Shown here: one piece after another, positions 1 through 64,000 of the stretch
How the letters are laid out: the number at the start of each line of letters is the position of its first letter
Position numbering within the stretch: position 1 is the first letter of the stretch
Origin: Liolophura sinensis
Lineage: Eukaryota; Mollusca; Polyplacophora; Chitonida; Chitonidae
NCBI RefSeq assembly: GCF_032854445.1
Contig: NC_088300.1
Location: 806,001 to 870,000, forward strand
Length of the DNA: 64,000 nucleotides
Reading direction: 5' to 3'
Notes under the pieces: model-generated
The model's database searches: none
Seen by the model: the letters and a program-made list of their open reading frames with translations, nothing else
What the model was told of the DNA's origin: nothing
Position numbers and translations under genes: made by a program

Positions 1-269
1 TTCTTGTTGATTTAATGGCAAGATCTTAGTACTTGATAATTAGAGGATAATATATGTGTATGACAGTGTCAATCATTCCACTTTTTTTTGGTTTAGCGAT
101 CAGTATTTGAATGTGTCATCACATAACTTCATGCAGTTTTTCAAACTGCTCAGTCAGGCAAGAAACCGGTATTCACTGAATGACTTGTTAATGAAATATT
201 TTGAAAATCAAAAATTGATTTTTTTTTTTATGTACATTGTATTTCATATATTTGTGATTTGTTTGACAG

Positions 270-344
270 GTACGTCAGATGGCAGCTGTCACCCTCAGCG
301 GGCTGTTACACTGTGACTATCTCACCATGGACAAAGACATTTTG
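270..344 (+). CDS. PSME4: PSME4 exon (third from last)
   Basis: 75 nt, phase 0 to 0, after acceptor TTTGACAG and before donor GTAAGT. Encodes 25 residues beginning [11 protein letters not shown] and ending TMDKDIL, part of a C-terminal HEAT-like repeat. Confidence 0.93.
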
Positions 345-2827
345 GTAAGTTGCTGTCATGGTCATCATATTTATCACATGATTTGTATGTTCTTGGAGTT
401 TTAATTCAATAAGTCCCTTTGTTTCCAGTCAGTATTCTTCTTTTTATCATTTCTCTTTAATAGGCATCATATTTCGGGACAAGTTCTCTTATCTTCATCA
501 GTGTCTGTTTATGTCCTCTTTTATTGCACAACTGGATGTAACCGGTCCAAGACATGATATTGGTACTTGTTGCAACAGTCTGACTGGAAATTATCTTGGT
601 GATAAGTACAAAAGATTGACTGCAGCATTAAAACAAATAAACAGAATCAGAAATCAAGTCTTATGCATTAGTCATAATACATTTAAAGGGAAAAAACTCT
701 TCCTGGAATGTTGTTTTTGATGTCCATGCATAACATACCGATGAGCAAATTGAATTATCTTAATAACTGTGGATGATAGCATGAGCTTTATAGCTTTAAA
801 ACTTATGTACAAAAGCCCTCTGATATGACAAACAGCACATTTCTAAGAAGTGTCCTTACTGCTATGCTAATATACAGGGCTTCGCAGTGATTGTACTACA
901 CGCACAATTCTGTTGTAACAACAACGACATGTTGAACTTATTTTGATCCAAATGAGCTGATAATGCAAATTATAGCTGCCTTTAACATGACCACATAATT
1001 TTACATAAGTATACTGTTTTGTGAGGCTCAGTGTTTCTTCATGACACTTTAAGATTGGTGATTCTAGGACAGGAAAAACTTAGAGATAATTTATGCGTCA
1101 CCCGCACTCTTCTTGTCAAAATGTGTCACATGTTAAAAACTATAACAGTATCATGATAAACAACACACGGACATTCATCACATTAAATTCTTCACAAACA
1201 AAAATAAACTTCATGACTAAGTTCCGTGCACAGGACAGTAAATGTCAAGAGAAGATCAGTCTTGTGTATATTGGTTACATGCACACCTGAGATATCAGGT
1301 TACATGATCCATTATTAACAGAGATCATGGTCATTTTGGTCCTTATAATTTCTCCACAGCATCACTTTGAGAAGTTGAGCAGCACGAAGTTGAAGAAGAG
1401 ACAAAGACAGGCACCCCAGGTGATTGCGCCCACTGAGGCGCTGATCAAGCGGCATGCTGGGGTGCTGGGGCTAAGTGCCTGTGTACAAGCTTACCCGTAT
1501 GATGTCCCAGAGTTCATCCCACAGATCCTGATGGATCTGAGTAACCATGTGAATGACCCTCAGCCCATACAGGTAAGTCTGTGTTGTGTTGGCTGAGATC
1601 TACACACCGAGTACTGCTGATTTCTCACCAGATAGTATGGCTAATGTCTATACAGGTGGTGCAGCTGATTTCTATACAGGTGGTATGGCTGATGTCTATA
1701 CAAGTGGTCTTGCTGATATGTATATAGGTGGTATGGCTGATGTCTGTACAGGTGGTCTTGCTGATTTCTATACAGGCAGTGCAGCTGATTTCTCCACAGG
1801 CAGTGCAGCTGATTTCTCCACCGGCAGTGCAGCTGTTTTCTCCACAGGCGGTGCAGCTGTTTTCTCCACAGGCAGTGCAGATGTTTTCTCCACAGGCAGA
1901 GTAGCTGATTTCTGTACAGGTAGTATAGCTGATTTCTGAACAGGTAGTATGGCTGATTTCTGTACAGGTAGTATGGCTGATATCTGTACAGGTAGTATGG
2001 CTGATTTCTGTACAGGTAGTATAGCTGATATCTGTACAGGCAGTATGGCTGATATCTGTACAGGTAGTATAGCTGATATCTGTACAGGTAGTATGGCTGA
2101 TTTCTGTACAGGTAGTATAGCTGATATCTGTACAGGTAGTATGGCTGATTTCTGTACAGGTAGTATAGCTGATATCTGTACAGGTAGTATGGCTGATTTC
2201 TGTACAGGTAGTATAGCTGATATCTGTACAGGTAGTATGGCTGATTTCTGTACAGGCAGTATGGCTGATATCTGTACAGGTAGTATAGCTGATATCTGTA
2301 CAGGTAGTTTGGCTGATTTCTGTACAGGTAGTATAGCTGATTTCTATTTAGCTACATGTTCATACACAATATAGTCACATGTAGGCTGCTGGAAATACTG
2401 GCTAATTTCTTTAGAACTTCCTCCCTGGCCGTATGTGGGAAGGTCTGGCAGCAACCTGCAGACAGTTGTGGCTTTCCCCCACCATATTGCTGGTCGCCGT
2501 CGTATGAGTGAAATATTCTTGAGTACGGCGTAAAACACCAGTCAAATATATAAATAAATAAATTTCTGTAGGACTGATGAGGCAGTTTGAATTGAGCTGG
2601 GTACTGATTATACATGTATATATGCATGTGGCTTTGTATGGAAGTCTATCCTCAGGTGACATATCCCAGCTACAATATTTCTACTGTTGCAGTTAACGGT
2701 GAAGAAAACGCTGTCCAATTTCCGGCGGACTCATCATGATAACTGGCATGATCACAAACAGAAGTTCACAGATGATCAGTTGGTCATCTTGACTGACCTC
2801 CTGGTTTCTCCTAACTACTATGCATAA
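270..2827 (+). CDS. PSME4: Proteasome activator complex subunit 4 (PA200), C-terminal end, 3 exons
   Basis: The last three coding exons are 270-344, 1360-1572 and 2693-2827; all introns are phase 0 with GT-AG ends, and the earlier exons lie left of the window. They encode 140 residues. Recognisable PA200 words are [57 protein letters not shown] and [16 protein letters not shown]. The protein ends in NYYA, the conserved C-terminal YYA tail with which PA200/Blm10 docks in the alpha-ring of the 20S core and opens its gate. PA200 is a nuclear HEAT-repeat activator linked in other animals to acetyl-histone turnover and DNA repair. The gene converges with the nucleoside transporter gene. The second intron holds a 24-bp minisatellite and a SINE remnant. 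The identification is very secure. Confidence 0.95.
1360..1572 (+). CDS. PSME4: PSME4 exon (second from last)
   Basis: 213 nt, phase 0 to 0, after acceptor TCTCCACAG and before donor GTAAGT. Encodes 71 residues from [11 protein letters not shown] through a basic linker (KKRQRQ) to the conserved NDPQPIQ. Confidence 0.95.
1612..2347. repeat. 24-bp minisatellite, about 30 copies, PSME4 last intron
   Basis: The unit contains GTATGGCTGATATCTGTACA, with diverged copies at the left and nearly identical ones at the right. It starts about 40 nt after the donor at 1573. Every unit carries the word TACAG-GTAGT, which resembles both a 3' splice site and a donor. The unit is a multiple of three, so reading frames stay open (TGSMADFC repeats), but this is not a coding region. 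Confidence 0.93.
2415..2565 (+). mobile_element. SINE family 1, 3' part, tRNA-derived type
   Basis: Shares the tail words CGTATGAGTGAAATATTC and GTACGGCGTAAAACACCA with the full copy at 29398, then ends in a TAAA-rich tract. The tRNA-like head is missing. It lies in the last PSME4 intron. Confidence 0.8.
2693..2827 (+). CDS. PSME4: PSME4 last coding exon
   Basis: 135 nt including TAA, after acceptor CTGTTGCAG. Encodes 44 residues from [12 protein letters not shown] to the terminal SPNYYA. The YYA end is the gate-opening tail of this family. Confidence 0.96.
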
Positions 2828-4440
2828 ACTGAACAGTTGAGTGCCAGGTGAGTGCTGCTGACCAGTCATGGAGGCCTGATTCATTAACAAGGTTTTTACA
2901 TCAGAGAAAGCTTGCAAATTGAAAATGTAGTTGATAATAATTGAATTGTAAATCCATACCATATTTTACACAGTGTTGTAACTTGGAATTAAGTTTTTGC
3001 AAAGAAGTAATTTGTGGCTTGGTGGCATTTCTTAGAATGTGTTAAACTGTGCGGCATCATTGACTTGACCATATGTCAAGTGATGAAGAAAAAAAGAGTG
3101 ATAAATTTTTTTTATCCTTTTAAGTTTTTGTGTGGAAATATTAATTGTACGCTAATAATTCTCATAGAGGAGAAAGGGCACACTCATGCTAAATAGATGC
3201 AAGATATATTTCAGAGTTTCATATCTTCTCATGTAAACAGTAAAGGTTGTGCCATTTTAATTTTTTTTTTTTTTTTTTTTTTTTTTTTCAGAATGAAATT
3301 AGGAGATGAAATTAGGCAGTTGAGATTTATGTCTCCAGTGATTAAGTCAGTAGTAAGAGAGACAAAGCCTTCTCACTAGTGGGATCTGCCATAACTGATG
3401 ACAATACTGCCATATACCGTTACTCTACAATGTATCTCCCAAAAGAGGACATATTTTCGGTGTAATTTAATCAACATATACATGTATATAAACAGTTTGT
3501 GAGATGATTCGTTTTTTTGAGTGAACCTGTATTTTACCCAGATATTTCCAGCATTGGATGGACTGTTCTTTATTATTTAATGAGAGTACTGAATTGTGTA
3601 CTGAGAGTACTTGTGTCCTGGGAGTACTCCATTGTGTACTGCCATGTGTAATAGTTGGCAGAGAATCCAGATATGGTATTGAAGATCTGCTGTTGCAACT
3701 CCTCAGTCAAAGTTTCTCTCCAACATATTGGATACCAGTTATATTGGTGTCAGTCCTTATATTGGTCCATACATTGTGTTGGGTGTCACATTGTTATTCA
3801 GTTCCTGCTACACCCACAATACATTGTGAGACTTGTTTGCAACCTTACCGTTGACATGTGTAAATAGGATGGCTTAGGGGGTGATTATTTTGCTGTTTAC
3901 ATTATTTTACGACTTTGGTGAGTATACAATACAGTGTCTGTGTAATTAGAAGCTTGTAATGGTTGTGTTAGGCTGTAACATGGATATGCTGTGTCTGTAA
4001 CACACAAGGATATACTGTGTTAGAGTGGTATTCTGGTGTGTTACACATCCTCGTGGTACTATAGCGGCTTGGTGTATTATAACACACTGGGCTGATCACA
4101 GCATTTGTATCACATTATAATTGTCCAGTGTGCATTGTCAGCAACCTCTGCCTCATTGTTAAGTATGTCATCGAACTTCGGGATAATTTATTTAGTAATA
4201 AATATATATATATATATAGCCCAGCTGGGTTTAATGGATGATGCACTCATTTGTGCAGTAATTGCCTTTGTAATACATACATGTACATCGATCACTATAG
4301 TTTTATTATTACAGGTTTTAAGTACTTGCGACTGCTTGTATATTATAAATAATACAGAAGTCTATATGCAATACTGGAGGCTATTATTATGTACGAGATG
4401 TTTTGTATCTGTGTGTAGCAGTACATTGCCCGTTATGGTG
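2828..4440. other. PSME4 3' flank / probable 3'UTR
   Basis: No further exon was recognised. It holds a poly-T tract (about 3260-3288) and an AT dinucleotide run near 4198-4218 whose left edge includes AATAAA (4198-4203), a possible but unproven polyadenylation signal. Confidence 0.4.
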
Positions 4441-4990
4441 CCCTGACCTGGGTTACTGGCGAAGTCTGTGTCAGCTGTCAGAATGGAGCTGGTGGGCTCA
4501 TTGCCAGGCCCTGACCTGGGTTACTGGTGAAGTCTGTGTCAGCTGTCAGAATGGAGCTGGTGGGCTCATTGCCAGGCCCTGACCTGGGTTACTGGCGAAG
4601 TCTGTGTCAGCTGTCAGAATGGAGCTGGTGGGCTCATTGCCAGGCCCTGACCTGGGTTACTGGCGAAGTCTGTGTCAGCTGTCAGAATGGAGCTGGTGGG
4701 CTCATTGCCAGGCCCTGACCTGGGTTACTGGTGAAGTCTGTGTCAGCTGTCAGAATGGAGCTGGTGGGCTCATTGCCAGGCCCTGACCTGGGTTACTGGT
4801 GAAGTCTGTGTCAGCTGTCAGAAAGGTGCTGGTGGGTTCATTTCCAGGCCCTGTTATGGTGCCCTGACCTGGATTACTGGTGAAGTCTTTGTCAGCTGTC
4901 AGAATGGTGCTGGTGGGTTCATTGCCAGGCCCTGTTATGGTGCCCTGACCTGGGTTACTGGTGAAGTCTGTGTCACAGAATGTTGCTGTT
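4441..4990. repeat. 68-bp tandem repeat, about 8 copies
   Basis: Units start with CCCTGACCTGGGTTACTGG at 4441, 4509, 4577, 4645, 4713 and 4781. The last copies carry a short insertion (CTGTTATGGTG) and are more diverged. Intergenic, between the convergent PSME4 and transporter genes. Confidence 0.93.
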
Positions 4991-7153
4991 GGGTTGGCCT
5001 CAGGTAACAGAAATGCCAGGGAATTGATTGAGAGCATATTGTGGCCTGACACAGGTAGTAATTGTTGGTGAAAGTGAAGTGTTCATTTCTGATCACAAAA
5101 TGTATCCAAAACTAAAATGCCTCCATAGAAATAGAACTCCATCAAAACAATTTCTTGATTTTTGTGTAAATATAAACAAGGGTGATGTAAGCTTCACAAT
5201 CAAAGTAGATCAGTGGATCAAAATAATGGCTGACAAAAGTGAATGTGATTGATCGCAGCTACGAAATGTTAAATCTTGTTAGATTTAGTAGTTCTTGTTT
5301 GATTACATCGTTATGGGTGATTTTGCTTTTATTGGTATTTCTACCTTTTTTGTTTATTTGGACTTGAGGATATTTGCAGTTTTGTCTGTAAAAAAATTTT
5401 TTTTTTAACATGTTGGAATGGAGTTTGATTCTACACATTCAGCATGTTCTGAAAGCCAGTGAAGAGTGTTAGACTTGTGGCCATTTTTTTTATACGGTTT
5501 TTGGTAACCATTTTATGTTAAAAGCACATAGTCTGCAGCAGTTTTAATTGTATACCATTCTTTGGCTTTTTATTGCTTTCTAAATGTTTTGAAATCTTGA
5601 AGTCTTTTATTGACAGTTGATTGCCATTGCTTAAAAAAAAAATATTCAAGTTGTATTTTATAAGCATTTATTTCTGAATGGTGTCAACTTTGTGATGATA
5701 GGTAGACACTGTGATCAAGCTACCTGTTAACCCCTCCCTGCCCAACCCCAAATACCTAGTACAGGTACCTTTGTCCCCTGTATTAATCTCTTTTCCTACA
5801 CCACAGCTTAAATGGTGGGCTTTTGACCAGTTGTTCCAAGGTACCAATATGTTTTGTATGAATGTACAGATAGTAATTAAGTTGTTTGCATAGTAATTGA
5901 ATGTTGGTGTTCTGACTGGATTGTCTATGGTAGCTCATTTGTCTACATTCAGTGTGGGAACATTCCACTGGTAGCATGTAAGACATAATCAACCTGCTTT
6001 TCCCCATCCAGTATTTCTCCCAACTGCTGTCCTGTATTACACTACTACAGGTGCACTACTTGAATGTATTATTTCAAGGGGGTTTGTGGGAAGGTGAGAT
6101 AATCATTGAATCCTCCCACAAGTGAAGGTTACACTGACATGTTCAGTTTGGGTGTTAACAGTGGTTGTGTTTGGATGAGTGCCAAAATAAACAAAGATTA
6201 TATACTTCCCATGTAACATTTACTAAAAATTACCCATTTTTATCATGTATCCAAACAAATTAAACAGATGTGTATATTTATTGGAATTAGGATGCTTGTT
6301 TGTTACTGGTATAGATATGTAAATGTAGTTGGTGTCTTTGGGAAACAAAAAACATAACAAATGTACTGGCTAAGTTGGTTTTCTCACGTCACGAGATTTG
6401 TAATGGAGTAATTAGCCTCCATGTCAGTCAGGAATAATGGTACTTTGCCAGATAATCACACTCAGCTTTAATTTTTTTGAATTGAATGTTTCTTCACCGT
6501 ACATAAATAAATGTATAATGACATACCTCGTAAATGGCGGGAATAAAGTCGGAGGGACTTGTTTTATCCCTGACTCATTATTATCAAATAATAATAATAC
6601 ATACTTGGTGAGGAGCGATAATTATTGGATAATTAATATTTAATTAATAATTGTTAATGATTATTTATAACTTGGTTTTAAGGTTAGTGCTGTTGCAGAC
6701 CCTGGTTTATGGCGTGCTGACATAGGCCACACAGGTGCAGGCTACAGTTTTGCCCGGAATGTCAAGAACAAAAGCACTGACAACACATCCCCAAATTGAA
6801 TTTTTGTGCCAATATGCTCCAAACATGTGAAGTAATATGACCCACAATATTCACTCAATTTCGACGTCCGTAAAATATTCTTTTCTGTCCAGTTTTCAAA
6901 TACAACTTTATCAGTGCAAAATAAAACCCTCCAAGTTTCCATTAATTCTTCCACAAAGAAAGACTGACCTCTAAAATCAGGAAAGACTGACCAAGGTCAA
7001 GATCAAAAGATATTGTTTCTGCACTGTGGCAGGCATGTTCAGTTCCCATAGAGAGCTACCTCATCCGTATTTCCTCCAACTTGACACAGGTCATTTCCTA
7101 AACCTCACTCATGTGCACATGTGCAACACTCGTATAGAGACCTTTAGACATGC
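4991..7153. other. Intergenic region, no gene recognised
   Basis: AT-rich unique sequence with no exon-like ORF, splice pair or protein similarity that I can support on either strand. Confidence 0.4.
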
Positions 7154-7285
7154 AGGGGCCTCGGTGGCCCAGTGGTTAGTGCAGCGCAATGCCCCAGGAG
7201 TCTCAAACGAATGCGGTATCTGTGTGTTAAGTTCAGCTCATGCTGGCTTCCTCTCTGGCTGTACGTGGTAAGGTTTGCCAGCAAC
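7154..7285 (+). mobile_element. SINE family 1, 5' (tRNA-like) part
   Basis: Begins GGGGCCTCGGTGGCCCAGTG, matching the tRNA-like head of the full SINE at 29398, and runs through the shared GCTCATGCTGGCTTCCTCTC word before being lost. Truncated at its 3' end and lacks an A tail. Confidence 0.75.
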
Positions 7286-8589
7286 CATAACAAAAACACA
7301 CTAAGTTTAAGCATATTATTTTATAGATGCATTGATAAGAAACATTGAAGATATACAATAATAAAATATCTTATTAAAGACCCGCGCAAATTTATTTAAA
7401 ACATGTCAATAATTCCAGTCTCTCATAATGTTATTATGCTCTCAAACTTTCCAGGTATCCTGGTAAAACATTGCACAATGACATATATGTACATGTAGAT
7501 AGACCACCCATTTGACAAACTGTGACAGGTGACAGTTACACTCAAGGTAGAGATAACTAGCATCAATATTAATAGTAAATATACCATAACCATGGTGATT
7601 CAGCAATATGCACATCTCAATACTCTTGAGAACTAGATCCAGAGATCTACAACATGTGACATTTCCCTAACTACTGGACATTTTCACACGAAAGAAGGCA
7701 TTAATACATGTAGATGTAATTTCACTACTGCAGAATGCAGAAAATAAAATATTTTGAATATGAGAACCACAATAAAACACATGCTCATATTTCCCCATTT
7801 TCAGATCTAATCTTCTTCCAACATTCACTCTTCCACATACAAGTACATGTACATAAAGCTTTAACTCAGACTGGGAGATGAAGTTACATGACATCCACAC
7901 AAACTTGGGTGACCAAACTCAATTGCAATTTAGACAAACTTGGAAATAAACCCTGGAACAACTGTAAAGAACACATACAGATGTGAAAGATGAGAGCATA
8001 CTGCTCTCTTCCAGAACCTACCTCTTTTAAGACAACACGTTACATGATAAGCCATCTTGTTCAATGGTTGTGTCTAAAGCTGTTGCCAGATTTAAGTATT
8101 TCAAGCACATTATTGGCTAACTGTCCCAAGCAAATTATTGGCTAACTGTCCCAAGCAGATTATTGGCTATTTGTCCCAAGCAAATACTGCTTCTACAAGC
8201 TTGAGCTCTAAATGTGGTGGAAAGTCCACTAATACCAAAATGTGAGAAAAACGATCACAGTTTACAATGTCTATGCATAGACTACTAAATTAAACATACC
8301 AATTTTTAAGTCACAGCTGAGGGTTTGAACACAAGGCAGCAATACAGCACAAACACAAAATATTTTCTTTTTGTAAACGTACCTGTACAGTCTGACAACA
8401 CCTCAATATCATGAATCAAACTCAGTCTCGCTAAAGGTACGGAATGTTAAGTGTTCTAGATATTTCATGTATATCTGGTATAAAAATGTTCATGTACAAC
8501 AAAATATTAATAGTTCCAGTTAAAGCTACTCTGATACAAGTAATAGTGATTTTAAGCACTTCAAGACAGATAGCAGAATCGATAACCAA
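7286..8589 (-). other. Probable 3'UTR/3' flank of the nucleoside transporter gene
   Basis: No coding exon was recognised. On the minus strand an AATAAA (plus-strand TTTATT, 7391-7396) is a candidate polyadenylation signal for the transporter. Three short copies of a word containing TTATTGGCTA occur near 8110-8170. Confidence 0.3.
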
Positions 8590-9065
8590 ACATGTAAGGA
8601 TTCTGGTACATGTCTGCATCCTTGCTCCATGTCTGCATCCTTGCATGGTACATGTCTGTGTGCTTGCTCAAGGACAGGTCATAGCATGGTACATGTCTTC
8701 ATCCTTGCTACAAGGCAGGTCCTAGCATGGTACATGTCTGCATCCTTGCTCCATGTCTGCATCCTTGCATGGTACATGTCTGCGTTCTTGCTCAAGGACA
8801 GGTCCTAGCATGGTACACATCTGCATCCTTGCTCCAGGACAGGTCCTAGCAAAGGTACATGTCTTCATCCTTGCTCCAGGACAGGTCCTAGCAAAGGTAC
8901 ATGTCTGCGTGCTTGGTCCAGGATTGGTCCTACCATGGTGCATATCTGCATCCTTGCTCCTGGAAAGGTCCTAGCATCATACATGTCAGCTTCCTTGCTC
9001 CAGGGCAGGTTCTAGCATGATACATGTTAGCTTCCTTGCTCCAGTGCAAGTCCTATCATCATACA
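8590..9065. repeat. About 41-bp tandem repeat, about 11 copies
   Basis: Degenerate units built on GGTACATGTCTGCATCCTTG and CAGGTCCTAGCA. It lies just 3' of the transporter stop codon, so it may be transcribed in that gene's 3'UTR. Confidence 0.88.
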
Positions 9066-9204
9066 TGTTTGCGTCAACTGTCCTTGTTCAACCCTGGGTC
9101 AGGCCATGGTAAAAACACTTCCTGGGTAGGTGTTCAGCATAAAGAGGTATCAGATGTATAAATGTCTCGCCCACAGGAGTGGAGGCTACAGAGTGAAGCA
9201 AGTG

Positions 9205-9315
9205 TCATATAGCCTTGACAAGTCCTAATGACATGAGTGAACCAGCCCTAGACCAGCAGCAATGAACACAGCCATCCACGCCCCGGTACGCTCTGCAAAA
9301 TGTGGCGGAATTTTT
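9205..9315 (-). CDS. SLC29A: ENT coding exon 13 (TM11, C-terminus), apparent 1-nt frameshift
   Basis: After acceptor TTTTTCAG. Phase 2 gives [20 protein letters not shown] then GLGLVHSCH and TAG at 9227-9225. The next frame, from about 9250 on, reads [12 protein letters not shown] and stops at 9207-9205, which is the expected ENT ending (human ENT1 has GAVFSFLFRAIV at this position). The plus-strand run AACC near 9240-9243 would need one more C. Either a base is missing from the assembly or the gene ends in a truncated helix. Confidence 0.82.
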   Translation of the reverse strand, partial: KNSATFCRAYRGVDGCVHCCWSRAGSLMSLGLVKAI

Positions 9316-12300
9316 CTGAAAAACAAAACAAGAAAACATTATAACAGATAAAAAAAATAATTGCAGTCCTGCAGAAATATGGCTTAAGCAGCTCTCCATG
9401 TACGTATGTATACGTTTAGTGTTAATGCGCCTAACAATTTTCCATATGACCACGAGGAGTCGTTAAATGTGTGTACATATACTGTGCGAGTCCATGGTGC
9501 CAAAGTGCTGCCGACGCTGAAGTATCATGCCGAAGACACCAGGCATGACACCCCACCCATTCACATTACACTGACACCGGGCCAACCAGTCCCTGTTTCC
9601 TTGCTCTAATCTCTCAGTGTTGAGCGCCAAGCAAGTACCATCTACTTGTGCCATTAAGTCTGTGGTATGACCCGACCCGGGTTTGATTCCCAGGTCTCCC
9701 TACTTTGAGGCAGACGCTCTAATCATTAGGCCACCAAAGCGATCAGCGTAAACACATAGGACAAAGTGTAAACAGCTGCTTTGTTGTTGTTACAGCAGAG
9801 TTTCCTATACAACAATGAAAGTAACAGATATGTTGTGTGTGCAGAGTTCATGTACAACAATAAAAGTGACAGATATGCTGTGTGCAGAGTTCCTGTACAA
9901 CAATGAAAGTGACCAGATATGCTGTGTGTGCAGAGTTCCCTGTGCAACAATGAAAGTGACAGAGATGCTGTGTGTACAGAGTTCCTGTACAACAATAAAA
10001 GTGACAGATATGCTGTGTGTGCAGATTTCCTGTGCAACAATGAAAGTGACAGAGATGCTGTGTGCAGAGTTCCTGTGAACAATGAAAGTGACAGAGATGC
10101 TGTGTGTGCAGAGTTCCTGTACAACAATAAAAGTGACAGATATGCTGTGTGCAGAGTCCTGTGCAACAATGAAAGTGACAGAGATGCTGTGTGTGCAGAG
10201 TTCATATACAACAATGAAAGTGACAGAGATGTTTGTGTGTGCAGAGTTCATATACAACAATGAAAGTGACAGATATGCTGTGTGTGCAGAGTTTCCTATA
10301 CAACAATGAAAGTGACAGATATGCTGTGTGCAGAGTTCCTGTGCAACAATGAAAGTGACAGAGATGCTGTGTGCAGAGTTCATATACAACAATGAAAGTG
10401 ACAGATATGCTGTGTGTGCAGAGTTCCTATACAACAATGAAAATGACAGATATGCTGTGTGCAGAGTTCCTGTACAACAATGAAAGTCACAGAGATGCTG
10501 TGTGTGCAGAGTTCCTGTACAACAATAAAGTGACAGATATGCTGTGTGCAGAGTTCCTGTGCAACAATGAAAGTGACAGATATGCTGTGTGCAGAGTTCC
10601 TGTACAACAATAAAAGTGACAGATATGCTGTGTGTGCAGAGCTTCTGTGCAACAATGAAAGTGACAGAGATGCTGTGTGTGCAGAGTTCCTGTGCAACAA
10701 TGAAAGTGACAGAGATGCTGTGTGCAGAGTTCCTGTACAACAATGAAAGTGACAGATATGCTGTGTGTGCAGAGTTCCTATACAACAATGAAATGACAGA
10801 TATGCTGTGTGCAGAGTTCCTGTACAACAATGAAAGTGGCAGAGATGCTGTGTGTGCAGAGTTCCTGTGCAACAATAAAAGTGACAGATATGCTGTGTGC
10901 AGAGTTCCTGTACAACAATAAAAGTGACAGATATGCTGTGTGTGCAGAGCTTCTGTGCAACAATGAAAGTGACAGAGATGCTGTGTGCAGAGTTCCTGTG
11001 CAACAATGAAAGTGACAGAGATGCTGTGTGTGCAGAGTTCCTGTACAACAATAAAAGTGACAGATATGCTGTGTGCAGAGTTCCTGTGCAACAATGAAAG
11101 TGACAGATATGCTGTGTGTGCAGAGTTCCTGTGCAACAATGAAAGTGGACAGATATGCTGTGTGCAGAGTTCCTGTACAACAATGAAAGTGACAGAGATG
11201 CTGTGTGTGCAGAGTCCCTGTGCAACAATGACAGTGACAGAGATGCTGTGTGTGCAGAGCTCCTGTACAAAATGAAAGTAACAGATATGCTGTGTGTGCA
11301 GAGTTCCTATACAACAATTAAACTGACAGATATGCTATTTGTGCAGAGTTCCTATAAAACAATGAAAGTGACAAATATGTTGCCCAGTGAGGAGAGATAT
11401 GCTGCCCACTAAGGACAGATATGTTGCCCACTGAGGAGAGATATGCTGCCTACTTAAGACAGACATGTTGCCCACTGAGGTGAGATATGCTGCCCACTGA
11501 GGTGAGATATGCTGCCCACTGAGGACAGATATGTTGCCCACTGAGGAGAGATATGCTGCCCACTGAGGGCAGACATGTTGCCCACTGAGAAGAGATATGC
11601 TGCCTACTGAGGAGAGATATGCTGCCCACTGAGGACAGATATGCTGAACACTGAGGACAGATATGCTGCCACTGAGGGCAGATATGTTGCCCACTGAGAA
11701 GAGATATGCTGCCCACTGAGGTCAGATATGCTGCTCACTGAGGGCAGAGGGCAGACATGTTGCCCACTGAGGGCAGACATGTTGCCCACTGAGAGAGATA
11801 TGCTGCCTACTGAGGAGAGATATGCTGCCAACCACAGGGGTTCATAGAAGTCGTCTGACGAGCTGGTATTCAGTCCATCGATTGAATAAAAAAACTCATT
11901 AAGTGGCTATACTTATTCAATTTGAGGTTGTTTTTTGCACGAAATATTCAAAACTCAATTTGAACATATCCAAAGTTCCCCGAAGCAACATGTATACGTT
12001 ACAAATTATCTCCCTTTTATGGAAATTTTCATAACCCTCTGCATTTATTTGATATAAGAAAGCAATTTTTGGAAGTGGAGGGGTGTATGAAATCAAACAT
12101 GATACATAGTAAGCTCCTTTGGTTTCTGCCAAGTTGATCATCACAAATAATTTGACCTACTTCAGTTTCCCGATCATTCTGTTTTTGACATTAGAGTAAA
12201 GCGAGGTGACTGCATGTGAGTGCATGCCATCTGCCTGGGTTTCCTCCCCCTGACGTCAGGTGGCACTAATATCTTCAGCTCCTTTCAAGGCAAGCATGTA

Positions 12301-15300
12301 GTTTGCCTCCAGGTTTCATTTTCAGGAGTCTGAAGTTTGATAAAGGGCGTATAGCAGCAAAATTAAAACCGTCTTTGCCAGAGCTGAACATTAACTAGCG
12401 ATAATGATTCGCTATTAAAGGCTGTTTTTTAATAGATCATTATAGTTAATACTCCATGGGGTAATTCACTAGCATTTGTGGGTCACTTAATTTTCTCATT
12501 TCTGGTGGCTGATTTTCGTGGCAAATTTCATGTGACTATTAGTACTCTATCAACAAGTCAAATCAGACTTCATTTTGAACTGCTTATGTTGACTGAATGC
12601 ATTTGTTGACTGAATCATTCATTTTGGAGAGTGAGGATTTCAGGAGAGCTTCAATAATGCACAGAACATTCATCTGGATGCACTAATCAAATTAGTTTCT
12701 AGTACACCTGAAGGGGATTGCGTGTCATTTTTGAAATGTCCTTTACAGGCTGAGAGTGACAACTACATATTCCATAAGCCATTAATGCATGACCATTCTA
12801 TCTTGATTCATGACTACTGAATATTTTTAATAGTGATGTCAATTGCTCATAATGTAAGTTTCAGTCAGTCTAGTCTGATGCTCTAGGTTGTAATCTTTCT
12901 GGGCAGGCCTTCACACATCACTAGACTGGTACCAAGCAATACATGTAACAATAACTGCATTGCGCATCGATTATCAGTTTGCAGTATCAACTAGGAGGCC
13001 AGCTTGAGTTCATGTATAGGCAGTGATAATTAATTTAAAATTGAGGATAGTAAAGAACAAAGATGTTCAATTTTAGTATCTCAAATGGTCGGTCAAATAA
13101 AAAAACCCCTCAACTTCAGCTGCAAGAAAAACTCAATTTCGCCCAGAAAATGGTGTCAATATATGGAAACAATGACTTCTATGCACACCTGCCACTGAGG
13201 ACAGATATGTTGCCCACTGAGAACAGACACACTGCCCACTAAGGACATACACACTGCTCAGCGAAGACAGACACACAGCTCACTGAGGACAGACACACTG
13301 CTCACTGAGGACAGACACACTGCTCACTGAAGACAGACACACTGCTCAGCGAAGACAGACACACAGACACACTGCTCACTGAGGACAGACACACTGCTCA
13401 CTGAAGACAGACATACTGCTCAATGAGGAGAGAAACATTGCTCACTGAGGACAGACACAGTGCCCACTGAGGACAGAAATGCTGCCCAATGAGGACAGAT
13501 ATGATGCCCACTGAGGACAGATATGCTGCCCACTGTCGACAGACACACTGCCCACAGACACACTGCTCACTGAGGACAGACACACTGCCCACTGAGGACA
13601 GATATGCTGCCCAATGAGGACAGATATGATGCCCACTGAGGACAGATGAAATGTGATAGGATATGTTTCTATACTTGGGTAACACCATGTAGACAAAGTG
13701 ACTTACTGTGGGGCCTGCATCATAGCCAATGTGCTGACATAACCATTGGACAAGGCCAACAGGATGATGAAGAGGACAGGTAAGGCATCGTTAGCAAATA
13801 TCACAGGTAGATGTGTCCTTGGGTGAGCGTTACACAGCATCAGTAACGGGATAAGCGCTGTACGGAGAAGAGTCACGCTGACCACACCAACACTGTTCTC
13901 TTTCCTCATCTGTTGGCAAACAGTCACGTACAGCATGTATTCCTGTCACCACAGGGCCATTAAAAAATATATCGCTAAAATACATTCAAGAGGAATGATC
14001 TTTGGTATGAAGGTCTGAAGATCAATGGTTCAAAAATGATTACAAAGCCAACACAACATATTCTACTGTTCACTGTTTCCTCAGCAATGATGATCTGTGA
14101 CAACACTGGTAATGTAAACTCCTATTACAGTATTAATTGTATTACAAAAGAGCAATGGACCCACCTGGCCATTATTTGGGAAAAGTTATTTTTTTTAAAA
14201 TTACAGTAAATCACCAATAATTTCATGGAATTTTTGAACATGATCTATTAAGCTGGGAAACTTGCACCGGCAACCATCCTACCACTCCAGTCCCAGGCAC
14301 TGAATGGACAAAAACACACCAACTTACCAACTGAACTCATCCAGCAGTCATCCTACCATCAACACTCCACTCCTTGGCATTAAATAGTCAAAAACACACC
14401 AACTTACCAAATGAGCCCATCCAGCCACCATCCTATTACTGCATTCCTCAGCACTGAATAAGCAAAAACACGCCAATTTACCAAATGAACTCATCCAGTA
14501 ACCTTCTAACCCCTCCACTCTCTGGAACAGAATAGTCCAAAACACATGAACTTACCAAATGAACCCATCCAGTAACCTTCCTACCCCTCCACTCTCTGGC
14601 ACTGAATAGTCAAAAACACACCAACTTACCAAATGAGCCCATCCAGCCACCATCCTATTACTGCATTCCTCAGCACTGAATAAGCACAAACACACCAATT
14701 TACAAAATGAACTCATCCAGTAACCTTCTAACCCTTCCACTCTCTGGCACTGAATAGTTCTATAACACACCAACTTACCAAATGAACCCATCTAGTAACC
14801 ATCCTAACCCTCCACCTTCTGGTACTGAAGAGGCAAAAACACACCAACTTACCAAATGAACCCATCCAGCAACCATCCTACCCCTCCACTCTCTGGCACT
14901 GAATAGGCAAAAACACACCAACTTACCAAATGAACCCATCCAGTAACCTTCCTACCCCTCCACTCTCTGGCACTGAATAGTCCAAAACACACGAACTTAC
15001 CAAATGAACCCATCCAGTAACCTTCCTACCCCTCCACTCTCTGGCACTGAATAGTCCAAAACACACCAATTTACCAAATGAACCCATCCAGCAACCATCC
15101 TACCCCTCCACTCTCTGGCAATGAATAGGCAAAAACACACCAACTTACCAACTGAACCCATCCAGTAACCATCCTACCCCTCCACTCTCTGGCACTGAAT
15201 AGGCAACAACACACCAACTTACCAAATGAACCCATCCAGCAACCATCCTACCCCTCCACTCTCTGGCAATGAATAGGCAAAAACACACCAACTTACCAAA

Positions 15301-18300
15301 TGAACCCATCCAGTAACCTTCCTATCCCTCCACTCTCTGGCAATAAATAGTCAAAAACACACCAACTTACCAAATGAGCCCATCCAGTAACCTTCCTACC
15401 CCTCCACTCTCTGGCACTGAATAGGCAAAAACACACCAACTTACCAAATGAGCCCATCCAGCCACCATCCTATTAGTGCATTCCTCAGCATTGAATAAGC
15501 AAAAACACGCCAATTTACCAAATGAACTCATCCAGTAACCTTCTAACCCCTCCACTCTCTGGCAATGAATAGTCCAAAACACACGAACTTACCAAATGAA
15601 CCCATCCAGTAACCTTCCTACCCCTCCACCTTCTGGCACTGAATAAGCAAAAACACACCAATTGACCAAATGAACCCATCCAGTAACCATCCTACCCCTC
15701 CACTCTCTGGCACTGAATAGTCAAAAACACACCAATTTACCAAATGAACTCATCCAGTAACCTTCTAACCCCTTCGCTCTCTGGCACTGAATAGTCCAAA
15801 ACATGCCAACTTACCAACTGAGCCCATCCAGCCACCATCCTATCACTGCATTCCCTGGCAATGAATAGGCAAAAACATGCCAACTTACCAAGCCCATCCA
15901 GCAACCATCCTATCACTGCACTCCCTGGCAATGAATAGGCAAAAACATGCCAACTTACCAAGCCCATCCAGCAACCATCCTATCACTGCACTCCCTGACA
16001 ATGAATAGGCAAAACACATCAACTTACCACCTGAGCCCATCCAGCCACCCTCCTATCACAGCACTCCCTGACAATGAATAGGCAAAACACATCAACTTAC
16101 CAACTGAGCCCATCCAGCAACCATCCTATCACAGCACTCCCTGACAATGAATAGGCAAAAACACACCAACTTACCAAGCCCATCCAGCAACCATCCTATC
16201 ACTGCACTCCCTGACAACGAATGGGCAAAACACGTCAACTTACCAACTGAGCCCATCCATCAACCATCCTATCACAGCACTCCCTGACAATGAATATGCA
16301 AAACACATCAACTTACCAAGTGAGCCCATACAGCCACCCTCCTATCACAGCACTCCCTGACAATGAATAGGCAAAAACACGTCAACTTACCAACTGAACC
16401 CATCCAGCAACCATCCTTCCACTCCAGTCCGCAGCATTAAATAGCACAAAACACACCACAGGAGTGAAGTATTCGTCTGAAACAGACAGCATTTCACCAA
16501 AAATCACTTATGTATCCAAAGAAATATCACTGAAAATGAATTAAGAGCTTGAGCTCTTTATAAAACACTTAAGATAACAAAAAGTTGACAGATACATGAT
16601 TTGACATATCTTATTTCCTTAACTTGGCCAGGATTTCTTACAACAGCATCTTTCATTAAATGTTATTGTAAGATAGGGTGAGAAATTTATGGAATATTTA
16701 AAATATCATATTTAATATTACTAATGACAGCCCATGTCAACCATTTTTTTGTATGTTTATGCTACAACGGGTGTTGAGTAATGCATCTTAGCTGACCATA
16801 AGACAAAGTAAACTATGAAACCTGGTTTTATACAAATATATACATACATATCCAATACCAGCCAAGCCAATGAGCCACTTAAGCTGTCCTTTGCAAGCCT
16901 ACAACCTGGCCTCATTTTATTTCCCTTGAAATAATGAGGGGCTTAATGCTAGTCACAGCTGATTTTCTGGCATTCAAAGAAATTTTATAAAGTGCCACTC
17001 AAAACGATGCCTTAAGTATGCAAGTGAAATCAATTTTTGTTATAAACCATCAGGTTTTTGTGCAATTTACTTCTTATTTTAAATAGAGCTTGATTAGTAC
17101 AGGCAACCAACAGTTTGGGTGCAGAAACGTTTCCTGGAACTGAAATGGCTCAACGCACATTAATGGGCCCCGGATGACAAAACTGTCTTAGACTTATTCC
17201 AAATGACCTAAAACTTCGCCCATAAACGTGCATTTTTAGAGATCAATAAATGTCACAAAATATTATTTTTGGTGCTGAAAATTTTCCAGTAGAATGTCAT
17301 CATATGTTCCAAGCAAACCTCAGAACTCTTTCCTAAAACCAACAGAACTCTCAGAATCAGGAAGAGTGGCAAGTCAGTCATGGATGAAATTTATGGTCCT
17401 TTAGGGTTTGATGTAAGTCTAAGACAGCTTCCCGAAGCTGGAGCCTGGCCAGCTGAAAAGTATTGGTCAACCACACAGTATTAGTCAACAGAAGCATGAA
17501 CCAACCAGTCCAGCTCATGCTAGCTTCCTCTCCGGCTGTACGCAGGAAGGTCTTCCAGCAACCTGAGGATGGTCGTGGGTTTCCCCCAGCCTATGCTCGG
17601 TTTTCTCCCACCATAATGCTGGCCTCCATCGTATAAGTGAAATATTCTTGAGTATGGTGTAACACACCAATAAAATAAATAAATGAACCAACCCATGGAT
17701 AAACATACTAGTAAGAGGACTATTGCCATATTTCTGCTCTGACTCTATGGCGGAGCAGATACCCGGGAATACGGCCAGGGTAACTGTAAATACCCAAAAC
17801 ACTGCAAACGCTTGTGGCCAAACCTGAGGAAACAAACAGAATACATTAAAAAAAGAGACACCAACTAATGTAACAGCTCTAAACGTCCATGGACATATTT
17901 TCTGACATGCTTGTATACTTATGACGTCATGGTATGGGCCATGTTAGAGGGCACTGTGTCATGTCACTTGTACCCCATGCACACGAGGCCACAGTATGGA
18001 TCATGTTAGAGTAACCAGAGGCACGATGTCACCTCACTTCTACCCCATGCAGACATGAGGCCACTGTATGGGCCATGTTCGAGTAACTGGAGGCATGATG
18101 TCACCTCACTTGTACCCCATGCAGACACAAGGCCACGGTATGGGCCATGTTAGAGTAACCGGAGGCACAATGTCAAGTCACTTGTACCCCATGCAGACAT
18201 GAGGCCACGGTATGGGTCGTGTTAGAGTAACTGGAGGCACGATGTCACCTCACTTGTACCCCATGCAGGCAGGAGGCCACGGTATGGGCCATGTTAGAGT

Positions 18301-21300
18301 AAATGGAGGCACGATGTCAATTCACTTGTACCCCATGTAGACATGAGGCCATGGTATGGGCCGTGTTAGAGTAACTGGAGGCACGATGTCATGTCACTTG
18401 TACCCCATGTAGACATGAGGCCACTGTAAGGGCCGTGTTCGAGTAACCGGAGGCACGATGTCACCTCACTCGTACCCCATGCAGACACAAGGCCACGGTA
18501 TGGGCCATGTTAGAGTAACCGGAGGCACGATGTCACCTCACTTGTACCCCATGCAGACACAAGGCCAAGGTATGGGCCATGTTAGAGTAAATGGAGGCAC
18601 AATGTCAATTCACTTGTACCCCATGTAGACATGAGGCCACTGTATGGGCCATGTTAGAGTAACTGGAGGCACAACGTCAATTCACTTGTACCCCATGCAG
18701 GCAGGAGGCCACGGTATGGGTCGTGTTAGAGTAACTGGAGGCACGATGTCAAGTCACTTGTACCCCATGCAAACATGAGGCCACGGTATGGGTCGTGTTC
18801 GAGTAACCGGAGGCATGATGTCAAGTCACTTGTACCCCATGCAAACATGAGGCCACGGTATGGGCCATGTTAGAGTAAATGGAGGCACGATGTCACCTCA
18901 CTTGTACCCCATGCAGGCAGGCGGCCACGGTATGGGTCGTGTTAGAGTAACTGAAGGCACGATGTCATGTCACTTGTACCCCATGCAGACATGAGGCCAC
19001 GGTATTGGTCGTGTTAGAGTAACTGGAGGCACGATGTCAAGTCACTTGTACCCCATGCAGACATGAGGCCACGGTATGGGCCATGTTAGAGTAAATTGAG
19101 GCACGATGTCAATTCACTTGTACCCCATGCAGACATGAGGCCACGGTATAGGCCGTGTTAGAGTAAATGGAGGCACAATGTCAATTCACTTGTACCCCAT
19201 GTAGACATGAGGCCACGGTATGGGTCGTGTTAGAGTAACTGAAGGCACGATGTCATGTCACTTGTACCCCATGCAGACATGAGGCCACGGTATGGGTCGT
19301 GTTAGAGTAACTGAAGGCACGATGTCATGTCACTTGTACCCCATGCAGACATGAGGCCATGGTATGGGTCGTGTTAGAGTAACTGGAGGCACGATGTCAA
19401 GTCACTTGTACCCCATGCAGACATGAGGCCACTGTATGGGCCATGTTCGAGTAACTGGAGGCACGATGTCAATTCACTTGTACCCCATGTAGACATGAGG
19501 CCACGGTATGGGTCGTGTTCGAGTAACCGGAGGCATGATGTCAAGTCACTTGTACCCCATGCAAACATGAGGCCACGGTATGGGCCATGTTAGAGTAAAT
19601 GGAGGCACGATGTCAATTCACTTGTACCCCATGCAGACATGAGGCCACGGTATAGGCCGTGTTAGAGTAAATGGAGGCACGATGTCAATTCACTTGTACC
19701 CCATGCAGACATGAGGCCACTGTATGGGCCATGTTCGAGTAACTGGAGGCACGATGTCTATTCACTTGTACCCCATGTAGACATGAGGCCACGGTATGGG
19801 TCGTGTTCGAGTAACCGGAGGCATGATGTCAAGTCACTTGTACCCCATGCAAACATGAGGCCACGGTATGGGCCATGTTAGAGTAAATGGAGGCACGATG
19901 TCAATTCACTTGTACCCCATGCAGACATGAGGCCACGGTATAGGCCGTGTTAGAGTAAATGGAGGCACGATGTCAATTCACTTGTACCCCATGCAGACAT
20001 GAGGCCACGGTATGGGCCGTGTTAGAGTAACTGAAGGCACGATGTCATGTCACTTGTGCCCCATGCAGACATAAGGCCATGGTATGGGCTGTGTTAGAGT
20101 AACCGGAGGCACGATGTCATGTCACTTGTACCCCATGCAGACATAAGGCCACGGTATGGGCTGTGTTAGAGTAACCGGAGGCACAATGTCAAGTCACTTG
20201 TATCCCATGCAGACATGAGGCCACGGTACGGGCCATGTTAAGATAAGCTGAAACAGTATGTCAAGTCACTGGCACCCTGTGCACATATGATTAAGACGCC
20301 AAACAGAGTTCAGCTGATGTAAGCGGTGCTTTCAACGATCTAAATGTGAAGCATTTTCCTTACTTTGAACTGCGATACCTCGGTTGTGCAACATCACAAA
20401 AGGTTTTTTAATGCACTTTTTAAACCTTCTATGCACATACATTGGACTAGTGTTGTCTTACGGGTAATCCCACCACTGCAGAAACAATGTGCAGGGGACA
20501 TGGGCGACATACAAGATAAACTGATTGTTGTTTAATGTCATACTTGATGAGTTTTCACTTACATGATTCAACAGTTGGGAGAAACTGCATTGGGAAAGTT
20601 AGTGACAAACTCTCATGTCAGATGAACAAACGCCATTCCTTTTATATTAGTTAGTATATTTCGGGTCAATTGTCTGCATCAGGTGTACAACTGACTGCCT
20701 TATTTTGCAAAGAGAACTTACCTTTTTAAGAATAATTTTGAGTGCTGTGCTATTGTTGTCAGCAGCATGGTCATCTACATTAGATATGTAGTCTGTCTCC
20801 TCAGACTCCACCTCATCAGAGTCCACCAACACTGCGTAGTTTATGGACTGTGCTAAGGAACCTGAATGTACATGATACATTGTAGGTGAGTTCATGATAA
20901 CCCTGGACTAAAACAACAGTTAACAGCAAAAACAAAACACTCTTGATAATATGTAAATCAGTATTTTGACCTATTTCAAGATCACAAATAAGGCATAAAC
21001 CTTTCAATATAACATGTCATTTCCCCTGGCAACCTTAATGTAGTGTTGGCGTGAAGTCATCCATATTGTAACAAAATGTGGTAAAGTAGGCTTTCATGGA
21101 TATATTCAATTCAATTGGTTCTTAACGCCAAACTAAAGAATATTTCACTTATATGAGGGTGGCCAGCATTAAAGTGGGAGGAAACCAGGCAGAGCCTGGG
21201 GGAAACCCATGACGATCCGCAAGTTGCGTACGTCTATGAGCTGGACATGAACTCACAGTGAGGGCATTGGTGGGAGGCTCTTGGGTCATTGCGCCCCGCT

Positions 21301-24300
21301 GGCGTGCCAACCCCTTCTGCCACTAAGGTTCCTTTTATGGATGCAAACAGCTAAAACATGACAAGAAATAAAACCAAGCAATCAAGAAGTGGATGAAATT
21401 ACTAATCAAGTGCAGGATTACGCTCTGCCGGTCAGTGTGGCTTGACTGTTCTTAACCACAGGGAAACCGCTGGCTTAACTCACATCAAATGTACTTAATT
21501 TATCCCTGGCATTATTGCTTTTATTTAGATTTCGTGTCATGACAGTGTACGATGGACAGCGTCGATATAAGATATGGATATAGATTTGTGTGAGTGATTT
21601 GTTATTATTTGAGGAAGGATGAAAATACAATGCACTTGGAGCAAAAAAGTATGTCTGATCTGAATTAACTACAGTACCCCACCCCTGTGGCTAATAGCAA
21701 AAGTACAGATTCATGCCAAAGTGATGCGCATGTAAGAAATGGACATAGAACATGCTGTTAGTCATGAGAAAATACAATAATCTGAAGAGATAAGCCTTAC
21801 AAAAGCTGTATGGTGTCAAGCAAACACTTAGCATGAAAATTTTTCCTTTAATGTAGCTATCATTGTAATGCAATGGTAAGGTTTCAAAATCATTACACTT
21901 GGAATAGCCCTGTCAGTGGAAAACAGAAACATGCTGAGTGGAAATATTAGCATAGCATACATCTTCTAAACACTAAATGGATGAGACTGTTTTTTTCTAA
22001 TGTGTACTAAGATTTTCTTTGCTTCACAATCCTGGTTCAAGTAAAATCAACATTCATTCAGACTGCTCAGTTCAACATACACTGCCCTCATTACTTCCTG
22101 TGTGCTTCATCATTTTACCTGAGTAACACACCTAATACACATATAAATCATGGTCATGAAAGAAAAGGTTTTTCATGGAGCAATTAAGTTTAAATACTTA
22201 TCTTTATGGAAAGATCAATTGATACTATAGTTCAGTGGTGTACCTATTTAAAACATAATGCTTTCTGACATATGTTAGTGAAAAATCAAGCCCTTTATCC
22301 CACAGCGAAGGTCACTCAATGCCTTGTAAACCTTTTAGCAAAATTAAAGTACTTTGATATTAACTGCACATGAAGCTATTATAAGATAACAGTCAGCCAC
22401 ACATTCCAAATTCAGAAACCAAGCCAGATAGAAGCAAACAAAAAACATTAATCAAATACACAGACACTAGCTAAGGTGAGTCACGTAGGTGTTCAGCCGG
22501 CTAATCTAGTGTTGGCTAGATTATCTACCAGAGCACCACAGAGCACAAAAACACAAAAATATGCAAGAAATAGAATATGTACCTGTTGATGTCTTACCCA
22601 TGTAGAACTGGGAGAATTGCTGACAAAATATAAATGTCATTGTTTACCTGAAACTTTGCACAGTGTACTGTTTACCATATTGCTCTTTTATGGACAAACA
22701 ATGAAATTACATTATAATGTTTGATAATTATCACACAAGTCATGTAAGTTTTCACACTGGGTCTGTCTTAACAAGACAGCAAGGAAAATTGCACAAATTT
22801 TTCATACCAGAATTATAGACTGATAGAGGGGCTTCACACAACACAAGACTATGAATCAACTGACGCTTATTTATTTTAAGGACTTATCTTAAGGACCCTA
22901 GGTGGCAGAACCTGTGGTAGATGATAATCCTGTTACTCACCAAGAAATACAAGGAGGCAAAACCAAAGACTGAGAGGATGACCACAATCACAGCTGAAAG
23001 GAAGAAACCAAAGGCACTGGAGCTGACACTACTTCCTACCCCGAGTGACAGGACATTGACCAATGCTGCAAAGGTACCGCCCATAGCCTTCAAACAAATA
23101 TTAGCATATATCACTGTACATGTCAATTAGTGAAACAATCAATCCAGTGGCAACGAGGTCAGAGAATGTTCATGATATACTCTATGCTAGAACCTTAGTT
23201 ATGCGGCTTTACAGTTTATTTCCAGCATCCATCCTTTTATAAGTCTGTTTTCTGGATCAACAATACTTAATGAGCAGCAGTCATTTTCTGAAAGTATCCT
23301 ACTAAATACATTTCCAACAGTTTAAATACCTGTGACCATAGAACTAACAATTTAACACAACTATGACCACATAGATAACTGATCACTCATAGCTACTGAT
23401 CACTCAAATGTCCAGCCCAAACAATGCCCCCTCCCCCCACATCACAGATGTAGCACCTACACAGTACACCTACCTGACCACTCATAGCTGTCTGAGTGTA
23501 CCTGCCTGGGAACTGCCCAGACAGCCCAAACAATGCCCCACACATCACAGATGTAGCACCAACAATGTAACACCTACCTGACCACTCATAGCTGCCTGAG
23601 TGTACATGGCTGGGAACTGCCCAGACAATGCCCTCCCCCTACATCACAGATGTACCACCTACACAGTACACCTACCTGACCACTCATAGCACCCTGAGTG
23701 TACATGGCTGGGAACTGCCCAGACAGCCCAAACAATGCCCCCCCCCCCCCCCCACCACATCACAGATGTACCACCTACACTGTACACCTACCTGACCACT
23801 CATAGCTGCTTGAGTGTACATGGCTGGGAACTGCCCAGACAGCCCAAACAATGCCCCACACATCACAGATGTAGCACCTACACTGTATACATACCTGACC
23901 ACTCATAGCTACCTGAGTGTAACTGGCTGGGAACTGCCAAGACAGCCCAAACAATGCCCCACACAACACAGATGTAGCACCTACACAGTACACCTACCTG
24001 ACCACTCATAGCTGCCTGAGTGTAACTGGCAGGGAACTGTCCAGACAGCCCAAACAATGCCCCCCCCCCCCCACATCACAGATGTAGCACCTACAATGTA
24101 CACCTACCTGACCACTCATAGCACCCTGAGTGTAACTGCCTGGGAACTGCCCAGGTAGCCCAAACAATGCCCCTCATATCACAGATGTAGCACCTACACA
24201 GTACACCTACCTGATCATTCATAGCTGCCTGGGTGTAACTGGCAGGGAACTGTCCAGACAGCCCAAACAATGCCCCACACAACACAGATGTAGCACCTAC

Positions 24301-27300
24301 ACTGTACACCTACCTGACCACTCATAGCTGTCTGAGTGTAACTGCCTGGGAACTGCCAAGACAGCCCAACAAATGCCCCACACAACACAGATGTAGCACC
24401 TACACAGTACACCTACCTGACCATTCATAGCTGTCTGAGTGTACCTGGCTGGGAACTGCCCAGACACCCCGAACAATGCCCCACACAACACAGATGTAGC
24501 ACCTACACTGTACACCTACCTGACCACTCATAGCTGCCTGAGTGTAACTGGCTGGGAACTGCCCAGACAGCCCAAACAATGTCCCCCCCACTCCCCCACA
24601 TCACAGATGTACCAACTACACAGTACACCTACCTGACCACTCATAGCTGCCTGAGTGTAACTGCCTGGGAACTGCCCAGATAGCCCAAACAATGCCCCAC
24701 ACATCACAGATGTAGCACCTACAATGTACACCTACCTGACCACTCATAGCTGTCTCAGTGTACCTGGCTGGGAACTGCCCAGACACCCCGAACAATACCC
24801 CACACATCACAGATGTAGCAACTACACAGTACACCTACCTGACCACTCATAGCTGCCTGAGTGTAACTGGCAGGGAACTGCCCAGACAGCCCAAACAATG
24901 CCCCACACAACACAGGTGTAGCACCTACACTGTACACCTACCTGACCACTCATAGCTGTCTCAGTGTAACTGCCTGGGAACTGCCCAGACAGCCCAAACA
25001 ATGCCCCTCACATCACAGATGTAGCAACTACACTGTACACCTACCTGATCACTCATAGCTGCCTGAGTGTAACTGCCTGGGAACTGCCCAGACAGCCCAA
25101 ACAATGCCCTTCACATCACAGATGTAGCACCTACACTGTACACCTACCTGACCACTCATAGCTGCCTGAGTGTAACTGGCAGGGAACTGCCCAGACAGCC
25201 CAAACAATGCCCCACACATCACAGATGTAGCACCTATAACAAAGTTCTGCCATGAGTCAACAGCCACACATACTATATATATCTACGCGTAAAAGTGGTA
25301 AGAGGACTTTCTGTCTGAATGCAACAACCACACATACCATATATATCTAGACATACAAGTGGTAAGAGGACTTTCTGCTTGAATGCAACAACCACAGATA
25401 CTATATATATATCTAGACATACAAGTGGTAAGAGGACTTTCGGCTTGAATGCAACAACCACACATCATTATTCTTATGTGATGTGAATTTAGCTTTTCTT
25501 TTTCAACTAGACCTAAATCATATAAACTTAAAATCATGCACAAATATCTTACATACATCCAACATTTGAATGAATGTTCTCCACTAAAAAACTCTCCAAA
25601 ACCAGTGGAAGTTGAATTTGAATGATAAACTTCATTAAACGCTAGATCAACAGTTAGATTGTAATAGTTCATAACTCACAAAAAGAGTAGCTTGGCTCAT
25701 GCCAACACTAGTTTTCTGGATAGATGGAATAAAAACTACCCACACTGAAAGCAAATTGACACAATTCCTTCCTAGCCAGAGTACTTTATAACAGTCAATT
25801 CACTTATTCATACTCCTCCATTAGATTACTCACCACTTGTTATGGCAACTGTTACAAGAGTTAAAATGAAGAAATCTGTCTGCCCTGTAAAAACAAACAG
25901 GAACCTTATGATAAATGGTCAAAGCTGAGAGAGAACACATTGTACCTACCAGTAATACTATATTTACATTTGACGTAATTCTGTTCAACACAATATTAAT
26001 TAAGGATTGACTGTAGTTTTTTTTTAAGGTTTATTGGGTGTAAAACCACTGTGCAAACTCTTGTATGCACCGCGTAAGTATTGACTGTAATATTTTTTGG
26101 GGTTTATTGGGGTATAAACCAAAAAAAAAAATACCTTGCAAACTTTTGTATGACAGTGCAGTACTGACTGTAATATTTTTTAGGTTTACTGGGGTATAAA
26201 AACTACTGTGCAAACTTTTGTATGCACCACATAAATATTGACTGTAATATTTGTTAGGTTTATTGGGGTACAAATGAAATAACCGCTGTGCAAACTTTTG
26301 TATGCACCACATATGTATTGACTGTAATATTTGTTAGGTTTATTGGGGCATAAATGAAATAACCGATGTGCAACCTTTTGTATGACCCGCTTAAAAAAGA
26401 GGCTGATGAGAGAAACTTTACATCTGTGGATCGTTTCAAAAAGAATCACGAATAACTTGACACTTAGGCTGTGAAATCATTTTTCTTATTTTGAGACCAG
26501 TTTCCTAGGTGACAAGACGTTTGCGCTGTGAGTAACGGACTGCTGTTGTTGCACACTGAGGATATGTGGGAGTGTGTACACAGTTGACTTCACAATGCCG
26601 CTTGCAAAACGCGTGTAATTGTGACATATGTCTCACTATCTAAATCTTACTGATTTCCAAGAACAACAGTGTGCATTTTAGACATCCATTAGAAAGTTTA
26701 TTTATTATTTTATTTATTTGATTGGTGTTTTACACCATACTCAAGAATATTATGGTGGGTGGAAACCGGGCAGAGCCTGGGGAAACCCACAACCATCCGC
26801 AGGTTGCTGGCAGACCTTCCCATGTACGACCGGAGAGGAAGACAGCATGAGCTGGACTTAAACTCACAGGGACCGCATTGGTGAGAGACTCTTTGGTCAT
26901 TACGTTGAGCTAGTGTGCTAACCAACTGAGCCACGGAGGCCCCCAGTTGGAGTTTATTGGGGTATAAACATAAAACTGCTGTGCTTGTTTTGGTTATGTC
27001 ACTCGCACTCGCACAAGACTGTCTGTGTCTGTGCCACTGTGTGGTCATTACTGAGGTAGGTATGGCTGTTTAACAGTCTTAATTTCTCGTAGACTATCCA
27101 AAGAATTTGCAAGGTTAATGAATGTGAAGATAATTCAGAAGAAAGTAAATACATTTAGTGTTATGTTTGTCATTTTACATGGTGTGTCTTCAGTCTCTTT
27201 TAGTTCTGTTCTTGGAAAAAGTAGTCCTATGTGGGCGTGGCTTCGTTTTTTCAGTTTATTAGAGTATAAATGCAAAGATTTGACCAATCAGATTGCGCCT

Positions 27301-29647
27301 TACAAACGTAATCTCAGGAAAATTAAATTATTGGTTTGTAAAACAATCTTCCAAAGAAAATTAAAAGCATGTGAATTAATCAATTGATTTTAGTGAAAAG
27401 CACAAACCATATGAAACAGATGAGTATAACAAACAATTGCCACTGTGTGAACGGCACTTTATCATTTACAGATGCAATGCAACATGTTTAAAGTAGAAGG
27501 TAACCTTTCTTTGACACCCAGGAGAAATGAATTAAATATTAACATTTACATAAATCTATGCCATTTTAATGTAACTCACACTCATCTGTGTTGACAAAAA
27601 CCATTCCATCTGTGAGACAGAACATTGTCATCATTACCATCAGTGACCCCACCATCCTCACCTTCAGCGGGATTCTGCAAGACAAATAACATCAACACAC
27701 AGTGATTAGTATCCAGGTAATATGATCATACCTCATCAAAAACAGGTAATCCATGAAGCATAAGAACATAACATTGATGTGGGTTTGCAGAGCGGGAACG
27801 CAAGACATCAAGGATATTTTTGGTCTTTAGAAACCCATAGATCATAGAAATGTATCGATCAACATCTGGTATCATTTTGGTCAGGTCTGGACTAAGTTTC
27901 ACTGTCAATATTTAAGTTTGATTGCATTTTTAAATATATATTCAAATGATCAGCCCACAGTTACAGAAACTTATGTCCAGGTAATTTGTTTTAATTTCTG
28001 TGAACTGAAGGCCATGTTTTTACTCTGCAAAAGCACGCACCCCATAAAATCCTAGTGATGAATAAATCTTATATGTAAATCAAAACACAGGTAACAGATC
28101 TCCTTGGCCTAGACTGTAAGATATTTACTATTTTGGCATTACACACTGTCAACATTTAACATTTCACACACAAACACCACATGCATGTCAACATTTAACA
28201 TTTCACAAACGAACACCACATACATGCCAACGTTGAACAATTAACACATGATCACCACATGCATGTCAATGTTTAACATTTCACACATGAACACCACATG
28301 CATGTCAACACTGGATATTTCACACATGAACACCACATGCATGTCAACATTTAATATTTCACACATGAACACCACATGCATGTCAACATTTCACATTTCA
28401 CACACAAACACCACATGCATGTCAACATTTAACATTTCACAAACAAACACCACATACATGCCAACGTTGAACAATTAACACATGATCACCACATGCATGT
28501 CAATGTTTAACATTTCACACATGAACACCACATGCATGTCAACATTTAACATTTCACACATGAACACCACATGCATGTCAACATTTAACATTTCACACAT
28601 GAACACCACATGCTTGTCAAGGTTGAACCTTTCACACACGAACACCACAAGCATGTCAATCTTGAACTTTTCCCACATGAACACCACATGTTTGTCAATG
28701 TTGAACATTTCACACTATCACCACATGTTTGTCAACGTTGAACATTTCACACACGAACACCACATGCATGTCATTGTTGAACCTTTCACACACGAACACC
28801 ACATGCATGTCATTGTTGAACCTTTCACACATGAACACCACATGCTTGTCAACATTGAACATTTCACATGATCACCACATGCATGTCAATGTTGAACTTT
28901 TCACACATGAACACCACATGCTTGTCAATGTTGAACATTTCACACATGAACACCACATGCATGTCAATGTTGAACTTTTCCCACATGAACACCACATGCT
29001 TGTCAATGTTGAACATTTCACACTATCACCACATGTTTGTCAATGTTGAACATTTCACACACGATCACCACGTGCATGTCAATGTTGAACTTTTCACACA
29101 TGAACACCACATGCATTTCAACACTGAACATTTCACACCACATGCATGTCAACATTGAACATTTCACACATGAACACCACATGCATGTCAACATTGGATA
29201 TTTCACACATGGACATCACATGCTTGTCAACGTTGAACATTTGACACCACATGCCTGTCCACGATGACCATTTCACACCAGATGCATGTCAACATCGAAC
29301 ATTTCACACATGAACACCAAATGCTTGCCAACCTTGAACAATTAACACATGATCACCACATGCATGTCAATGTTTAACATTTCACACATGAACACCAGGG
29401 GCCTCCGTGGCTCAGTCGGTTAAAGCGCTAGCGCAGCGTAATGACCCAGGAGTCTCTCACCAATGCGGTCGCTGTGAGTTCAAGTCCAGCTCATGCTGGC
29501 TTCCTCTCCGGCCGTACGTGAGAAGGTCTGTCAGCAACCTGCGGATGGTCGTGGGTTTCCTCCGGGCTCTGCCCGGTTTCCACCCACCATAATGCTGGCC
29601 GCCGTCGTATGAGTGAAATATTCTTGAGTACGGCGTAAAACACCAAT

Positions 29648-29687
<40 letters not shown>

Positions 29688-31756
29688 GAACACCACATGC
29701 ATGTCTACATGGATATTTCACACATGGACATCACATGCTTGTCAACGTTGAACCTTTCACACATGAACACCACATGTTTGTCAACATTGAACATTTCACA
29801 TGATCACCACATGCATGTCAATGTTGAACTTTTCACACATGAACACCACATGCTTGTCAATGTTGAACATTTCACACACGAACACCACATGCTTGTCAAT
29901 GTTGAACATTTCACACACGAACACCACATGCATGTTACTGTTTAACCTTTCACACATGAACACCACATGCTTGTCAACATTGAACATTTCACACATGATC
30001 ACCACATGCGTGTCAACACTGAACATTTCACACCACATGCATGTCAACATTGAACATTTCACACATGAACACCAAATGCATGCCAACCTTGAATATTTCA
30101 CACATGGACATCACATGCTTGTCAACGTTGAACATTTCACACCACATGCTTGTCAACGATGAACATTTCACACCACATGCTTGTCAACATTGAACATTTC
30201 ACATCACATGCATGCCAACGTTGAACATTTCACACCACATGCATGTCAACGTTGAACATTTCACACCACATGCATGGACACCATATGCGTGATATGTACA
30301 GTGTAAAATTATAGTTGGATATGTTACATAAAGTACAGAAATATAAAACGAGTGGCTAATTAAAGCATCAGCAGTGTGGTGAGTTTAATGATTATTTACA
30401 TGTGACATTTGATAGTGTCCTACTTACAGGTTTACAAGCATGGCATTCAGCAAGATGAAGATTAAGTTGGGGACGGTGCTGGCAATGGCAATGTAAGCCT
30501 CGAAGGATGCCTGTAGATCTGTGCTGACTTCCTCGTCATGGTGGATGTAGTCTACAGGCAAGCTGGTGTTCCTTAACTTGAACTGAAAATACTAACAGAA
30601 CACACAACATCCTCGTCAGCACAAAAGGATTAATGATAATATTACCCGAAATGAAACTCAAAAATTAAATCTGACTCTTCACGTAAGATGTACACATTTA
30701 TTTGGTGTGAAATATGAAAAAAAATGTTAACTGCATATAACGTACGAGAAAAATATTAAGCTTGTATCAGAAAGATAATTATTTAACAAAGCAATTTTTG
30801 TACACAAAAACATGTTATGTTTAGCTATAGCTCTGACAAAAAGGATAGACTGAATTTTACAAACTGGAAATATGGAATTACTTGACAAAGCAAGCCGTGG
30901 ATTTCCACTACTCACCAGCATACATCACATTGCAGAAGTAGGAAATAATGTGATTAAAGCTACACATGTATGTGTCTTCAGGACCTACAAATTCCCCTAA
31001 AAACTCTTATTTTAGTTTTTCTTTGGCACCCACATGACAAACACATGAATTCAAAGAGAAGCCAACAGTGCAGGAAAATACTGATCCTTTGCGCAGACAT
31101 TTTTTACTGAAGGGTTAAATACCTTTAATACACAACACCAACGACTTACTTGTTTAGCAGTTATGAAAAAATTCCATGGCAATAGTGATCCCACGCCCAG
31201 AAGGTAGAAGATTAAATACACTGTATGGCACCTGTAAGAGAAAGGTAGACCTGGCAACATTCACAGACCTAATTCATGGTTGTGAACTCTTAACCTTTTA
31301 ACTTAATAGCCTGACCAATATGTAAATTAATTTTATCTTTCAATGTGCAGAATGTCAAAGCTGTTCGATTTGGAAGAAACGAGATAATCTGAAAGCACAA
31401 TCTACACCGCCTACTTCATGACAAAAATGGAACGGCCCGAACCTTGATGATTTTCCAATCTGACTACGCTTTGTTTACAACTTTCCGGTTTTGATGTTCA
31501 GGTTTCTGGAGGTATGTTAGAAAATTGCTAAATCTATTGAAAATAGTTGTCAACTGAATTCAAAGAGAAGTCAACACTCTGTTAAAACAAGTTTTGGCTT
31601 GAAATAAAGAGTTCCTGTGTTTGCTGTTTTCCATAACTGCTTGCATGACTCTATGAGTGAATAAAGAGGACAGTAACTCCAGCAATAGCTTTATTACCTG
31701 TCAGGTGGAATATAACGCACACGTGCTAACAAAGAGTCCTTCCTCTCATCCTCCAT
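9205..31756 (-). CDS. SLC29A: Equilibrative nucleoside transporter (ENT1/2-like), 13 coding exons
   Basis: Coding exons in transcript order: 31756-31698, 31231-31150, 30591-30428, 27674-27580, 25884-25834, 25233-25148, 23087-22941, 22619-22598, 20861-20722, 17823-17709, 16476-16391, 13942-13707, 9315-9225. All junctions are GT-AG and phases agree, giving 457 residues, the usual ENT size (human ENT1 has 456). Family hallmarks: TM1 LLPWNFF, TM4 [16 protein letters not shown]8 FNAADWSGR, and the C-terminal helix. A sequon (NTS) lies in the TM1-TM2 loop; the TM6-TM7 loop is acidic. It is an 11-TM plasma-membrane or organelle facilitator of nucleosides. The residue after LLPWNFF is Ile, as in ENT2, where ENT1 has Met33. 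The last exon looks frameshifted by one base near its end. Two exons (6 and 11) are embedded in tandem arrays of themselves. It diverges from WDR43. Confidence 0.95.
9425..9738 (-). mobile_element. SINE family 2, tRNA-derived, antisense in the ENT last intron
   Basis: On the minus strand a tRNA-like head (GGCCTAATGATTAGAGCGTC, then the B-box-like GGGAATCAAACCCGGGTC) is followed by GGTACTTGCTTGGCGCTCAA and ATGATACTTCAGCGTCGGCA. A diverged second copy is at 35550. Confidence 0.72.
9800..11370. repeat. 43/45-bp tandem repeat, about 36 copies, ENT last intron
   Basis: The unit contains GTGACAGATATGCTGTGTG and CAGAGTTCCTGTACAACAA. A TG dinucleotide is present or absent, giving 43- and 45-bp variants. 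Long frames of 300-440 codons are open on the minus strand across it and are not genes. Confidence 0.93.
11380..11834. repeat. 22-bp tandem repeat, left block
   Basis: The unit contains GATATGCTGCCCACTGAGGA. The same unit resumes at 13191; the two blocks flank a mobile element. Confidence 0.92.
11835..13191. mobile_element. Candidate non-autonomous DNA transposon (about 1.36 kb) inside the 22-bp array
   Basis: The left end CAGGGGTTCATAGAAGTC and the reverse complement of the right end CAGGTGTGCATAGAAGTC match at 16 of 18 positions. The element interrupts one 22-bp array, and both flanks continue with the array word CTGCC, which could be part of a target-site duplication. No long ORF lies inside. 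The first 200 bp resembles sequence at 62905-63120. CAGGG termini are typical of hAT elements, but an 8-bp duplication is not evident, so the superfamily is open. Confidence 0.65.
13191..13648. repeat. 22-bp tandem repeat, right block
   Basis: The same family as the block at 11380, with units containing CTGCTCACTGAGGACAGACA. It ends 58 nt from the donor of ENT exon 12 (13706). Confidence 0.92.
13707..13942 (-). CDS. SLC29A: ENT coding exon 12 (TM9-TM10)
   Basis: 236 nt, phase 0 to 2, after acceptor GGTGACAG, donor GTAAGT. Encodes [19 protein letters not shown], then [16 protein letters not shown] and [17 protein letters not shown], matching the ENT R..LIPLLLLCN and FSNGYLASL stretches. Confidence 0.95.
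14255..16476 (-). repeat. SLC29A: 73-bp exon-containing tandem array, about 29 copies of the 3' part of ENT exon 11 with its donor
   Basis: Each unit is the last 65 or so nt of exon 11 plus about 8 nt of intron (GTAAGTTG), spaced mostly 73-74 bp; a few are 69-70 bp where a short word is lost. About 24 of the units keep the GTAAGT donor; the rest read GTAAAT or similar. The copies at both array edges match the true exon best, with ACTGGAGTGG kept at about 14300 and 16430. Open frames with [12 protein letters not shown] in this region are translations of the array. Confidence 0.92.
16391..16476 (-). CDS. SLC29A: ENT coding exon 11 (TM8), seed of a tandem array
   Basis: 86 nt, phase 1 to 0, after acceptor CTGTCTGTTTCAG, donor GTAAGT. 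Encodes [20 protein letters not shown] and MVAGWVQL, with the FNxxDxxGR hallmark. This upstream-most copy is the only one with the 5' part of the exon and a true acceptor. Confidence 0.92.
16477..17204. other. ENT intron 10, unique part
   Basis: Unique AT-rich intron sequence; nothing recognised besides the flanking repeats. Confidence 0.4.
17205..17410. repeat. Dispersed repeat, copy A
   Basis: Clearly similar in the same orientation to 53325-53545, with shared words CATTTTTAGAG, AATATTATTT and GTCATGGA. The family is unknown and no coding capacity is visible. Confidence 0.65.
17505..17690 (+). mobile_element. SINE family 1, 3' part, next to ENT exon 10
   Basis: Shares CAGCTCATGCTAGCTTCCTC and the GTGAAATATTCTTGAGTATG tail with the full copy and ends in AATAAATAAATG. 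It is antisense to the transporter and about 20 nt from its exon 10 donor. Confidence 0.8.
17709..17823 (-). CDS. SLC29A: ENT coding exon 10 (TM7)
   Basis: 115 nt, phase 0 to 1, after acceptor TTTCCTCAG. Encodes [20 protein letters not shown] and [15 protein letters not shown]. Its donor (GTATGT) is about 20 nt from a SINE remnant. Confidence 0.93.
17900..20262. repeat. 72-bp tandem repeat, about 33 copies, ENT intron 9
   Basis: The unit contains GGTATGGGTCGTGTTAGAGT and CACTTGTACCCCATGCAGAC. It fills most of the intron between exons 9 and 10. I found no exon-like word in the unit. Confidence 0.94.
20263..20721. other. ENT intron 9, unique part
   Basis: The intron stretch between the 72-bp array and the exon 9 donor. 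No feature recognised. Confidence 0.4.
20722..20861 (-). CDS. SLC29A: ENT coding exon 9 (large cytoplasmic loop)
   Basis: 140 nt, phase 1 to 0, after acceptor TACATTCAG, donor GTAAGT. Encodes the acidic loop ([13 protein letters not shown]) and ends ALKIILKK, just before TM7. Confidence 0.9.
21115..21330 (-). mobile_element. SINE family 1, antisense copy in ENT intron 8
   Basis: In reverse complement it carries GTGAAATATTC and the CAGCTCATAG/CCTGGTTTCCTCCCAC words plus a decayed tRNA-like head. It lacks a clear A tail. Confidence 0.7.
21331..22597. other. ENT intron 8, unique part
   Basis: AT-rich unique sequence with no recognised exon or repeat. Confidence 0.4.
22598..22619 (-). CDS. SLC29A: ENT coding exon 8, 22-nt microexon
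   Basis: Between acceptor TATATTTTGTCAG and donor GTAAGA. It encodes QFSQFYM plus one base of a Gly codon. Without it exon 7 (phase 0) cannot join exon 9 (phase 1), since phase 0 in exon 9 hits TAG at once. The residues align with the conserved LPRLEFY stretch that follows TM6 in human ENT1. Confidence 0.8.
22941..23087 (-). CDS. SLC29A: ENT coding exon 7 (TM5-TM6)
   Basis: 147 nt, phase 0 to 0, after acceptor TTTGTTTGAAG, donor GTGAGT. Encodes [18 protein letters not shown] through [10 protein letters not shown] to LYFL. MSGQ-AMGG across the junction matches ENTs. Confidence 0.94.
23405..25233 (-). repeat. SLC29A: 103-bp exon-containing tandem array, about 17 copies of ENT exon 6
   Basis: Each unit is the 86-nt exon plus a 17-nt spacer that itself begins GT and ends AG (GTAGGTGTACAGTGTAG). 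I count 17 donor-like sites between about 23469 and 25148, mostly 103 bp apart. Most copies keep the exon frame open, with scattered substitutions: LSG/LSW, FPASY/FPARY/FPGSY/FPAMY, AAMSGQ/TAMNGQ. Several copies have C-tract expansions (near 23738, 24060, 24585). 103 is not a multiple of three, so read-through shifts frame. Confidence 0.93.
25148..25233 (-). CDS. SLC29A: ENT coding exon 6 (TM4-TM5 junction), first of about 17 tandem copies
   Basis: 86 nt, phase 1 to 0. It encodes [14 protein letters not shown] then [14 protein letters not shown], the ENT TM4 signature. This copy is the most upstream in the transcript and has a unique acceptor context (ACTTTGTTATAG), while the downstream copies are preceded by GTGTACAGTGTAG from the repeat spacer. 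It is followed by donor GTAGGT. I take it as the ancestral exon, but any downstream copy without a stop could be used instead. Confidence 0.85.
25262..25470. repeat. 64-bp tandem repeat, 3 copies, ENT intron 5
   Basis: The unit contains GTGGTAAGAGGACTTTCTGC and ATATATATCTA. It abuts the acceptor of ENT exon 6, ending about 30 nt upstream of it in transcript terms. Confidence 0.88.
25834..25884 (-). CDS. SLC29A: ENT coding exon 5 (start of TM4)
   Basis: 51 nt, phase 1 to 1, after acceptor TTTTTACAG, donor GTGAGT. Encodes [16 protein letters not shown]. Too short to be found as an ORF; supported by phase and family alignment. Confidence 0.9.
26010..26990. repeat. About 84-bp tandem repeat, 5 or more copies, split by a SINE
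   Basis: The unit contains GTTTATTGGGGTATAAA and GTGCAAACTTTTGTATG. A further partial unit (TTTATTGGGGTATAAAC) lies at about 26950, on the far side of the SINE at 26705. Confidence 0.82.
26705..26943 (-). mobile_element. SINE family 1, near full length, antisense
   Basis: In reverse complement it begins GGGGCCTCCGTGGCTCAG, has the GTGAGTTTAAGTCCAGCTCA B-box region and ends with the TTCTTGAGTATGGTG tail and a TAAA-rich tract. Confidence 0.85.
27000..27579. other. ENT intron 4, unique part
   Basis: Unique AT-rich sequence; an 89-codon plus-strand frame here has no recognisable similarity and is probably chance. Confidence 0.35.
27580..27674 (-). CDS. SLC29A: ENT coding exon 4 (TM3)
   Basis: 95 nt, phase 2 to 1, after acceptor TTGCAG. 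Encodes [15 protein letters not shown] and TM3, ending NTDE plus one base. Joining to exon 5 makes the family WQ motif (DEWQTDFF), which fixes the donor at GTGAGT. Confidence 0.92.
27675..28139. other. ENT intron 3, unique part
   Basis: No feature recognised between the exon 4 acceptor and the 39-bp array. Confidence 0.35.
28140..30290. repeat. 39-bp tandem repeat, roughly 45 copies, interrupted by a SINE, ENT intron 3
   Basis: The unit contains GAACACCACATGCATGTCAA and CATTTCACACATG; variants of about 25-30 bp lack CATGAACAC. The array ends 138 nt from the exon 3 donor. 39 is a multiple of three, so several frames stay open ([13 protein letters not shown]) without coding meaning. Confidence 0.94.
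29398..29684 (+). mobile_element. SINE family 1, full-length tRNA-derived copy with poly-A tail and target-site duplication
   Basis: The head has a polymerase III A box (TGGCTCAGTCGG) and B box (GAGTTCAAGTCC). The body has CGTATGAGTGAAATATTC and GTACGGCGTAAAACACCA, then about 35 A. CATGAACACCA flanks it on both sides (29387-29397 and 29685-29695). It sits inside the 39-bp array, so part of that match may come from the array itself. This is the reference copy for the other fragments in the window and looks young. Confidence 0.92.
30428..30591 (-). CDS. SLC29A: ENT coding exon 3 (extracellular loop 1 and TM2)
   Basis: 164 nt, phase 0 to 2. I chose the acceptor TTCTGTTAG, giving YFQFKLRN, over the TTTTCAG 9 nt inside the exon, because AKQYFQ matches the family. 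It carries an N-glycosylation sequon (NTS) and TM2 ([15 protein letters not shown]). Confidence 0.92.
31150..31231 (-). CDS. SLC29A: ENT coding exon 2 (TM1)
   Basis: 82 nt, phase 2 to 0, after acceptor CTCTTACAG. Encodes TM1 with [23 protein letters not shown] is the most conserved ENT signature. Confidence 0.95.
31698..31756 (-). CDS. SLC29A: ENT coding exon 1 (N-terminus)
   Basis: Starts with the ATG at 31756 and encodes [19 protein letters not shown] plus two bases of an Arg codon, then donor GTAATA. An acceptor-like TTCTGTTTTAG lies 4 nt upstream of the ATG, so at least one upstream noncoding exon is expected. The acidic start and PPDR before TM1 fit the family (human ENT1 has PQDRY). 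Confidence 0.88.
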
Positions 31757-34259
31757 TTTACTAAAACAGAAGGAGATATAATTTATAATCATTGTTCACA
31801 AGTACACATCACCTGATTTTGTGTGCCTGGAACAACAGGTGAGTCAACTTCTTTCAAAGTAAAATGGAATTACAATAACAGTAATTTTGGAATCATTTCC
31901 AGCTTCTTCTCCTGTTTTCCCCATCTCTACAATCTTAATTTTGTCAGAATAGGGTGTCTTGAAGACACTCAGTCACTACACATCCTTCCTCCTCCTTCCA
32001 CACACACACATGCTAAAACCATGGTGCAGATGAATCTTTGGTCCTGCTGGATATAAAAATACATCCACAGCTGCAGTATTAAATTATTTGATAACTTTAT
32101 GCCTCCAGATAGTATACAAAACTGATGTACAAACTGTGAACAAATCTATATAATTTATCCATTTTAGTTAACTTTCTCTCACACTTTGGAGAGTCAAATC
32201 ATGTTTCATTCCTATAAACTAATCATTTGAAGATTACAAATCTTCAGATTCTTGTAAATGTTTTTTTTTTTTTTACATCACTGTCCCTCTGTCATTATGA
32301 TGTGTACTTTCATGCAGGAGTATCACACAACTAGTTCACAGAATCTGTAAATACAAAAAGGGTCACCTCAGTTCTATATGCATAATTTAGAACCTAAGCT
32401 CTGGAAACCTGGCGACTCATGCTGAGTCTGGAACTCTGGTTGCAGGCACAACTAGATGTACGTGAAGAAGGTGCCAACATATCATGTTTTCACGGCTGGA
32501 AGTTTTAGAGCTACTAGAACCTGAATATGTTCATGGTACTGCATGACTCAAGCTTCATTAGATGTCTTATTATTTAGACAGTTGAAAACCACACAAATTC
32601 ACTTGGGCGCTGTTCTCACTGCTGTTTTTGCGTAAGTAAAGTGTGTTGGTTCTACTGAAATGGTAAATAAATGCATGTCTGCAGTCTTTAATCATATTCT
32701 ACTTATTAATATATTTGACTGGTGTTTTTGACTCACAAATATTTCACTTGGTGTGCAAAGCCAGCTTTATGGAGGGAGGAAGCCTGGCACAGCCAGAGGC
32801 AACCCACAACCACCCGTAGGTTGTTAGCAGACCTTCCAGTGTATGACTGGAGAGGAATACACAATAACAGGAGAAGTGATACATGTATATTAATTACAGG
32901 CTTATGAACACCAGACACTGTCAGATCCCATACTGCTACATGTAGTAAATCCCAAACTATCAACTTGTAGTTTATCTACGTACATCTCAACATCTTCAGA
33001 TAATTCAAGTTACATATAGAGCTTTTAACACAGCTCTGTTAATGTCATATATCGAAATGAACACCATTTACTGACTGCAAGAACAAATTTCTGAGGCAAG
33101 CTTGTACAAGCATCGTCTGTTAGGATGATAGAATTTTATAAGTCTGGCGGTCTAGGACCCTAAGCATTGAAAACGAGTACATGGAGAGACCGCGGACAGG
33201 TCTGTAACTGACTGTTGTATGCGAAAGTTATATCGTTAGCATACATTACGCTAGTTAGCAAACAATGTCTAATTCACTGGGCTACACTGACAGGAGTTGA
33301 AACTAGTAAAGTGAAGCTTGAGCTGGAGTAGCCAGGTAAAGCGAAACCTGAGCTAATTTTCAGTCACTCACGTAAGTATGAAGTCCTCTACCAGTGAAAT
33401 CAAGCATTCATTCTGGCATCATATGTCTCAATATTTCGTAACTCTATCATCGTTCGTCAACTTAATTTTTTTTCGGCAACTTTGACAAGTGGTTAGTTAC
33501 ACATCTACATGTACCTCACCTCAAACTGTAGCCGTCACCCCTGGAATCTGACTTCACATGGAATGTACTTAAAGGGACGCTACTCTAGATCGGTTTACTG
33601 CAATGGGTTGGCGGGGTGCGAGTGGTGGGTGATGCCTTGGGGCATTTTTTTTACTTATTTATTTATTTAAATTTGGTGGGGATGGCGTCTGTTAAGGCAG
33701 CAATATTTAATGATCGTTTATGAATTTTAACTGATACAAACTGAATGCTTTGTGCAAAAAAAAAAAAAATGAAAACATAAAAAAAAAATGATTGCAATTT
33801 ATCTGTCGTGTATGTCAAAGTTTGTACCATAAAACATTGATTTACGATAACATTCATCAGCTGAGGAATAATGCACAGTTACAATAATAGCTAAAGGAGT
33901 TCAAATAATACATTGTCAGCATTATATAGTCTCGAAATTATTTTGAATAGTTAAAGCTAACTTAATGATGAAAACTTTGATTTTTGTCTTTCTCCCGACC
34001 TATCCCTTTTCTTCTGTTTTTAAATTTCCAATTTAATTTTCTAGTGTAAGTATCTCCAAACCCCATTAAAAAGAAGGAAAATCAAAACTAAGTATCCACA
34101 CACTTGACATACCAAGGTCAGAATGGCTCTTTGACGAATGGGTCCATCAGAGAGACAGCTTTAGCTTATGAAGGCTAAAGGTGTCGCCTGTAACCCACAC
34201 TAGACCGGAACTCCAGTTTCAGGACATGACACACATGCGCAGTTTATCCCACGTGGTCA
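31757..34259. promoter_or_regulatory. Shared upstream region of the divergent ENT and WDR43 genes
   Basis: The two ATGs are 2.5 kb apart and head to head. Near the WDR43 start there are CCGGAA (ETS-like, about 34205), CATGCGCAG (NRF1-like, 34234-34242), the E-box CACGTG (34250-34255) and ATGGCG over the start codon (YY1-like). The first noncoding exon of the transporter must lie here but I could not place it. A decayed SINE sits at 32700-32860. Confidence 0.5.
32700..32860 (-). mobile_element. SINE family 1, decayed 3' part, antisense
   Basis: Reverse complement carries the CTGGTGTTTT/AATATTTCACTTG tail and GCAACCCACAACCACCCGTA in diverged form. The tRNA-like head is missing. Confidence 0.6.
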
Positions 34260-34445
34260 ATGATGGCGACCATTGCGCCAACCTCGTACTCCAGAAATGG
34301 GGAATATTTAGTTCATTCTAGTGCTGATGGTGTTATAAAAATCTGGGAAACAGAAACGGGCGTTCTTAGACAAGAATACACACCAAGTTCACATCTGTCA
34401 GCAGCTTGCACTTGTTTGGTGTGGTGTCCAACGAGGACGTCAGAG
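34260..34445 (+). CDS. WDR43: WDR43 exon 1 (first WD40 blades)
   Basis: Starts ATGATGGCG. Encodes VHSSADGVIKIWETETG and LRQEYTPSSHLSAACTCLVW, closely matching human WDR43. Donor GTGATT after TCAGAG is weak, but phase 0 to exon 2 supports it. Confidence 0.9.
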
Positions 34446-37400
34446 GTGATTTCCCACCCTATAATATTAGGTTGTTAGTTGTATTAGTTGTCATAGGCTA
34501 AGAAACAGAATTTTATCTTTATTTCCTGTAGTTTACTTATAATCAAAGTAAAAGCACATCTGGCAGACGACGATGGAATGGTACTTAAACACACATGGTC
34601 AGGTGAAGTATTACTTGTGACCTGTAATTCAGGTATATCATGGTGTTGTACTGGTAAAGGCACTAGCTAGGTACATCTCTTCCATTGGAGACTAAACCAA
34701 GCCAGGTACATGACTGAATACCATCAACGCAAATCACCCGGCTAATAGCTGGAATATGACCTTTTACCCTTTGATTTTGCACTGCCATTGCTACTGTGTA
34801 TGTGATGTAGTAGTGATGAAATACCTCCCACTTACTTCAAATCAGTCCCTACGATGCTGCCATTTTCACAGTCAACTTCCATGCTTATCCTTCAAAATGG
34901 ATTTGTTATGCTATTTTAAAATTCTGATATAATCACAACACTTGTGTCCGGCACTGACATCCAGATGATAGTATTTGAGATTCAGTGGCAAGAGGGCATA
35001 GATTGACTTGGAAGGAGCGCATCAAAGTGTTGTTCAACCATGGATGGCCATAACCAGTGTCAGAGCGTGTCCCATTTAACCTGATGCAGTTACCTGGCTT
35101 GTCAAATATTTAGAGGCTGTCAGACCAGCCATTCCAGTGTCATAACTTATACCTTTTCATTTGGTTGTCATCAGGGCAACCATAATCCTAGAACTGGTTG
35201 CTCTGAAATATTTTCACTGGCTCAGAATTTCTTTTTTTGCATCAAAACTCACAAAAGGAATCCAAAACAGCAAAGTTGGACACGAAATTAAAATCTGGCC
35301 TTGTAAACTATGAATTAATGCTATTATATTGTCCATATTAGATAGCTGGATAAATCCTTGCTATAAGCCATCTTTTTTAATAATACAACATGACTGTAAT
35401 TAAACTGTAAAGGGTGGGCCTTTATAGTTTGTCAAAGAGCGCTCTACCATCATTTAACAACCACAAAAGCGTGGCATTCAAATGCAAAACAGAAGTACAT
35501 TCTCCAAGAACGATGAAATTGTGCCATGCTGTGTTATCGCAAGTGTGTGCGGCAAGATGATGTAGAGTTGGTTAATACCGGCTCCATTAGCACACTTGGT
35601 AGATTGTCCGTGGCAGATCCAGGGTCAATCCTGGGTGAAGACACATCTGAGACCTTAAAAGAGGAAGTTGCAACGTGCTTGCCTGGCATTCAGCATGAAG
35701 GGGATAGTGCAGCAACTGGATGAGTTGTTCTGAGATTTGAAAAATTGCTGGGACAGTCAACATTTCCCCAAAAATTAGATAATTTGTCAGTTTTATAATA
35801 ATGTGTTTTTTATACCCTCTTTCAGCGTTGAAAGAAATTGATTCTGCCCGTAAAACAGAAACGTAAATTAGCATGTCCTAATTTGCCAAAGGTTGATGGC
35901 TTTCTCGAGGCACAACGGTTTTCTCCTCCCATTAAACTGACTGCAGTTGTATCAACAAAAAGTTCTTGAGCAACAATCAATAAACAAATAAACACCAGAA
36001 TACCCCAGCTTCCTCCACCAGTGAAAATTGCCAGCAATGTAAAAGTGAAAAATTCTGGAGTATGGCATGTAACAACATTCAGTCTTCTGGATGAGTGAAA
36101 ATGTTATAGTCCTAGTAAATGTGTCATAAGTTTATGATAAAATGACTTGTTTCAGGAATCCCCTCGAAAAAAGAAGAAAAAAAGAAGTCGTCAAAAGTCG
36201 GAAAGTGGCAGTGATGCAGATTTGATAGCTCTGGGTACAACATCTGGTGCGGTTTTACTTTACAGTTACTTAAATGGGGACCTGCAGACTCAACTGGTGA
36301 GAATGGTTATCTCCCCTTGAGAAAAATATTGTTATTCGTGGCTTTGTCGTATAATGGTACAGTTTGATGTAATTTGGACTGTTGTACCTTGGCCTTCATA
36401 ACAAACTTATTGATGTTTTTGTATTATGAATCAAATGATGAACTGACTGATAACATCTTGTCATGTTGAATATAAGCATATACTAATACAATACTTACTA
36501 AGTTAATATGCCACATACTTTCACTAATTGTTTGGTTGCTGTAGCATTTTGCACTGATTTGTGTTTGTCTTCTGTGATCTAAATTTTGTGTGATTAATGT
36601 AGCACAGATATATCTCAATTGTATGTTGGCTGTGGGATCTTACACTGTCCGGTTTATGTCTGTACTCTGTTTTGTTTGTGATGTCCAGGAGAGCAGTCAT
36701 GCTGACCGGATCAATGATGTGTGCTGGTCACCGGACGGTGAGGACGTGTTTGCCTGTTCAAATGATCACCATATTACACAGTGGGACGTGTCGTCCACAA
36801 AAGTCAAACAGTGAGTGCTTTGCTACATTGTACAAACAGTAGTGAGTGCTTTGCTACATTTTACAAACAGTGAGTGCTTCGCTACATTGTAGCTGTTTCA
36901 AATGCTTGAAGCTTTATGATGGCCTACATGTTGTAAGCTCTTCCTTTCAAATCTGACTGATGTATAATGTACACAATCGTTTGGTAGAATTGTCTGTTTT
37001 ATTTGATGTTAACATGGAATGTGTTTGGTTTATTTATGTACCTGTGTGACTACCTTGCTCTTCCTTGTCACTGTAGTGTCTTGTGTTTTTCTGGTATGAT
37101 CAGAAGTTCCTCACCGTTTGTTTTCAGCAAGTGGAAGGCAGATAAGGGCATTGTTCATTCAGTTTGTTGTTCACATCAGTACCTTATCTCGGCGGGTCGA
37201 TCAATCAAGCTGTGGAATTTATCAACAAAAACAGTTGTTCAGGTATGAAGCTGATGCAAAAGTAGCGCTTCCTTTTTTGAGGCTTTTTGTTTTTCCATAG
37301 GCTCTAGGCTACCATAAGAATGCAGTCAGTGCCCTAAAAAATTTTCCATGACTTATTTTGGCTGATTCTGAGAATTTTATTGATCATAGACAGGTTTTTT

Positions 37401-40400
37401 TTTCTCTTTAGCTTTGTTTGGAAGGTATGATGATATCCGTCTGACAAAAATTGAAGTGTTAACAACAAAACACCTTTATTTTCCTCTGAAGATGCACTTT
37501 TTGGGCATTTTTGGGGCAATTATAATCAGTCTGTTAGTGAGAATTATTATATAGTGTTAAGGTTGTGTTGAGAACATCAGAACACATTCATTTTAAGTAC
37601 TCTTGTGACCATAGTCTCCCATGATGTCCACAGTGGCGCTTTCATACTGTAATTCTTGACAGACATAATTCTTGTCATATGCCCTGTACCATAACAAACT
37701 ACTTTATGTGTGTCATTTCAGACATTCACAGGTCATTCTACAGAAGTTTTTAGGTTGTTACCTGTTCCCAAACTGTTGACAGCGGATGGAGACAGTTCTG
37801 CAATAGATAGCTCTTATTTTTTGTCTGCTGCCTTGAATGACCGGTTGATAAATGTGTGGTAAGCAGAAATTTATTTGTTAAATTCTATGAAACTTCCATA
37901 TTTGTAAATTTATTCAGTAAGTAAGTAGTTCCTTTGTCTCGTAAGAACACAATAGGTGATTTGATGAAATTAGATTATAAAAATTTGCTGGTGTCAAACA
38001 ACACAGCAATTGGACTGGTTACAGTTTACATACTGTTTAGTTACTTTCAGTTTTGTTCAGTCTCACTGACAGATTCTCTTTTAATTCAGGCATGTTAATC
38101 CATCATCAAAAACCAAAAGTGCTGTAGCATCCTTCACATTACCAGATGAACCGTGCATGTTGGATTTGTCCAGATCTTCAGCTGGAGATCAGGTAAGTCT
38201 ACAAGATGTTGGAGCAGTCAAGGGGACAAAACTCTTCTCTGATTCATGCTGTAGAAAATATGTGTACAGCTGTCCTGTTCATATTTCTCTGTGGGAGCTT
38301 TCAATTTTTGATGTTTGCTGTCAGATAATGTCCTGTTCATATTTCTCTCTGGGAATTGTTGATTTTGATGTTTGCTGTCAGATAATGTCCTGTTCATATT
38401 TCTCTCTGGGAACTGCCGATTTTGATGTTTGCTGTCAGATAATGTCCTGTTCATATTTCTCTCTGGGAACTGCCGATTTTGATGTTTGCCGTCCGATAAT
38501 GCCCTGTTCATATTTCTCTCTGGGAACTGCCGATTTTGATGTTTGCTGTCAGATAATGCCCTGTTCATATTTCTCTCTGGGAACTGCCGATTTTGATGTT
38601 TGCTGCCCCCTAACCATTCATTTACCATGGTAAACCAATATTGAATGATAAAGTGATCAATATGGACTTCAAGGTGATCAGTATTGACGATAAAGTGATC
38701 AGTATAGACTGGTAAGGTGATCAGTATTGACTGATAAGGTGATCAGTATTGACTGGTAAGGTGATCAGTATTGACTGGTAAGGTGATCAGTATTGACGGG
38801 TAAAGTGATCAGTATTGACTGGTAAAGTGATCAGTATTGACTGGTAAGGTGATCAGTGTAGACTGATAAGGTGATCAGTATTGACTGGTAAAGTGATCAG
38901 TATTGACTGGTAAGGTGATCAGTATAGACTGATAAGGTGATCAGTATTGACTGGTAAAGTGATCAGTATTGACTGGTAAGGTGATCAGTATTGACTGGTA
39001 AGGTGATCAGTATTGACGGGTAAGGTGATCAGTATAGACTGATAAGGTGATCAGTATTGACTGGTAAGGTGATCAGTATTGACTGGTAAGGTGATCAGTA
39101 TTGACGGGTAAGGTGATCAGTATTGACTGGTAAGGTGATCAGTATTAACTGGTAAGGTGATCAGTATTGACGGGTAAGGTGATCAGTATTGACGGGTAAG
39201 GTGATCAGTATTGACGGGTAAGGTGATCAGTATTGACGGGTAAGGTGATCAGTATTCACGGGTAAGGTGATCAGTATAGACTGGTAAGGTGATCAGTATT
39301 GACGGGTAAGGTGATCAGTATTGACGGGTAAGGTGATCAGTCAAGAAATACACCATAGTTAAGTACGTTACTGTCTGGCTTGTTTACAGCCTATCCTGTT
39401 AGCTGTTGTCACCAGAGGAGGCCAGCTTCTGATATTTGAGCACATCCTAAATGGGTGAGTTTGTCTGTACCAGTGCATTGTTTTGCGATCTCTGTTAACC
39501 ATTGCATTCTACAAGCCTTAAATATACATGTAAATTTGTTGTAGTTTGTAAAGCTTATTTGGCTAGGTAATCCTGTGTGTTTTACACATGTGATAATGTG
39601 TATTTTTCTCTGGCCCTGGAAGCGTGGGCCAGTGAGCAAGGTAGTCTAGTTTTAAATACTTGCTGAGTTTAAGCATTGTTTATTCCCTGACTTGTTTGAA
39701 CGTTACATGGGATATGGCCAGTCCTATGTAAGGATGGTCTTCCTATAGCAGTAAATCATTAAATATTCAGTCCTTCAGAACATTACATTTGGCTATTTTT
39801 AATAACATTAAGTCTTATTGAGCATAAATAGTAACACATTGTTATATGTTTCATTTGTTTCAGAACGTTAAAAAGGCCACTGCAGGCCAAGTTCACAATA
39901 CAGTGTGCGACTCTCGGGGACAAAGATTCGGTGCCTCGCCCCATGACTATCCTGGCTGCTGCACTAGTGAAGGGGACAGAGCCCTCTGTGTTACTGGCCT
40001 ATGGAAGCTTCCTAAAGCCAACATTTGAGAAAGTGGTCAGTATTGTAAACTAGATTGTGGGCAAATGTGTCTGTACAAAGGTTGCGATAATCCATCTGAT
40101 ACTCCAGGGTCTTTGATACTGCCCTTCTAATGACTTGAAATTGAAATTTGATTGGGTGGACTTTTTATTTTTGCTTCAAGTCTGGGAATTTTTCCAGTAC
40201 AGTATTTAGATGTATTTTAAAATTGAATAGTGAACAGTTTATTGTGGGAACTGTCCTTAAGGTCCTTAATTCTTCTAATTTTGGGACAGATATTAAAAGT
40301 GTTATAAGTAGAATAAAACATTTCTTACCAGCCTTTTGGAAAAGTAAAGATATCAGTATGTTCTGTATTAGATTGTCTAACTATGAGAGAAAAAATAAAC

Positions 40401-43400
40401 TCAGTATCCCTGCTACAATTACATAAAAATATGATAAAATGAGCAGACCAGATGTTCCAAAAATTAAGAGAAGAAATAGGGTATGTTTCAAATTATGTAA
40501 CCGCTCATCCGTTTGAGAGGCCTCAATGACCATAGTTGGTCAACTCCTGAGTGTTTACACAGTATTATATTTGTTAGGGATCACTTCTCTCCCATCAGTC
40601 TGGGGTGCAATCTGTACACCACATGCACCAGTCTGTACACCACATGCACCAGTCTGTACACCACATGCACCAGTCTGTACACCACATGTAGGGAAGTTTT
40701 CCAGTAACTTGCCATTGACTGGTGGTTTAACCTGAGTTCCTTAACCTGATTTTTTTCCATCCATAAGGCTGACCAGTATTGTACAATTGAAATATTCTTG
40801 TGTAAGGGATAAAACAACAATCAGATACTAAGTTAATAAATACATTAATGTAAAGCATGACTGGATAAGTGTCTACTGTATGTTATAGTGGGCTTACAAG
40901 AAAGACAGAATAATAACAAAATCTGTTCATTATTATACTGAAATGTTTGCGTGTATCTTCACATATTGTGGACTTCAAAGTTTGTTCCTTTTATTGACAG
41001 GTATGCAATGGACAATCTGACATTTGTTTAGTGCGAGAAGATTCGTTATCCGGTGCCGTAAAGGTGGAAAGCAGTTTATCTAAAGTAAGCTGCTATTTAT
41101 GTTCTGGTGCATCTTCAAACTATACCTGTCATTTCATCACACCTTCATTTCATCACACCTTCATGGCCCATGCAAAGTGACCTGTCATTTCATCACAGCT
41201 TCATGGCCCATGCAAAGTGACTTGTCATTTCATCACACCTTCGTGGCCCATGCAAACTATACCTGTCATTTCATCACACCATGGCCCATGCAAACTATAC
41301 CTGTCATTTCATCACACTTTCATGGTCCATGCAAACTATACCTGTCATTTTATCACATCTTCATGGCCCATGCAAACTGACCTGACATTTCATCACACCT
41401 TCATGACCCATGCAAACTATACCTTTCGTTTCGTCACACCTTCATGGCCCATGCAAAGTGACCTGTCATTTCATCACAGCTTCATGGCCCATGCAAACTG
41501 ACCTGTCATTTCATAACATCTTCATGGCCCATGCAAACTGACCTGTCATTTCATCACACCTTCAATACCCATGCAAACTATACCTGTCATTTCATCACAG
41601 CTTCATGGCCCATGCAATGTGACCTGTCATTTCATCACAGCTTCATGGCCCATGCAAAGTGACCTGTCATTTCATCACACCTTCATGGCCCATGCAAACT
41701 ATACCTGTCATTTCATCACACCTTCATGGCCCATGCAAACTGACCTGTCATTTCATCACACCTTCATGGCTCATGCAAACTGACCTGTCATTTCATCGCA
41801 CCTTCATGGCCCATGCAAACTGACCTGAAATGACATCACAACCTAAGCTAATGTAATTCTTTGCATGTGGATGAAACTTAAATTGGTCATTATTAGGGTT
41901 TCTCTTGTCAGCCTTGAGTGAAATTGATTTTGAGATAGTTAAGAGAATTTTCATATACTTCTCGCGAGAACAACAGAAAGCGTACTCTTGTAGTGCACAA
42001 ACATTGGCATAGTGGACATCATGGTAGTGCACAAACATTGGCAAAGTGGACATGATGGTAGTGCACAAACATTGGCACAGTGGACATGATGGTAGTGCAC
42101 AAACATTGGCACAGTGGACATGATGGTAGTGCACAAACATTGGCACAGTGGACATGATGGTAGTGCACAAACATTGGCATAGTGGACATGATGGTAGTGC
42201 ACAAACATTGGCATAGTGGACGTCATGGTAGTGCACAAACATTGGCACAGTGGACATCATGGTAGTGCACAAACATTGGCATAGTGGACATCATGGTAGT
42301 GCACAAACATTGGCATAGTGGACATCATGGTAGTGCACAAACACTGGCATAGTGGACATGATAGTAGTGCACAAACATTGGCATAGTGGACATGATAGTA
42401 GTGCACAAACATTGGCATAGTGGACATCATGGTAGTGCACAAACATTGGCACAGTGGACATCATGGTAGTGCACAAACATTGGCATAGTGGACATGATGG
42501 TAGTGCACAAACACTGGCATAGTGGACATGATAGTAGTGCACAAACATTGGCATAGTGGACATGATAGTAGTGCACAAACATTGGCATAGTGGACATGAT
42601 AGTAGTGCACAAACATTGGCATAGTGGACATGATGGTAGTGCACAAACATTGGCATAGTGGACATGATAGTAGTGCACAAACATTGGCATAGTGGACATC
42701 GTGGTAGTGCACAAACATTGGCACAGTGGACATGATGGTAGTGCACAAACATTGGCATAGTGGACATGATAGTAGTGCACAAACACTGGCATAGTGGACA
42801 TGATAGTAGTGCACAAACATTGGCATAGTGGACATGATAGTAGTGCACAAACATTGGCATAGTGGACATGATAGTAGTGCACAAACATTGGCATAGTGGA
42901 CATGATAGTAGCGCACAAACATTGGCATAGTGGACATGATAGTAGCGCACAAACATTGGCATAGTGGACATGATAGTGCACAAACATTGGCATAGTGGAC
43001 ATGATAGTAGTGCACAAACATTGGCATAGTGGACATGATAGTAGTGCACAAACACTGGCATAGTGGACATGATAGTAGTGCACAAACACTGGCATAGTGG
43101 ACATGATAGTAGTGCACAAACATTGGCATAGTAGACATGATAGTAGTGCACAAACATTGGCATAGTGGACATCATGGTAGTGCACAAACATTGGCATAGT
43201 GGACATGACAGTAGCGCACAAACATTGGCATAGTGGACATGATGGTAGCGCACAAACATTGGCATAGTGAACATCATGGTAGTGCTCAAACATTGGCATA
43301 GTGGACATGATAGTAGTGCACAAACATTGGCACAGTGGACATGATAGTAGTGCACAAACATTGGCAAAGTGGACATCATGGTAGTGCACAAACATTGGCA

Positions 43401-46400
43401 TAGTGGACATGATAGTAGTGCACAAACATTGGCATAGTGGACATGATAGTAGTGCACAAACATTGGCATAGTGGACATGATGGTAGTGCACAAACATTGG
43501 CATAGTGGACATGATAGTAGTGCACAAACATTGGCATAGTGGACAGGATGGTAGTGCACAAACATTGGCATAGTGGACATGATAGTAGTGCACAAACATT
43601 GGCATAGTGGACATGATAGTAGTGCACAAACATTGGCATAGTGGACGTCATGGTAGTGCACAAACATTGGCATAGTGGACGTCGTGGTAGTGCACAAACA
43701 TTGGCATAGTGGACATGATAGGAGTGCACAAACATTGGCATAGTGGACATGATAGTAGTGCACAAACATTGGCATAGTGGACGTCATGGTAGTGCACAAA
43801 CATTGGCATAGTGGACATCGTGGTAGTGCACAAACATTGGCATAGTGGACATGATGGTAGTGCACAAACATTGGCATAGTGGACATCGTGGTAGTGCACA
43901 AACATTGGCATAGTGGACATCATGGTAGTGCACAAACATTGGCATAGTGGACATGATGGAAGTGCACTAAACATTGGCATAGTGGGCATGATAGTAGTGC
44001 ACAAACATTGGCATAGTGGACATCATGGTAGTGCACAAACATTGGCATAGCGGACATGATGGTAGTGCACAAACATTGGCATAGTGGACATGATAGTAGT
44101 GCACAAACACTGGCATAGTGGACATGATGATAGTGCACAAACATTGGCATAGTGGACATGATAGTGGTGCACAAACATTGGCATAGTGGATATGATGGTA
44201 GTGCACAAACATTTACATAGTGGACATGATGGTAGTGCACAAACATTGGCATAGTGGACATGATGGTAGTGCACAAACATTGGCATAGTGGACATGATAG
44301 TAGTGCACAAACATTGGGACAGTGGACATGATGGTAGTGCACAAACATTGGCATAGTGGACATGATGGTAGTGCACAAACATTGGCATAGTGGACATGAT
44401 GGTAGTGCACAAACATTGGCATAGTGGACATGATAGTAGTGCACAAACATTGGCATAGTGGACATGATGGTAGTGCACAAACATTGGCATAGTGGACATG
44501 ATAGTAGTGCACAAACATTGGCATAGTGGACATGATAGTAGTGCACAAACATTGGCATAGTGGACATGATAGTAGTGCACAAACATTGGCATAGTGGACA
44601 TGATAGTAGTGCACAAACATTGGCATAGTGGACATCATGGTAGTGCACAAACATTGGCATAGTGGACATTATTAGTGGATATTATAAGCGATAGGAATTT
44701 AGGAATAAATGAAAAATGTCCTCTTGCATTTAAAATTGAAATGGTATTCAGTGGGGAGGTGGCATATTTTTTAATCCTGTGTGGTGGTGCTAGTGTGAAG
44801 TAGGACCCAGAGCCATTGTTATGTCTGAACTGAGAATGGAACATTTGATGTCAATAAAGTGTCAATGTCCTGCATCCAGGCATTTGACAGGTGCCCATTG
44901 TACATGATATATTATACTTGAGTTTCTTCTAGTCTTTGTTTTCTTAAGTGTAAAGTATGTTCCAGGTGAAAACCCCAGATGTGTCTAAAGAGGTGACAGA
45001 GCTTGCCCCAGGTGTGCTTGTCCCGTCACGCCCCACACAAGAGGAACCCAGTGTCTCTGCCAAGAGGAAGAAGAGGAAGCCTTCAGCCTCTGAGGTAAGT
45101 ACAGCTTTGCTACTACTGCCCTCAAGAGTGTAGTAATGCTGCGGTTATAGGAACTACTGTTGCCCTCAAGAGTGTAGTAATGCTGCTGTTATAGGAACCA
45201 CGGCTACCCTCAAAAGTGTAGTAATGCTGCTGTTATAGGAACTACTGCTGCCCTCAAGAGTGTAGTAATGCTGCTGTTAAAGGAGCTACTGCTGCCCCCA
45301 AGAGTGTAGTAACACTGCTGTTATATCAACTACTGCTGCCTTCAAGAGTGTAGTAACACTGCTTTTATAGGTACTACTGCTGCCCTCAAGAGTGTAGTAA
45401 TGCTGCTGTTACAGGAACTACTGCTGCCCTCAAGAGTGTAGTAACACTGCTGTTATAGGAACTACCGCTGCCCTCAAGAGTGTAGTAATGCTGCTGTTAT
45501 AGGAGCTACTGCTGACCTCAAGAGTGTAGTAACACTGCTGTTACAGGAACTACTGCTGCCCTCAAAGAGTGTAGTAATGCCGCTGTTACAGGAACTACTG
45601 CTGCCCTCAAGAGTGTAGTAACACTGCTGTTATAGGAACTACTGCTGCCCTCAAGAGTGTAGTAACACTGCTGTTATAGGAACTACTGCTGCCCTCAAGA
45701 GTGTAGTAACACTGCTGTTATAGGAACTACTGCTGCCCTCAAGAGTGTAGTAACACTGCTGTTACAGGAACTGCTGCTGCCCTCAAGAGTGTAGTAACAC
45801 TGCTGTTATAGGTACTACTGCTGCCCTCAAGAGTGTAGTAATGCTGCTGTTACAGGAACTGCTGCTGCCCTCAAGAGTGTAGTAATGCCGCTGTTACAGG
45901 AACCATTGCTGCCCTCAAGAGTGTATTTGTAGGAACTACAATGGAGTGTTGTACATCATGTACTAAAGGACATATATAAGAGTAAATATTCCCGCAGTGG
46001 TTTGCATTAAACACAAAGCGGCCAGGCTGTTACGTCATGAGAGTAATCAAACACTTTCAGCATGGTGGATCTCAAGGTTGGTTACCTTGTGGAGAAAAGC
46101 TGAGTTACTCTACATTCATGGATAAGAAAGTACGATTATCCAGGAATGAACAGTTACGAGATCTTTCTTCCACTTAAACGGTTGCTTTACATAATGAACG
46201 ATTTCTGTGTTTGGTGGTGGGAGGGAGTGGGGATACAAAGTGTGCTGATAGTACGGGAACTATGTTTTAGCTCTGATTCTTTATGTATGGCAACATGGCT
46301 GATATATGCTTGAATCGACAATTCAGATGCAGGTGGTTAAATCTTTGCCTTGATGGCTAGGCCTATATAAGAGACCTAATCGCTCATGTGTCTGTCAAAA

Positions 46401-49400
46401 CTCGTTTCATGTCCAATTTTGAGAGCAACAGTATCATCATAACCCCGTCCTATTTAAACATGTTTGCAGCAACGTAACCGTGATGTCATTTCAAACAAAT
46501 AAAAAAAACCCATTACATCACAATTAGCGTCAGTGACTGCTCTTTGGTGCCAGCTGAGCTGCATTATTTACATAGAGGAATATGATACGTAACATGGTTA
46601 ATCTTTCGTGACAATGTTACGTGAAATTTTAGTGCAGCAGCATTAGAGCTTTTAGCCACTGAGAGTTGTATAGATTACTACTGGGTGTGTAATATGATTG
46701 ACAGTGACTCGGTGTGTGATTCGTTATTCAGGAAAGTAAATCTGAATTGATTGGAGCTTACATATAACCTAGGCAAGTTTGATAGTAGATTATACAATCT
46801 CTATCACATTGACACAACTAGGCCTCGAGATATCCGTGTTCGTAATGAGAATGTCACAATTTAATAGACCCACCAGTTCACCTTGCTGTTCATATTTGTG
46901 CCTAAGAGAATTGATGATGCTACTCTGCCTTTTCTCACACTGGCAACATTGGTGTATTTGAAATGAAGGCGAAGAATGAAACTGTCAGAAAATGAATTTC
47001 ACATTGATCAGAAATGAATGGACCCTTCACATGTAACATTCTTCAAGTGTATATCAGTGGAAGGCGCACTTAAGTGGTACAAATTGTCACCCATCACCAC
47101 TCAAACCACAAACTCGCAAGTGTGGATTCTTGAAAAATAGTCAACTGCACAGACAATAGTGTGACATCACAGCAAACATGTATGTAGTGGAGTCCCTGCC
47201 CAGGTTAAATATGGGACGCTGATTGGTTCGTCTTACACGAAGACATCACACGTATTATATAATCTGACAGATGAATATAGGAATAAACGGCTACCGTACA
47301 TTCCTGACGTAGAAATGACGGTTTTCTGAATACAGTGACGTCACAGCAAGTGTTTAATAGGATGGAATATCACAGGCATACAGTGCAAAGCAAAACGAGA
47401 ATGGATATTCAGCTGTATCAGAACCGCAGGACGAGGAACGTGACACTGACCCTGACCACGGCGATCAGGATGAAGGCGCCTTGTTGGACTTAACGTAGAG
47501 AAGTGACCTGTTTTCTTTAGCATCGTCAGACTTGGTCTTGCAGGCTGTAGAATTAAACTTTTTCCTCAGCACAGCAGAAGGCTCAAGCTTCTGTTCGTAA
47601 CTGATAGCTTTAGCAACACTGTTAAGCTCCTCAAAACCATCTGCCTGAAAATGTGCAGAGCACAGCAACAACCACTTCGAGGGTCCATTCCACACTTGTG
47701 TATTCTTGACGGATTTAGTCCATTTTTTTTTTTTTTTTTTTTTTTTGCAGCTTTTTCATCATTTGGCCACTTTAAAAGGTGCACACTGTCAGCTGTACTA
47801 TTATAACATCTAGCTGCGACATAAAGTCTAGACATTCTCTTGAAATGTCACAAAACTGCCAGAAACGGGCAACATATAGCTCTGACACTTATGGAAAAAA
47901 CAATATGGCGACTGGTTTCTCTGCGATGATATCACACCTTGAGCGACCATGAAGGGAAGGGAGTGGTCTTTATTATGTAATATGTCAACAAGTAGTCCGA
48001 ATACGTGAATAAAGTTCTTGTGGAATTAATGCAAAAAATGTTTCCTTAAATCTTCTATAAAGCCTTTTGAGATGATGTAAAAGTAAACATGAAGGGATGC
48101 AAATCATGTACTAGGTTTAAAAAAAAAAAAAAAAAAAAAACCCAAAAGATGGTGATTTTTCCAGTGTAAGCCCCGTTGTGTTGACATTCACATGGAATGG
48201 CACTCAACATTATCTGTGCTATGACGAAGACCCACCCTGCCCTGGCTCTGTCAGAGACTTCACAGCCAGTGTATTGGGCAGTGGGCAAGGGTACAAGCTG
48301 TTACGGCTGGACACTCTCTGCCCTTGATCCGGGGACTTTCCCTAAAGCCTCTCAGATTCACAAGGAATCAGTCTGTTGCTTCAATAGTGAGTCATGAAGA
48401 AACCACCATACACTTAAGAGTGGAGACACAGTGCCTTATATACCCAACACATTTGTCCGTGCCTCATTGAAGGGCCAGCCTAATTTGCATATTTTGTTGC
48501 AATCAGAATGAAAGCGGTTGAGATGAATTCTGTTGTTGCTGATACCATACAGGAGCATGAAAGTAACATATGCACATGTAATTTACAAGTTTTTAATGCA
48601 TGTTAAGGGTTTTTTTTGTATGGTGTTACTTTGATTTTGATGCTTTTTCTCCAATTTTTACAATAATCTCCCTTGGTCAGCTGGTTACAGATTTCCAGTT
48701 GATGAGCTGAAGTCAGAAACTTTCTGCAGTTCTACAGTTTATTTTATAAAATCTGTTCTTTTATTACAAGACCTCCCCAGGTTGTTTAGTTGAAGTGTCT
48801 GTTATTTTCACATAAAACATTGTTGGATTTTTAAAAAAATCTTTATCTTTATATTTTGTGGTTACCTCCCCTTGGTGATATATTAATTATCGGGCATCAT
48901 TTTAAAAATTTTACTAGATTTGGTTTGTTAGTCTTTAGTAAGTTAGGTTTGCGCCATATGTCCATTACCTGTACTAGTATCTGGTGTGGATATTTCCATA
49001 TTTGTTTTAAGAAAGAAGATAAAAGTTAAGCGGAGCAAAGCACTAAAACAGGTTTATGGTTTTGGATTGAAATTTCTAGGTTTCATTGAATACCATTCAT
49101 TGCAAGTTACCGAAAATTGCAGAAGCACAGAGCCATCAAGTTGTATCCATAAATCTGCTACAGTGTTTGATTTCTAACTATTGTTATTAATATTAGTTTT
49201 CGTCGTCATTGTTTTCCTTTAACCATAATGCATTGGATACTTTTCTGTTAGCAGATGACAATGGAAGATCGTTTAAATGCTATCAGTATTGACCAATCAC
49301 CTGGAAAGGCTGGGACAGCCCCTCCTAAAGCCGATGCCCTAGCACTACTCTTAACGCAAGGTCTTCAGAGCCAGGATAAACTGATCGTTAATGTAAGTTT

Positions 49401-52400
49401 TCAGATGTGAAAATGTTCTTCATTGTTATGATCTTCTGTCTTGGATATCTGGCAGGAAATTGAAATGGTTGATGACAGGTAGCAAGTATCATACTTCAGT
49501 GATACACTTTGGAATTATGTCTTAAGTACCCGTTGATATGCAACTTTTTTGCGTTGGAAATTTTTGTGTTGATGTTTGGATGTCCTTCATTTGTAACGCT
49601 TTGTCACATGATACTTGTTTCTTCTCCAGAACGTGTTACAAATTAGAAATGACATGATAATAAGGAACACAGTGAAGAGACTTCCTGCTCCTATGGTTAT
49701 CCCCCTTGTTAAGGAACTCTCACAGAGAATACAAGGCCATGCTCAAAGGTAAATATGTACATATGGCAATTGGATGAAAACATGAGTACATTTCGAAAAA
49801 ATGCTTTTTATTAAAGAGAAATTTTCCCTCCAAATCATGTCAGCCAGTTTGTTCTTATAGTTCCCTGTGAATTTTTTGCTATGTGTCTGTTAAGGTTGTG
49901 AAAAGCTATTTCTGCAGCTGCATTTGAGAGGCTTGTGTAACTTGCATGAAAATCAGTGTAGAATTATAAAAGGGAAATTTTGGAACAGTTTCACTTCCTG
50001 CTTCAGATGGATTTAGTTATGTATGTATCTGTGTTAATTCTGTATTCTGGTTTGGAAATTACTGAATGAAATACAATCAAGTTAGGTCCATTTTGTGTTC
50101 TCATGTGTACTCAGTAAAAGATGATTGGAAACACATCTGTTTGACAAACTGTACTAATGCAGATTATCTTCATCTGCCCACAAATGATTGGCGTGTCCCA
50201 AACTGTAATAATTCTGACTGCTAAATAAAGTGATGTGTGCGTGTGTTTTGTAGTGGTCACACACTGCTGAAGTGGATCAAGACATTATTGACCATCCACA
50301 CCTCTTATCTCATGACAGTGAGTAACATTTTGTCACATGGTATTTGATTGCTTTGATCATGTCAACTGCTGAAAATGGTGAGAGATATGAATTTAGTTGG
50401 TTTTTTAAATGGGATATATGAATTTCTCACTAGTGTCAAACGTGCTGGCAGTTGTCGGGTTGAAACTATGTTACAAAGGATTACAGTCCACTTTTAAAAG
50501 TATTCCTGCTGACAGATGTAAAGAGAATTCATTACATGATCAAGGCAGTAATGTTGAAATACTTAGTGCCAGACTGACAAGGTCAAAGTTTCACCAGTTT
50601 TTAACGGATGAGACTGCCGATGATGTGAGCTCAAATTTAAGATTTACAGTTTGTTTCTGAAAATTGCCTGTTTCCTGATTTTACTGTCATAATTAAGTTG
50701 CCTCGTGCCAGTGACTATGTTGACGCTTACACAATGTAATTGACTGAAGGTGTATGATACAAGGTCGTGTTTTATGTGTGTACAGTTTCCCGAGCTGGTG
50801 GACAAGTTCAGTGGGATGTATGAGATGATGACGAGTCGGGTGACCATGTTCTCTAACCTGTCACGGCTTCAGGGAAAACTTAACCTAGTTCTCTCACAGG
50901 TAAATACTTCAGGCGTCTCACCACTGAGTATGAGAATCACAGAATACATGCCTTAGTGCCACCTGGGGCCTGCTGTTTAAGGTGTTTGTGGGTACTTGAC
51001 AACGTCAGATCATGAACTGGTGTGTCCCATCTTCCGTCAGCCTGACTGTCATTATGTAATTGAAGTAATCTTCAAGGGCACAAAACACCACCAAAAAAAT
51101 TACAAATTCCTGATGTGAGGGTCTCGTAGCTTATTGATATAACAAGGATGTAGACTTCCATCTGTGCTACTGTAATATTTGAATTGATTCATGTAACACA
51201 GTAGCATGAAGGATTTGCCAAGTTGTCCCCAGTAGGTCCAATGTTGATATACTGTGGAAATGTGAGGCAAGGCTTCATGGTTGATCTCTTTGATGTGACA
51301 GTCCAGTGGAGACTACTACAAGTAGCCCCTCTGACAGGACCAGCATAAGACTAGAGCCCAAATAAACGAACAACACAACTTAAGGGGTCAACTCTATCCA
51401 GAGTGAATCCCAACTGTTGAACTGGCTGTAGTTTGGTTTTGTTGTGGTTGGTTTCCAGTCTGGTAATGTTTCAGTTGTGGTTGGTTTCCAGTCTGGTAAT
51501 GTTTCAGTTGTGGTTGGTTTCAAGTCTGGTAATGTTTCAGATCAAATCCCAGGATCAGGAAGGAGAAGACACGACAACACAACAGGCTCTTCTCGTCTAT
51601 GAGGATAGTAAGTGCACATTCTCTGCATTCAGGTTCACAGCTTGTGTGGGACCTCTGTGGCCGAGGGGGCCAGCACGTTGCAGTCACCCAGGAGCCTTTC
51701 ACCTATGTGGACGCAGCTCATACTGGCTTCCTCTCCAGCCGTGTGGGGGAAGCTCTGCCTGCAACCTGTGGATGGTCGTGGGCTTCCTCCTGGCTCTGCC
51801 AATTTCCTCCCACCATTTTGCTGGCCGCTGCTGTATAAGTGAAATATTCTTGAGTATGGCGTAATACACCAGTCAGATAAATGAATCACAACTTGTGCTT
51901 CGAAAGGAGATAAAACGGGGAAAAAAAGCAAACTGTCATAGGAGTCACCAGTAGGCTGTCAGGGTGGCCCTGGTGTGTCCTACTTGCAATAGCTCCTGTT
52001 ACAGTTGGCTTAAAAGATCTTTTTGGTGACTGAAAGCAAATAGGTGCAACTGGGAGCATACGATCAGACACTTTTTAATCACCAACAACTGCTGCTCGTA
52101 GTTGAATATGTTCTACTTTTCTGAGACTTGCAGCATCCAGTTGTACCCAGTTGCGTCGATCTACGCGTGTTTACCTTCCAGTGATGCATCACGTGTTCAT
52201 CATATGCGTGAGATACACTATGAAAATGGCGACCACCAAGGAGACCCATGAGGCAGAAAATAAGTCATCAATATTTGGAGGCTTAGCCTGAACTTGTATG
52301 ACCTCTCTTGGAAGGCACAGATAAAGCATATGATATACATTGTTATGAAAGAGAGGGCTACAATTAGAACAAATTGTTATGTTTGTCTATCTTTTCACTG

Positions 52401-53890
52401 AATAGGGGTATAAAGTGAAAATTTGAACATTAGGACAAGAAAATTTTCCAAGAAACCTTAAAATTTCGAAAGGAGAGACAGCTTAGGTATATTAGACATT
52501 GTATCAATGACCATGTACAAGAGCCCACCATCATAAACAGGTCACATGATGTCACGTTGCTAAGTATCTGCTCACAGTTGCCAGTCGTACGTGCACCGAA
52601 TCTCATCAGAAGCTGCCAGTTGCTCACAATCGTAAGGTTTTGTCAAACTTTTTGACGTAAGTTCAACTGTGTTGAGTTGTACCCAGTTGCTTACGATCAC
52701 AAGTGGACCTACGCTCTGCTTTAAATACTTGCATACATTAAACAAAAGTTACTGCTCATCTGCAGATTGTTGACTTTTGGCCAATAATCAATTTTCATTC
52801 AAGACATTCATTACTCACTGGAGATAATCGGTTGCATGCTGTTGTTGTTGTAGATTCCTCAGATGATGAGGGTGAAGTCATTACTCACTGGAGATAATCG
52901 GTTGCATGCTGTTGTTGTTGTAGATTCCTCAGATGATGAGGGTGAAGTCATTACTCACTGGAGATAATCGGTTGCATGCTGTTGTTGTAGATTCCTCAGA
53001 TGATGAGGGTGAAGTCATTACTCACTGGAGATAATCGGTTGCATGCTGTTGTTGTTGTAGATTCCTCAGATGATGAGGGTGAAGTCATTACTCACTGGAG
53101 ATAATCGGTTGCATGCTGTTGTTGTTGTAGATTCCTCAGATGATGAGGGTGAAGTAGCGCTTGATGACCTGATGGCCATTCATTCAGAATCTGAGGTAAG
53201 CCTCACAAGGTTTTTACAAAAGTTCACTGCTGTTTATCCAGTGTTTATTTCCTGGCTCTTCTTCATCTCTGTTCTATATACATGTTTTGTTGAGCATGTC
53301 CTTGAACACCGGTGTACACTATATGACGTAAAATTTTGCCCACAAAGTTCATTTTTAGAGGCAAATAAATGTGGGGAAATATTATTTCTGGTGCTGAGAC
53401 TTTTCCAGGTGAATATCATTCTGTGCCCCATGCAATCCTCAAAACTTTTTCTAAACTCAAATAGAACTCATTTGAGTTAGTCATGGACGAAAACTGAAAT
53501 AGAACTCATTTGAGTTAGTCATGGACGAAATTTTTGATCATTTAGTGTATTTATGATTTGGTTAGGTGGGGGTGGGGTGGGGCGGGGGCGGGGGGCGAAG
53601 TAGTAACTGTTTTTTCTGCTTATCTTGCATCAGTGTGGAACCTGGTATCTCTACCTTTAGGTCATGGTTGTGCAAGTTCATATTCAAATCCATTCTCATC
53701 ACCGTCTGTAGGAAAACAAAGTTACTGGACTTGGCACAATTCTTGGATTGTATCCCAGTTGGTCTTAGTTGGTATACTCAAGATAACTAACTTCTGGTTC
53801 TCACAGGATAACTGGGAGGACCTGTCTGATATGGAAGCTGTAGATGGCGGTGACGATAATGGCAAAGACATGGAGGAGGAGGATGACTGA
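34260..53890 (+). CDS. WDR43: WD repeat-containing protein 43 (UTP5), 17 coding exons
   Basis: Exons: 34260-34445, 36156-36296, 36689-36810, 37128-37242, 37722-37858, 38090-38192, 39390-39454, 39864-40035, 41001-41084, 44966-45094, 49255-49392, 49630-49748, 50254-50317, 50786-50899, 51541-51607, 53131-53195, 53807-53890. Every phase fits, giving 634 residues (human about 677). Residues 1-350 form the WD40 propeller (IKIWETETG, CSNDHHITQWDV, SAGRSIKLWNLSTK). Residues 420-565 match the Utp12 domain (ALLLTQGLQSQD, RLPAPMVIPLVKEL, GHTLLKWIKTLLT). The tail is acidic (DSSDDEGEVALDDL, EEEDD). A basic stretch follows exon 1. WDR43 acts in the nucleolus in the t-UTP part of the SSU processome, in pre-rRNA transcription and 18S processing. 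ATG at 34260 is followed by a second ATG; either could start. Introns are swollen by minisatellites. Confidence 0.96.
34446..35549. other. WDR43 intron 1, unique part
   Basis: No feature recognised. Downstream, 35915-36075 has two very decayed stretches resembling SINE family 1 tails. Confidence 0.35.
35550..35725 (+). mobile_element. SINE family 2, diverged copy, WDR43 intron 1
   Basis: tRNA-like head (ACACTTGGTAGATTGTCC, B-box-like CAGGGTCAATCCTGGGTG) followed by GAAGTTGCAACGTGCTTGCC, parallel to the antisense copy at 9425. Confidence 0.6.
36156..36296 (+). CDS. WDR43: WDR43 exon 2 (basic linker, WD40)
   Basis: 141 nt, phase 0 to 0. Begins with the basic run ESPRKK, then DLIALGTTSGAVLLYSYLNG. 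The basic cluster matches the human position and is a likely nuclear localisation signal. Confidence 0.94.
36689..36810 (+). CDS. WDR43: WDR43 exon 3 (WD40)
   Basis: 122 nt, phase 0 to 2. Encodes ADRINDVCWSPDGEDVFACS and DHHITQWDVSSTKVK. Its donor CA-GTGAGTGC is followed by two further copies of itself. Confidence 0.94.
36804..36892 (+). repeat. WDR43: Triplicated donor of WDR43 exon 3
   Basis: Three tandem units of about 28-33 bp contain AAACAGTGAGTGCTTTGCTA or a close variant, so the exon 3 5' splice site is present three times. Only the first is contiguous with the exon. The second copy has an extra GT before GAGT (CAGTAGTGAGTGC). Confidence 0.82.
37128..37242 (+). CDS. WDR43: WDR43 exon 4 (WD40)
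   Basis: 115 nt, phase 2 to 0, after acceptor TTGTTTTCAG. Encodes KWKADKGIVHSVCCSHQYL and SAGRSIKLWNLSTKTVVQ. Confidence 0.94.
37722..37858 (+). CDS. WDR43: WDR43 exon 5 (WD40)
   Basis: 137 nt, phase 0 to 2, after acceptor GTCATTTCAG. Encodes TFTGHSTEVFRLL and SSYFLSAALNDRLINVW. Confidence 0.94.
38090..38192 (+). CDS. WDR43: WDR43 exon 6
   Basis: 103 nt, phase 2 to 0. Encodes AVASFTLPDEPCMLDLSRSS, matching human SFTVTDEPVYIDLT. Donor GTAAGT. Confidence 0.93.
38265..38605. repeat. 57-bp tandem repeat, 6 copies, WDR43 intron 6
   Basis: The unit contains CCTGTTCATATTTCTCTCTG and GATTTTGATGTTTGCTGTC. It begins about 75 nt after the exon 6 donor. 57 is a multiple of three, so the frame stays open. 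Confidence 0.92.
38645..39345. repeat. 22-bp tandem repeat, about 32 copies, WDR43 intron 6
   Basis: The unit is built on GGTGATCAGTATTGACTGGT, with GGGTAA and ATAGACT variants. It ends about 45 nt before the exon 7 acceptor, so this intron is mostly two arrays. Confidence 0.94.
39390..39454 (+). CDS. WDR43: WDR43 exon 7
   Basis: 65 nt, phase 0 to 2, after acceptor TTGTTTACAG. Encodes PILLAVVTRGGQLLIFEHIL; human has [20 protein letters not shown]. Confidence 0.94.
39864..40035 (+). CDS. WDR43: WDR43 exon 8
   Basis: 172 nt, phase 2 to 0, after acceptor TTTGTTTCAG. Encodes LKRPLQAKFTIQCATLGDKD, then PMTILAAALVKG and LLAYGSFLKPTFEKV. The donor GTCAGT is weak but fits the phase of exon 9. Confidence 0.92.
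40604..40690. repeat. 21-bp tandem repeat, 4 copies, WDR43 intron 8
   Basis: The unit CAGTCTGTACACCACATGCA plus one base is nearly perfect across four copies. A decayed SINE tail follows. Confidence 0.9.
40735..40845 (+). mobile_element. SINE family 1, decayed tail
   Basis: Retains TGAAATATTCTTGTGTAAGG and an AATAAATAC end. Strongly diverged from the full copy. Confidence 0.5.
41001..41084 (+). CDS. WDR43: WDR43 exon 9
   Basis: 84 nt, phase 0 to 0. Encodes VCNGQSDICLVREDSLSGAV then KVESSLSK, at the end of the second propeller. An array begins 25 nt after its donor. Confidence 0.88.
41110..41830. repeat. 40/42-bp tandem repeat, about 17 copies, WDR43 intron 9
   Basis: The unit contains CTGTCATTTCATCACACCTT and CATGGCCCATGCAAA. 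It starts about 25 nt downstream of the exon 9 donor. Confidence 0.93.
41994..44670. repeat. 34-bp tandem repeat, about 79 copies (largest array), WDR43 intron 9
   Basis: The unit contains GTGCACAAACATTGGCATAG and TGGACATGATA. Point variants alternate (CATGATAG, CATGATGG, CATCATGG). The 34-bp unit is not a multiple of three, yet no unit holds a minus-strand stop, so minus-strand frames of up to 536 codons are open. These are not proteins. Confidence 0.96.
44966..45094 (+). CDS. WDR43: WDR43 exon 10
   Basis: 129 nt, phase 0 to 0. Encodes VSKEVTELAPGVLVPSRPTQ and SAKRKKRKPSASE, a basic linker between propeller and Utp12 domain. Donor GTAAGT. Confidence 0.92.
45105..45925. repeat. 44-bp tandem repeat, about 19 copies, WDR43 intron 10
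   Basis: The unit contains CTGCCCTCAAGAGTGTAGTA and TGCTGTTATAGGAACTACTG. It begins about 10 nt after the exon 10 donor. Each unit ends in an acceptor-like GTTATAG or GTTACAG. Confidence 0.94.
45926..47464. other. WDR43 intron 10, unique part
   Basis: Unique sequence with no exon or repeat recognised, up to the THAP-like fragment. Confidence 0.4.
47465..47835 (-). pseudogene. THAP-domain protein fragment, frameshifted at a poly-A tract, antisense in WDR43 intron 10
   Basis: On the minus strand the ATG at 47835 opens MSRLYVAARCYNSTADSVHL, then LLKWPNDEKAAK. After a 24-nt A run (plus-strand T, 47723-47746) the next frame continues KWTKSVKNTQVWNGPSKW and LLLCSAHFQADGFEELNS, stopping at 47467-47465. 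This order (C, LxKWP, W, LCSxHF, F) is the THAP zinc finger. The first Cys of the C2CH set is replaced (YVAAR where CVAAG is usual). The A run breaks the frame, though a homopolymer length error could equally explain that. THAP domains bind DNA and derive from P-element transposases. It may be a decayed nested gene or a domesticated or retroposed fragment; no partner domain follows. Confidence 0.7.
47836..49254. other. WDR43 intron 10, 3' part
   Basis: Contains a poly-A tract (48119-48140) and otherwise unique sequence. No exon recognised until the exon 11 acceptor. Confidence 0.4.
49255..49392 (+). CDS. WDR43: WDR43 exon 11 (Utp12 domain start)
   Basis: 138 nt, phase 0 to 0. Encodes MEDRLNAISIDQ and ADALALLLTQGLQSQDKLIV; human has IEERLGAMDID and FPVLLTQGLES. 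A tandem acceptor (TTAGCAG) would allow an extra Gln. Confidence 0.95.
49630..49748 (+). CDS. WDR43: WDR43 exon 12 (Utp12)
   Basis: 119 nt, phase 0 to 2. Encodes NVLQIRNDMIIRNTVKRLPA, then PMVIPLVKELSQRIQGHAQ. Confidence 0.95.
50254..50317 (+). CDS. WDR43: WDR43 exon 13 (Utp12)
   Basis: 64 nt, phase 2 to 0. Encodes GHTLLKWIKTLLTIHTSYLM, matching human MVQWLKCVLTVHASYL. Confidence 0.95.
50786..50899 (+). CDS. WDR43: WDR43 exon 14 (Utp12 end)
   Basis: 114 nt, phase 0 to 0. Encodes FPELVDKFSGMYEMMTSRVT and SRLQGKLNLVLSQ, matching human LMESRVKTFQKL and HGKLILLITQV. Confidence 0.95.
51442..51540 (+). repeat. WDR43: 33-bp repeat, 3 copies, carrying the exon 15 acceptor
   Basis: The unit contains GGTTTCCAGTCTGGTAATGT and ends TTTCAG, so the acceptor of WDR43 exon 15 occurs three times. 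Only the last (51540) is joined to coding sequence. Confidence 0.85.
51541..51607 (+). CDS. WDR43: WDR43 exon 15
   Basis: 67 nt, phase 0 to 1. Encodes IKSQDQEGEDTTTQQALLVY then ED; human has KAKLVYEEE here. Confidence 0.9.
51640..51892 (+). mobile_element. SINE family 1, near full length, WDR43 intron 15
   Basis: Head GGGACCTCTGTGGCCGAG, centre GCTCATACTGGCTTCCTCTC, tail GTGAAATATTCTTGAGTATG followed by AGATAAATGAATC. It begins about 30 nt after the exon 15 donor. Confidence 0.82.
51893..52805. other. WDR43 intron 15, unique part
   Basis: The word GTTGTACCCAGTTGC occurs twice (about 52140 and 52675), hinting at an old element, but I could not define ends. Confidence 0.35.
52806..53154 (+). 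repeat. WDR43: 70-bp tandem repeat, 5 copies, carrying the exon 16 acceptor and first 24 nt
   Basis: Acceptor TTGTTGTAG followed by ATTCCTCAGATGATGAGGGT occurs with exon-like starts at 52854, 52924, 52991, 53061 and 53131. Units are almost identical; one lacks a GTT. Only the last continues into the exon 16 body. The others run on into CATTACTCACTGGAGATAAT, which stops in the exon frame. Confidence 0.95.
53131..53195 (+). CDS. WDR43: WDR43 exon 16 (acidic tail)
   Basis: 65 nt, phase 1 to 0, donor GTAAGC. Encodes SSDDEGEVALDDLMAIHSES. The fifth and last of the repeated acceptors. Confidence 0.9.
53325..53545. repeat. Dispersed repeat, copy B, with an internal tandem duplication
   Basis: Same family as 17205-17410. 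Its 3' end contains AATAGAACTCATTTGAGTTA twice in tandem (about 53459 and 53498). Confidence 0.65.
53566..53596 (+). other. G-quadruplex-prone G tract, WDR43 last intron
   Basis: Six or so runs of three to six G separated by single T or C bases on the coding strand, in the last intron, about 210 nt before exon 17. Confidence 0.6.
53807..53890 (+). CDS. WDR43: WDR43 exon 17 (C-terminus)
   Basis: 84 nt including TGA, after acceptor TTCTCACAG. Encodes DNWEDLSDMEAVDGGDDNGK then DMEEEDD; human has EDNWDEDEEE. Confidence 0.94.
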   Translation, partial: DNWEDLSDMEAVDGGDDNGKDMEEEDD

Positions 53891-54481
53891 GATGCGAGCT
53901 GTTAGCCTGTGGGTATAGAGGATTTGCTTCCTTCACATCTGTATCAGACTGTCTCAGTGTAAAATACGCTCATGCTTAGGCTGAGAACCAAAAGGGAAGT
54001 AAATGGCGTTTATCCTCAAAATGGCAGCCATTGCTCTCAAGCCTGCAGGCATGTGGCTAGATGCTAAAGTTAAGGTTAACGCCATACATTTGCCTGGACG
54101 GATGAGGCCTGCGATTTACATGTTAGTGTGGCTTGGCATAAAAGCTGTGCAGGCAGATTCCAGGGGTATAGGTGTGAAGACTCCCAACACCAGGCATCTG
54201 GCACATGGTGTGTAGAGGCACTCAGGAAGAGCAACGGAAGCATACCCCTGCGTTACCTGCAGTCTGGGTTAAAGTACTCGTGCACAGACCCAGATGCAAT
54301 CTGTAGGATTCAACATTGTGTCCAACGGTTACCTGAAGGTAGAGCTGTATGCTGGAGTGCTGGAGCGCTGGTCACGTAGTGGCATACTGCTGTTACAAAT
54401 GGATTGAACGTTATGCCGCAGTGTAAATCTGTAACAGGATTTGCATGGTGAAGTACAGGCAGCCTGTTCGTGGATGGCCAG

Positions 54482-54487
54482 AATAAA
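54482..54487 (+). terminator. WDR43: Candidate polyadenylation signal of WDR43
   Basis: AATAAA about 590 nt after the stop, followed by a T/G-containing stretch. Others exist further on, so this is a guess. Confidence 0.3.
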
Positions 54488-55900
54488 GCGTTGTAAATCA
54501 GCGTGCCACATGTACAGCATGACCACAGTAATCGTGTGTCATCTCATTAACCCTAACCCAGAGTCCTAAATATCATGCCATTTTGTTGAATAGCCTTCAG
54601 AAATTCAGCTGAAATTTTCACACCAGAATTACTCTCTCCACTTTAAAAAAAAGTGTTGATGTGATAAATGGTCATTTTGTACTGTTGATGGGGGGAGGAT
54701 GGCAGTTGCGTCTGCACCCTGGTTCAGAGGTTGTGTTACAAAGGAATGGAACAGTTGTTGCACTGCCTGTCAGTATAGGGTTATACTTCTGAGTTATGAA
54801 AGCAGTTTAACTCGAGGGTAATGTGAAGAATTGCAGCCAGGTGGTCTTTGCAAGATGCCTGACTGGAAATATTCTTGCTTTCTGATCATTATTCTGTCTT
54901 CAAATGCAGATGGCTGAACATGCCAGTTTACCACCATTGTAGCAGGGCTTGGAGTATGAATTCTAGTAAATCTGTGAAATATTAGAGGACAGCATGTAGC
55001 TGCAGTATATGCCAGACTTTGTGATGACCTCTGGTGGCTAATTTTTGTATAGATATTAAAGAGATCAGATTCTGAAATATGTAAATGGATTGATTTAATC
55101 TGGTTTGACATCTTTTTGTTGTAAGCCCTTAAAATGAAGTCTATTGAAAACAAACAAACTCTGTTGCTGATAAGGCTTTAACACTACCAGCGTTTTCTCC
55201 AGACATGGTCGTTCAAGCAAGCATGTTTAGTTCTTAACGCATATTGGCAAGATACAAAGATTGTTCCAGGTGGGGATGTGTTTGTATTTATCAAACTTTG
55301 CAAAACTTGATACCGTTATTCAGAGAAATATACTTGCATGTAAAGATATGGTCTTCAATCCAAAATAATTACTACACAACCACTGGTTTTCTTCATTAAA
55401 TGCAAAAGTTGAACGTTTTATTACACTGATGTTTATTTTGAACATACAATTAAATAAAAGCTGTACACGTTGAGGAAGGATAAATATCTTATTTCGACCA
55501 TGAATCATGTTATTTTATTACATGGGTAAAAATCCTATGTAGCAGACATTTTACCATGATTAAAATGGCATATATAAATACATATAAAATGCGTGTTTTT
55601 TTGTCTCTGTGTCTGACACCAGGATGTCACATCTTGGTTATTGGTCCAGTTCTTCACCCGTATAATGCAAAGCAAACTTCCTGTTTGTTGAAATCAGTGT
55701 CTTCATACGTGCACTTAGTCTGACATCTGTTGAAACAACTCCAAAAACATATGAGGGCTGAAAGCAAATAGCCAAGTTGCCATTTTCTGTACTCCAGTTA
55801 AAGACAGTGGTTTCCTGGACTGCTCTTAGGCCATCAGAAGTCACCCACTGACATAAGAATTGCACTCCCTACTTTAATGAGATGCAAAATCCTGCTTGTC
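54488..55900. other. Between convergent WDR43 and WDHD1
   Basis: No secure gene. A minus-strand frame at 55638-55865 (75 codons, with CQWVTSDGLRAVQETTVFNW) has exon-like composition and an AG (TTAAAGTAG) at its start, but I do not recognise the protein. Confidence 0.35.
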
Positions 55901-55904
55901 AAGG

Positions 55905-56040
55905 AGTCTGGGAACAAAAGAATCTGACAACATGCAAATCTCTGTATGAAGCATGAATCTAGAATCTGACAACATGCAAATCTCTGTATGAATCTAGAAT
56001 TTGACAACATGCAAATCTCTGTATAAAGCATGCATTTGCA
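55905..56040. repeat. About 45-bp repeat, 3 copies
   Basis: The unit contains ACAACATGCAAATCTCTGTA; spacing is uneven. Confidence 0.8.
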
Positions 56041-56374
56041 TAACATAAATGTCACACTTTACTACAGCTCTCTTCCTGATGATAACCATGTGTTCAGATT
56101 GACAGGAATTTTCAAATGTTATGCACAGATAGTTTTCAGCACAGATAATTTTGAGCACACATTGAACTATATTGTTTTTTTTTCTGTCGGATAAGCATTA
56201 TCCTGATAATTTGACTCAGTAAGCCACATGCTGTAGTTTGAGAACACTATCTTCTGAGCGCTCTGAACAAATTAATAACAGCGATAATGGCTTCTGGAAC
56301 AATAAAATTGATATCTAAAGTACAATATCTGAAAGAGTTCAAAAACAATACTGAGCTAGTTGAAGCACAAATAG

Positions 56375-56660
56375 TAGCCTGAATTAGATGTCTCTTGTGA
56401 GGAGAGCCAGATGTGGATGTAGCAGCCTGAATTAGATGTCTCTTGTGAGGAGAGCCAGATGTGGATGTAGCAGCCTGAATTATATGTCTCTTGTGAGGAG
56501 AGCCAGATGTGGATGTAGCAGCCTGAATTAGATGTCTCTTGTGAGGAGAGCCAGATGTGGATGTAGCAGCCTGAATTAGATGTCTCTTGTGAGGAGAGCC
56601 AGATGTGGATGTAGCAGCCTGAATTAGATGTCTCTTGTGAGGAGAGCCAGATGTGGATGC
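56375..56660. repeat. 45-bp tandem repeat, 6 copies
   Basis: The unit contains GATGTCTCTTGTGAGGAGAG and GATGTGGATGTAGCAG. Nearly identical copies; possibly in the WDHD1 3'UTR. Confidence 0.94.
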
Positions 56661-56904
56661 ACAATAATTGTACTCAGCAATTCTAATGTAATTGTATTTA
56701 ACTACAATACCGAATAATTAAACACAGAAAAGTAATCATGTATTTTCAACAAGTATGGTTACAATTTCAAGTAAGTTATCTGTTCCCAGCAGTGAGATGT
56801 TGTCTATTTGCAGAGGACACACATATAGTACATGTAGTGGGCAACCAGTAAAAATTACTACGGCACTGTAACTGTTATTCTGTGAACAGCCTACAGAAGC
56901 TGGA

Positions 56905-57580
56905 AGTCTCTTTCCCATGTACCATACATCCGTCATTGGAAGTCTGGGTTTCCCATGTACCATGCATCCGTCATTGGAAGTCTGGGTTTCCCATGTACCA
57001 TACATCCGTCATTGGAAGTCTGGGTTTTTCCCATGTACCACCATCCGTCATTGGAAGTCTGGGTTTACCATTTACCATAAATCCGTCATTGGAAGTCTGG
57101 CTTTCCCATGTACCATACATCCGTCATTGGAAGTCTGGCTTTCCCATGTGCCGTACATCCGTCATTGGAAGTCTGGCTTTCCCATGTGTCGTACATCCGT
57201 CATTGGAAGTCTGGCTTTCCCATGTGCCATACATCCGTCATTGGAAGTCTGGCTTTCCCATGTACCATACATCCGTCATTGGAAGTCTGGCTTTCCCATG
57301 TACCATACATCCGTCATTGGAAGTCTGGCTTTCCCATGTACCATACATCCATCATTGGAAGTCTGGCTTTCCCATGTACCATACATCCGTCATTGAAGTC
57401 TGGCTTTCCCATGTACCATACATCCATCATTGGAAGTCTGGGTTTCCCATGTACCATACATCCATCATTGGAAGTCTGGCTTTCCCATGTACCATACATC
57501 CATCATTGGAAGTCTGGCTTTCCCATGTACCATACATCCATCATTGGAAGTCTGGGTTTCCCATGTACCATACATCAGTC
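56905..57580. repeat. 38-bp tandem repeat, about 18 copies
   Basis: The unit contains CATCCGTCATTGGAAGTCTG and CCCATGTACCATA. It lies 330 nt 3' of the WDHD1 stop codon. Confidence 0.94.
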
Positions 57581-57908
57581 GTGTTACTGACTGTATTTCA
57601 TGCTACACATCTCCGGCTACCCTATTTCTGCAACCTTGAGGAACAACTTTCAATGCAGTTGTGATTATGGTGTTTATACTGAGTAAGTAAGCCTACACAA
57701 GGACTTCACACGGAGTATAATTACATATGTCAGTTCAGGCAGAGTAATGATCTCAACATATGCTTAGAACACCAGGTGAACGTGTGCTATGGTTAAAAAA
57801 AAGGTACATTAAATTTCTCACAGATGATGTGGAAGCACACAACATAAAATTACCAACAGGTACATGTGAGCGAAAAACTCAAATAATGGTGAGTACATGC
57901 ATGTCCTA

Positions 57909-58109
57909 TCATTCAAGCTTACTGAAGGCAAAATTTGCTAGTTTAGAGTTTGTAGACTGTGACAGAGGGTTCTTTGTCTTCTCTGCTGTTTCTGTAGTTT
58001 TTGACTTCTTCTGTGAGACTTCCTGTGGTGTGAGACATGGTTCAGCGTGTCTCTTTCGCTTTTTATCTGTGTCACTTTCTACTTCACCACGGGACTTCTT
58101 CAGCCAAAC
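57909..58109 (-). CDS. WDHD1: WDHD1 last coding exon
   Basis: 201 nt, phase 0. Encodes the end of the HMG box (VWLKKSRGEVESD), a KKRKR basic cluster, and the C-terminus SKLANFAFSKLE, stop TGA. Confidence 0.94.
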   Translation of the reverse strand, partial: VWLKKSRGEVESDTDKKRKRHAEPCLTPQEVSQKKSKTTETAEKTKNPLSQSTNSKLANFAFSKLE

Positions 58110-61100
58110 CTGTCAATATAAATCCATCAGATCTAATATTATTACCCGTTTCAGACAGAACAAAAACTGCAGCACATATCCATTGAGCAATAGTAAGACT
58201 TGACCCTGTGCTTTGATATTCTAATGTCCGCCTAAAACAGTAGTTGTTACCTCAGAGCCAGTCCAACACAGATCTGTCTGTAACATAGCTTCAGATGTAA
58301 CACAGATTTTGTCATTCTGGTTACTTGATGATGATGTCTGACAATCTAGCCACCATATTTATAGTATTGCCTGCTATGCCATGTCAATGTCACCAAATAT
58401 ACATATAATGGGACACCAAATCCCAGTATACTGACCGCAGACCGAGTGTCAAGACAGGTAAGTATCAAGAATGTGAAGATAGATTAGAACAGCCTGCTTG
58501 TACAAAACTGGTTTGAGATTTAACTTTAAGCCAACTTGTTAATTTTTCACCTAGCTGAAACGAAATTGTGTACTAGTACATTAAATATGAACTAAAACTG
58601 CTGCTCTTATACTTTGACTTTGAAGAAAGGCATTGGCTGCTGAGTTTGGGTACAATTTTAAGTATAAAATATGACTTAATACCAGTATTGGCGTTTTCAA
58701 ACAACTGGGCCCATGTCTCTAACAAGATTTATCACATAAACTATGTGCACAAGGGCTTATTTTAGAAAACTAAACATTCACTGTGATACAATAAATTTCT
58801 GCAGTCTACCTGTCGTTCCTCCTTTGGCAACTCCCTGAACTTCTCTGCAGCCATGGTTTGCAGCTCCTCTGCTGACAGCTCAGGGTGTTCCTCGGAGATG
58901 TCAGTCTGGTTCTCCTGAAACCACAGCTGATAAGCTGTCCTGCAGAATGAGGAGACAAACAATGTATGAACATACACATAATAACAATAATAATGTCTTT
59001 ATTTATCGAAGGTAGCTGGGTCAATTTACAATGAAACAGTTGTTCCCCAAGGCCTTCACAGACAACATACAGAAAAAAATGTAGTTTAGAGTCCAATCAA
59101 AAATATAGATCAATATATATAAAACAAGATAAAGCATCATGTAGTAACATAAGTAGAATGAACAACTCAGAATAGCACAGAACAGACACAATGAACATGA
59201 ACTGAAGGAAACTCAAGACACAGTGATTACAAGTCTGGAAATAGGTGCCTGGTATTTTTGAGAACACCCCTTCAGAGAAAGTGGGAGAAAGAAACAACAG
59301 TATTCAGTTATCTTAATTCCATCTGGTTATGTATTCACTCAAGCATGACAACAGGTTCTTGTTTATACAGTTTTAAACCAGCACTATGGAAAATGTGGGC
59401 ACATTGTCCATGTTATATAATACTAAAACAATCTTACTTTATAGTAAGTAAGGATAGTAGACCATGGACAATGGGGGCCCGCTTTAGAGACCATGGATAA
59501 TGTGGGCCCACTATAGAGACCATGGACAATGGGGGCCCGCTTTAGAGACCATGGATAATGTGGGCCACTATAGAGACCATGGACAATGGGGGCCCGCTTT
59601 AGAGACCATGGATAATGTGGGCCCACTATAGAGACCATGGACAATGGGGGCCCGCTTTAGAGACCATGGATAATGTGGGCCCACTATAGAGACCATGGAC
59701 AATGGGGGCCCACAACAGGAACATATAACCATGAACATGTAACCAGGAACACTCCAACTTTACTGACACTCCTTTTAACTCTGGGTGAATTTTCTCAAAT
59801 CAACAATAATGAAAGATTAGCAGGACAGATTGGCAGAAAGAACTGAGATGAACAGTCCAAATTATTTATCTATCTGCTGTTCAATGCCAGTCTCCAGAAT
59901 TCTTCCTTGATATGACGTCAGACACCTTTACAGGCTGATCAAATCAACGTGTCTGCACTCACTTTTTCTTCCCGGCTTCTATGGTATCACCGTTTTCTGT
60001 GGGTTTCTTATTTTCAGATGACTTTGTGGATTTGGCCTTGAACAGTTTTATTTGTGATGAAGCCTGCAGAGTACAAAGTAAAACATTCATAACAAATGCA
60101 GTTTCAAACTTAACCAGATTTATTCTATTCTTTATTCTCAATTTTAATCAGAGTAACATTTGGAAAATACTGATTCTCCATTATATCTTGATTTGCAACA
60201 TCCTTGAAAAAAGAAAGAGTAAAACCACACTTTTGATCTGATTCCAATGTACCCACTTTTTTCTTTGAATCGCTCACAGTCAATGGTAAGGTAGGACTTT
60301 TCAAGGTTTTCTTCTCCTTTGCCATGTCATCAAAGACTTTGGATCCTTTGACAACTGTGTGTGTCTTCTGAGGTGTGGACACCTGAAAAAGGCAATAAAG
60401 CAAAGTCTGACATCCATTCTGCTCCTAGGATTCTCAAAGTTCTCTTGTCATCACTTCTACAATGTTTAAAAACTTGTCATAAACACTGATAAACTTTCAG
60501 GTCTTGTAGAATATTTTTCAAGAAATTTCTTCCAAAAGCCTCACCTTCAGTGCATGTGTGAAGTGGAGCTGATGATATTGACGGTGATGTGACCTATCGT
60601 AAATGGGTTTTTCCTGAATAAGGAGGCAGCAGTAGGCTCTGAGGGCTTACTCACGGCCACTTTGGCAGTGAGACTGAGATTACCTACCTTAAATGGGTTT
60701 TTCCTGAATAAGGAGGAAGCAGTAGGCTCAGGGCTTACTCACGGTCACTTTGGCAGTGAGACTGAGATTACCTACCTTAAATGGGTTTTTCCTGAGTAAG
60801 GAGGCAGCAATAGGCTCTGAGGGCTTACTCTCGGCCACTTTGGCAGTGAGACTGAGATTACCTAAATTAAATGGGTTTTTCCTGAGTAAGGAGGCAGCAG
60901 TAGGCTCTGAGGGCTTACTCTCGGCCACTTTGGCAGTGAGACTGAGATTACCTACCTTAAATGGGTTTTTCCTGAGTAAGGAGGCAGCAGTAGGCTCTGA
61001 GGGCTTACTCTCGGCCACTTTGGCAGTGAGATTGAGACGAGGACCTTAAATGTAAATGTGAACAGAAATAAGACATAGTCACACAATTATTCCCAGGGCT

Positions 61101-63562
61101 ATATATCAATATGACTAGTTCATGCTCTATTTATCACATTTTCAGATAACAGTTTGGGCACATTCACCAATGGGTAATTTTCAGAATATAGGAACAAATG
61201 TTGTAGTTGTTGTCTGACCTGTTGTTTCCTCAGTTTGATCCTCTTGCTCCATGTCTTCCTCTGCCTCGTCTTCACTTACTCCTCCCTCCTCCTCCTCTTG
61301 GCCAATCAGACCTCGCTTTGTAGTAGGCCTTCTGTGGCCATTCCAGCCACTCCTCCCAACAGCCTCAGGCCGGCCACTCCTGTTAAGTGAAATATGAATA
61401 TCCATGTTCTGTTGACTGGTACACTTCTGTCATGAAACATCATTTTACTCACTTTAGGCCATTAAATTTAGATGGCTTTGTAAATTTCAGATACTGGTTT
61501 TAGTGATCAATAATAATTAATGAAGGCAAAAAAAAAAATATTTTTGGCCAATTCTTAAGAATACATCATACATATGTGCTGGTACGGAAGACATCAGTCA
61601 GCTTTGTGTCAGACCGAACTCCTGACTTCTATTTCATACAAACTTTATGGTATAATTTGCGTCAATGCAGAAAATTTTTGCATATATATTCAAAGAAAAA
61701 AGATAGACTATTCTCCCACCTGCCAGGAACATTTTGCTCTGTATTCAAGAGTTAATGTTTTGCTCACCTTATGCTAGGAGCAGTGAGGTAATCCTCTTCC
61801 TGGTTTTCAGGTGTTTCCTCCTCTGCCTTGCGCCTAGCAACGTCACTGATGCGCTCTGCTAGCTGCATACGGCGCAGACGACTGGCGTACTTGATGGCTA
61901 GCTGTAGTGTGTGCTGATCAGGCATCATCTCACAAACTTCCACAGCTCTACACTCACGGTCTGAGCGAGCAGACAGCTGAAAACAGTAACGCAGCCCAAT
62001 CACACAAACTTCTACAGCTCTACACTCACAGACCAATCACACAAACTTCTACAGCTCTACACTCACAGCCCAACCACACAAACTTCTACAGCTCTACACT
62101 CACGGACCAATCACACAAACTTCTACAGCTCTACACTCAGGGTCTGAGCGAGCAGACAGCTGAACACAGTAACGCAGCCCAATCACACAAACTTCTACAG
62201 CTCTACACTCACAGCCCAATCACACAAACTTCTACAGCTCTACACTCAGGGTCTGAGCGAGCAGACGGCTGAAAACAGTAACACAGCCCAATCACACAAA
62301 CTTCTACAGCTCTAAACTCACAGCCCAATCACACAAACTTCTACAGCTCTACACTCACAGCCCAATCACACAGACTTCTACAGCTCTACACTCACGGTCT
62401 GAGCGAGTAGACAGCTGAAAACAGTAACGCAGACCAATCACACAAACTTCTACAGCTCTACACCGACAGTCTGCAGCAAGAATTTTACTGTAATCATCAG
62501 CCAGTTATTTATTTCAATATTAATATAATTAACGTTTGAATCACTACAATTTGAACACAATCTTCTACACTTTGCTACACTTTAAGCATAATGTGCTACA
62601 CTTTGAGCACAACCTGCCAGATTGTTTCACTACCAGAATTAGAAAAGACCACAGTCAAGTACAGCTTTTTTCCCACATGGATTGATAACCATAAAAATAC
62701 ATCTTACTGCAAACAATTTCATCAGAGCTTCCTGAGCTGGTTTCAGCATTTCAATCTTAACACTGTCATCCACTTCATACCCCTGGGTTTCCAGTACACT
62801 GAGATGGTTTGAGAGAAGCCGACTCCGGAGCAGTGTCTCCTGAAAAGAGGAAGGAGAAGAAGAAATGACGGATTGTATCAAACGCATCACAACATTCATA
62901 ACAGTCATCTGAATGGGACGAAATTGGTCTGTCCATTGAAATAAAAACTCAATTTCTGCTTATATTTATTGAATTTGTGTTTAAATGAAATATTTAGAAT
63001 TATACAAAACCTCAATTTGGACATCTATATAATCCAACAAAGCAATCTGTGCAAATTTTGGCTATTTATTACATCTGTATCGTCTAGTCTAACAAATCTC
63101 TGTCAGTTGTAAAAACATTATCTTTTACCCTATCCAAAGTGGACAAAAAATGATGTTTATGTATACTGTATCAGTGTATTTGTGTATTGGTCAAAACAAC
63201 CTTCAGTGCATGTTCATCTTTACAGAGGTACTTTTCAACCAAGTCAGTATTTGCCTCTATTAAACAGACAAGCTGTGGTCTTGTCTATATCACAACAGAT
63301 TCTTCTGGAGTATAGTGTAATCTTACACCAATAACAGACCAGACTATCTGTCATGTAATGTCACCAAAATAAAACAAATAACTATGGTAAAGGCCTTCAC
63401 CAGGTCATCAAATGAACACGTGTATTGATAAAGGGAGGTAATCTCACCTCGTACTGACTCTTCTCCGTGCTGAGTTCACACAGAGGCAGCTGGTAAGGCA
63501 GTACTGACACCATGGGGCGGGGTAAGGTCGGGGGGAACTTGGAACCCTTACACATGATACAC
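57909..63562 (-). CDS. WDHD1: WD repeat and HMG-box DNA-binding protein 1 (AND-1/CTF4), C-terminal nine exons
   Basis: Exons in transcript order: 63562-63448, 62839-62708, 61976-61768, 61379-61219, 61044-60956, 60382-60257, 60063-59963, 58939-58810, 58109-57909 (stop). The phases agree and give 420 residues; the N-terminal WD40 part lies right of the window. Domains: the SepB region (GSKFPPTLPRPMVSV, MKLFA, LAIKYASRLRRMQLAERI), an acidic linker, basic linkers with KNPFK, one HMG box (TAYQLWFQENQTDISEEHPE, ELPKEERQVWLKKS), and a C-terminal KLANFAF motif (human LSAFAF). WDHD1 trimerises and links the CMG helicase to DNA polymerase alpha at replication forks. It converges with WDR43. Two exons lie at the edge of tandem arrays containing their own splice sites. 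Confidence 0.95.
58810..58939 (-). CDS. WDHD1: WDHD1 exon, HMG box
   Basis: 130 nt, phase 2 to 0, after acceptor TCATTCTGCAG. Encodes TAYQLWFQENQTDISEEHPE and the second helix to ELPKEERQ. Confidence 0.95.
59455..59712. repeat. 58-bp tandem repeat, about 4.5 copies, WDHD1 intron
   Basis: The unit contains ACCATGGACAATGGGGGCCC and ACCATGGATAATGTGGGCCC, two half-units of 29 bp. GGGCCC palindromes recur. Confidence 0.92.
59963..60063 (-). CDS. WDHD1: WDHD1 exon, basic linker before the HMG box
   Basis: 101 nt, phase 0 to 2. Encodes ASSQIKLFKAKSTKSSENKK and ends AGKKK. Lys-rich. Confidence 0.9.
60257..60382 (-). CDS. WDHD1: WDHD1 exon, linker
   Basis: Starts after TTTTTCAG and encodes VSTPQKTHTVVKGSKVFDDM to VSDSKKK with donor GTGGGT. 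A stronger-looking donor GTGAGC 21 nt earlier (exon end 60278) keeps the same phase, so the 3' end is uncertain. Confidence 0.8.
60600..61044 (-). repeat. WDHD1: 90-bp tandem array, 5 copies of a WDHD1 exon with its donor
   Basis: Units start about 90 bp apart (donor-like sites near 60955, 60865, 60775, 60687). Read through, the unit is in frame: KNPFKVGNLSLTAKVAESKP repeats for three copies until TGA in the fourth, which has a 2-nt deletion. In one copy the donor GTAGGT has become TTTAGGTAA. The two downstream copies gain a GTGAGT where the others read GAGAGT. Confidence 0.9.
60956..61044 (-). CDS. WDHD1: WDHD1 exon with KNPFK, seed of a 90-bp array
   Basis: 89 nt, phase 1 to 0, after acceptor ACATTTAAG. 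Encodes PRLNLTAKVAESKPSEPTAA then SLLRKNPFK, donor GTAGGT. Upstream-most of five tandem copies. Confidence 0.85.
61219..61379 (-). CDS. WDHD1: WDHD1 exon, acidic linker
   Basis: 161 nt, phase 2 to 1. Encodes SGRPEAVGRSGWNGHRRPTT, then EEEEGGVSEDEAEEDMEQED and EETTG. Donor GTCAGA is weak but in phase. Confidence 0.88.
61768..61976 (-). CDS. WDHD1: WDHD1 exon, helical part of the SepB region
   Basis: 209 nt, phase 0 to 2, after acceptor ACTGTTTTCAG. Encodes LSARSDRECRAVEVCEMMPD and LAIKYASRLRRMQLAERISD. Human has REFRC and LAIKYASRSRK. Confidence 0.94.
61977..62470 (-). repeat. WDHD1: Compound tandem array carrying the acceptor and first ~45 nt of a WDHD1 exon
   Basis: Plus-strand words ACTTCTACAGCTCTACACTC and GTCTGAGCGAGCAGACAGCT recur. 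Besides the true exon start (61976), acceptor-plus-exon copies begin at about 62159, 62268 and 62414 on the minus strand. Between them are 37-bp sub-repeats of the exon start (AGCTGTAGAAGTTTGTGTG). Confidence 0.85.
62708..62839 (-). CDS. WDHD1: WDHD1 exon, SepB region
   Basis: 132 nt, phase 0 to 0. Encodes ETLLRSRLLSNHLSVLETQG through EMLKPAQEALMKLFA; human has MRSVIFSNHH and LLMKLFA. Confidence 0.95.
62905..63120. mobile_element. Partial copy related to the element at 11835
   Basis: Shares, with substitutions, GTCCATTGAAATAAAAACTC and ACCTCAATTTGGACAT with 11870-11970. No inverted ends recognised. Confidence 0.45.
63448..63562 (-). CDS. WDHD1: WDHD1 exon, SepB region (most 5' in window)
   Basis: 115 nt, phase 2 to 0, after acceptor TTGTGTACAG. 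Encodes CIMCKGSKFPPTLPRPMVSV and LPLCELSTEKSQYE; human has CKGSRFPPTLPRP. Confidence 0.95.
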
Positions 63563-63939
63563 CTGTACACAAAACACAGGATATTTTAGAGGCAACTCCT
63601 GGTAATTTACCAACCATAGAGAAACAGAGGAAACAACAAGGAATATCCAATGTTCTTCATCTCAAACAATTTAATCTTTACAATGAATTCTAAAATTTAA
63701 GTTCAGTGCCTCATTTTATTTTCTATCTTGTGACTCAAAATTTGCATTGATCAGAATAAAGAAAAATGTTGCAAGGAATGATATTCTTTAAGGCTTGATT
63801 TACATGTAACTGGGAGGACCAGCAGCATCAACAAAAACTACCAGAGCAGGGATATGAAACGGAAAGATTTCCCACATAGAACTCCTTACCCTTATCCCTC
63901 CAGCACTGCTCAGTACGTTAACAGCAACCTTACACCACA
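63563..63939. other. WDHD1 intron at right edge
   Basis: No further exon recognised up to the window end. Confidence 0.4.
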
Positions 63940-64000
63940 ACATTGTTGTCTGTTGTCACCACAACATTGTTGTCTGTTGTCACCACAACATTGTTGTCTG
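63935..64000. repeat. 24-bp tandem repeat, cut by window end
   Basis: The unit contains CACCACAACATTGTTGTCTG; three copies are visible. Confidence 0.85.

Follow-up and report, generated by a model that had tools for sequence, protein, structure and literature searches.

Minisatellites across exon-intron junctions in the chiton Liolophura sinensis and the decay of their copied splice sites

Seven tandem arrays in a stretch of 64,000 nucleotides of the Liolophura sinensis genome (the window) include or abut a splice junction of their host gene, and 18 of the 61 arrays scored in the window and at other loci (30%) straddle such a junction. These arrays are probably mirages, that is, the products of random local duplication in short introns followed by expansion. 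In pooled data, decay of the copied donor cores seems less than half as fast as that of the remaining unit, and this remains unexplained.

Junction arrays in the window

Tandem arrays were called with TRF and exons were identified by homology together with splice signals. The assembly, first published as Liolophura japonica and later corrected to L. sinensis, was built from PacBio HiFi reads with a mean length of 8,347 bp and 14-fold coverage. Its mitochondrial gene order is the one known from chitons and some other molluscs, and amphioxus, considered first on account of its junction-spanning minisatellites, was rejected as the source on this ground. A search for the GFP family gave no match, but its controls gave none either. 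Arrays made up 33% of the window, and their share of its intron bases was 43.5%. They held 19041 of 43763 intron bases vs 285 of 4684 exon bases, and 8 of the 76 identified junctions were inside or abutting an array. The 33 merged arrays, two of them joined over a SINE-like insertion, gave 24 rows for scoring; the 8 left out did not lie in introns flanked by identified exons. At approximately 29398-29684, a 39-bp array is interrupted by a SINE-like element with a poly-A tract.

An earlier reading of the letters alone (the sequence-only reading) had placed host splice junctions in seven arrays of ENT, WDR43, and WDHD1, and TRF combined with exon homology recovered all seven (Table 1). It had counted four unrelated genes. 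Within the window the junction arrays belong to three; PSME4 contributes only a near-donor array there, and its two junction arrays are found directly upstream, at locus L031. This locus, picked because it adjoins the window, has exons matching PSME4 and five arrays, two of which straddle a junction. Arrays said to begin shortly after donors were confirmed for PSME4 (43 nt), WDR43 "exon 6" (78 nt) and "exon 10" (15 nt), and ENT "exon 12" (60 nt), while the distance for WDR43 "exon 9" was 56 nt instead of 25 nt.

Table 1. Arrays and exons in the window. Exon numbers in quotation marks are those of the sequence-only reading, which are higher by one than ours for WDR43 and the late ENT exons; either numbering may be right.
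Feature	Position	Strand	Basis
24-bp array, 30 copies, 43 nt past PSME4 donor 1572, not straddling	1616..2345	+	TRF
22-bp array, 60 nt past ENT donor 13707, not straddling	13184..13646	-	TRF
74-bp array, ~28 copies, with 36 nt of exon and ENT donor 16391	14365..16426	-	TRF
ENT "exon 11", coding	16391..16476	-	homology and splice signals
72-bp intronic array, not straddling	17950..20277	-	TRF
103-bp array, ~17 copies, with entire ENT exon 6 and 17 nt of intron	23433..25236	-	TRF
ENT exon 6, authentic first copy, 86 nt	25148..25233	-	ENT1 homology, AG/GT borders
31-bp array, 2.8 copies, with WDR43 "exon 3" donor 36810	36805..36891	+	TRF
57-bp array, 78 nt past WDR43 donor 38192, not straddling	38271..38605	+	TRF
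40-bp array, 56 nt past WDR43 donor 41084, not straddling	41141..41827	+	TRF
44-bp array, 15 nt past WDR43 donor 45094, not straddling	45110..45925	+	TRF
33-bp array, 3 copies, abutting WDR43 "exon 15" acceptor 51541	51441..51540	+	TRF
70-bp array, 5 copies, with WDR43 "exon 16" acceptor 53131 and 25 nt of exon	52808..53155	+	TRF
90-bp array, 5 copies, with WDHD1 exon 5 donor 60956 and most of the exon	60592..61037	-	TRF
Array of periods 37 and 109, with WDHD1 acceptor 61976 and 50 nt of exon	61927..62471	-	TRF

Across 15 junction arrays profiled in the window and at other loci, units ranged from 31 to 141 bp with up to approximately 28 copies, and units within an array differed on average by 1-18%. 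The authentic junction lies within an edge copy, with further copies on its intron side. The array at ENT exon 6 carries copies of acceptor and donor alike, with the GT intact in 17/17 and the AG in 17/18. Twelve full-length (86-nt) copies of this exon were recovered, of which two contain a stop. A spacing of mostly 17 nt presumably leaves too little room for one copy to be spliced to another. The WDHD1 exon 5 array has a 90-bp unit, which is divisible by three, and its reading frame is uninterrupted over the first three copies. At the other extreme, the final two bases of the WDR43 array at 51441-51540 are the AG of the acceptor, and no exon bases lie inside it. Such arrays do multiply splice-like sites, as the sequence-only reading proposed. 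In the 74-bp ENT array, the GT is intact in 28/28.

Collapsed or duplicated haplotypes rendered as tandem copies would give a similar picture, and contig C99, which resembles a head-to-tail mitochondrial concatemer, indicates that such structures can occur in this assembly. Nonetheless, the mean HiFi read is longer than the longest array in the window (2.7 kb), and the copies differ from each other to the extent given above, which makes an assembly artefact extremely improbable.

A dispersed repeat or transposon that landed near exons could also have been the ancestor of the arrays. When four arrays were used in a DNA search, the two junction arrays at 23433-25236 and 14365-16426 and the near-donor array at 45110-45925 were each found at one place only, although the search skips very common words and absence elsewhere is thus unproven. 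The nonstraddling array at 17950-20277 had diverged relatives on other scaffolds (67-84% identical). These relatives and the SINE-like element in the 39-bp array are what favor a dispersed ancestor. That two of two junction arrays occur at a single place fits growth in place instead, and most junction units include sequence of the host exon itself, which refutes a dispersed origin for such units. Overall, we regard this origin as very unlikely.

Frequency and placement of straddling arrays

For comparison, we sampled 26 ten-kilobase loci of WD40 genes, and of WD40 genes only, elsewhere in the assembly. To obtain them, we went through the first 28 distinct WD40 places and skipped two that lay within 60 kb of another, chosen locus. 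They yielded 52 arrays with 2 joins, of which 32 were used and 18 were not bounded by an identified exon on each side. Our null model placed the founder unit randomly in the intron at its estimated pre-expansion length, and its results depend on that estimate. Under this null, 7 of 24 arrays straddled a junction in the window vs 3.84 expected (P = 0.065). In the WD40 sample, 9 of 32 scored arrays straddled vs 6.14 expected (P = 0.12), an expectation that is too low if small exons are hidden in some sample introns. In 4 of the 27 curated sample introns, one border was displaced by a few bases relative to AG or GT. Together with L031, the arrays outside the window gave 11 of 37 vs 7.4 expected (P = 0.08), and all arrays combined gave 18 of 61 vs 11.24 (∼18%) expected (P = 0.015).

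Some of these assignments affect the total. L019 2627-3046 straddles by sequence, as a 22-nt exon occurs twice about 520 bases apart with one copy in the array, and L022 was counted through a diverged founder copy. A strict count without both leaves 16 straddlers (P = 0.065), and further removal of the WDR43 array that holds only the AG leaves 15 (P = 0.135). Scoring the WDHD1 acceptor array at a unit of 109 rather than 37 gave 18 of 61 vs 11.44 (P = 0.017). L005 5119-5544, which begins directly after the donor GT, was scored as nonstraddling, and a nonstraddling L031 array with a 10-base period (6073-6150), absent from the first tally of that locus, is included in the final 61.

The choice of null matters as well. 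With present-day intron lengths, the expectation in the window drops to 1.77 (P = 0.0008). Shifting whole arrays within the window gave values from P < 0.00001 with zero exon overlap to 0.30 with 90 nt of overlap; because this outcome hinges on the overlap allowed, we rejected it in favor of the founder-unit null. Uniform coverage was likewise rejected, as it predicts more junction overlaps than observed because arrays cover much of the intron sequence and exon bodies exclude them.

The sequence-only reading had judged the junction arrays too frequent for chance. The combined count supports this weakly, and the strict count and the arrays outside the window, which itself had been reported for its straddling arrays, do not carry it as far. 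It had further suggested amplification tied to exon-intron boundaries, through R-loops or slippage at junction motifs. In such a scheme, R-loops at donors or slippage at AG|GT would seed the arrays. Besides the combined excess, this mechanism could account for the 10 of 40 nonstraddling arrays whose start is no more than 79 nt from a donor (6.35 expected, P = 0.077), compared with 4 of 40 within 79 nt of an acceptor. Additionally, CATTTAAGGT, found by eye to be common to the acceptor and donor of WDHD1 exon 5, could have primed a duplication. Against it, unit edges were not locked to the junction: the exon share of the unit in 13 one-sided arrays averaged 0.43 and looked uniform (KS P = 0.41), with the exon share of L022 and a period of 109 for the WDHD1 acceptor array set by hand. 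Nor was there a preference for donors, given that the 16 straddlers of window and sample comprise 7 at donors, 6 at acceptors, and 3 at both. Random placement alone yields about 11 of the 18, the excess outside the window is weak, and the scarcity of arrays near acceptors may reflect branch-point constraint. We therefore consider junction-tied amplification unlikely.

In the neutral account that we prefer, a local stretch that happens to take in an exon-intron boundary would be duplicated in tandem and would then grow by slippage or unequal exchange. Judging from sequence, the extra copies would be tolerated if the outermost junction, which is the first donor or last acceptor, still yields normal mRNA. 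Straddling duplications would consequently expand about as freely as those confined to introns, and duplications inside exons would be removed. A junction-specific amplifier thus appears not to be needed, with a modest excess left unexplained. Since the straddler count exceeds the null, random placement of founder units does not account for all of it, and the remaining excess of ∼1.6-fold could reflect a weak junction effect.

Apparent conservation of copied donor sites

We compared the decay of copied junctions with that of the units carrying them, leaving out the authentic copy and L019 2627-3046. This analysis was exploratory, with several tests tried after the data were seen. In 10 arrays, the core of the copied donor had 24 mismatches in 720 positions (3.3%) vs 8.7% in stretches drawn at random from these units (P = 0.003), and the donor 9-mer had 41 in 1080 (P = 0.00025). 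The dip was sharp, with a ratio of 0.53 at positions -3 to -1, 0.40 over the first six intron bases, and 0.87-1.12 in the flanks. An array of L031 that joined the set once the test had already been run had 0 donor mismatches in 36, where the unit mean is 6.2%. The GT was intact in 28/28, 17/17, 24/24, and 18/18 copies of high-copy arrays.

No dip was observed for other parts of the same arrays, namely the copied exon part (ratio 1.08), antisense donors (70 vs 76.0), and other sense donor-like sites (117 vs 75.8). Another 25 arrays, each taken at its best donor-like site, also showed none (ratio 1.13 sense, 0.97 antisense), and neither did the nine among them with a score of at least 4 (1.2 sense, 1.03 antisense). 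Acceptor copies showed no significant conservation (P = 0.29), and acceptor-like sites in other arrays had ratios of 1.09 sense and 1.37 antisense. Two explanations were set aside on this basis. Past time spent in the authentic position was rejected as the sole cause of donor conservation because conservation does not extend to the copied exon part, and general protection of donor-like sequence, by U1 or through mutation rate, is not supported because donor-like sites elsewhere are not conserved.

While unconserved exon parts are expected for unused copies, the conserved donor core of the pooled test is not predicted by pure neutrality of the copies. Selection may keep the copied donors, either because U1 snRNP bound there would aid definition of the upstream exon or because they would serve as alternative donors, and this would be compatible with a neutral origin of the arrays. 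The depth and sharpness of the dip, the flat or higher controls, the drifting exon part, and the L031 array all point in this direction. Conversely, the signal comes from five or six high-copy arrays. When every array counted equally, P was 0.07 over the full set of 16 sites and 0.028 over the 9 that have six or more further copies. Conservation was absent from the lower-copy arrays of WDHD1 (both), L020, and L022, with the G of the GT intact in 3/5 in WDHD1 exon 5, and the fifth intron base of copied donors was not conserved either (12 vs 10.1). The effect was not significant for acceptors, and strong decoy donors ought often to harm splicing. Considering also the exploratory nature of the tests, we view selection on copied donors as possible, yet doubtful.

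Relation to known systems and implications

The sequence-only reading knew of no described system of this form. One exists in amphioxus, where minisatellites across exon-intron boundaries, termed mirages, have been described in Adh3, the globin genes BflGb6 and BflGb9, troponin C, and PGBD5, and are reported not to disturb splicing (PMC3087553, PMC3902484). In the portions of these accounts available to us, as in the chiton, units cross the boundary at donors or acceptors, and AG/GT is kept in many but not all copies; donor-site conservation, which we measured in the chiton, does not appear in those portions (PMC3087553, PMC3902484). The chiton, in contrast, is a mollusc and not a cephalochordate, has such arrays in many genes within a small sample, and includes whole small exons copied with both splice sites (ENT and L006).

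The potato RdRp gene is reportedly a case of intron gain by tandem genomic duplication. The Rogers model, as outlined in an amphioxus account, explains intron gain by this process, and in it, as in the chiton arrays, a duplicated AG|GT stretch makes extra splice sites (PMC3087553). The chiton copies differ in lying within existing introns. Among molluscs, intron 3 of an abalone TSSK1-like gene contains a length-variable array with a 27-bp unit (PMC6905558). This is likewise an intronic minisatellite, although the available part of that account mentions no splice junction in the unit, unlike the junction units of the chiton (PMC6905558).

Our results extend junction-spanning minisatellites from amphioxus to Mollusca and supply a rate, with approximately 30% of intronic arrays in the sampled genes straddling a junction, most of which the null model fits. 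As each array presents many copies of one donor per transcript, decay of the donor can be compared with that of exon and intron within the same unit, and whether decoy splice sites matter becomes measurable. Should the donor dip prove to be genome-wide, 5′ splice sites copied in this way would not be inert, with consequences for exon definition and for the gain of introns through tandem duplication. A more speculative and rather unlikely reading is that a junction array in this chiton serves as a lasting store of 5′ splice sites, with selection preserving the copies throughout the life of the array while the adjoining copied exon drifts. Were this so, an array would offer U1 a tandem landing strip for defining the exon or would supply interchangeable donors, and the twelve 86-nt copies of ENT exon 6 would be interchangeable, mutually exclusive exons.

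Minisatellites across exon-intron junctions

After merging, TRF gave 33 minisatellite arrays, which together make up 33% of the window. These were compared with gene models (see table) that drew on homology, on sequence matches in the PDB and on a small model of splice sites and codons; 8 of 76 junctions were found inside or abutting seven arrays. All seven junction-containing arrays claimed in the sequence-only reading were thereby confirmed, and they occur in an assembly of long (PacBio HiFi) reads, a check that this reading had set. In the junction arrays, the authentic junction lies in an edge copy, with the remaining copies on the intron side. At exon 6 of the equilibrative nucleoside transporter gene (ENT), the 103-bp unit consists of the entire 86-nt exon plus 17 nt. 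A pattern match recovers 14 copies, each followed by GTAGGTGT; 12 are exactly 86 nt, and two of those 12 contain a stop.

When two junction arrays and one near-donor array were searched as DNA against the whole assembly, each returned itself alone, and a non-straddling array was found to have diverged relatives elsewhere. Since the search passes over very common words, this supports, but does not prove, that the junction arrays have grown locally.

The same reading knew of no described system of this form; one does exist. In amphioxus, minisatellites spanning exon-intron boundaries are known as mirages (PMC3087553, PMC3902484). They occur in globin genes, with Adh3 and other loci cited as further cases; many copies keep AG/GT, yet splicing is regular; haplotypes differ in length, with somatic instability; and mirages are proposed as a route of intron gain (PMC3087553). 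PGBD5 and troponin C are further mirage genes (PMC3902484). The chiton arrays share this anatomy, and on anatomy alone they are mirages. Among the matches listed in a literature search, we recognized no report of the phenomenon in molluscs or chitons; the portion available on an abalone intronic minisatellite states no junction for its unit.

Features in the window and at sampled loci
Feature	Location	Strand	Description
PSME4	window	+	3 C-terminal exons
ENT	window	-	12 exons
WDR43	window	+	16 exons
WDHD1	window	-	9 exons
WDHD1 exon 5 array	window 60592-61044		90-bp units
Non-straddling array	window 17950-20277		
SINE-like element	window 29398-29684		poly-A tract; divides one 39-bp array in two
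Similar stretch	window 26791-26851		
Similar stretch	window 21257-21316		
L019, sampled locus	C2:1080301-1090300		61% arrays
22-nt exon copy (SSSDKTVK)	L019 2194-2215		WDR61-like gene
22-nt exon copy	L019 2715-2736		WDR61-like gene
Near-identical exon pair (AMGWGDVSDIAMAQDQ)	L008 1913-2101		katanin p80-like gene, ab initio model

Stretches similar to the SINE-like element turn up again in introns, where they lead exon prediction astray.

The assembly and its repeats

The assembly comprises 609,464,459 bases in 632 contigs. Its mitochondrial contig carries COX1-COX2-ATP6 on one strand and ND5-ND4-ND4L-Cytb-ND6-ND1 on the other, with COX3-ND3-ND2 ahead of COX1, which is the order of chitons and some other molluscs. 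Contig C99 (108,685 bases; loci L001 and L002) has seven COX1 matches ∼15.5 kb apart on the same strand and is apparently a mitochondrial concatemer within the assembly. In the published description, the assembly appears as Liolophura japonica, with 632 scaffolds, 609.5 Mb and HiFi reads averaging 8,347 bp (PMC11068029); the name was later corrected to L. sinensis (PMC12441733). The repeat table published there gives only 0.08% for the class that combines simple repeats, microsatellites and RNA (PMC11068029), against minisatellite cover of 9.7% in 26 genic loci and the third of the window noted here; minisatellites may have been counted as unclassified or left unmasked. Two repeat-rich places lie near scaffold ends, namely the window (0.8 Mb into a scaffold of 82.5 Mb) and L019 (1.1 Mb into one of 28.4 Mb).

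Junction arrays elsewhere and the chance expectation

The 26 loci, each of ten kilobases, were sampled at the best distinct WD40 matches, with repeats ignored in the choice. Per-locus array cover ranged from 0 to 61%, so the window is rich but not alone. Of the 32 arrays with identified exons on both sides, nine straddle a junction (at L006, L012, L017, L019, L020, L022, L026, L029 and L030), or seven by a strict rule under which the interval called by TRF must itself cross the junction. So do two of five in L031, the PSME4 stretch directly upstream of the window. At L019, the 22-nt exon occurs in at least two copies ∼520 bases apart that carry acceptor and donor, one within a 185-bp array. 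The L008 exons lie ∼90 bases apart where TRF reported no array, and are perhaps a two-copy junction duplication.

The sequence-only reading held such overlap too frequent for chance. Under a founder-unit null, where P(straddle) = 2(u-1)/(L+u-1) for unit length u and pre-expansion intron length L, short introns and long units make straddling not improbable. Straddling was seen in 7 of 24 arrays in the window (3.84 expected, P = 0.065), in the sample nine against 6.14 (P = 0.12), and overall, with L031, in 18 of 61 against 11.24 (P = 0.015). The claim is weakly supported: P for the pooled excess rises to 0.065 with the strict count of 16 and to 0.079 with the window left out (11 of 37, 7.40 expected). 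Roughly three in five junction arrays would be explicable by random local duplication, with a modest excess left over. Nor do the data need the proposed junction-specific amplification, since the exonic share of the founder unit looks uniform (13 one-sided cases, KS P = 0.41) and one-sided straddlers comprise seven donors and six acceptors. Among non-straddling arrays, 10 of 40 begin no more than 79 nt from a donor (6.35 expected, P = 0.077) and 4 of 40 lie within that distance of an acceptor.

Conservation of copied donors

For 15 junction arrays, we aligned the units about the consensus and set the splice core against windows drawn at random from those units. When the authentic copy was left out, the core mismatched at 34 of 912 positions (3.7%), where 8.1% was expected (P = 0.0046, or 0.006 when the reference windows were CpG-free). 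Donors carry the effect (P = 0.004, nine arrays); for acceptors it was not significant (P = 0.29, seven arrays). The dip is narrow: positions -3 to -1 have 16 mismatches where 30.2 were expected, the first six intron bases have 24 (60.3 expected), and flanking ratios are 0.87 to 1.12. No such dip was found in the same arrays at antisense donors (70 mismatches, 76.0 expected), at further donor-like sites on the sense strand (117, 75.8 expected), or in the copied exon (ratio 1.08) and intron (1.05) parts; nor did 25 other arrays show it at their best donor-like sites (ratios 1.13 sense, 0.97 antisense), only nine of which per strand score at least 4.

Dropping any single array leaves P at 0.0025 to 0.016. 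In L031, fetched after the first test, donor mismatches were 0 of 36 against a unit mean of 6.2%, bringing donors to 24 of 720 (P = 0.003; 9-mer P = 0.00025). With arrays weighted equally, P was 0.07 for all 16 sites and 0.028 for the nine with at least six further copies. Conservation was seen neither in the two WDHD1 arrays, L020 and L022 nor at the fifth intron base of copied donors. Given these results, and because the hypothesis was derived from the same data, donor conservation is a lead and not proof of function, albeit one that is new, modest and testable. At WDHD1 exon 5, the frame is open across the first three copies, so copied donors could extend the protein in frame; if used, they would add 30-residue repeats.

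Follow-up and report, generated by a model that had tools for sequence, protein, structure and literature searches.

Minisatellites that overlap coding exons are a known kind of repeat, and the array described here, which lies in a nucleoside transporter gene of a chiton, resembles them in being a tandem array of diverged copies in which broken units occur several times. It differs from them in its unit, which is a whole exon together with its donor site. Because of this composition, the chiton array, by the annotated gene model, is intronic and lies outside the reading frame.

Tandem exon substitution events in human genes are reported to keep important residues and to be mostly ancient (PMC9741552). 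As these events are described there, the chiton locus is similar to them in two respects: homologous exons stand side by side with one needed per transcript, and ion-transport genes are enriched among the hosts of the human events. However, the chiton copies show no comparable conservation of residues, fit neutral drift, are often broken and are without good acceptors, which sets them apart from the human events in that account (PMC9741552). Exons 4a and 4b of OGDH are reported to be mutually exclusive, which is enforced by distant branch points (PMC7969005). That the geometry of the intervening intron would set exclusivity is the point of likeness between OGDH and the chiton locus; however, OGDH as presented in that source has a working pair with real branch points, whereas the chiton copies are separated by 17-nt spacers without a pyrimidine tract (PMC7969005). 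Novel intron positions have also been described as the result of tandem duplication of coding sequence carrying a proto-splice site (PMC2891723). In the case that this source sets out, a new intron appears inside coding sequence, whereas here whole exons have been added repeatedly to an existing intron. A limited search of titles and abstract openings, which is weak evidence of absence, brought up no account of exon arrays whose spacers are this short. The assembly reported in the chiton genome paper comprises 632 scaffolds with a total of 609.5 Mb and was made from HiFi reads at 14X coverage with a mean length of 8,347 bp (PMC11068029); a correction to this paper renames the species Liolophura sinensis (PMC12441733).

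The host gene and its exon 6 array

The window (the whole stretch of 64,000 nucleotides that was analysed) contains an equilibrative nucleoside transporter gene (Table 1). An initial set of twelve coding exons, placed by eye and from their phases, could be read through without a break on the minus strand; comparison with the NCBI protein P0001 then revealed an extra small exon (22583-22619) and a different acceptor for exon 8. The resulting 13 exons of the window translate to P0001 letter for letter, with no difference. This L. sinensis protein, named 'equilibrative nucleoside transporter 3-like', was the closest among the matches listed; it may come from a slightly different assembly version, and the NCBI model may be based in part on prediction. 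A 126-aa piece of the transporter, used as a query with one residue wrong, scored 52.7 bits against a cut-off of 29.8 for PF01733 in Pfam, and its sole match among solved structures was equilibrative nucleoside transporter 1 (6ob6, 4.6e-21). The nucleoside transporter domain and the homology to ENT1 place the gene in the SLC29 family; the earlier note had recognised the repeated unit as a nucleoside transporter exon. No other chiton protein was recognised by name among the 120 homologue matches listed. In a divergent paralogue on a 9-kb stretch (L022), the equivalent of exon 6 is present once, behind an ordinary-looking acceptor.

Table 1. Coordinates in the window of the transporter gene, its exon 6 copies and the other exon-derived arrays
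Feature	Position	Strand	Remarks
Host gene, SLC29/ENT3-like equilibrative nucleoside transporter, 13 coding exons	9225..31756	-	identical to NCBI protein P0001
Transporter exon 5, next to the array on its upstream side	25834..25884	-	
Exon 6, copy 1, 86 nt, residues 151-179, TM4 region	25148..25233	-	peptide present in the annotated protein
Exon 6, copies 2 to 17, complete and in part broken	23474..25130	-	spacers 17 nt, one 18 nt
Copy 18 of exon 6, truncated, with a stop	23395..23456	-	end set by the splitting script
Transporter exon 7, next to the array on its downstream side	22941..23087	-	
Array of about 28 units of 74 bp that is related to exon 10 (16391-16476) at its 3' end and donor	14365..16426	-	
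90-bp array, 5 copies of a WDHD1 exon	60592..61037	-	14-nt spacers after copies 1 to 4
Array repeating the first part of another WDHD1 exon (61767-61982)	61927..62471	-	annotated copy is the one joined to the exon body

On the minus strand, exon 6 forms an array of 17 complete copies and a truncated eighteenth, in agreement with the earlier estimate of about 17. The array was also found independently by TRF (rows 23433-25236 and 23750-25236), and this result and the splitting into copies showed that its location, strand, coordinates, exon length and spacer length had been read correctly. The description of a 103-bp unit with a 17-nt GT...AG spacer holds for most of the array: successive acceptors are exactly 103 bp apart in 13 of 17 steps, and 16 of the 17 spacers are 17 nt long and run from GT to AG. 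The remaining steps measure 113, 110, 116 and 99 bp, and the spacer between copies 16 and 17 has 18 nt and ends in TTG. The copies had also been called complete, each with its splice sites. A GT donor is indeed present in all 17 complete copies and an AG ahead of the exon in 16 (copy 17 has lost it), but an open frame together with both dinucleotides is found in only 9 of the 17, so that roughly half of the copies called complete are broken.

The length of 86 nt is kept in 13 of the 17 complete copies, and the frame is open at this length in ten (copies 1, 4, 5, 6, 8, 9, 10, 13, 14 and 17). An in-frame stop, one common TGA, is the sole defect of three copies (2, 3 and 11). Four more (copies 7, 12, 15 and 16, with 96, 93, 99 and 81 nt) carry frameshifts, all shifted the same way; the length change lies in or beside one G run in copies 7, 12 and 15, and copy 16 combines a change at the G run with a deletion and a TAG. 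Likeness among the 86-nt copies averages about 92%, many copies have private substitutions, and divergence does not increase with distance, so that there is no gradient along the array. Its head-to-tail arrangement, its diverged copies and its turnover, seen in the identical stop of copies 2, 3 and 11, are those of a minisatellite. When the genome of the species (609,464,459 bases, 632 contigs) was searched with the DNA of the array, by a method that passes over simple repeats and evaluates the top candidates only, there was one match, the array itself.

Selection on the exon copies

The selection counts used the 13 copies of 86 nt and left out copies 7, 12, 15 and 16, which have changed length, and the truncated copy 18. 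The distinct changes from the consensus comprised 20 replacements, 1 stop and 7 silent changes, compared with 19.7, 0.8 and 7.5 expected without selection when transitions are weighted twice. Overall, omega was estimated at 1.10 (95% interval 0.45-3.05) for the 13 copies, at 0.97 (0.36-3.04) for the 10 open copies, and at 1.03 (0.38-3.22) without copy 1. The ratio of replacement to silent changes thus fits neutrality, and strong constraint on the copies is excluded, although the wide intervals are still compatible with weak constraint. An omega near 1, even with such intervals, and defects in 7 of the 17 copies are not what exons under selection at the protein level display.

The replaced residues were compared with 119 other listed homologues of the 360 found. 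The earlier note had drawn attention to residue variants among the copies, such as FPARY, which corresponds to S170R, and this variant does occur in the family: S170R is found in 47 and S170M in 5 of 118 listed homologues, and the two together occur in four copies of the array. However, 9 of the 20 amino-acid replacements were never seen among the 119 homologues compared of the 360 found, and G178D, present in copies 2 and 10, strikes a glycine that occurs in 119 of these 119 homologues. Copy 1 shows no amino-acid difference from the array consensus, and the other twelve copies of 86 nt show 1 to 6.

These results bear on the idea that the copies form a cassette of mutually exclusive exons, in which one copy would be chosen per transcript to make TM4 variants of the transporter and double inclusion would be punished by the frame. 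Several observations agree with it. Homologous exons stand in tandem and one is needed per transcript; exon 6 is in phase 1 at its start and phase 0 at its end, and the frame requires exactly one copy; 9 of the 17 copies are open and have both dinucleotides, AG and GT; and some of the variant residues are found in the family. Against these stand the neutral-fitting ratio, the stops and frameshifts, and the change of an invariant glycine. A cassette maintained by selection is rejected by the replacement and silent counts and by the broken copies, and the cassette as a whole appears very unlikely, also in view of its splice signals and of the one protein that is annotated.

Splice signals and the use of the copies

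An acceptor matrix was built from 11 acceptors of the transporter gene, a small sample, and every annotated site was left out of its own scoring. Scores ran from -3.1 to 16.5 for the 12 annotated acceptors, with copy 1 at 3.2 and the lowest value at exon 11, whose site is a member of the 11-site matrix, whereas copies 2-18 scored from -18.9 to -10.1. All 17 of these copies thus fall below all 12 annotated sites and, judged by sequence score, are without a usable acceptor. The pyrimidine fraction from -20 to -5 is 0.50-0.88 for the annotated acceptors versus 0.38-0.44 for the copies; T content alone overlaps, at 0.31-0.81 versus 0.25-0.38. Copies 2-18 are without a pyrimidine tract because nothing precedes each of them but the copy before it and the first 17 nt of an intron, and such acceptors argue against a cassette as well. 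The donor scores are 3.4 for copy 1 and 15 others and 9.7 for copy 13, with 0.8-9.5 for the other exons, so that the donors of copies 2-17 are no weaker than that of copy 1.

Pairing of docking and selector sequences in flanking introns marks one class of mutually exclusive exon cassette. Between the unit and the upstream intron, antisense matches extended to at most 9 nt, a length reached by 19 of 300 mononucleotide shuffles; downstream of the array they extended to at most 6 nt, reached by 295 of 300.

In the earlier note, exclusivity was attributed to spacer length. Its remark that skipping one copy leaves 120 nt is correct; however, because copies k and k+2 are 120 nt apart, the spacer does not block their joint use and cannot enforce exclusivity, and a cassette by spacer length is rejected. 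Double use is penalised mainly by the frame, because an 86-nt exon does not hold a whole number of codons and the model calls for a single copy. In simulated transcripts, single use of 10 of the 17 copies yielded a 451-aa protein. When pairs of copies were included, 112 of 120 combinations gave less than 440 aa, and the 8 that gave 440 aa or more combine, by frame arithmetic, an 86-nt copy with a copy of changed length.

The annotation also points to a single copy. Among the thirteen copies of 86 nt, copy 1 alone encodes the peptide of P0001 at residues 151-179. P0001 is the sole member of its 90% identity cluster and its name carries no isoform tag; a variant with a different exon 6 and no other change should fall in the same cluster. 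Among protein fragments of 61-192 aa there were 44 candidates, none of them at E 0.001. The earlier note had named transcripts that always use copy 1, together with stops and neutral substitutions in the rest, as the outcome that would speak against a cassette; the stops and the neutral pattern were found, and use of copy 1 is known from the annotated protein, not from a transcript.

A role in non-coding regulation, by which the arrayed donors or the accidental inclusion of broken copies would lower the amount of productive mRNA with a strength set by copy number, can be given only a small chance. It would suit the 17 donors, 16 of them with equal score, that lie behind one good acceptor, and all 16 simulated transcripts in which one exon extends from the acceptor of copy k through the donor of the next copy, k+1, terminate prematurely, at 156-232 aa. 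However, the exon copies show no sign of constraint, and tandem arrays are common in this genome.

Other arrays in the window and the origin of the exon 6 array

Part of WDHD1 is present in the same window as the transporter, and two genes within 64 kb have full-exon arrays, with short spacers in both. In the 90-bp array of WDHD1, three of the four spacers run from GT to AG. In the WDHD1 protein of L. sinensis (P0121), the array peptide appears a single time and is that of the first copy, which begins with PRLN. The pyrimidine fraction at the acceptors of copies 2-5 is 0.44 or 0.56 versus 0.69 for the first copy, a smaller contrast than in the transporter. In addition, exon 10 of the transporter and one WDHD1 exon are repeated in part, and for these the annotation takes the copy attached to the exon body. 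A fifth array (52808-53155) contains sequence resembling an exon of a neighbouring WD40 gene, for which WDR43 is a candidate identity.

Arrays with a period of 10 or more and a length of 100 or more make up 32.5% of the window versus 10.4% of 150 kb sampled as 15 stretches of 10 kb at round coordinates, in which the coverage of single stretches ranged from 0 (3 of 15) to 33.7%. With rough WDHD1 exon ends and transporter exon 8 taken 4 bases too long, 4 of 22 exons overlapped arrays versus a mean of 7.97 over 630 circular shifts, 75 of which gave 4 or fewer. A special capture of exons in this window is therefore rejected, since their overlap with arrays is not above random placement; without such an excess, there is no sign of arrays being drawn to exons here.

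We consider it highly probable that the duplication of exon 6 included its donor but no working acceptor, that the copies were thereby invisible to splicing, and that they expanded as a minisatellite. A 103-bp segment, made up of exon 6 with its 5' splice site and about 17 intron nucleotides, would first have been duplicated in tandem and later multiplied. Such a unit would carry the donor but not the pyrimidine tract, nor presumably the branch point, of the intron preceding exon 6. Because the unit leaves this tract behind, a usable 3' splice site would remain only at copy 1, which forms the 5' edge of the array, and the duplicates would not be definable as exons because their acceptor is little more than AG. 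In the mature transcript, copy 1 would most likely stand directly between exons 5 and 7, and the spliceosome would remove copies 2-18 with the intron. Free of coding constraint, these copies would drift and gain stops and frameshifts, and broken copies would be spread by turnover of the array, as the same stop in three places suggests. Copies 2-18 accordingly look like decaying pseudo-exons that are most likely skipped. A duplicate that took more of the upstream intron would be expected to work as an exon, and two 86-nt exons would break the frame; we infer that acceptor-less duplications survived through their silence, and the short spacers in both full-exon arrays may be a survivor effect. 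The WDHD1 array, with its like architecture and its use of the first copy, supports this explanation. The alternative offered in the earlier note, an exon caught in a minisatellite, is thus favoured by the stops, the frameshifts, the neutral ratio of replacement to silent changes and the annotated use of copy 1.

The open copies (9 of 17), the family-typical S170R and S170M, the 9-nt upstream match and the overlapping T content were counted against the minisatellite explanation. A hypermutable reservoir of exons, in which rare splicing to open copies with AG and GT would yield TM4 variants of the transporter (for example, S170R or S170M) and unequal exchange would bring variants to the used edge, seems very unlikely; if it were true, a minisatellite would feed protein diversity. 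That the copy number or some copies are an artefact of the assembly is hardly credible, since the HiFi coverage of only 14X and the likeness of about 92% among the 86-nt copies are outweighed by the private substitutions in many copies, by the length of the array, which at 1.8 kb is below the reported mean read of 8,347 bp (PMC11068029), and by its one match in its own genome.

Under the explanation of an acceptor-less exon multiplied as a minisatellite, the array is probably an accident of a repeat-rich genome and not a switch that makes variants. The locus suggests a simple rule by which genes may survive the duplication of an exon: copies made with the donor but without the acceptor are silent and able to multiply. 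It is also a warning for annotation and for counts of 'tandem exons' in repeat-rich genomes.

Tandem repeats and dispersed sequence

Tandem arrays (period of at least 10, length of at least 100 bp, merged; n=25) covered 32.5% of the window (1-64000), roughly threefold the share measured in the genome sample. Two stretches shared a similar dispersed sequence, which may be a mollusc SINE.

Features in the window
Feature	Position	Strand	Description
End region of last transporter exon	9225-9315	minus	
Array related to transporter exon 10	14365-16426		3' end and donor; ~28 copies
Dispersed stretches	26700-26945, 21150-21330		common sequence GGAAACC[GA]GGCAGAGCCTGGGG
Array with exon-like sequence VVVVDSSDDEGE	52808-53155		70-bp unit, five copies
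WDHD1 exon array	60592-61037	minus	five tandem copies

C terminus of the transporter

The last transporter exon ended in GLGLVHSCH, after which a shift of one frame would give 12 residues similar to the usual ENT C terminus; for comparison, the protein P0004 ended in GSLISLLLVKML. This frame change may be an assembly slip, an allele or real.

Exon-like arrays of other genes

The exon-like sequence in the 70-bp array appears to come from a plus-strand WD40 gene, which may be WDR43. In the WDHD1 array, spacers of 14 nt were present behind copies 1-4, and its architecture resembles that of the transporter exon 6 array.
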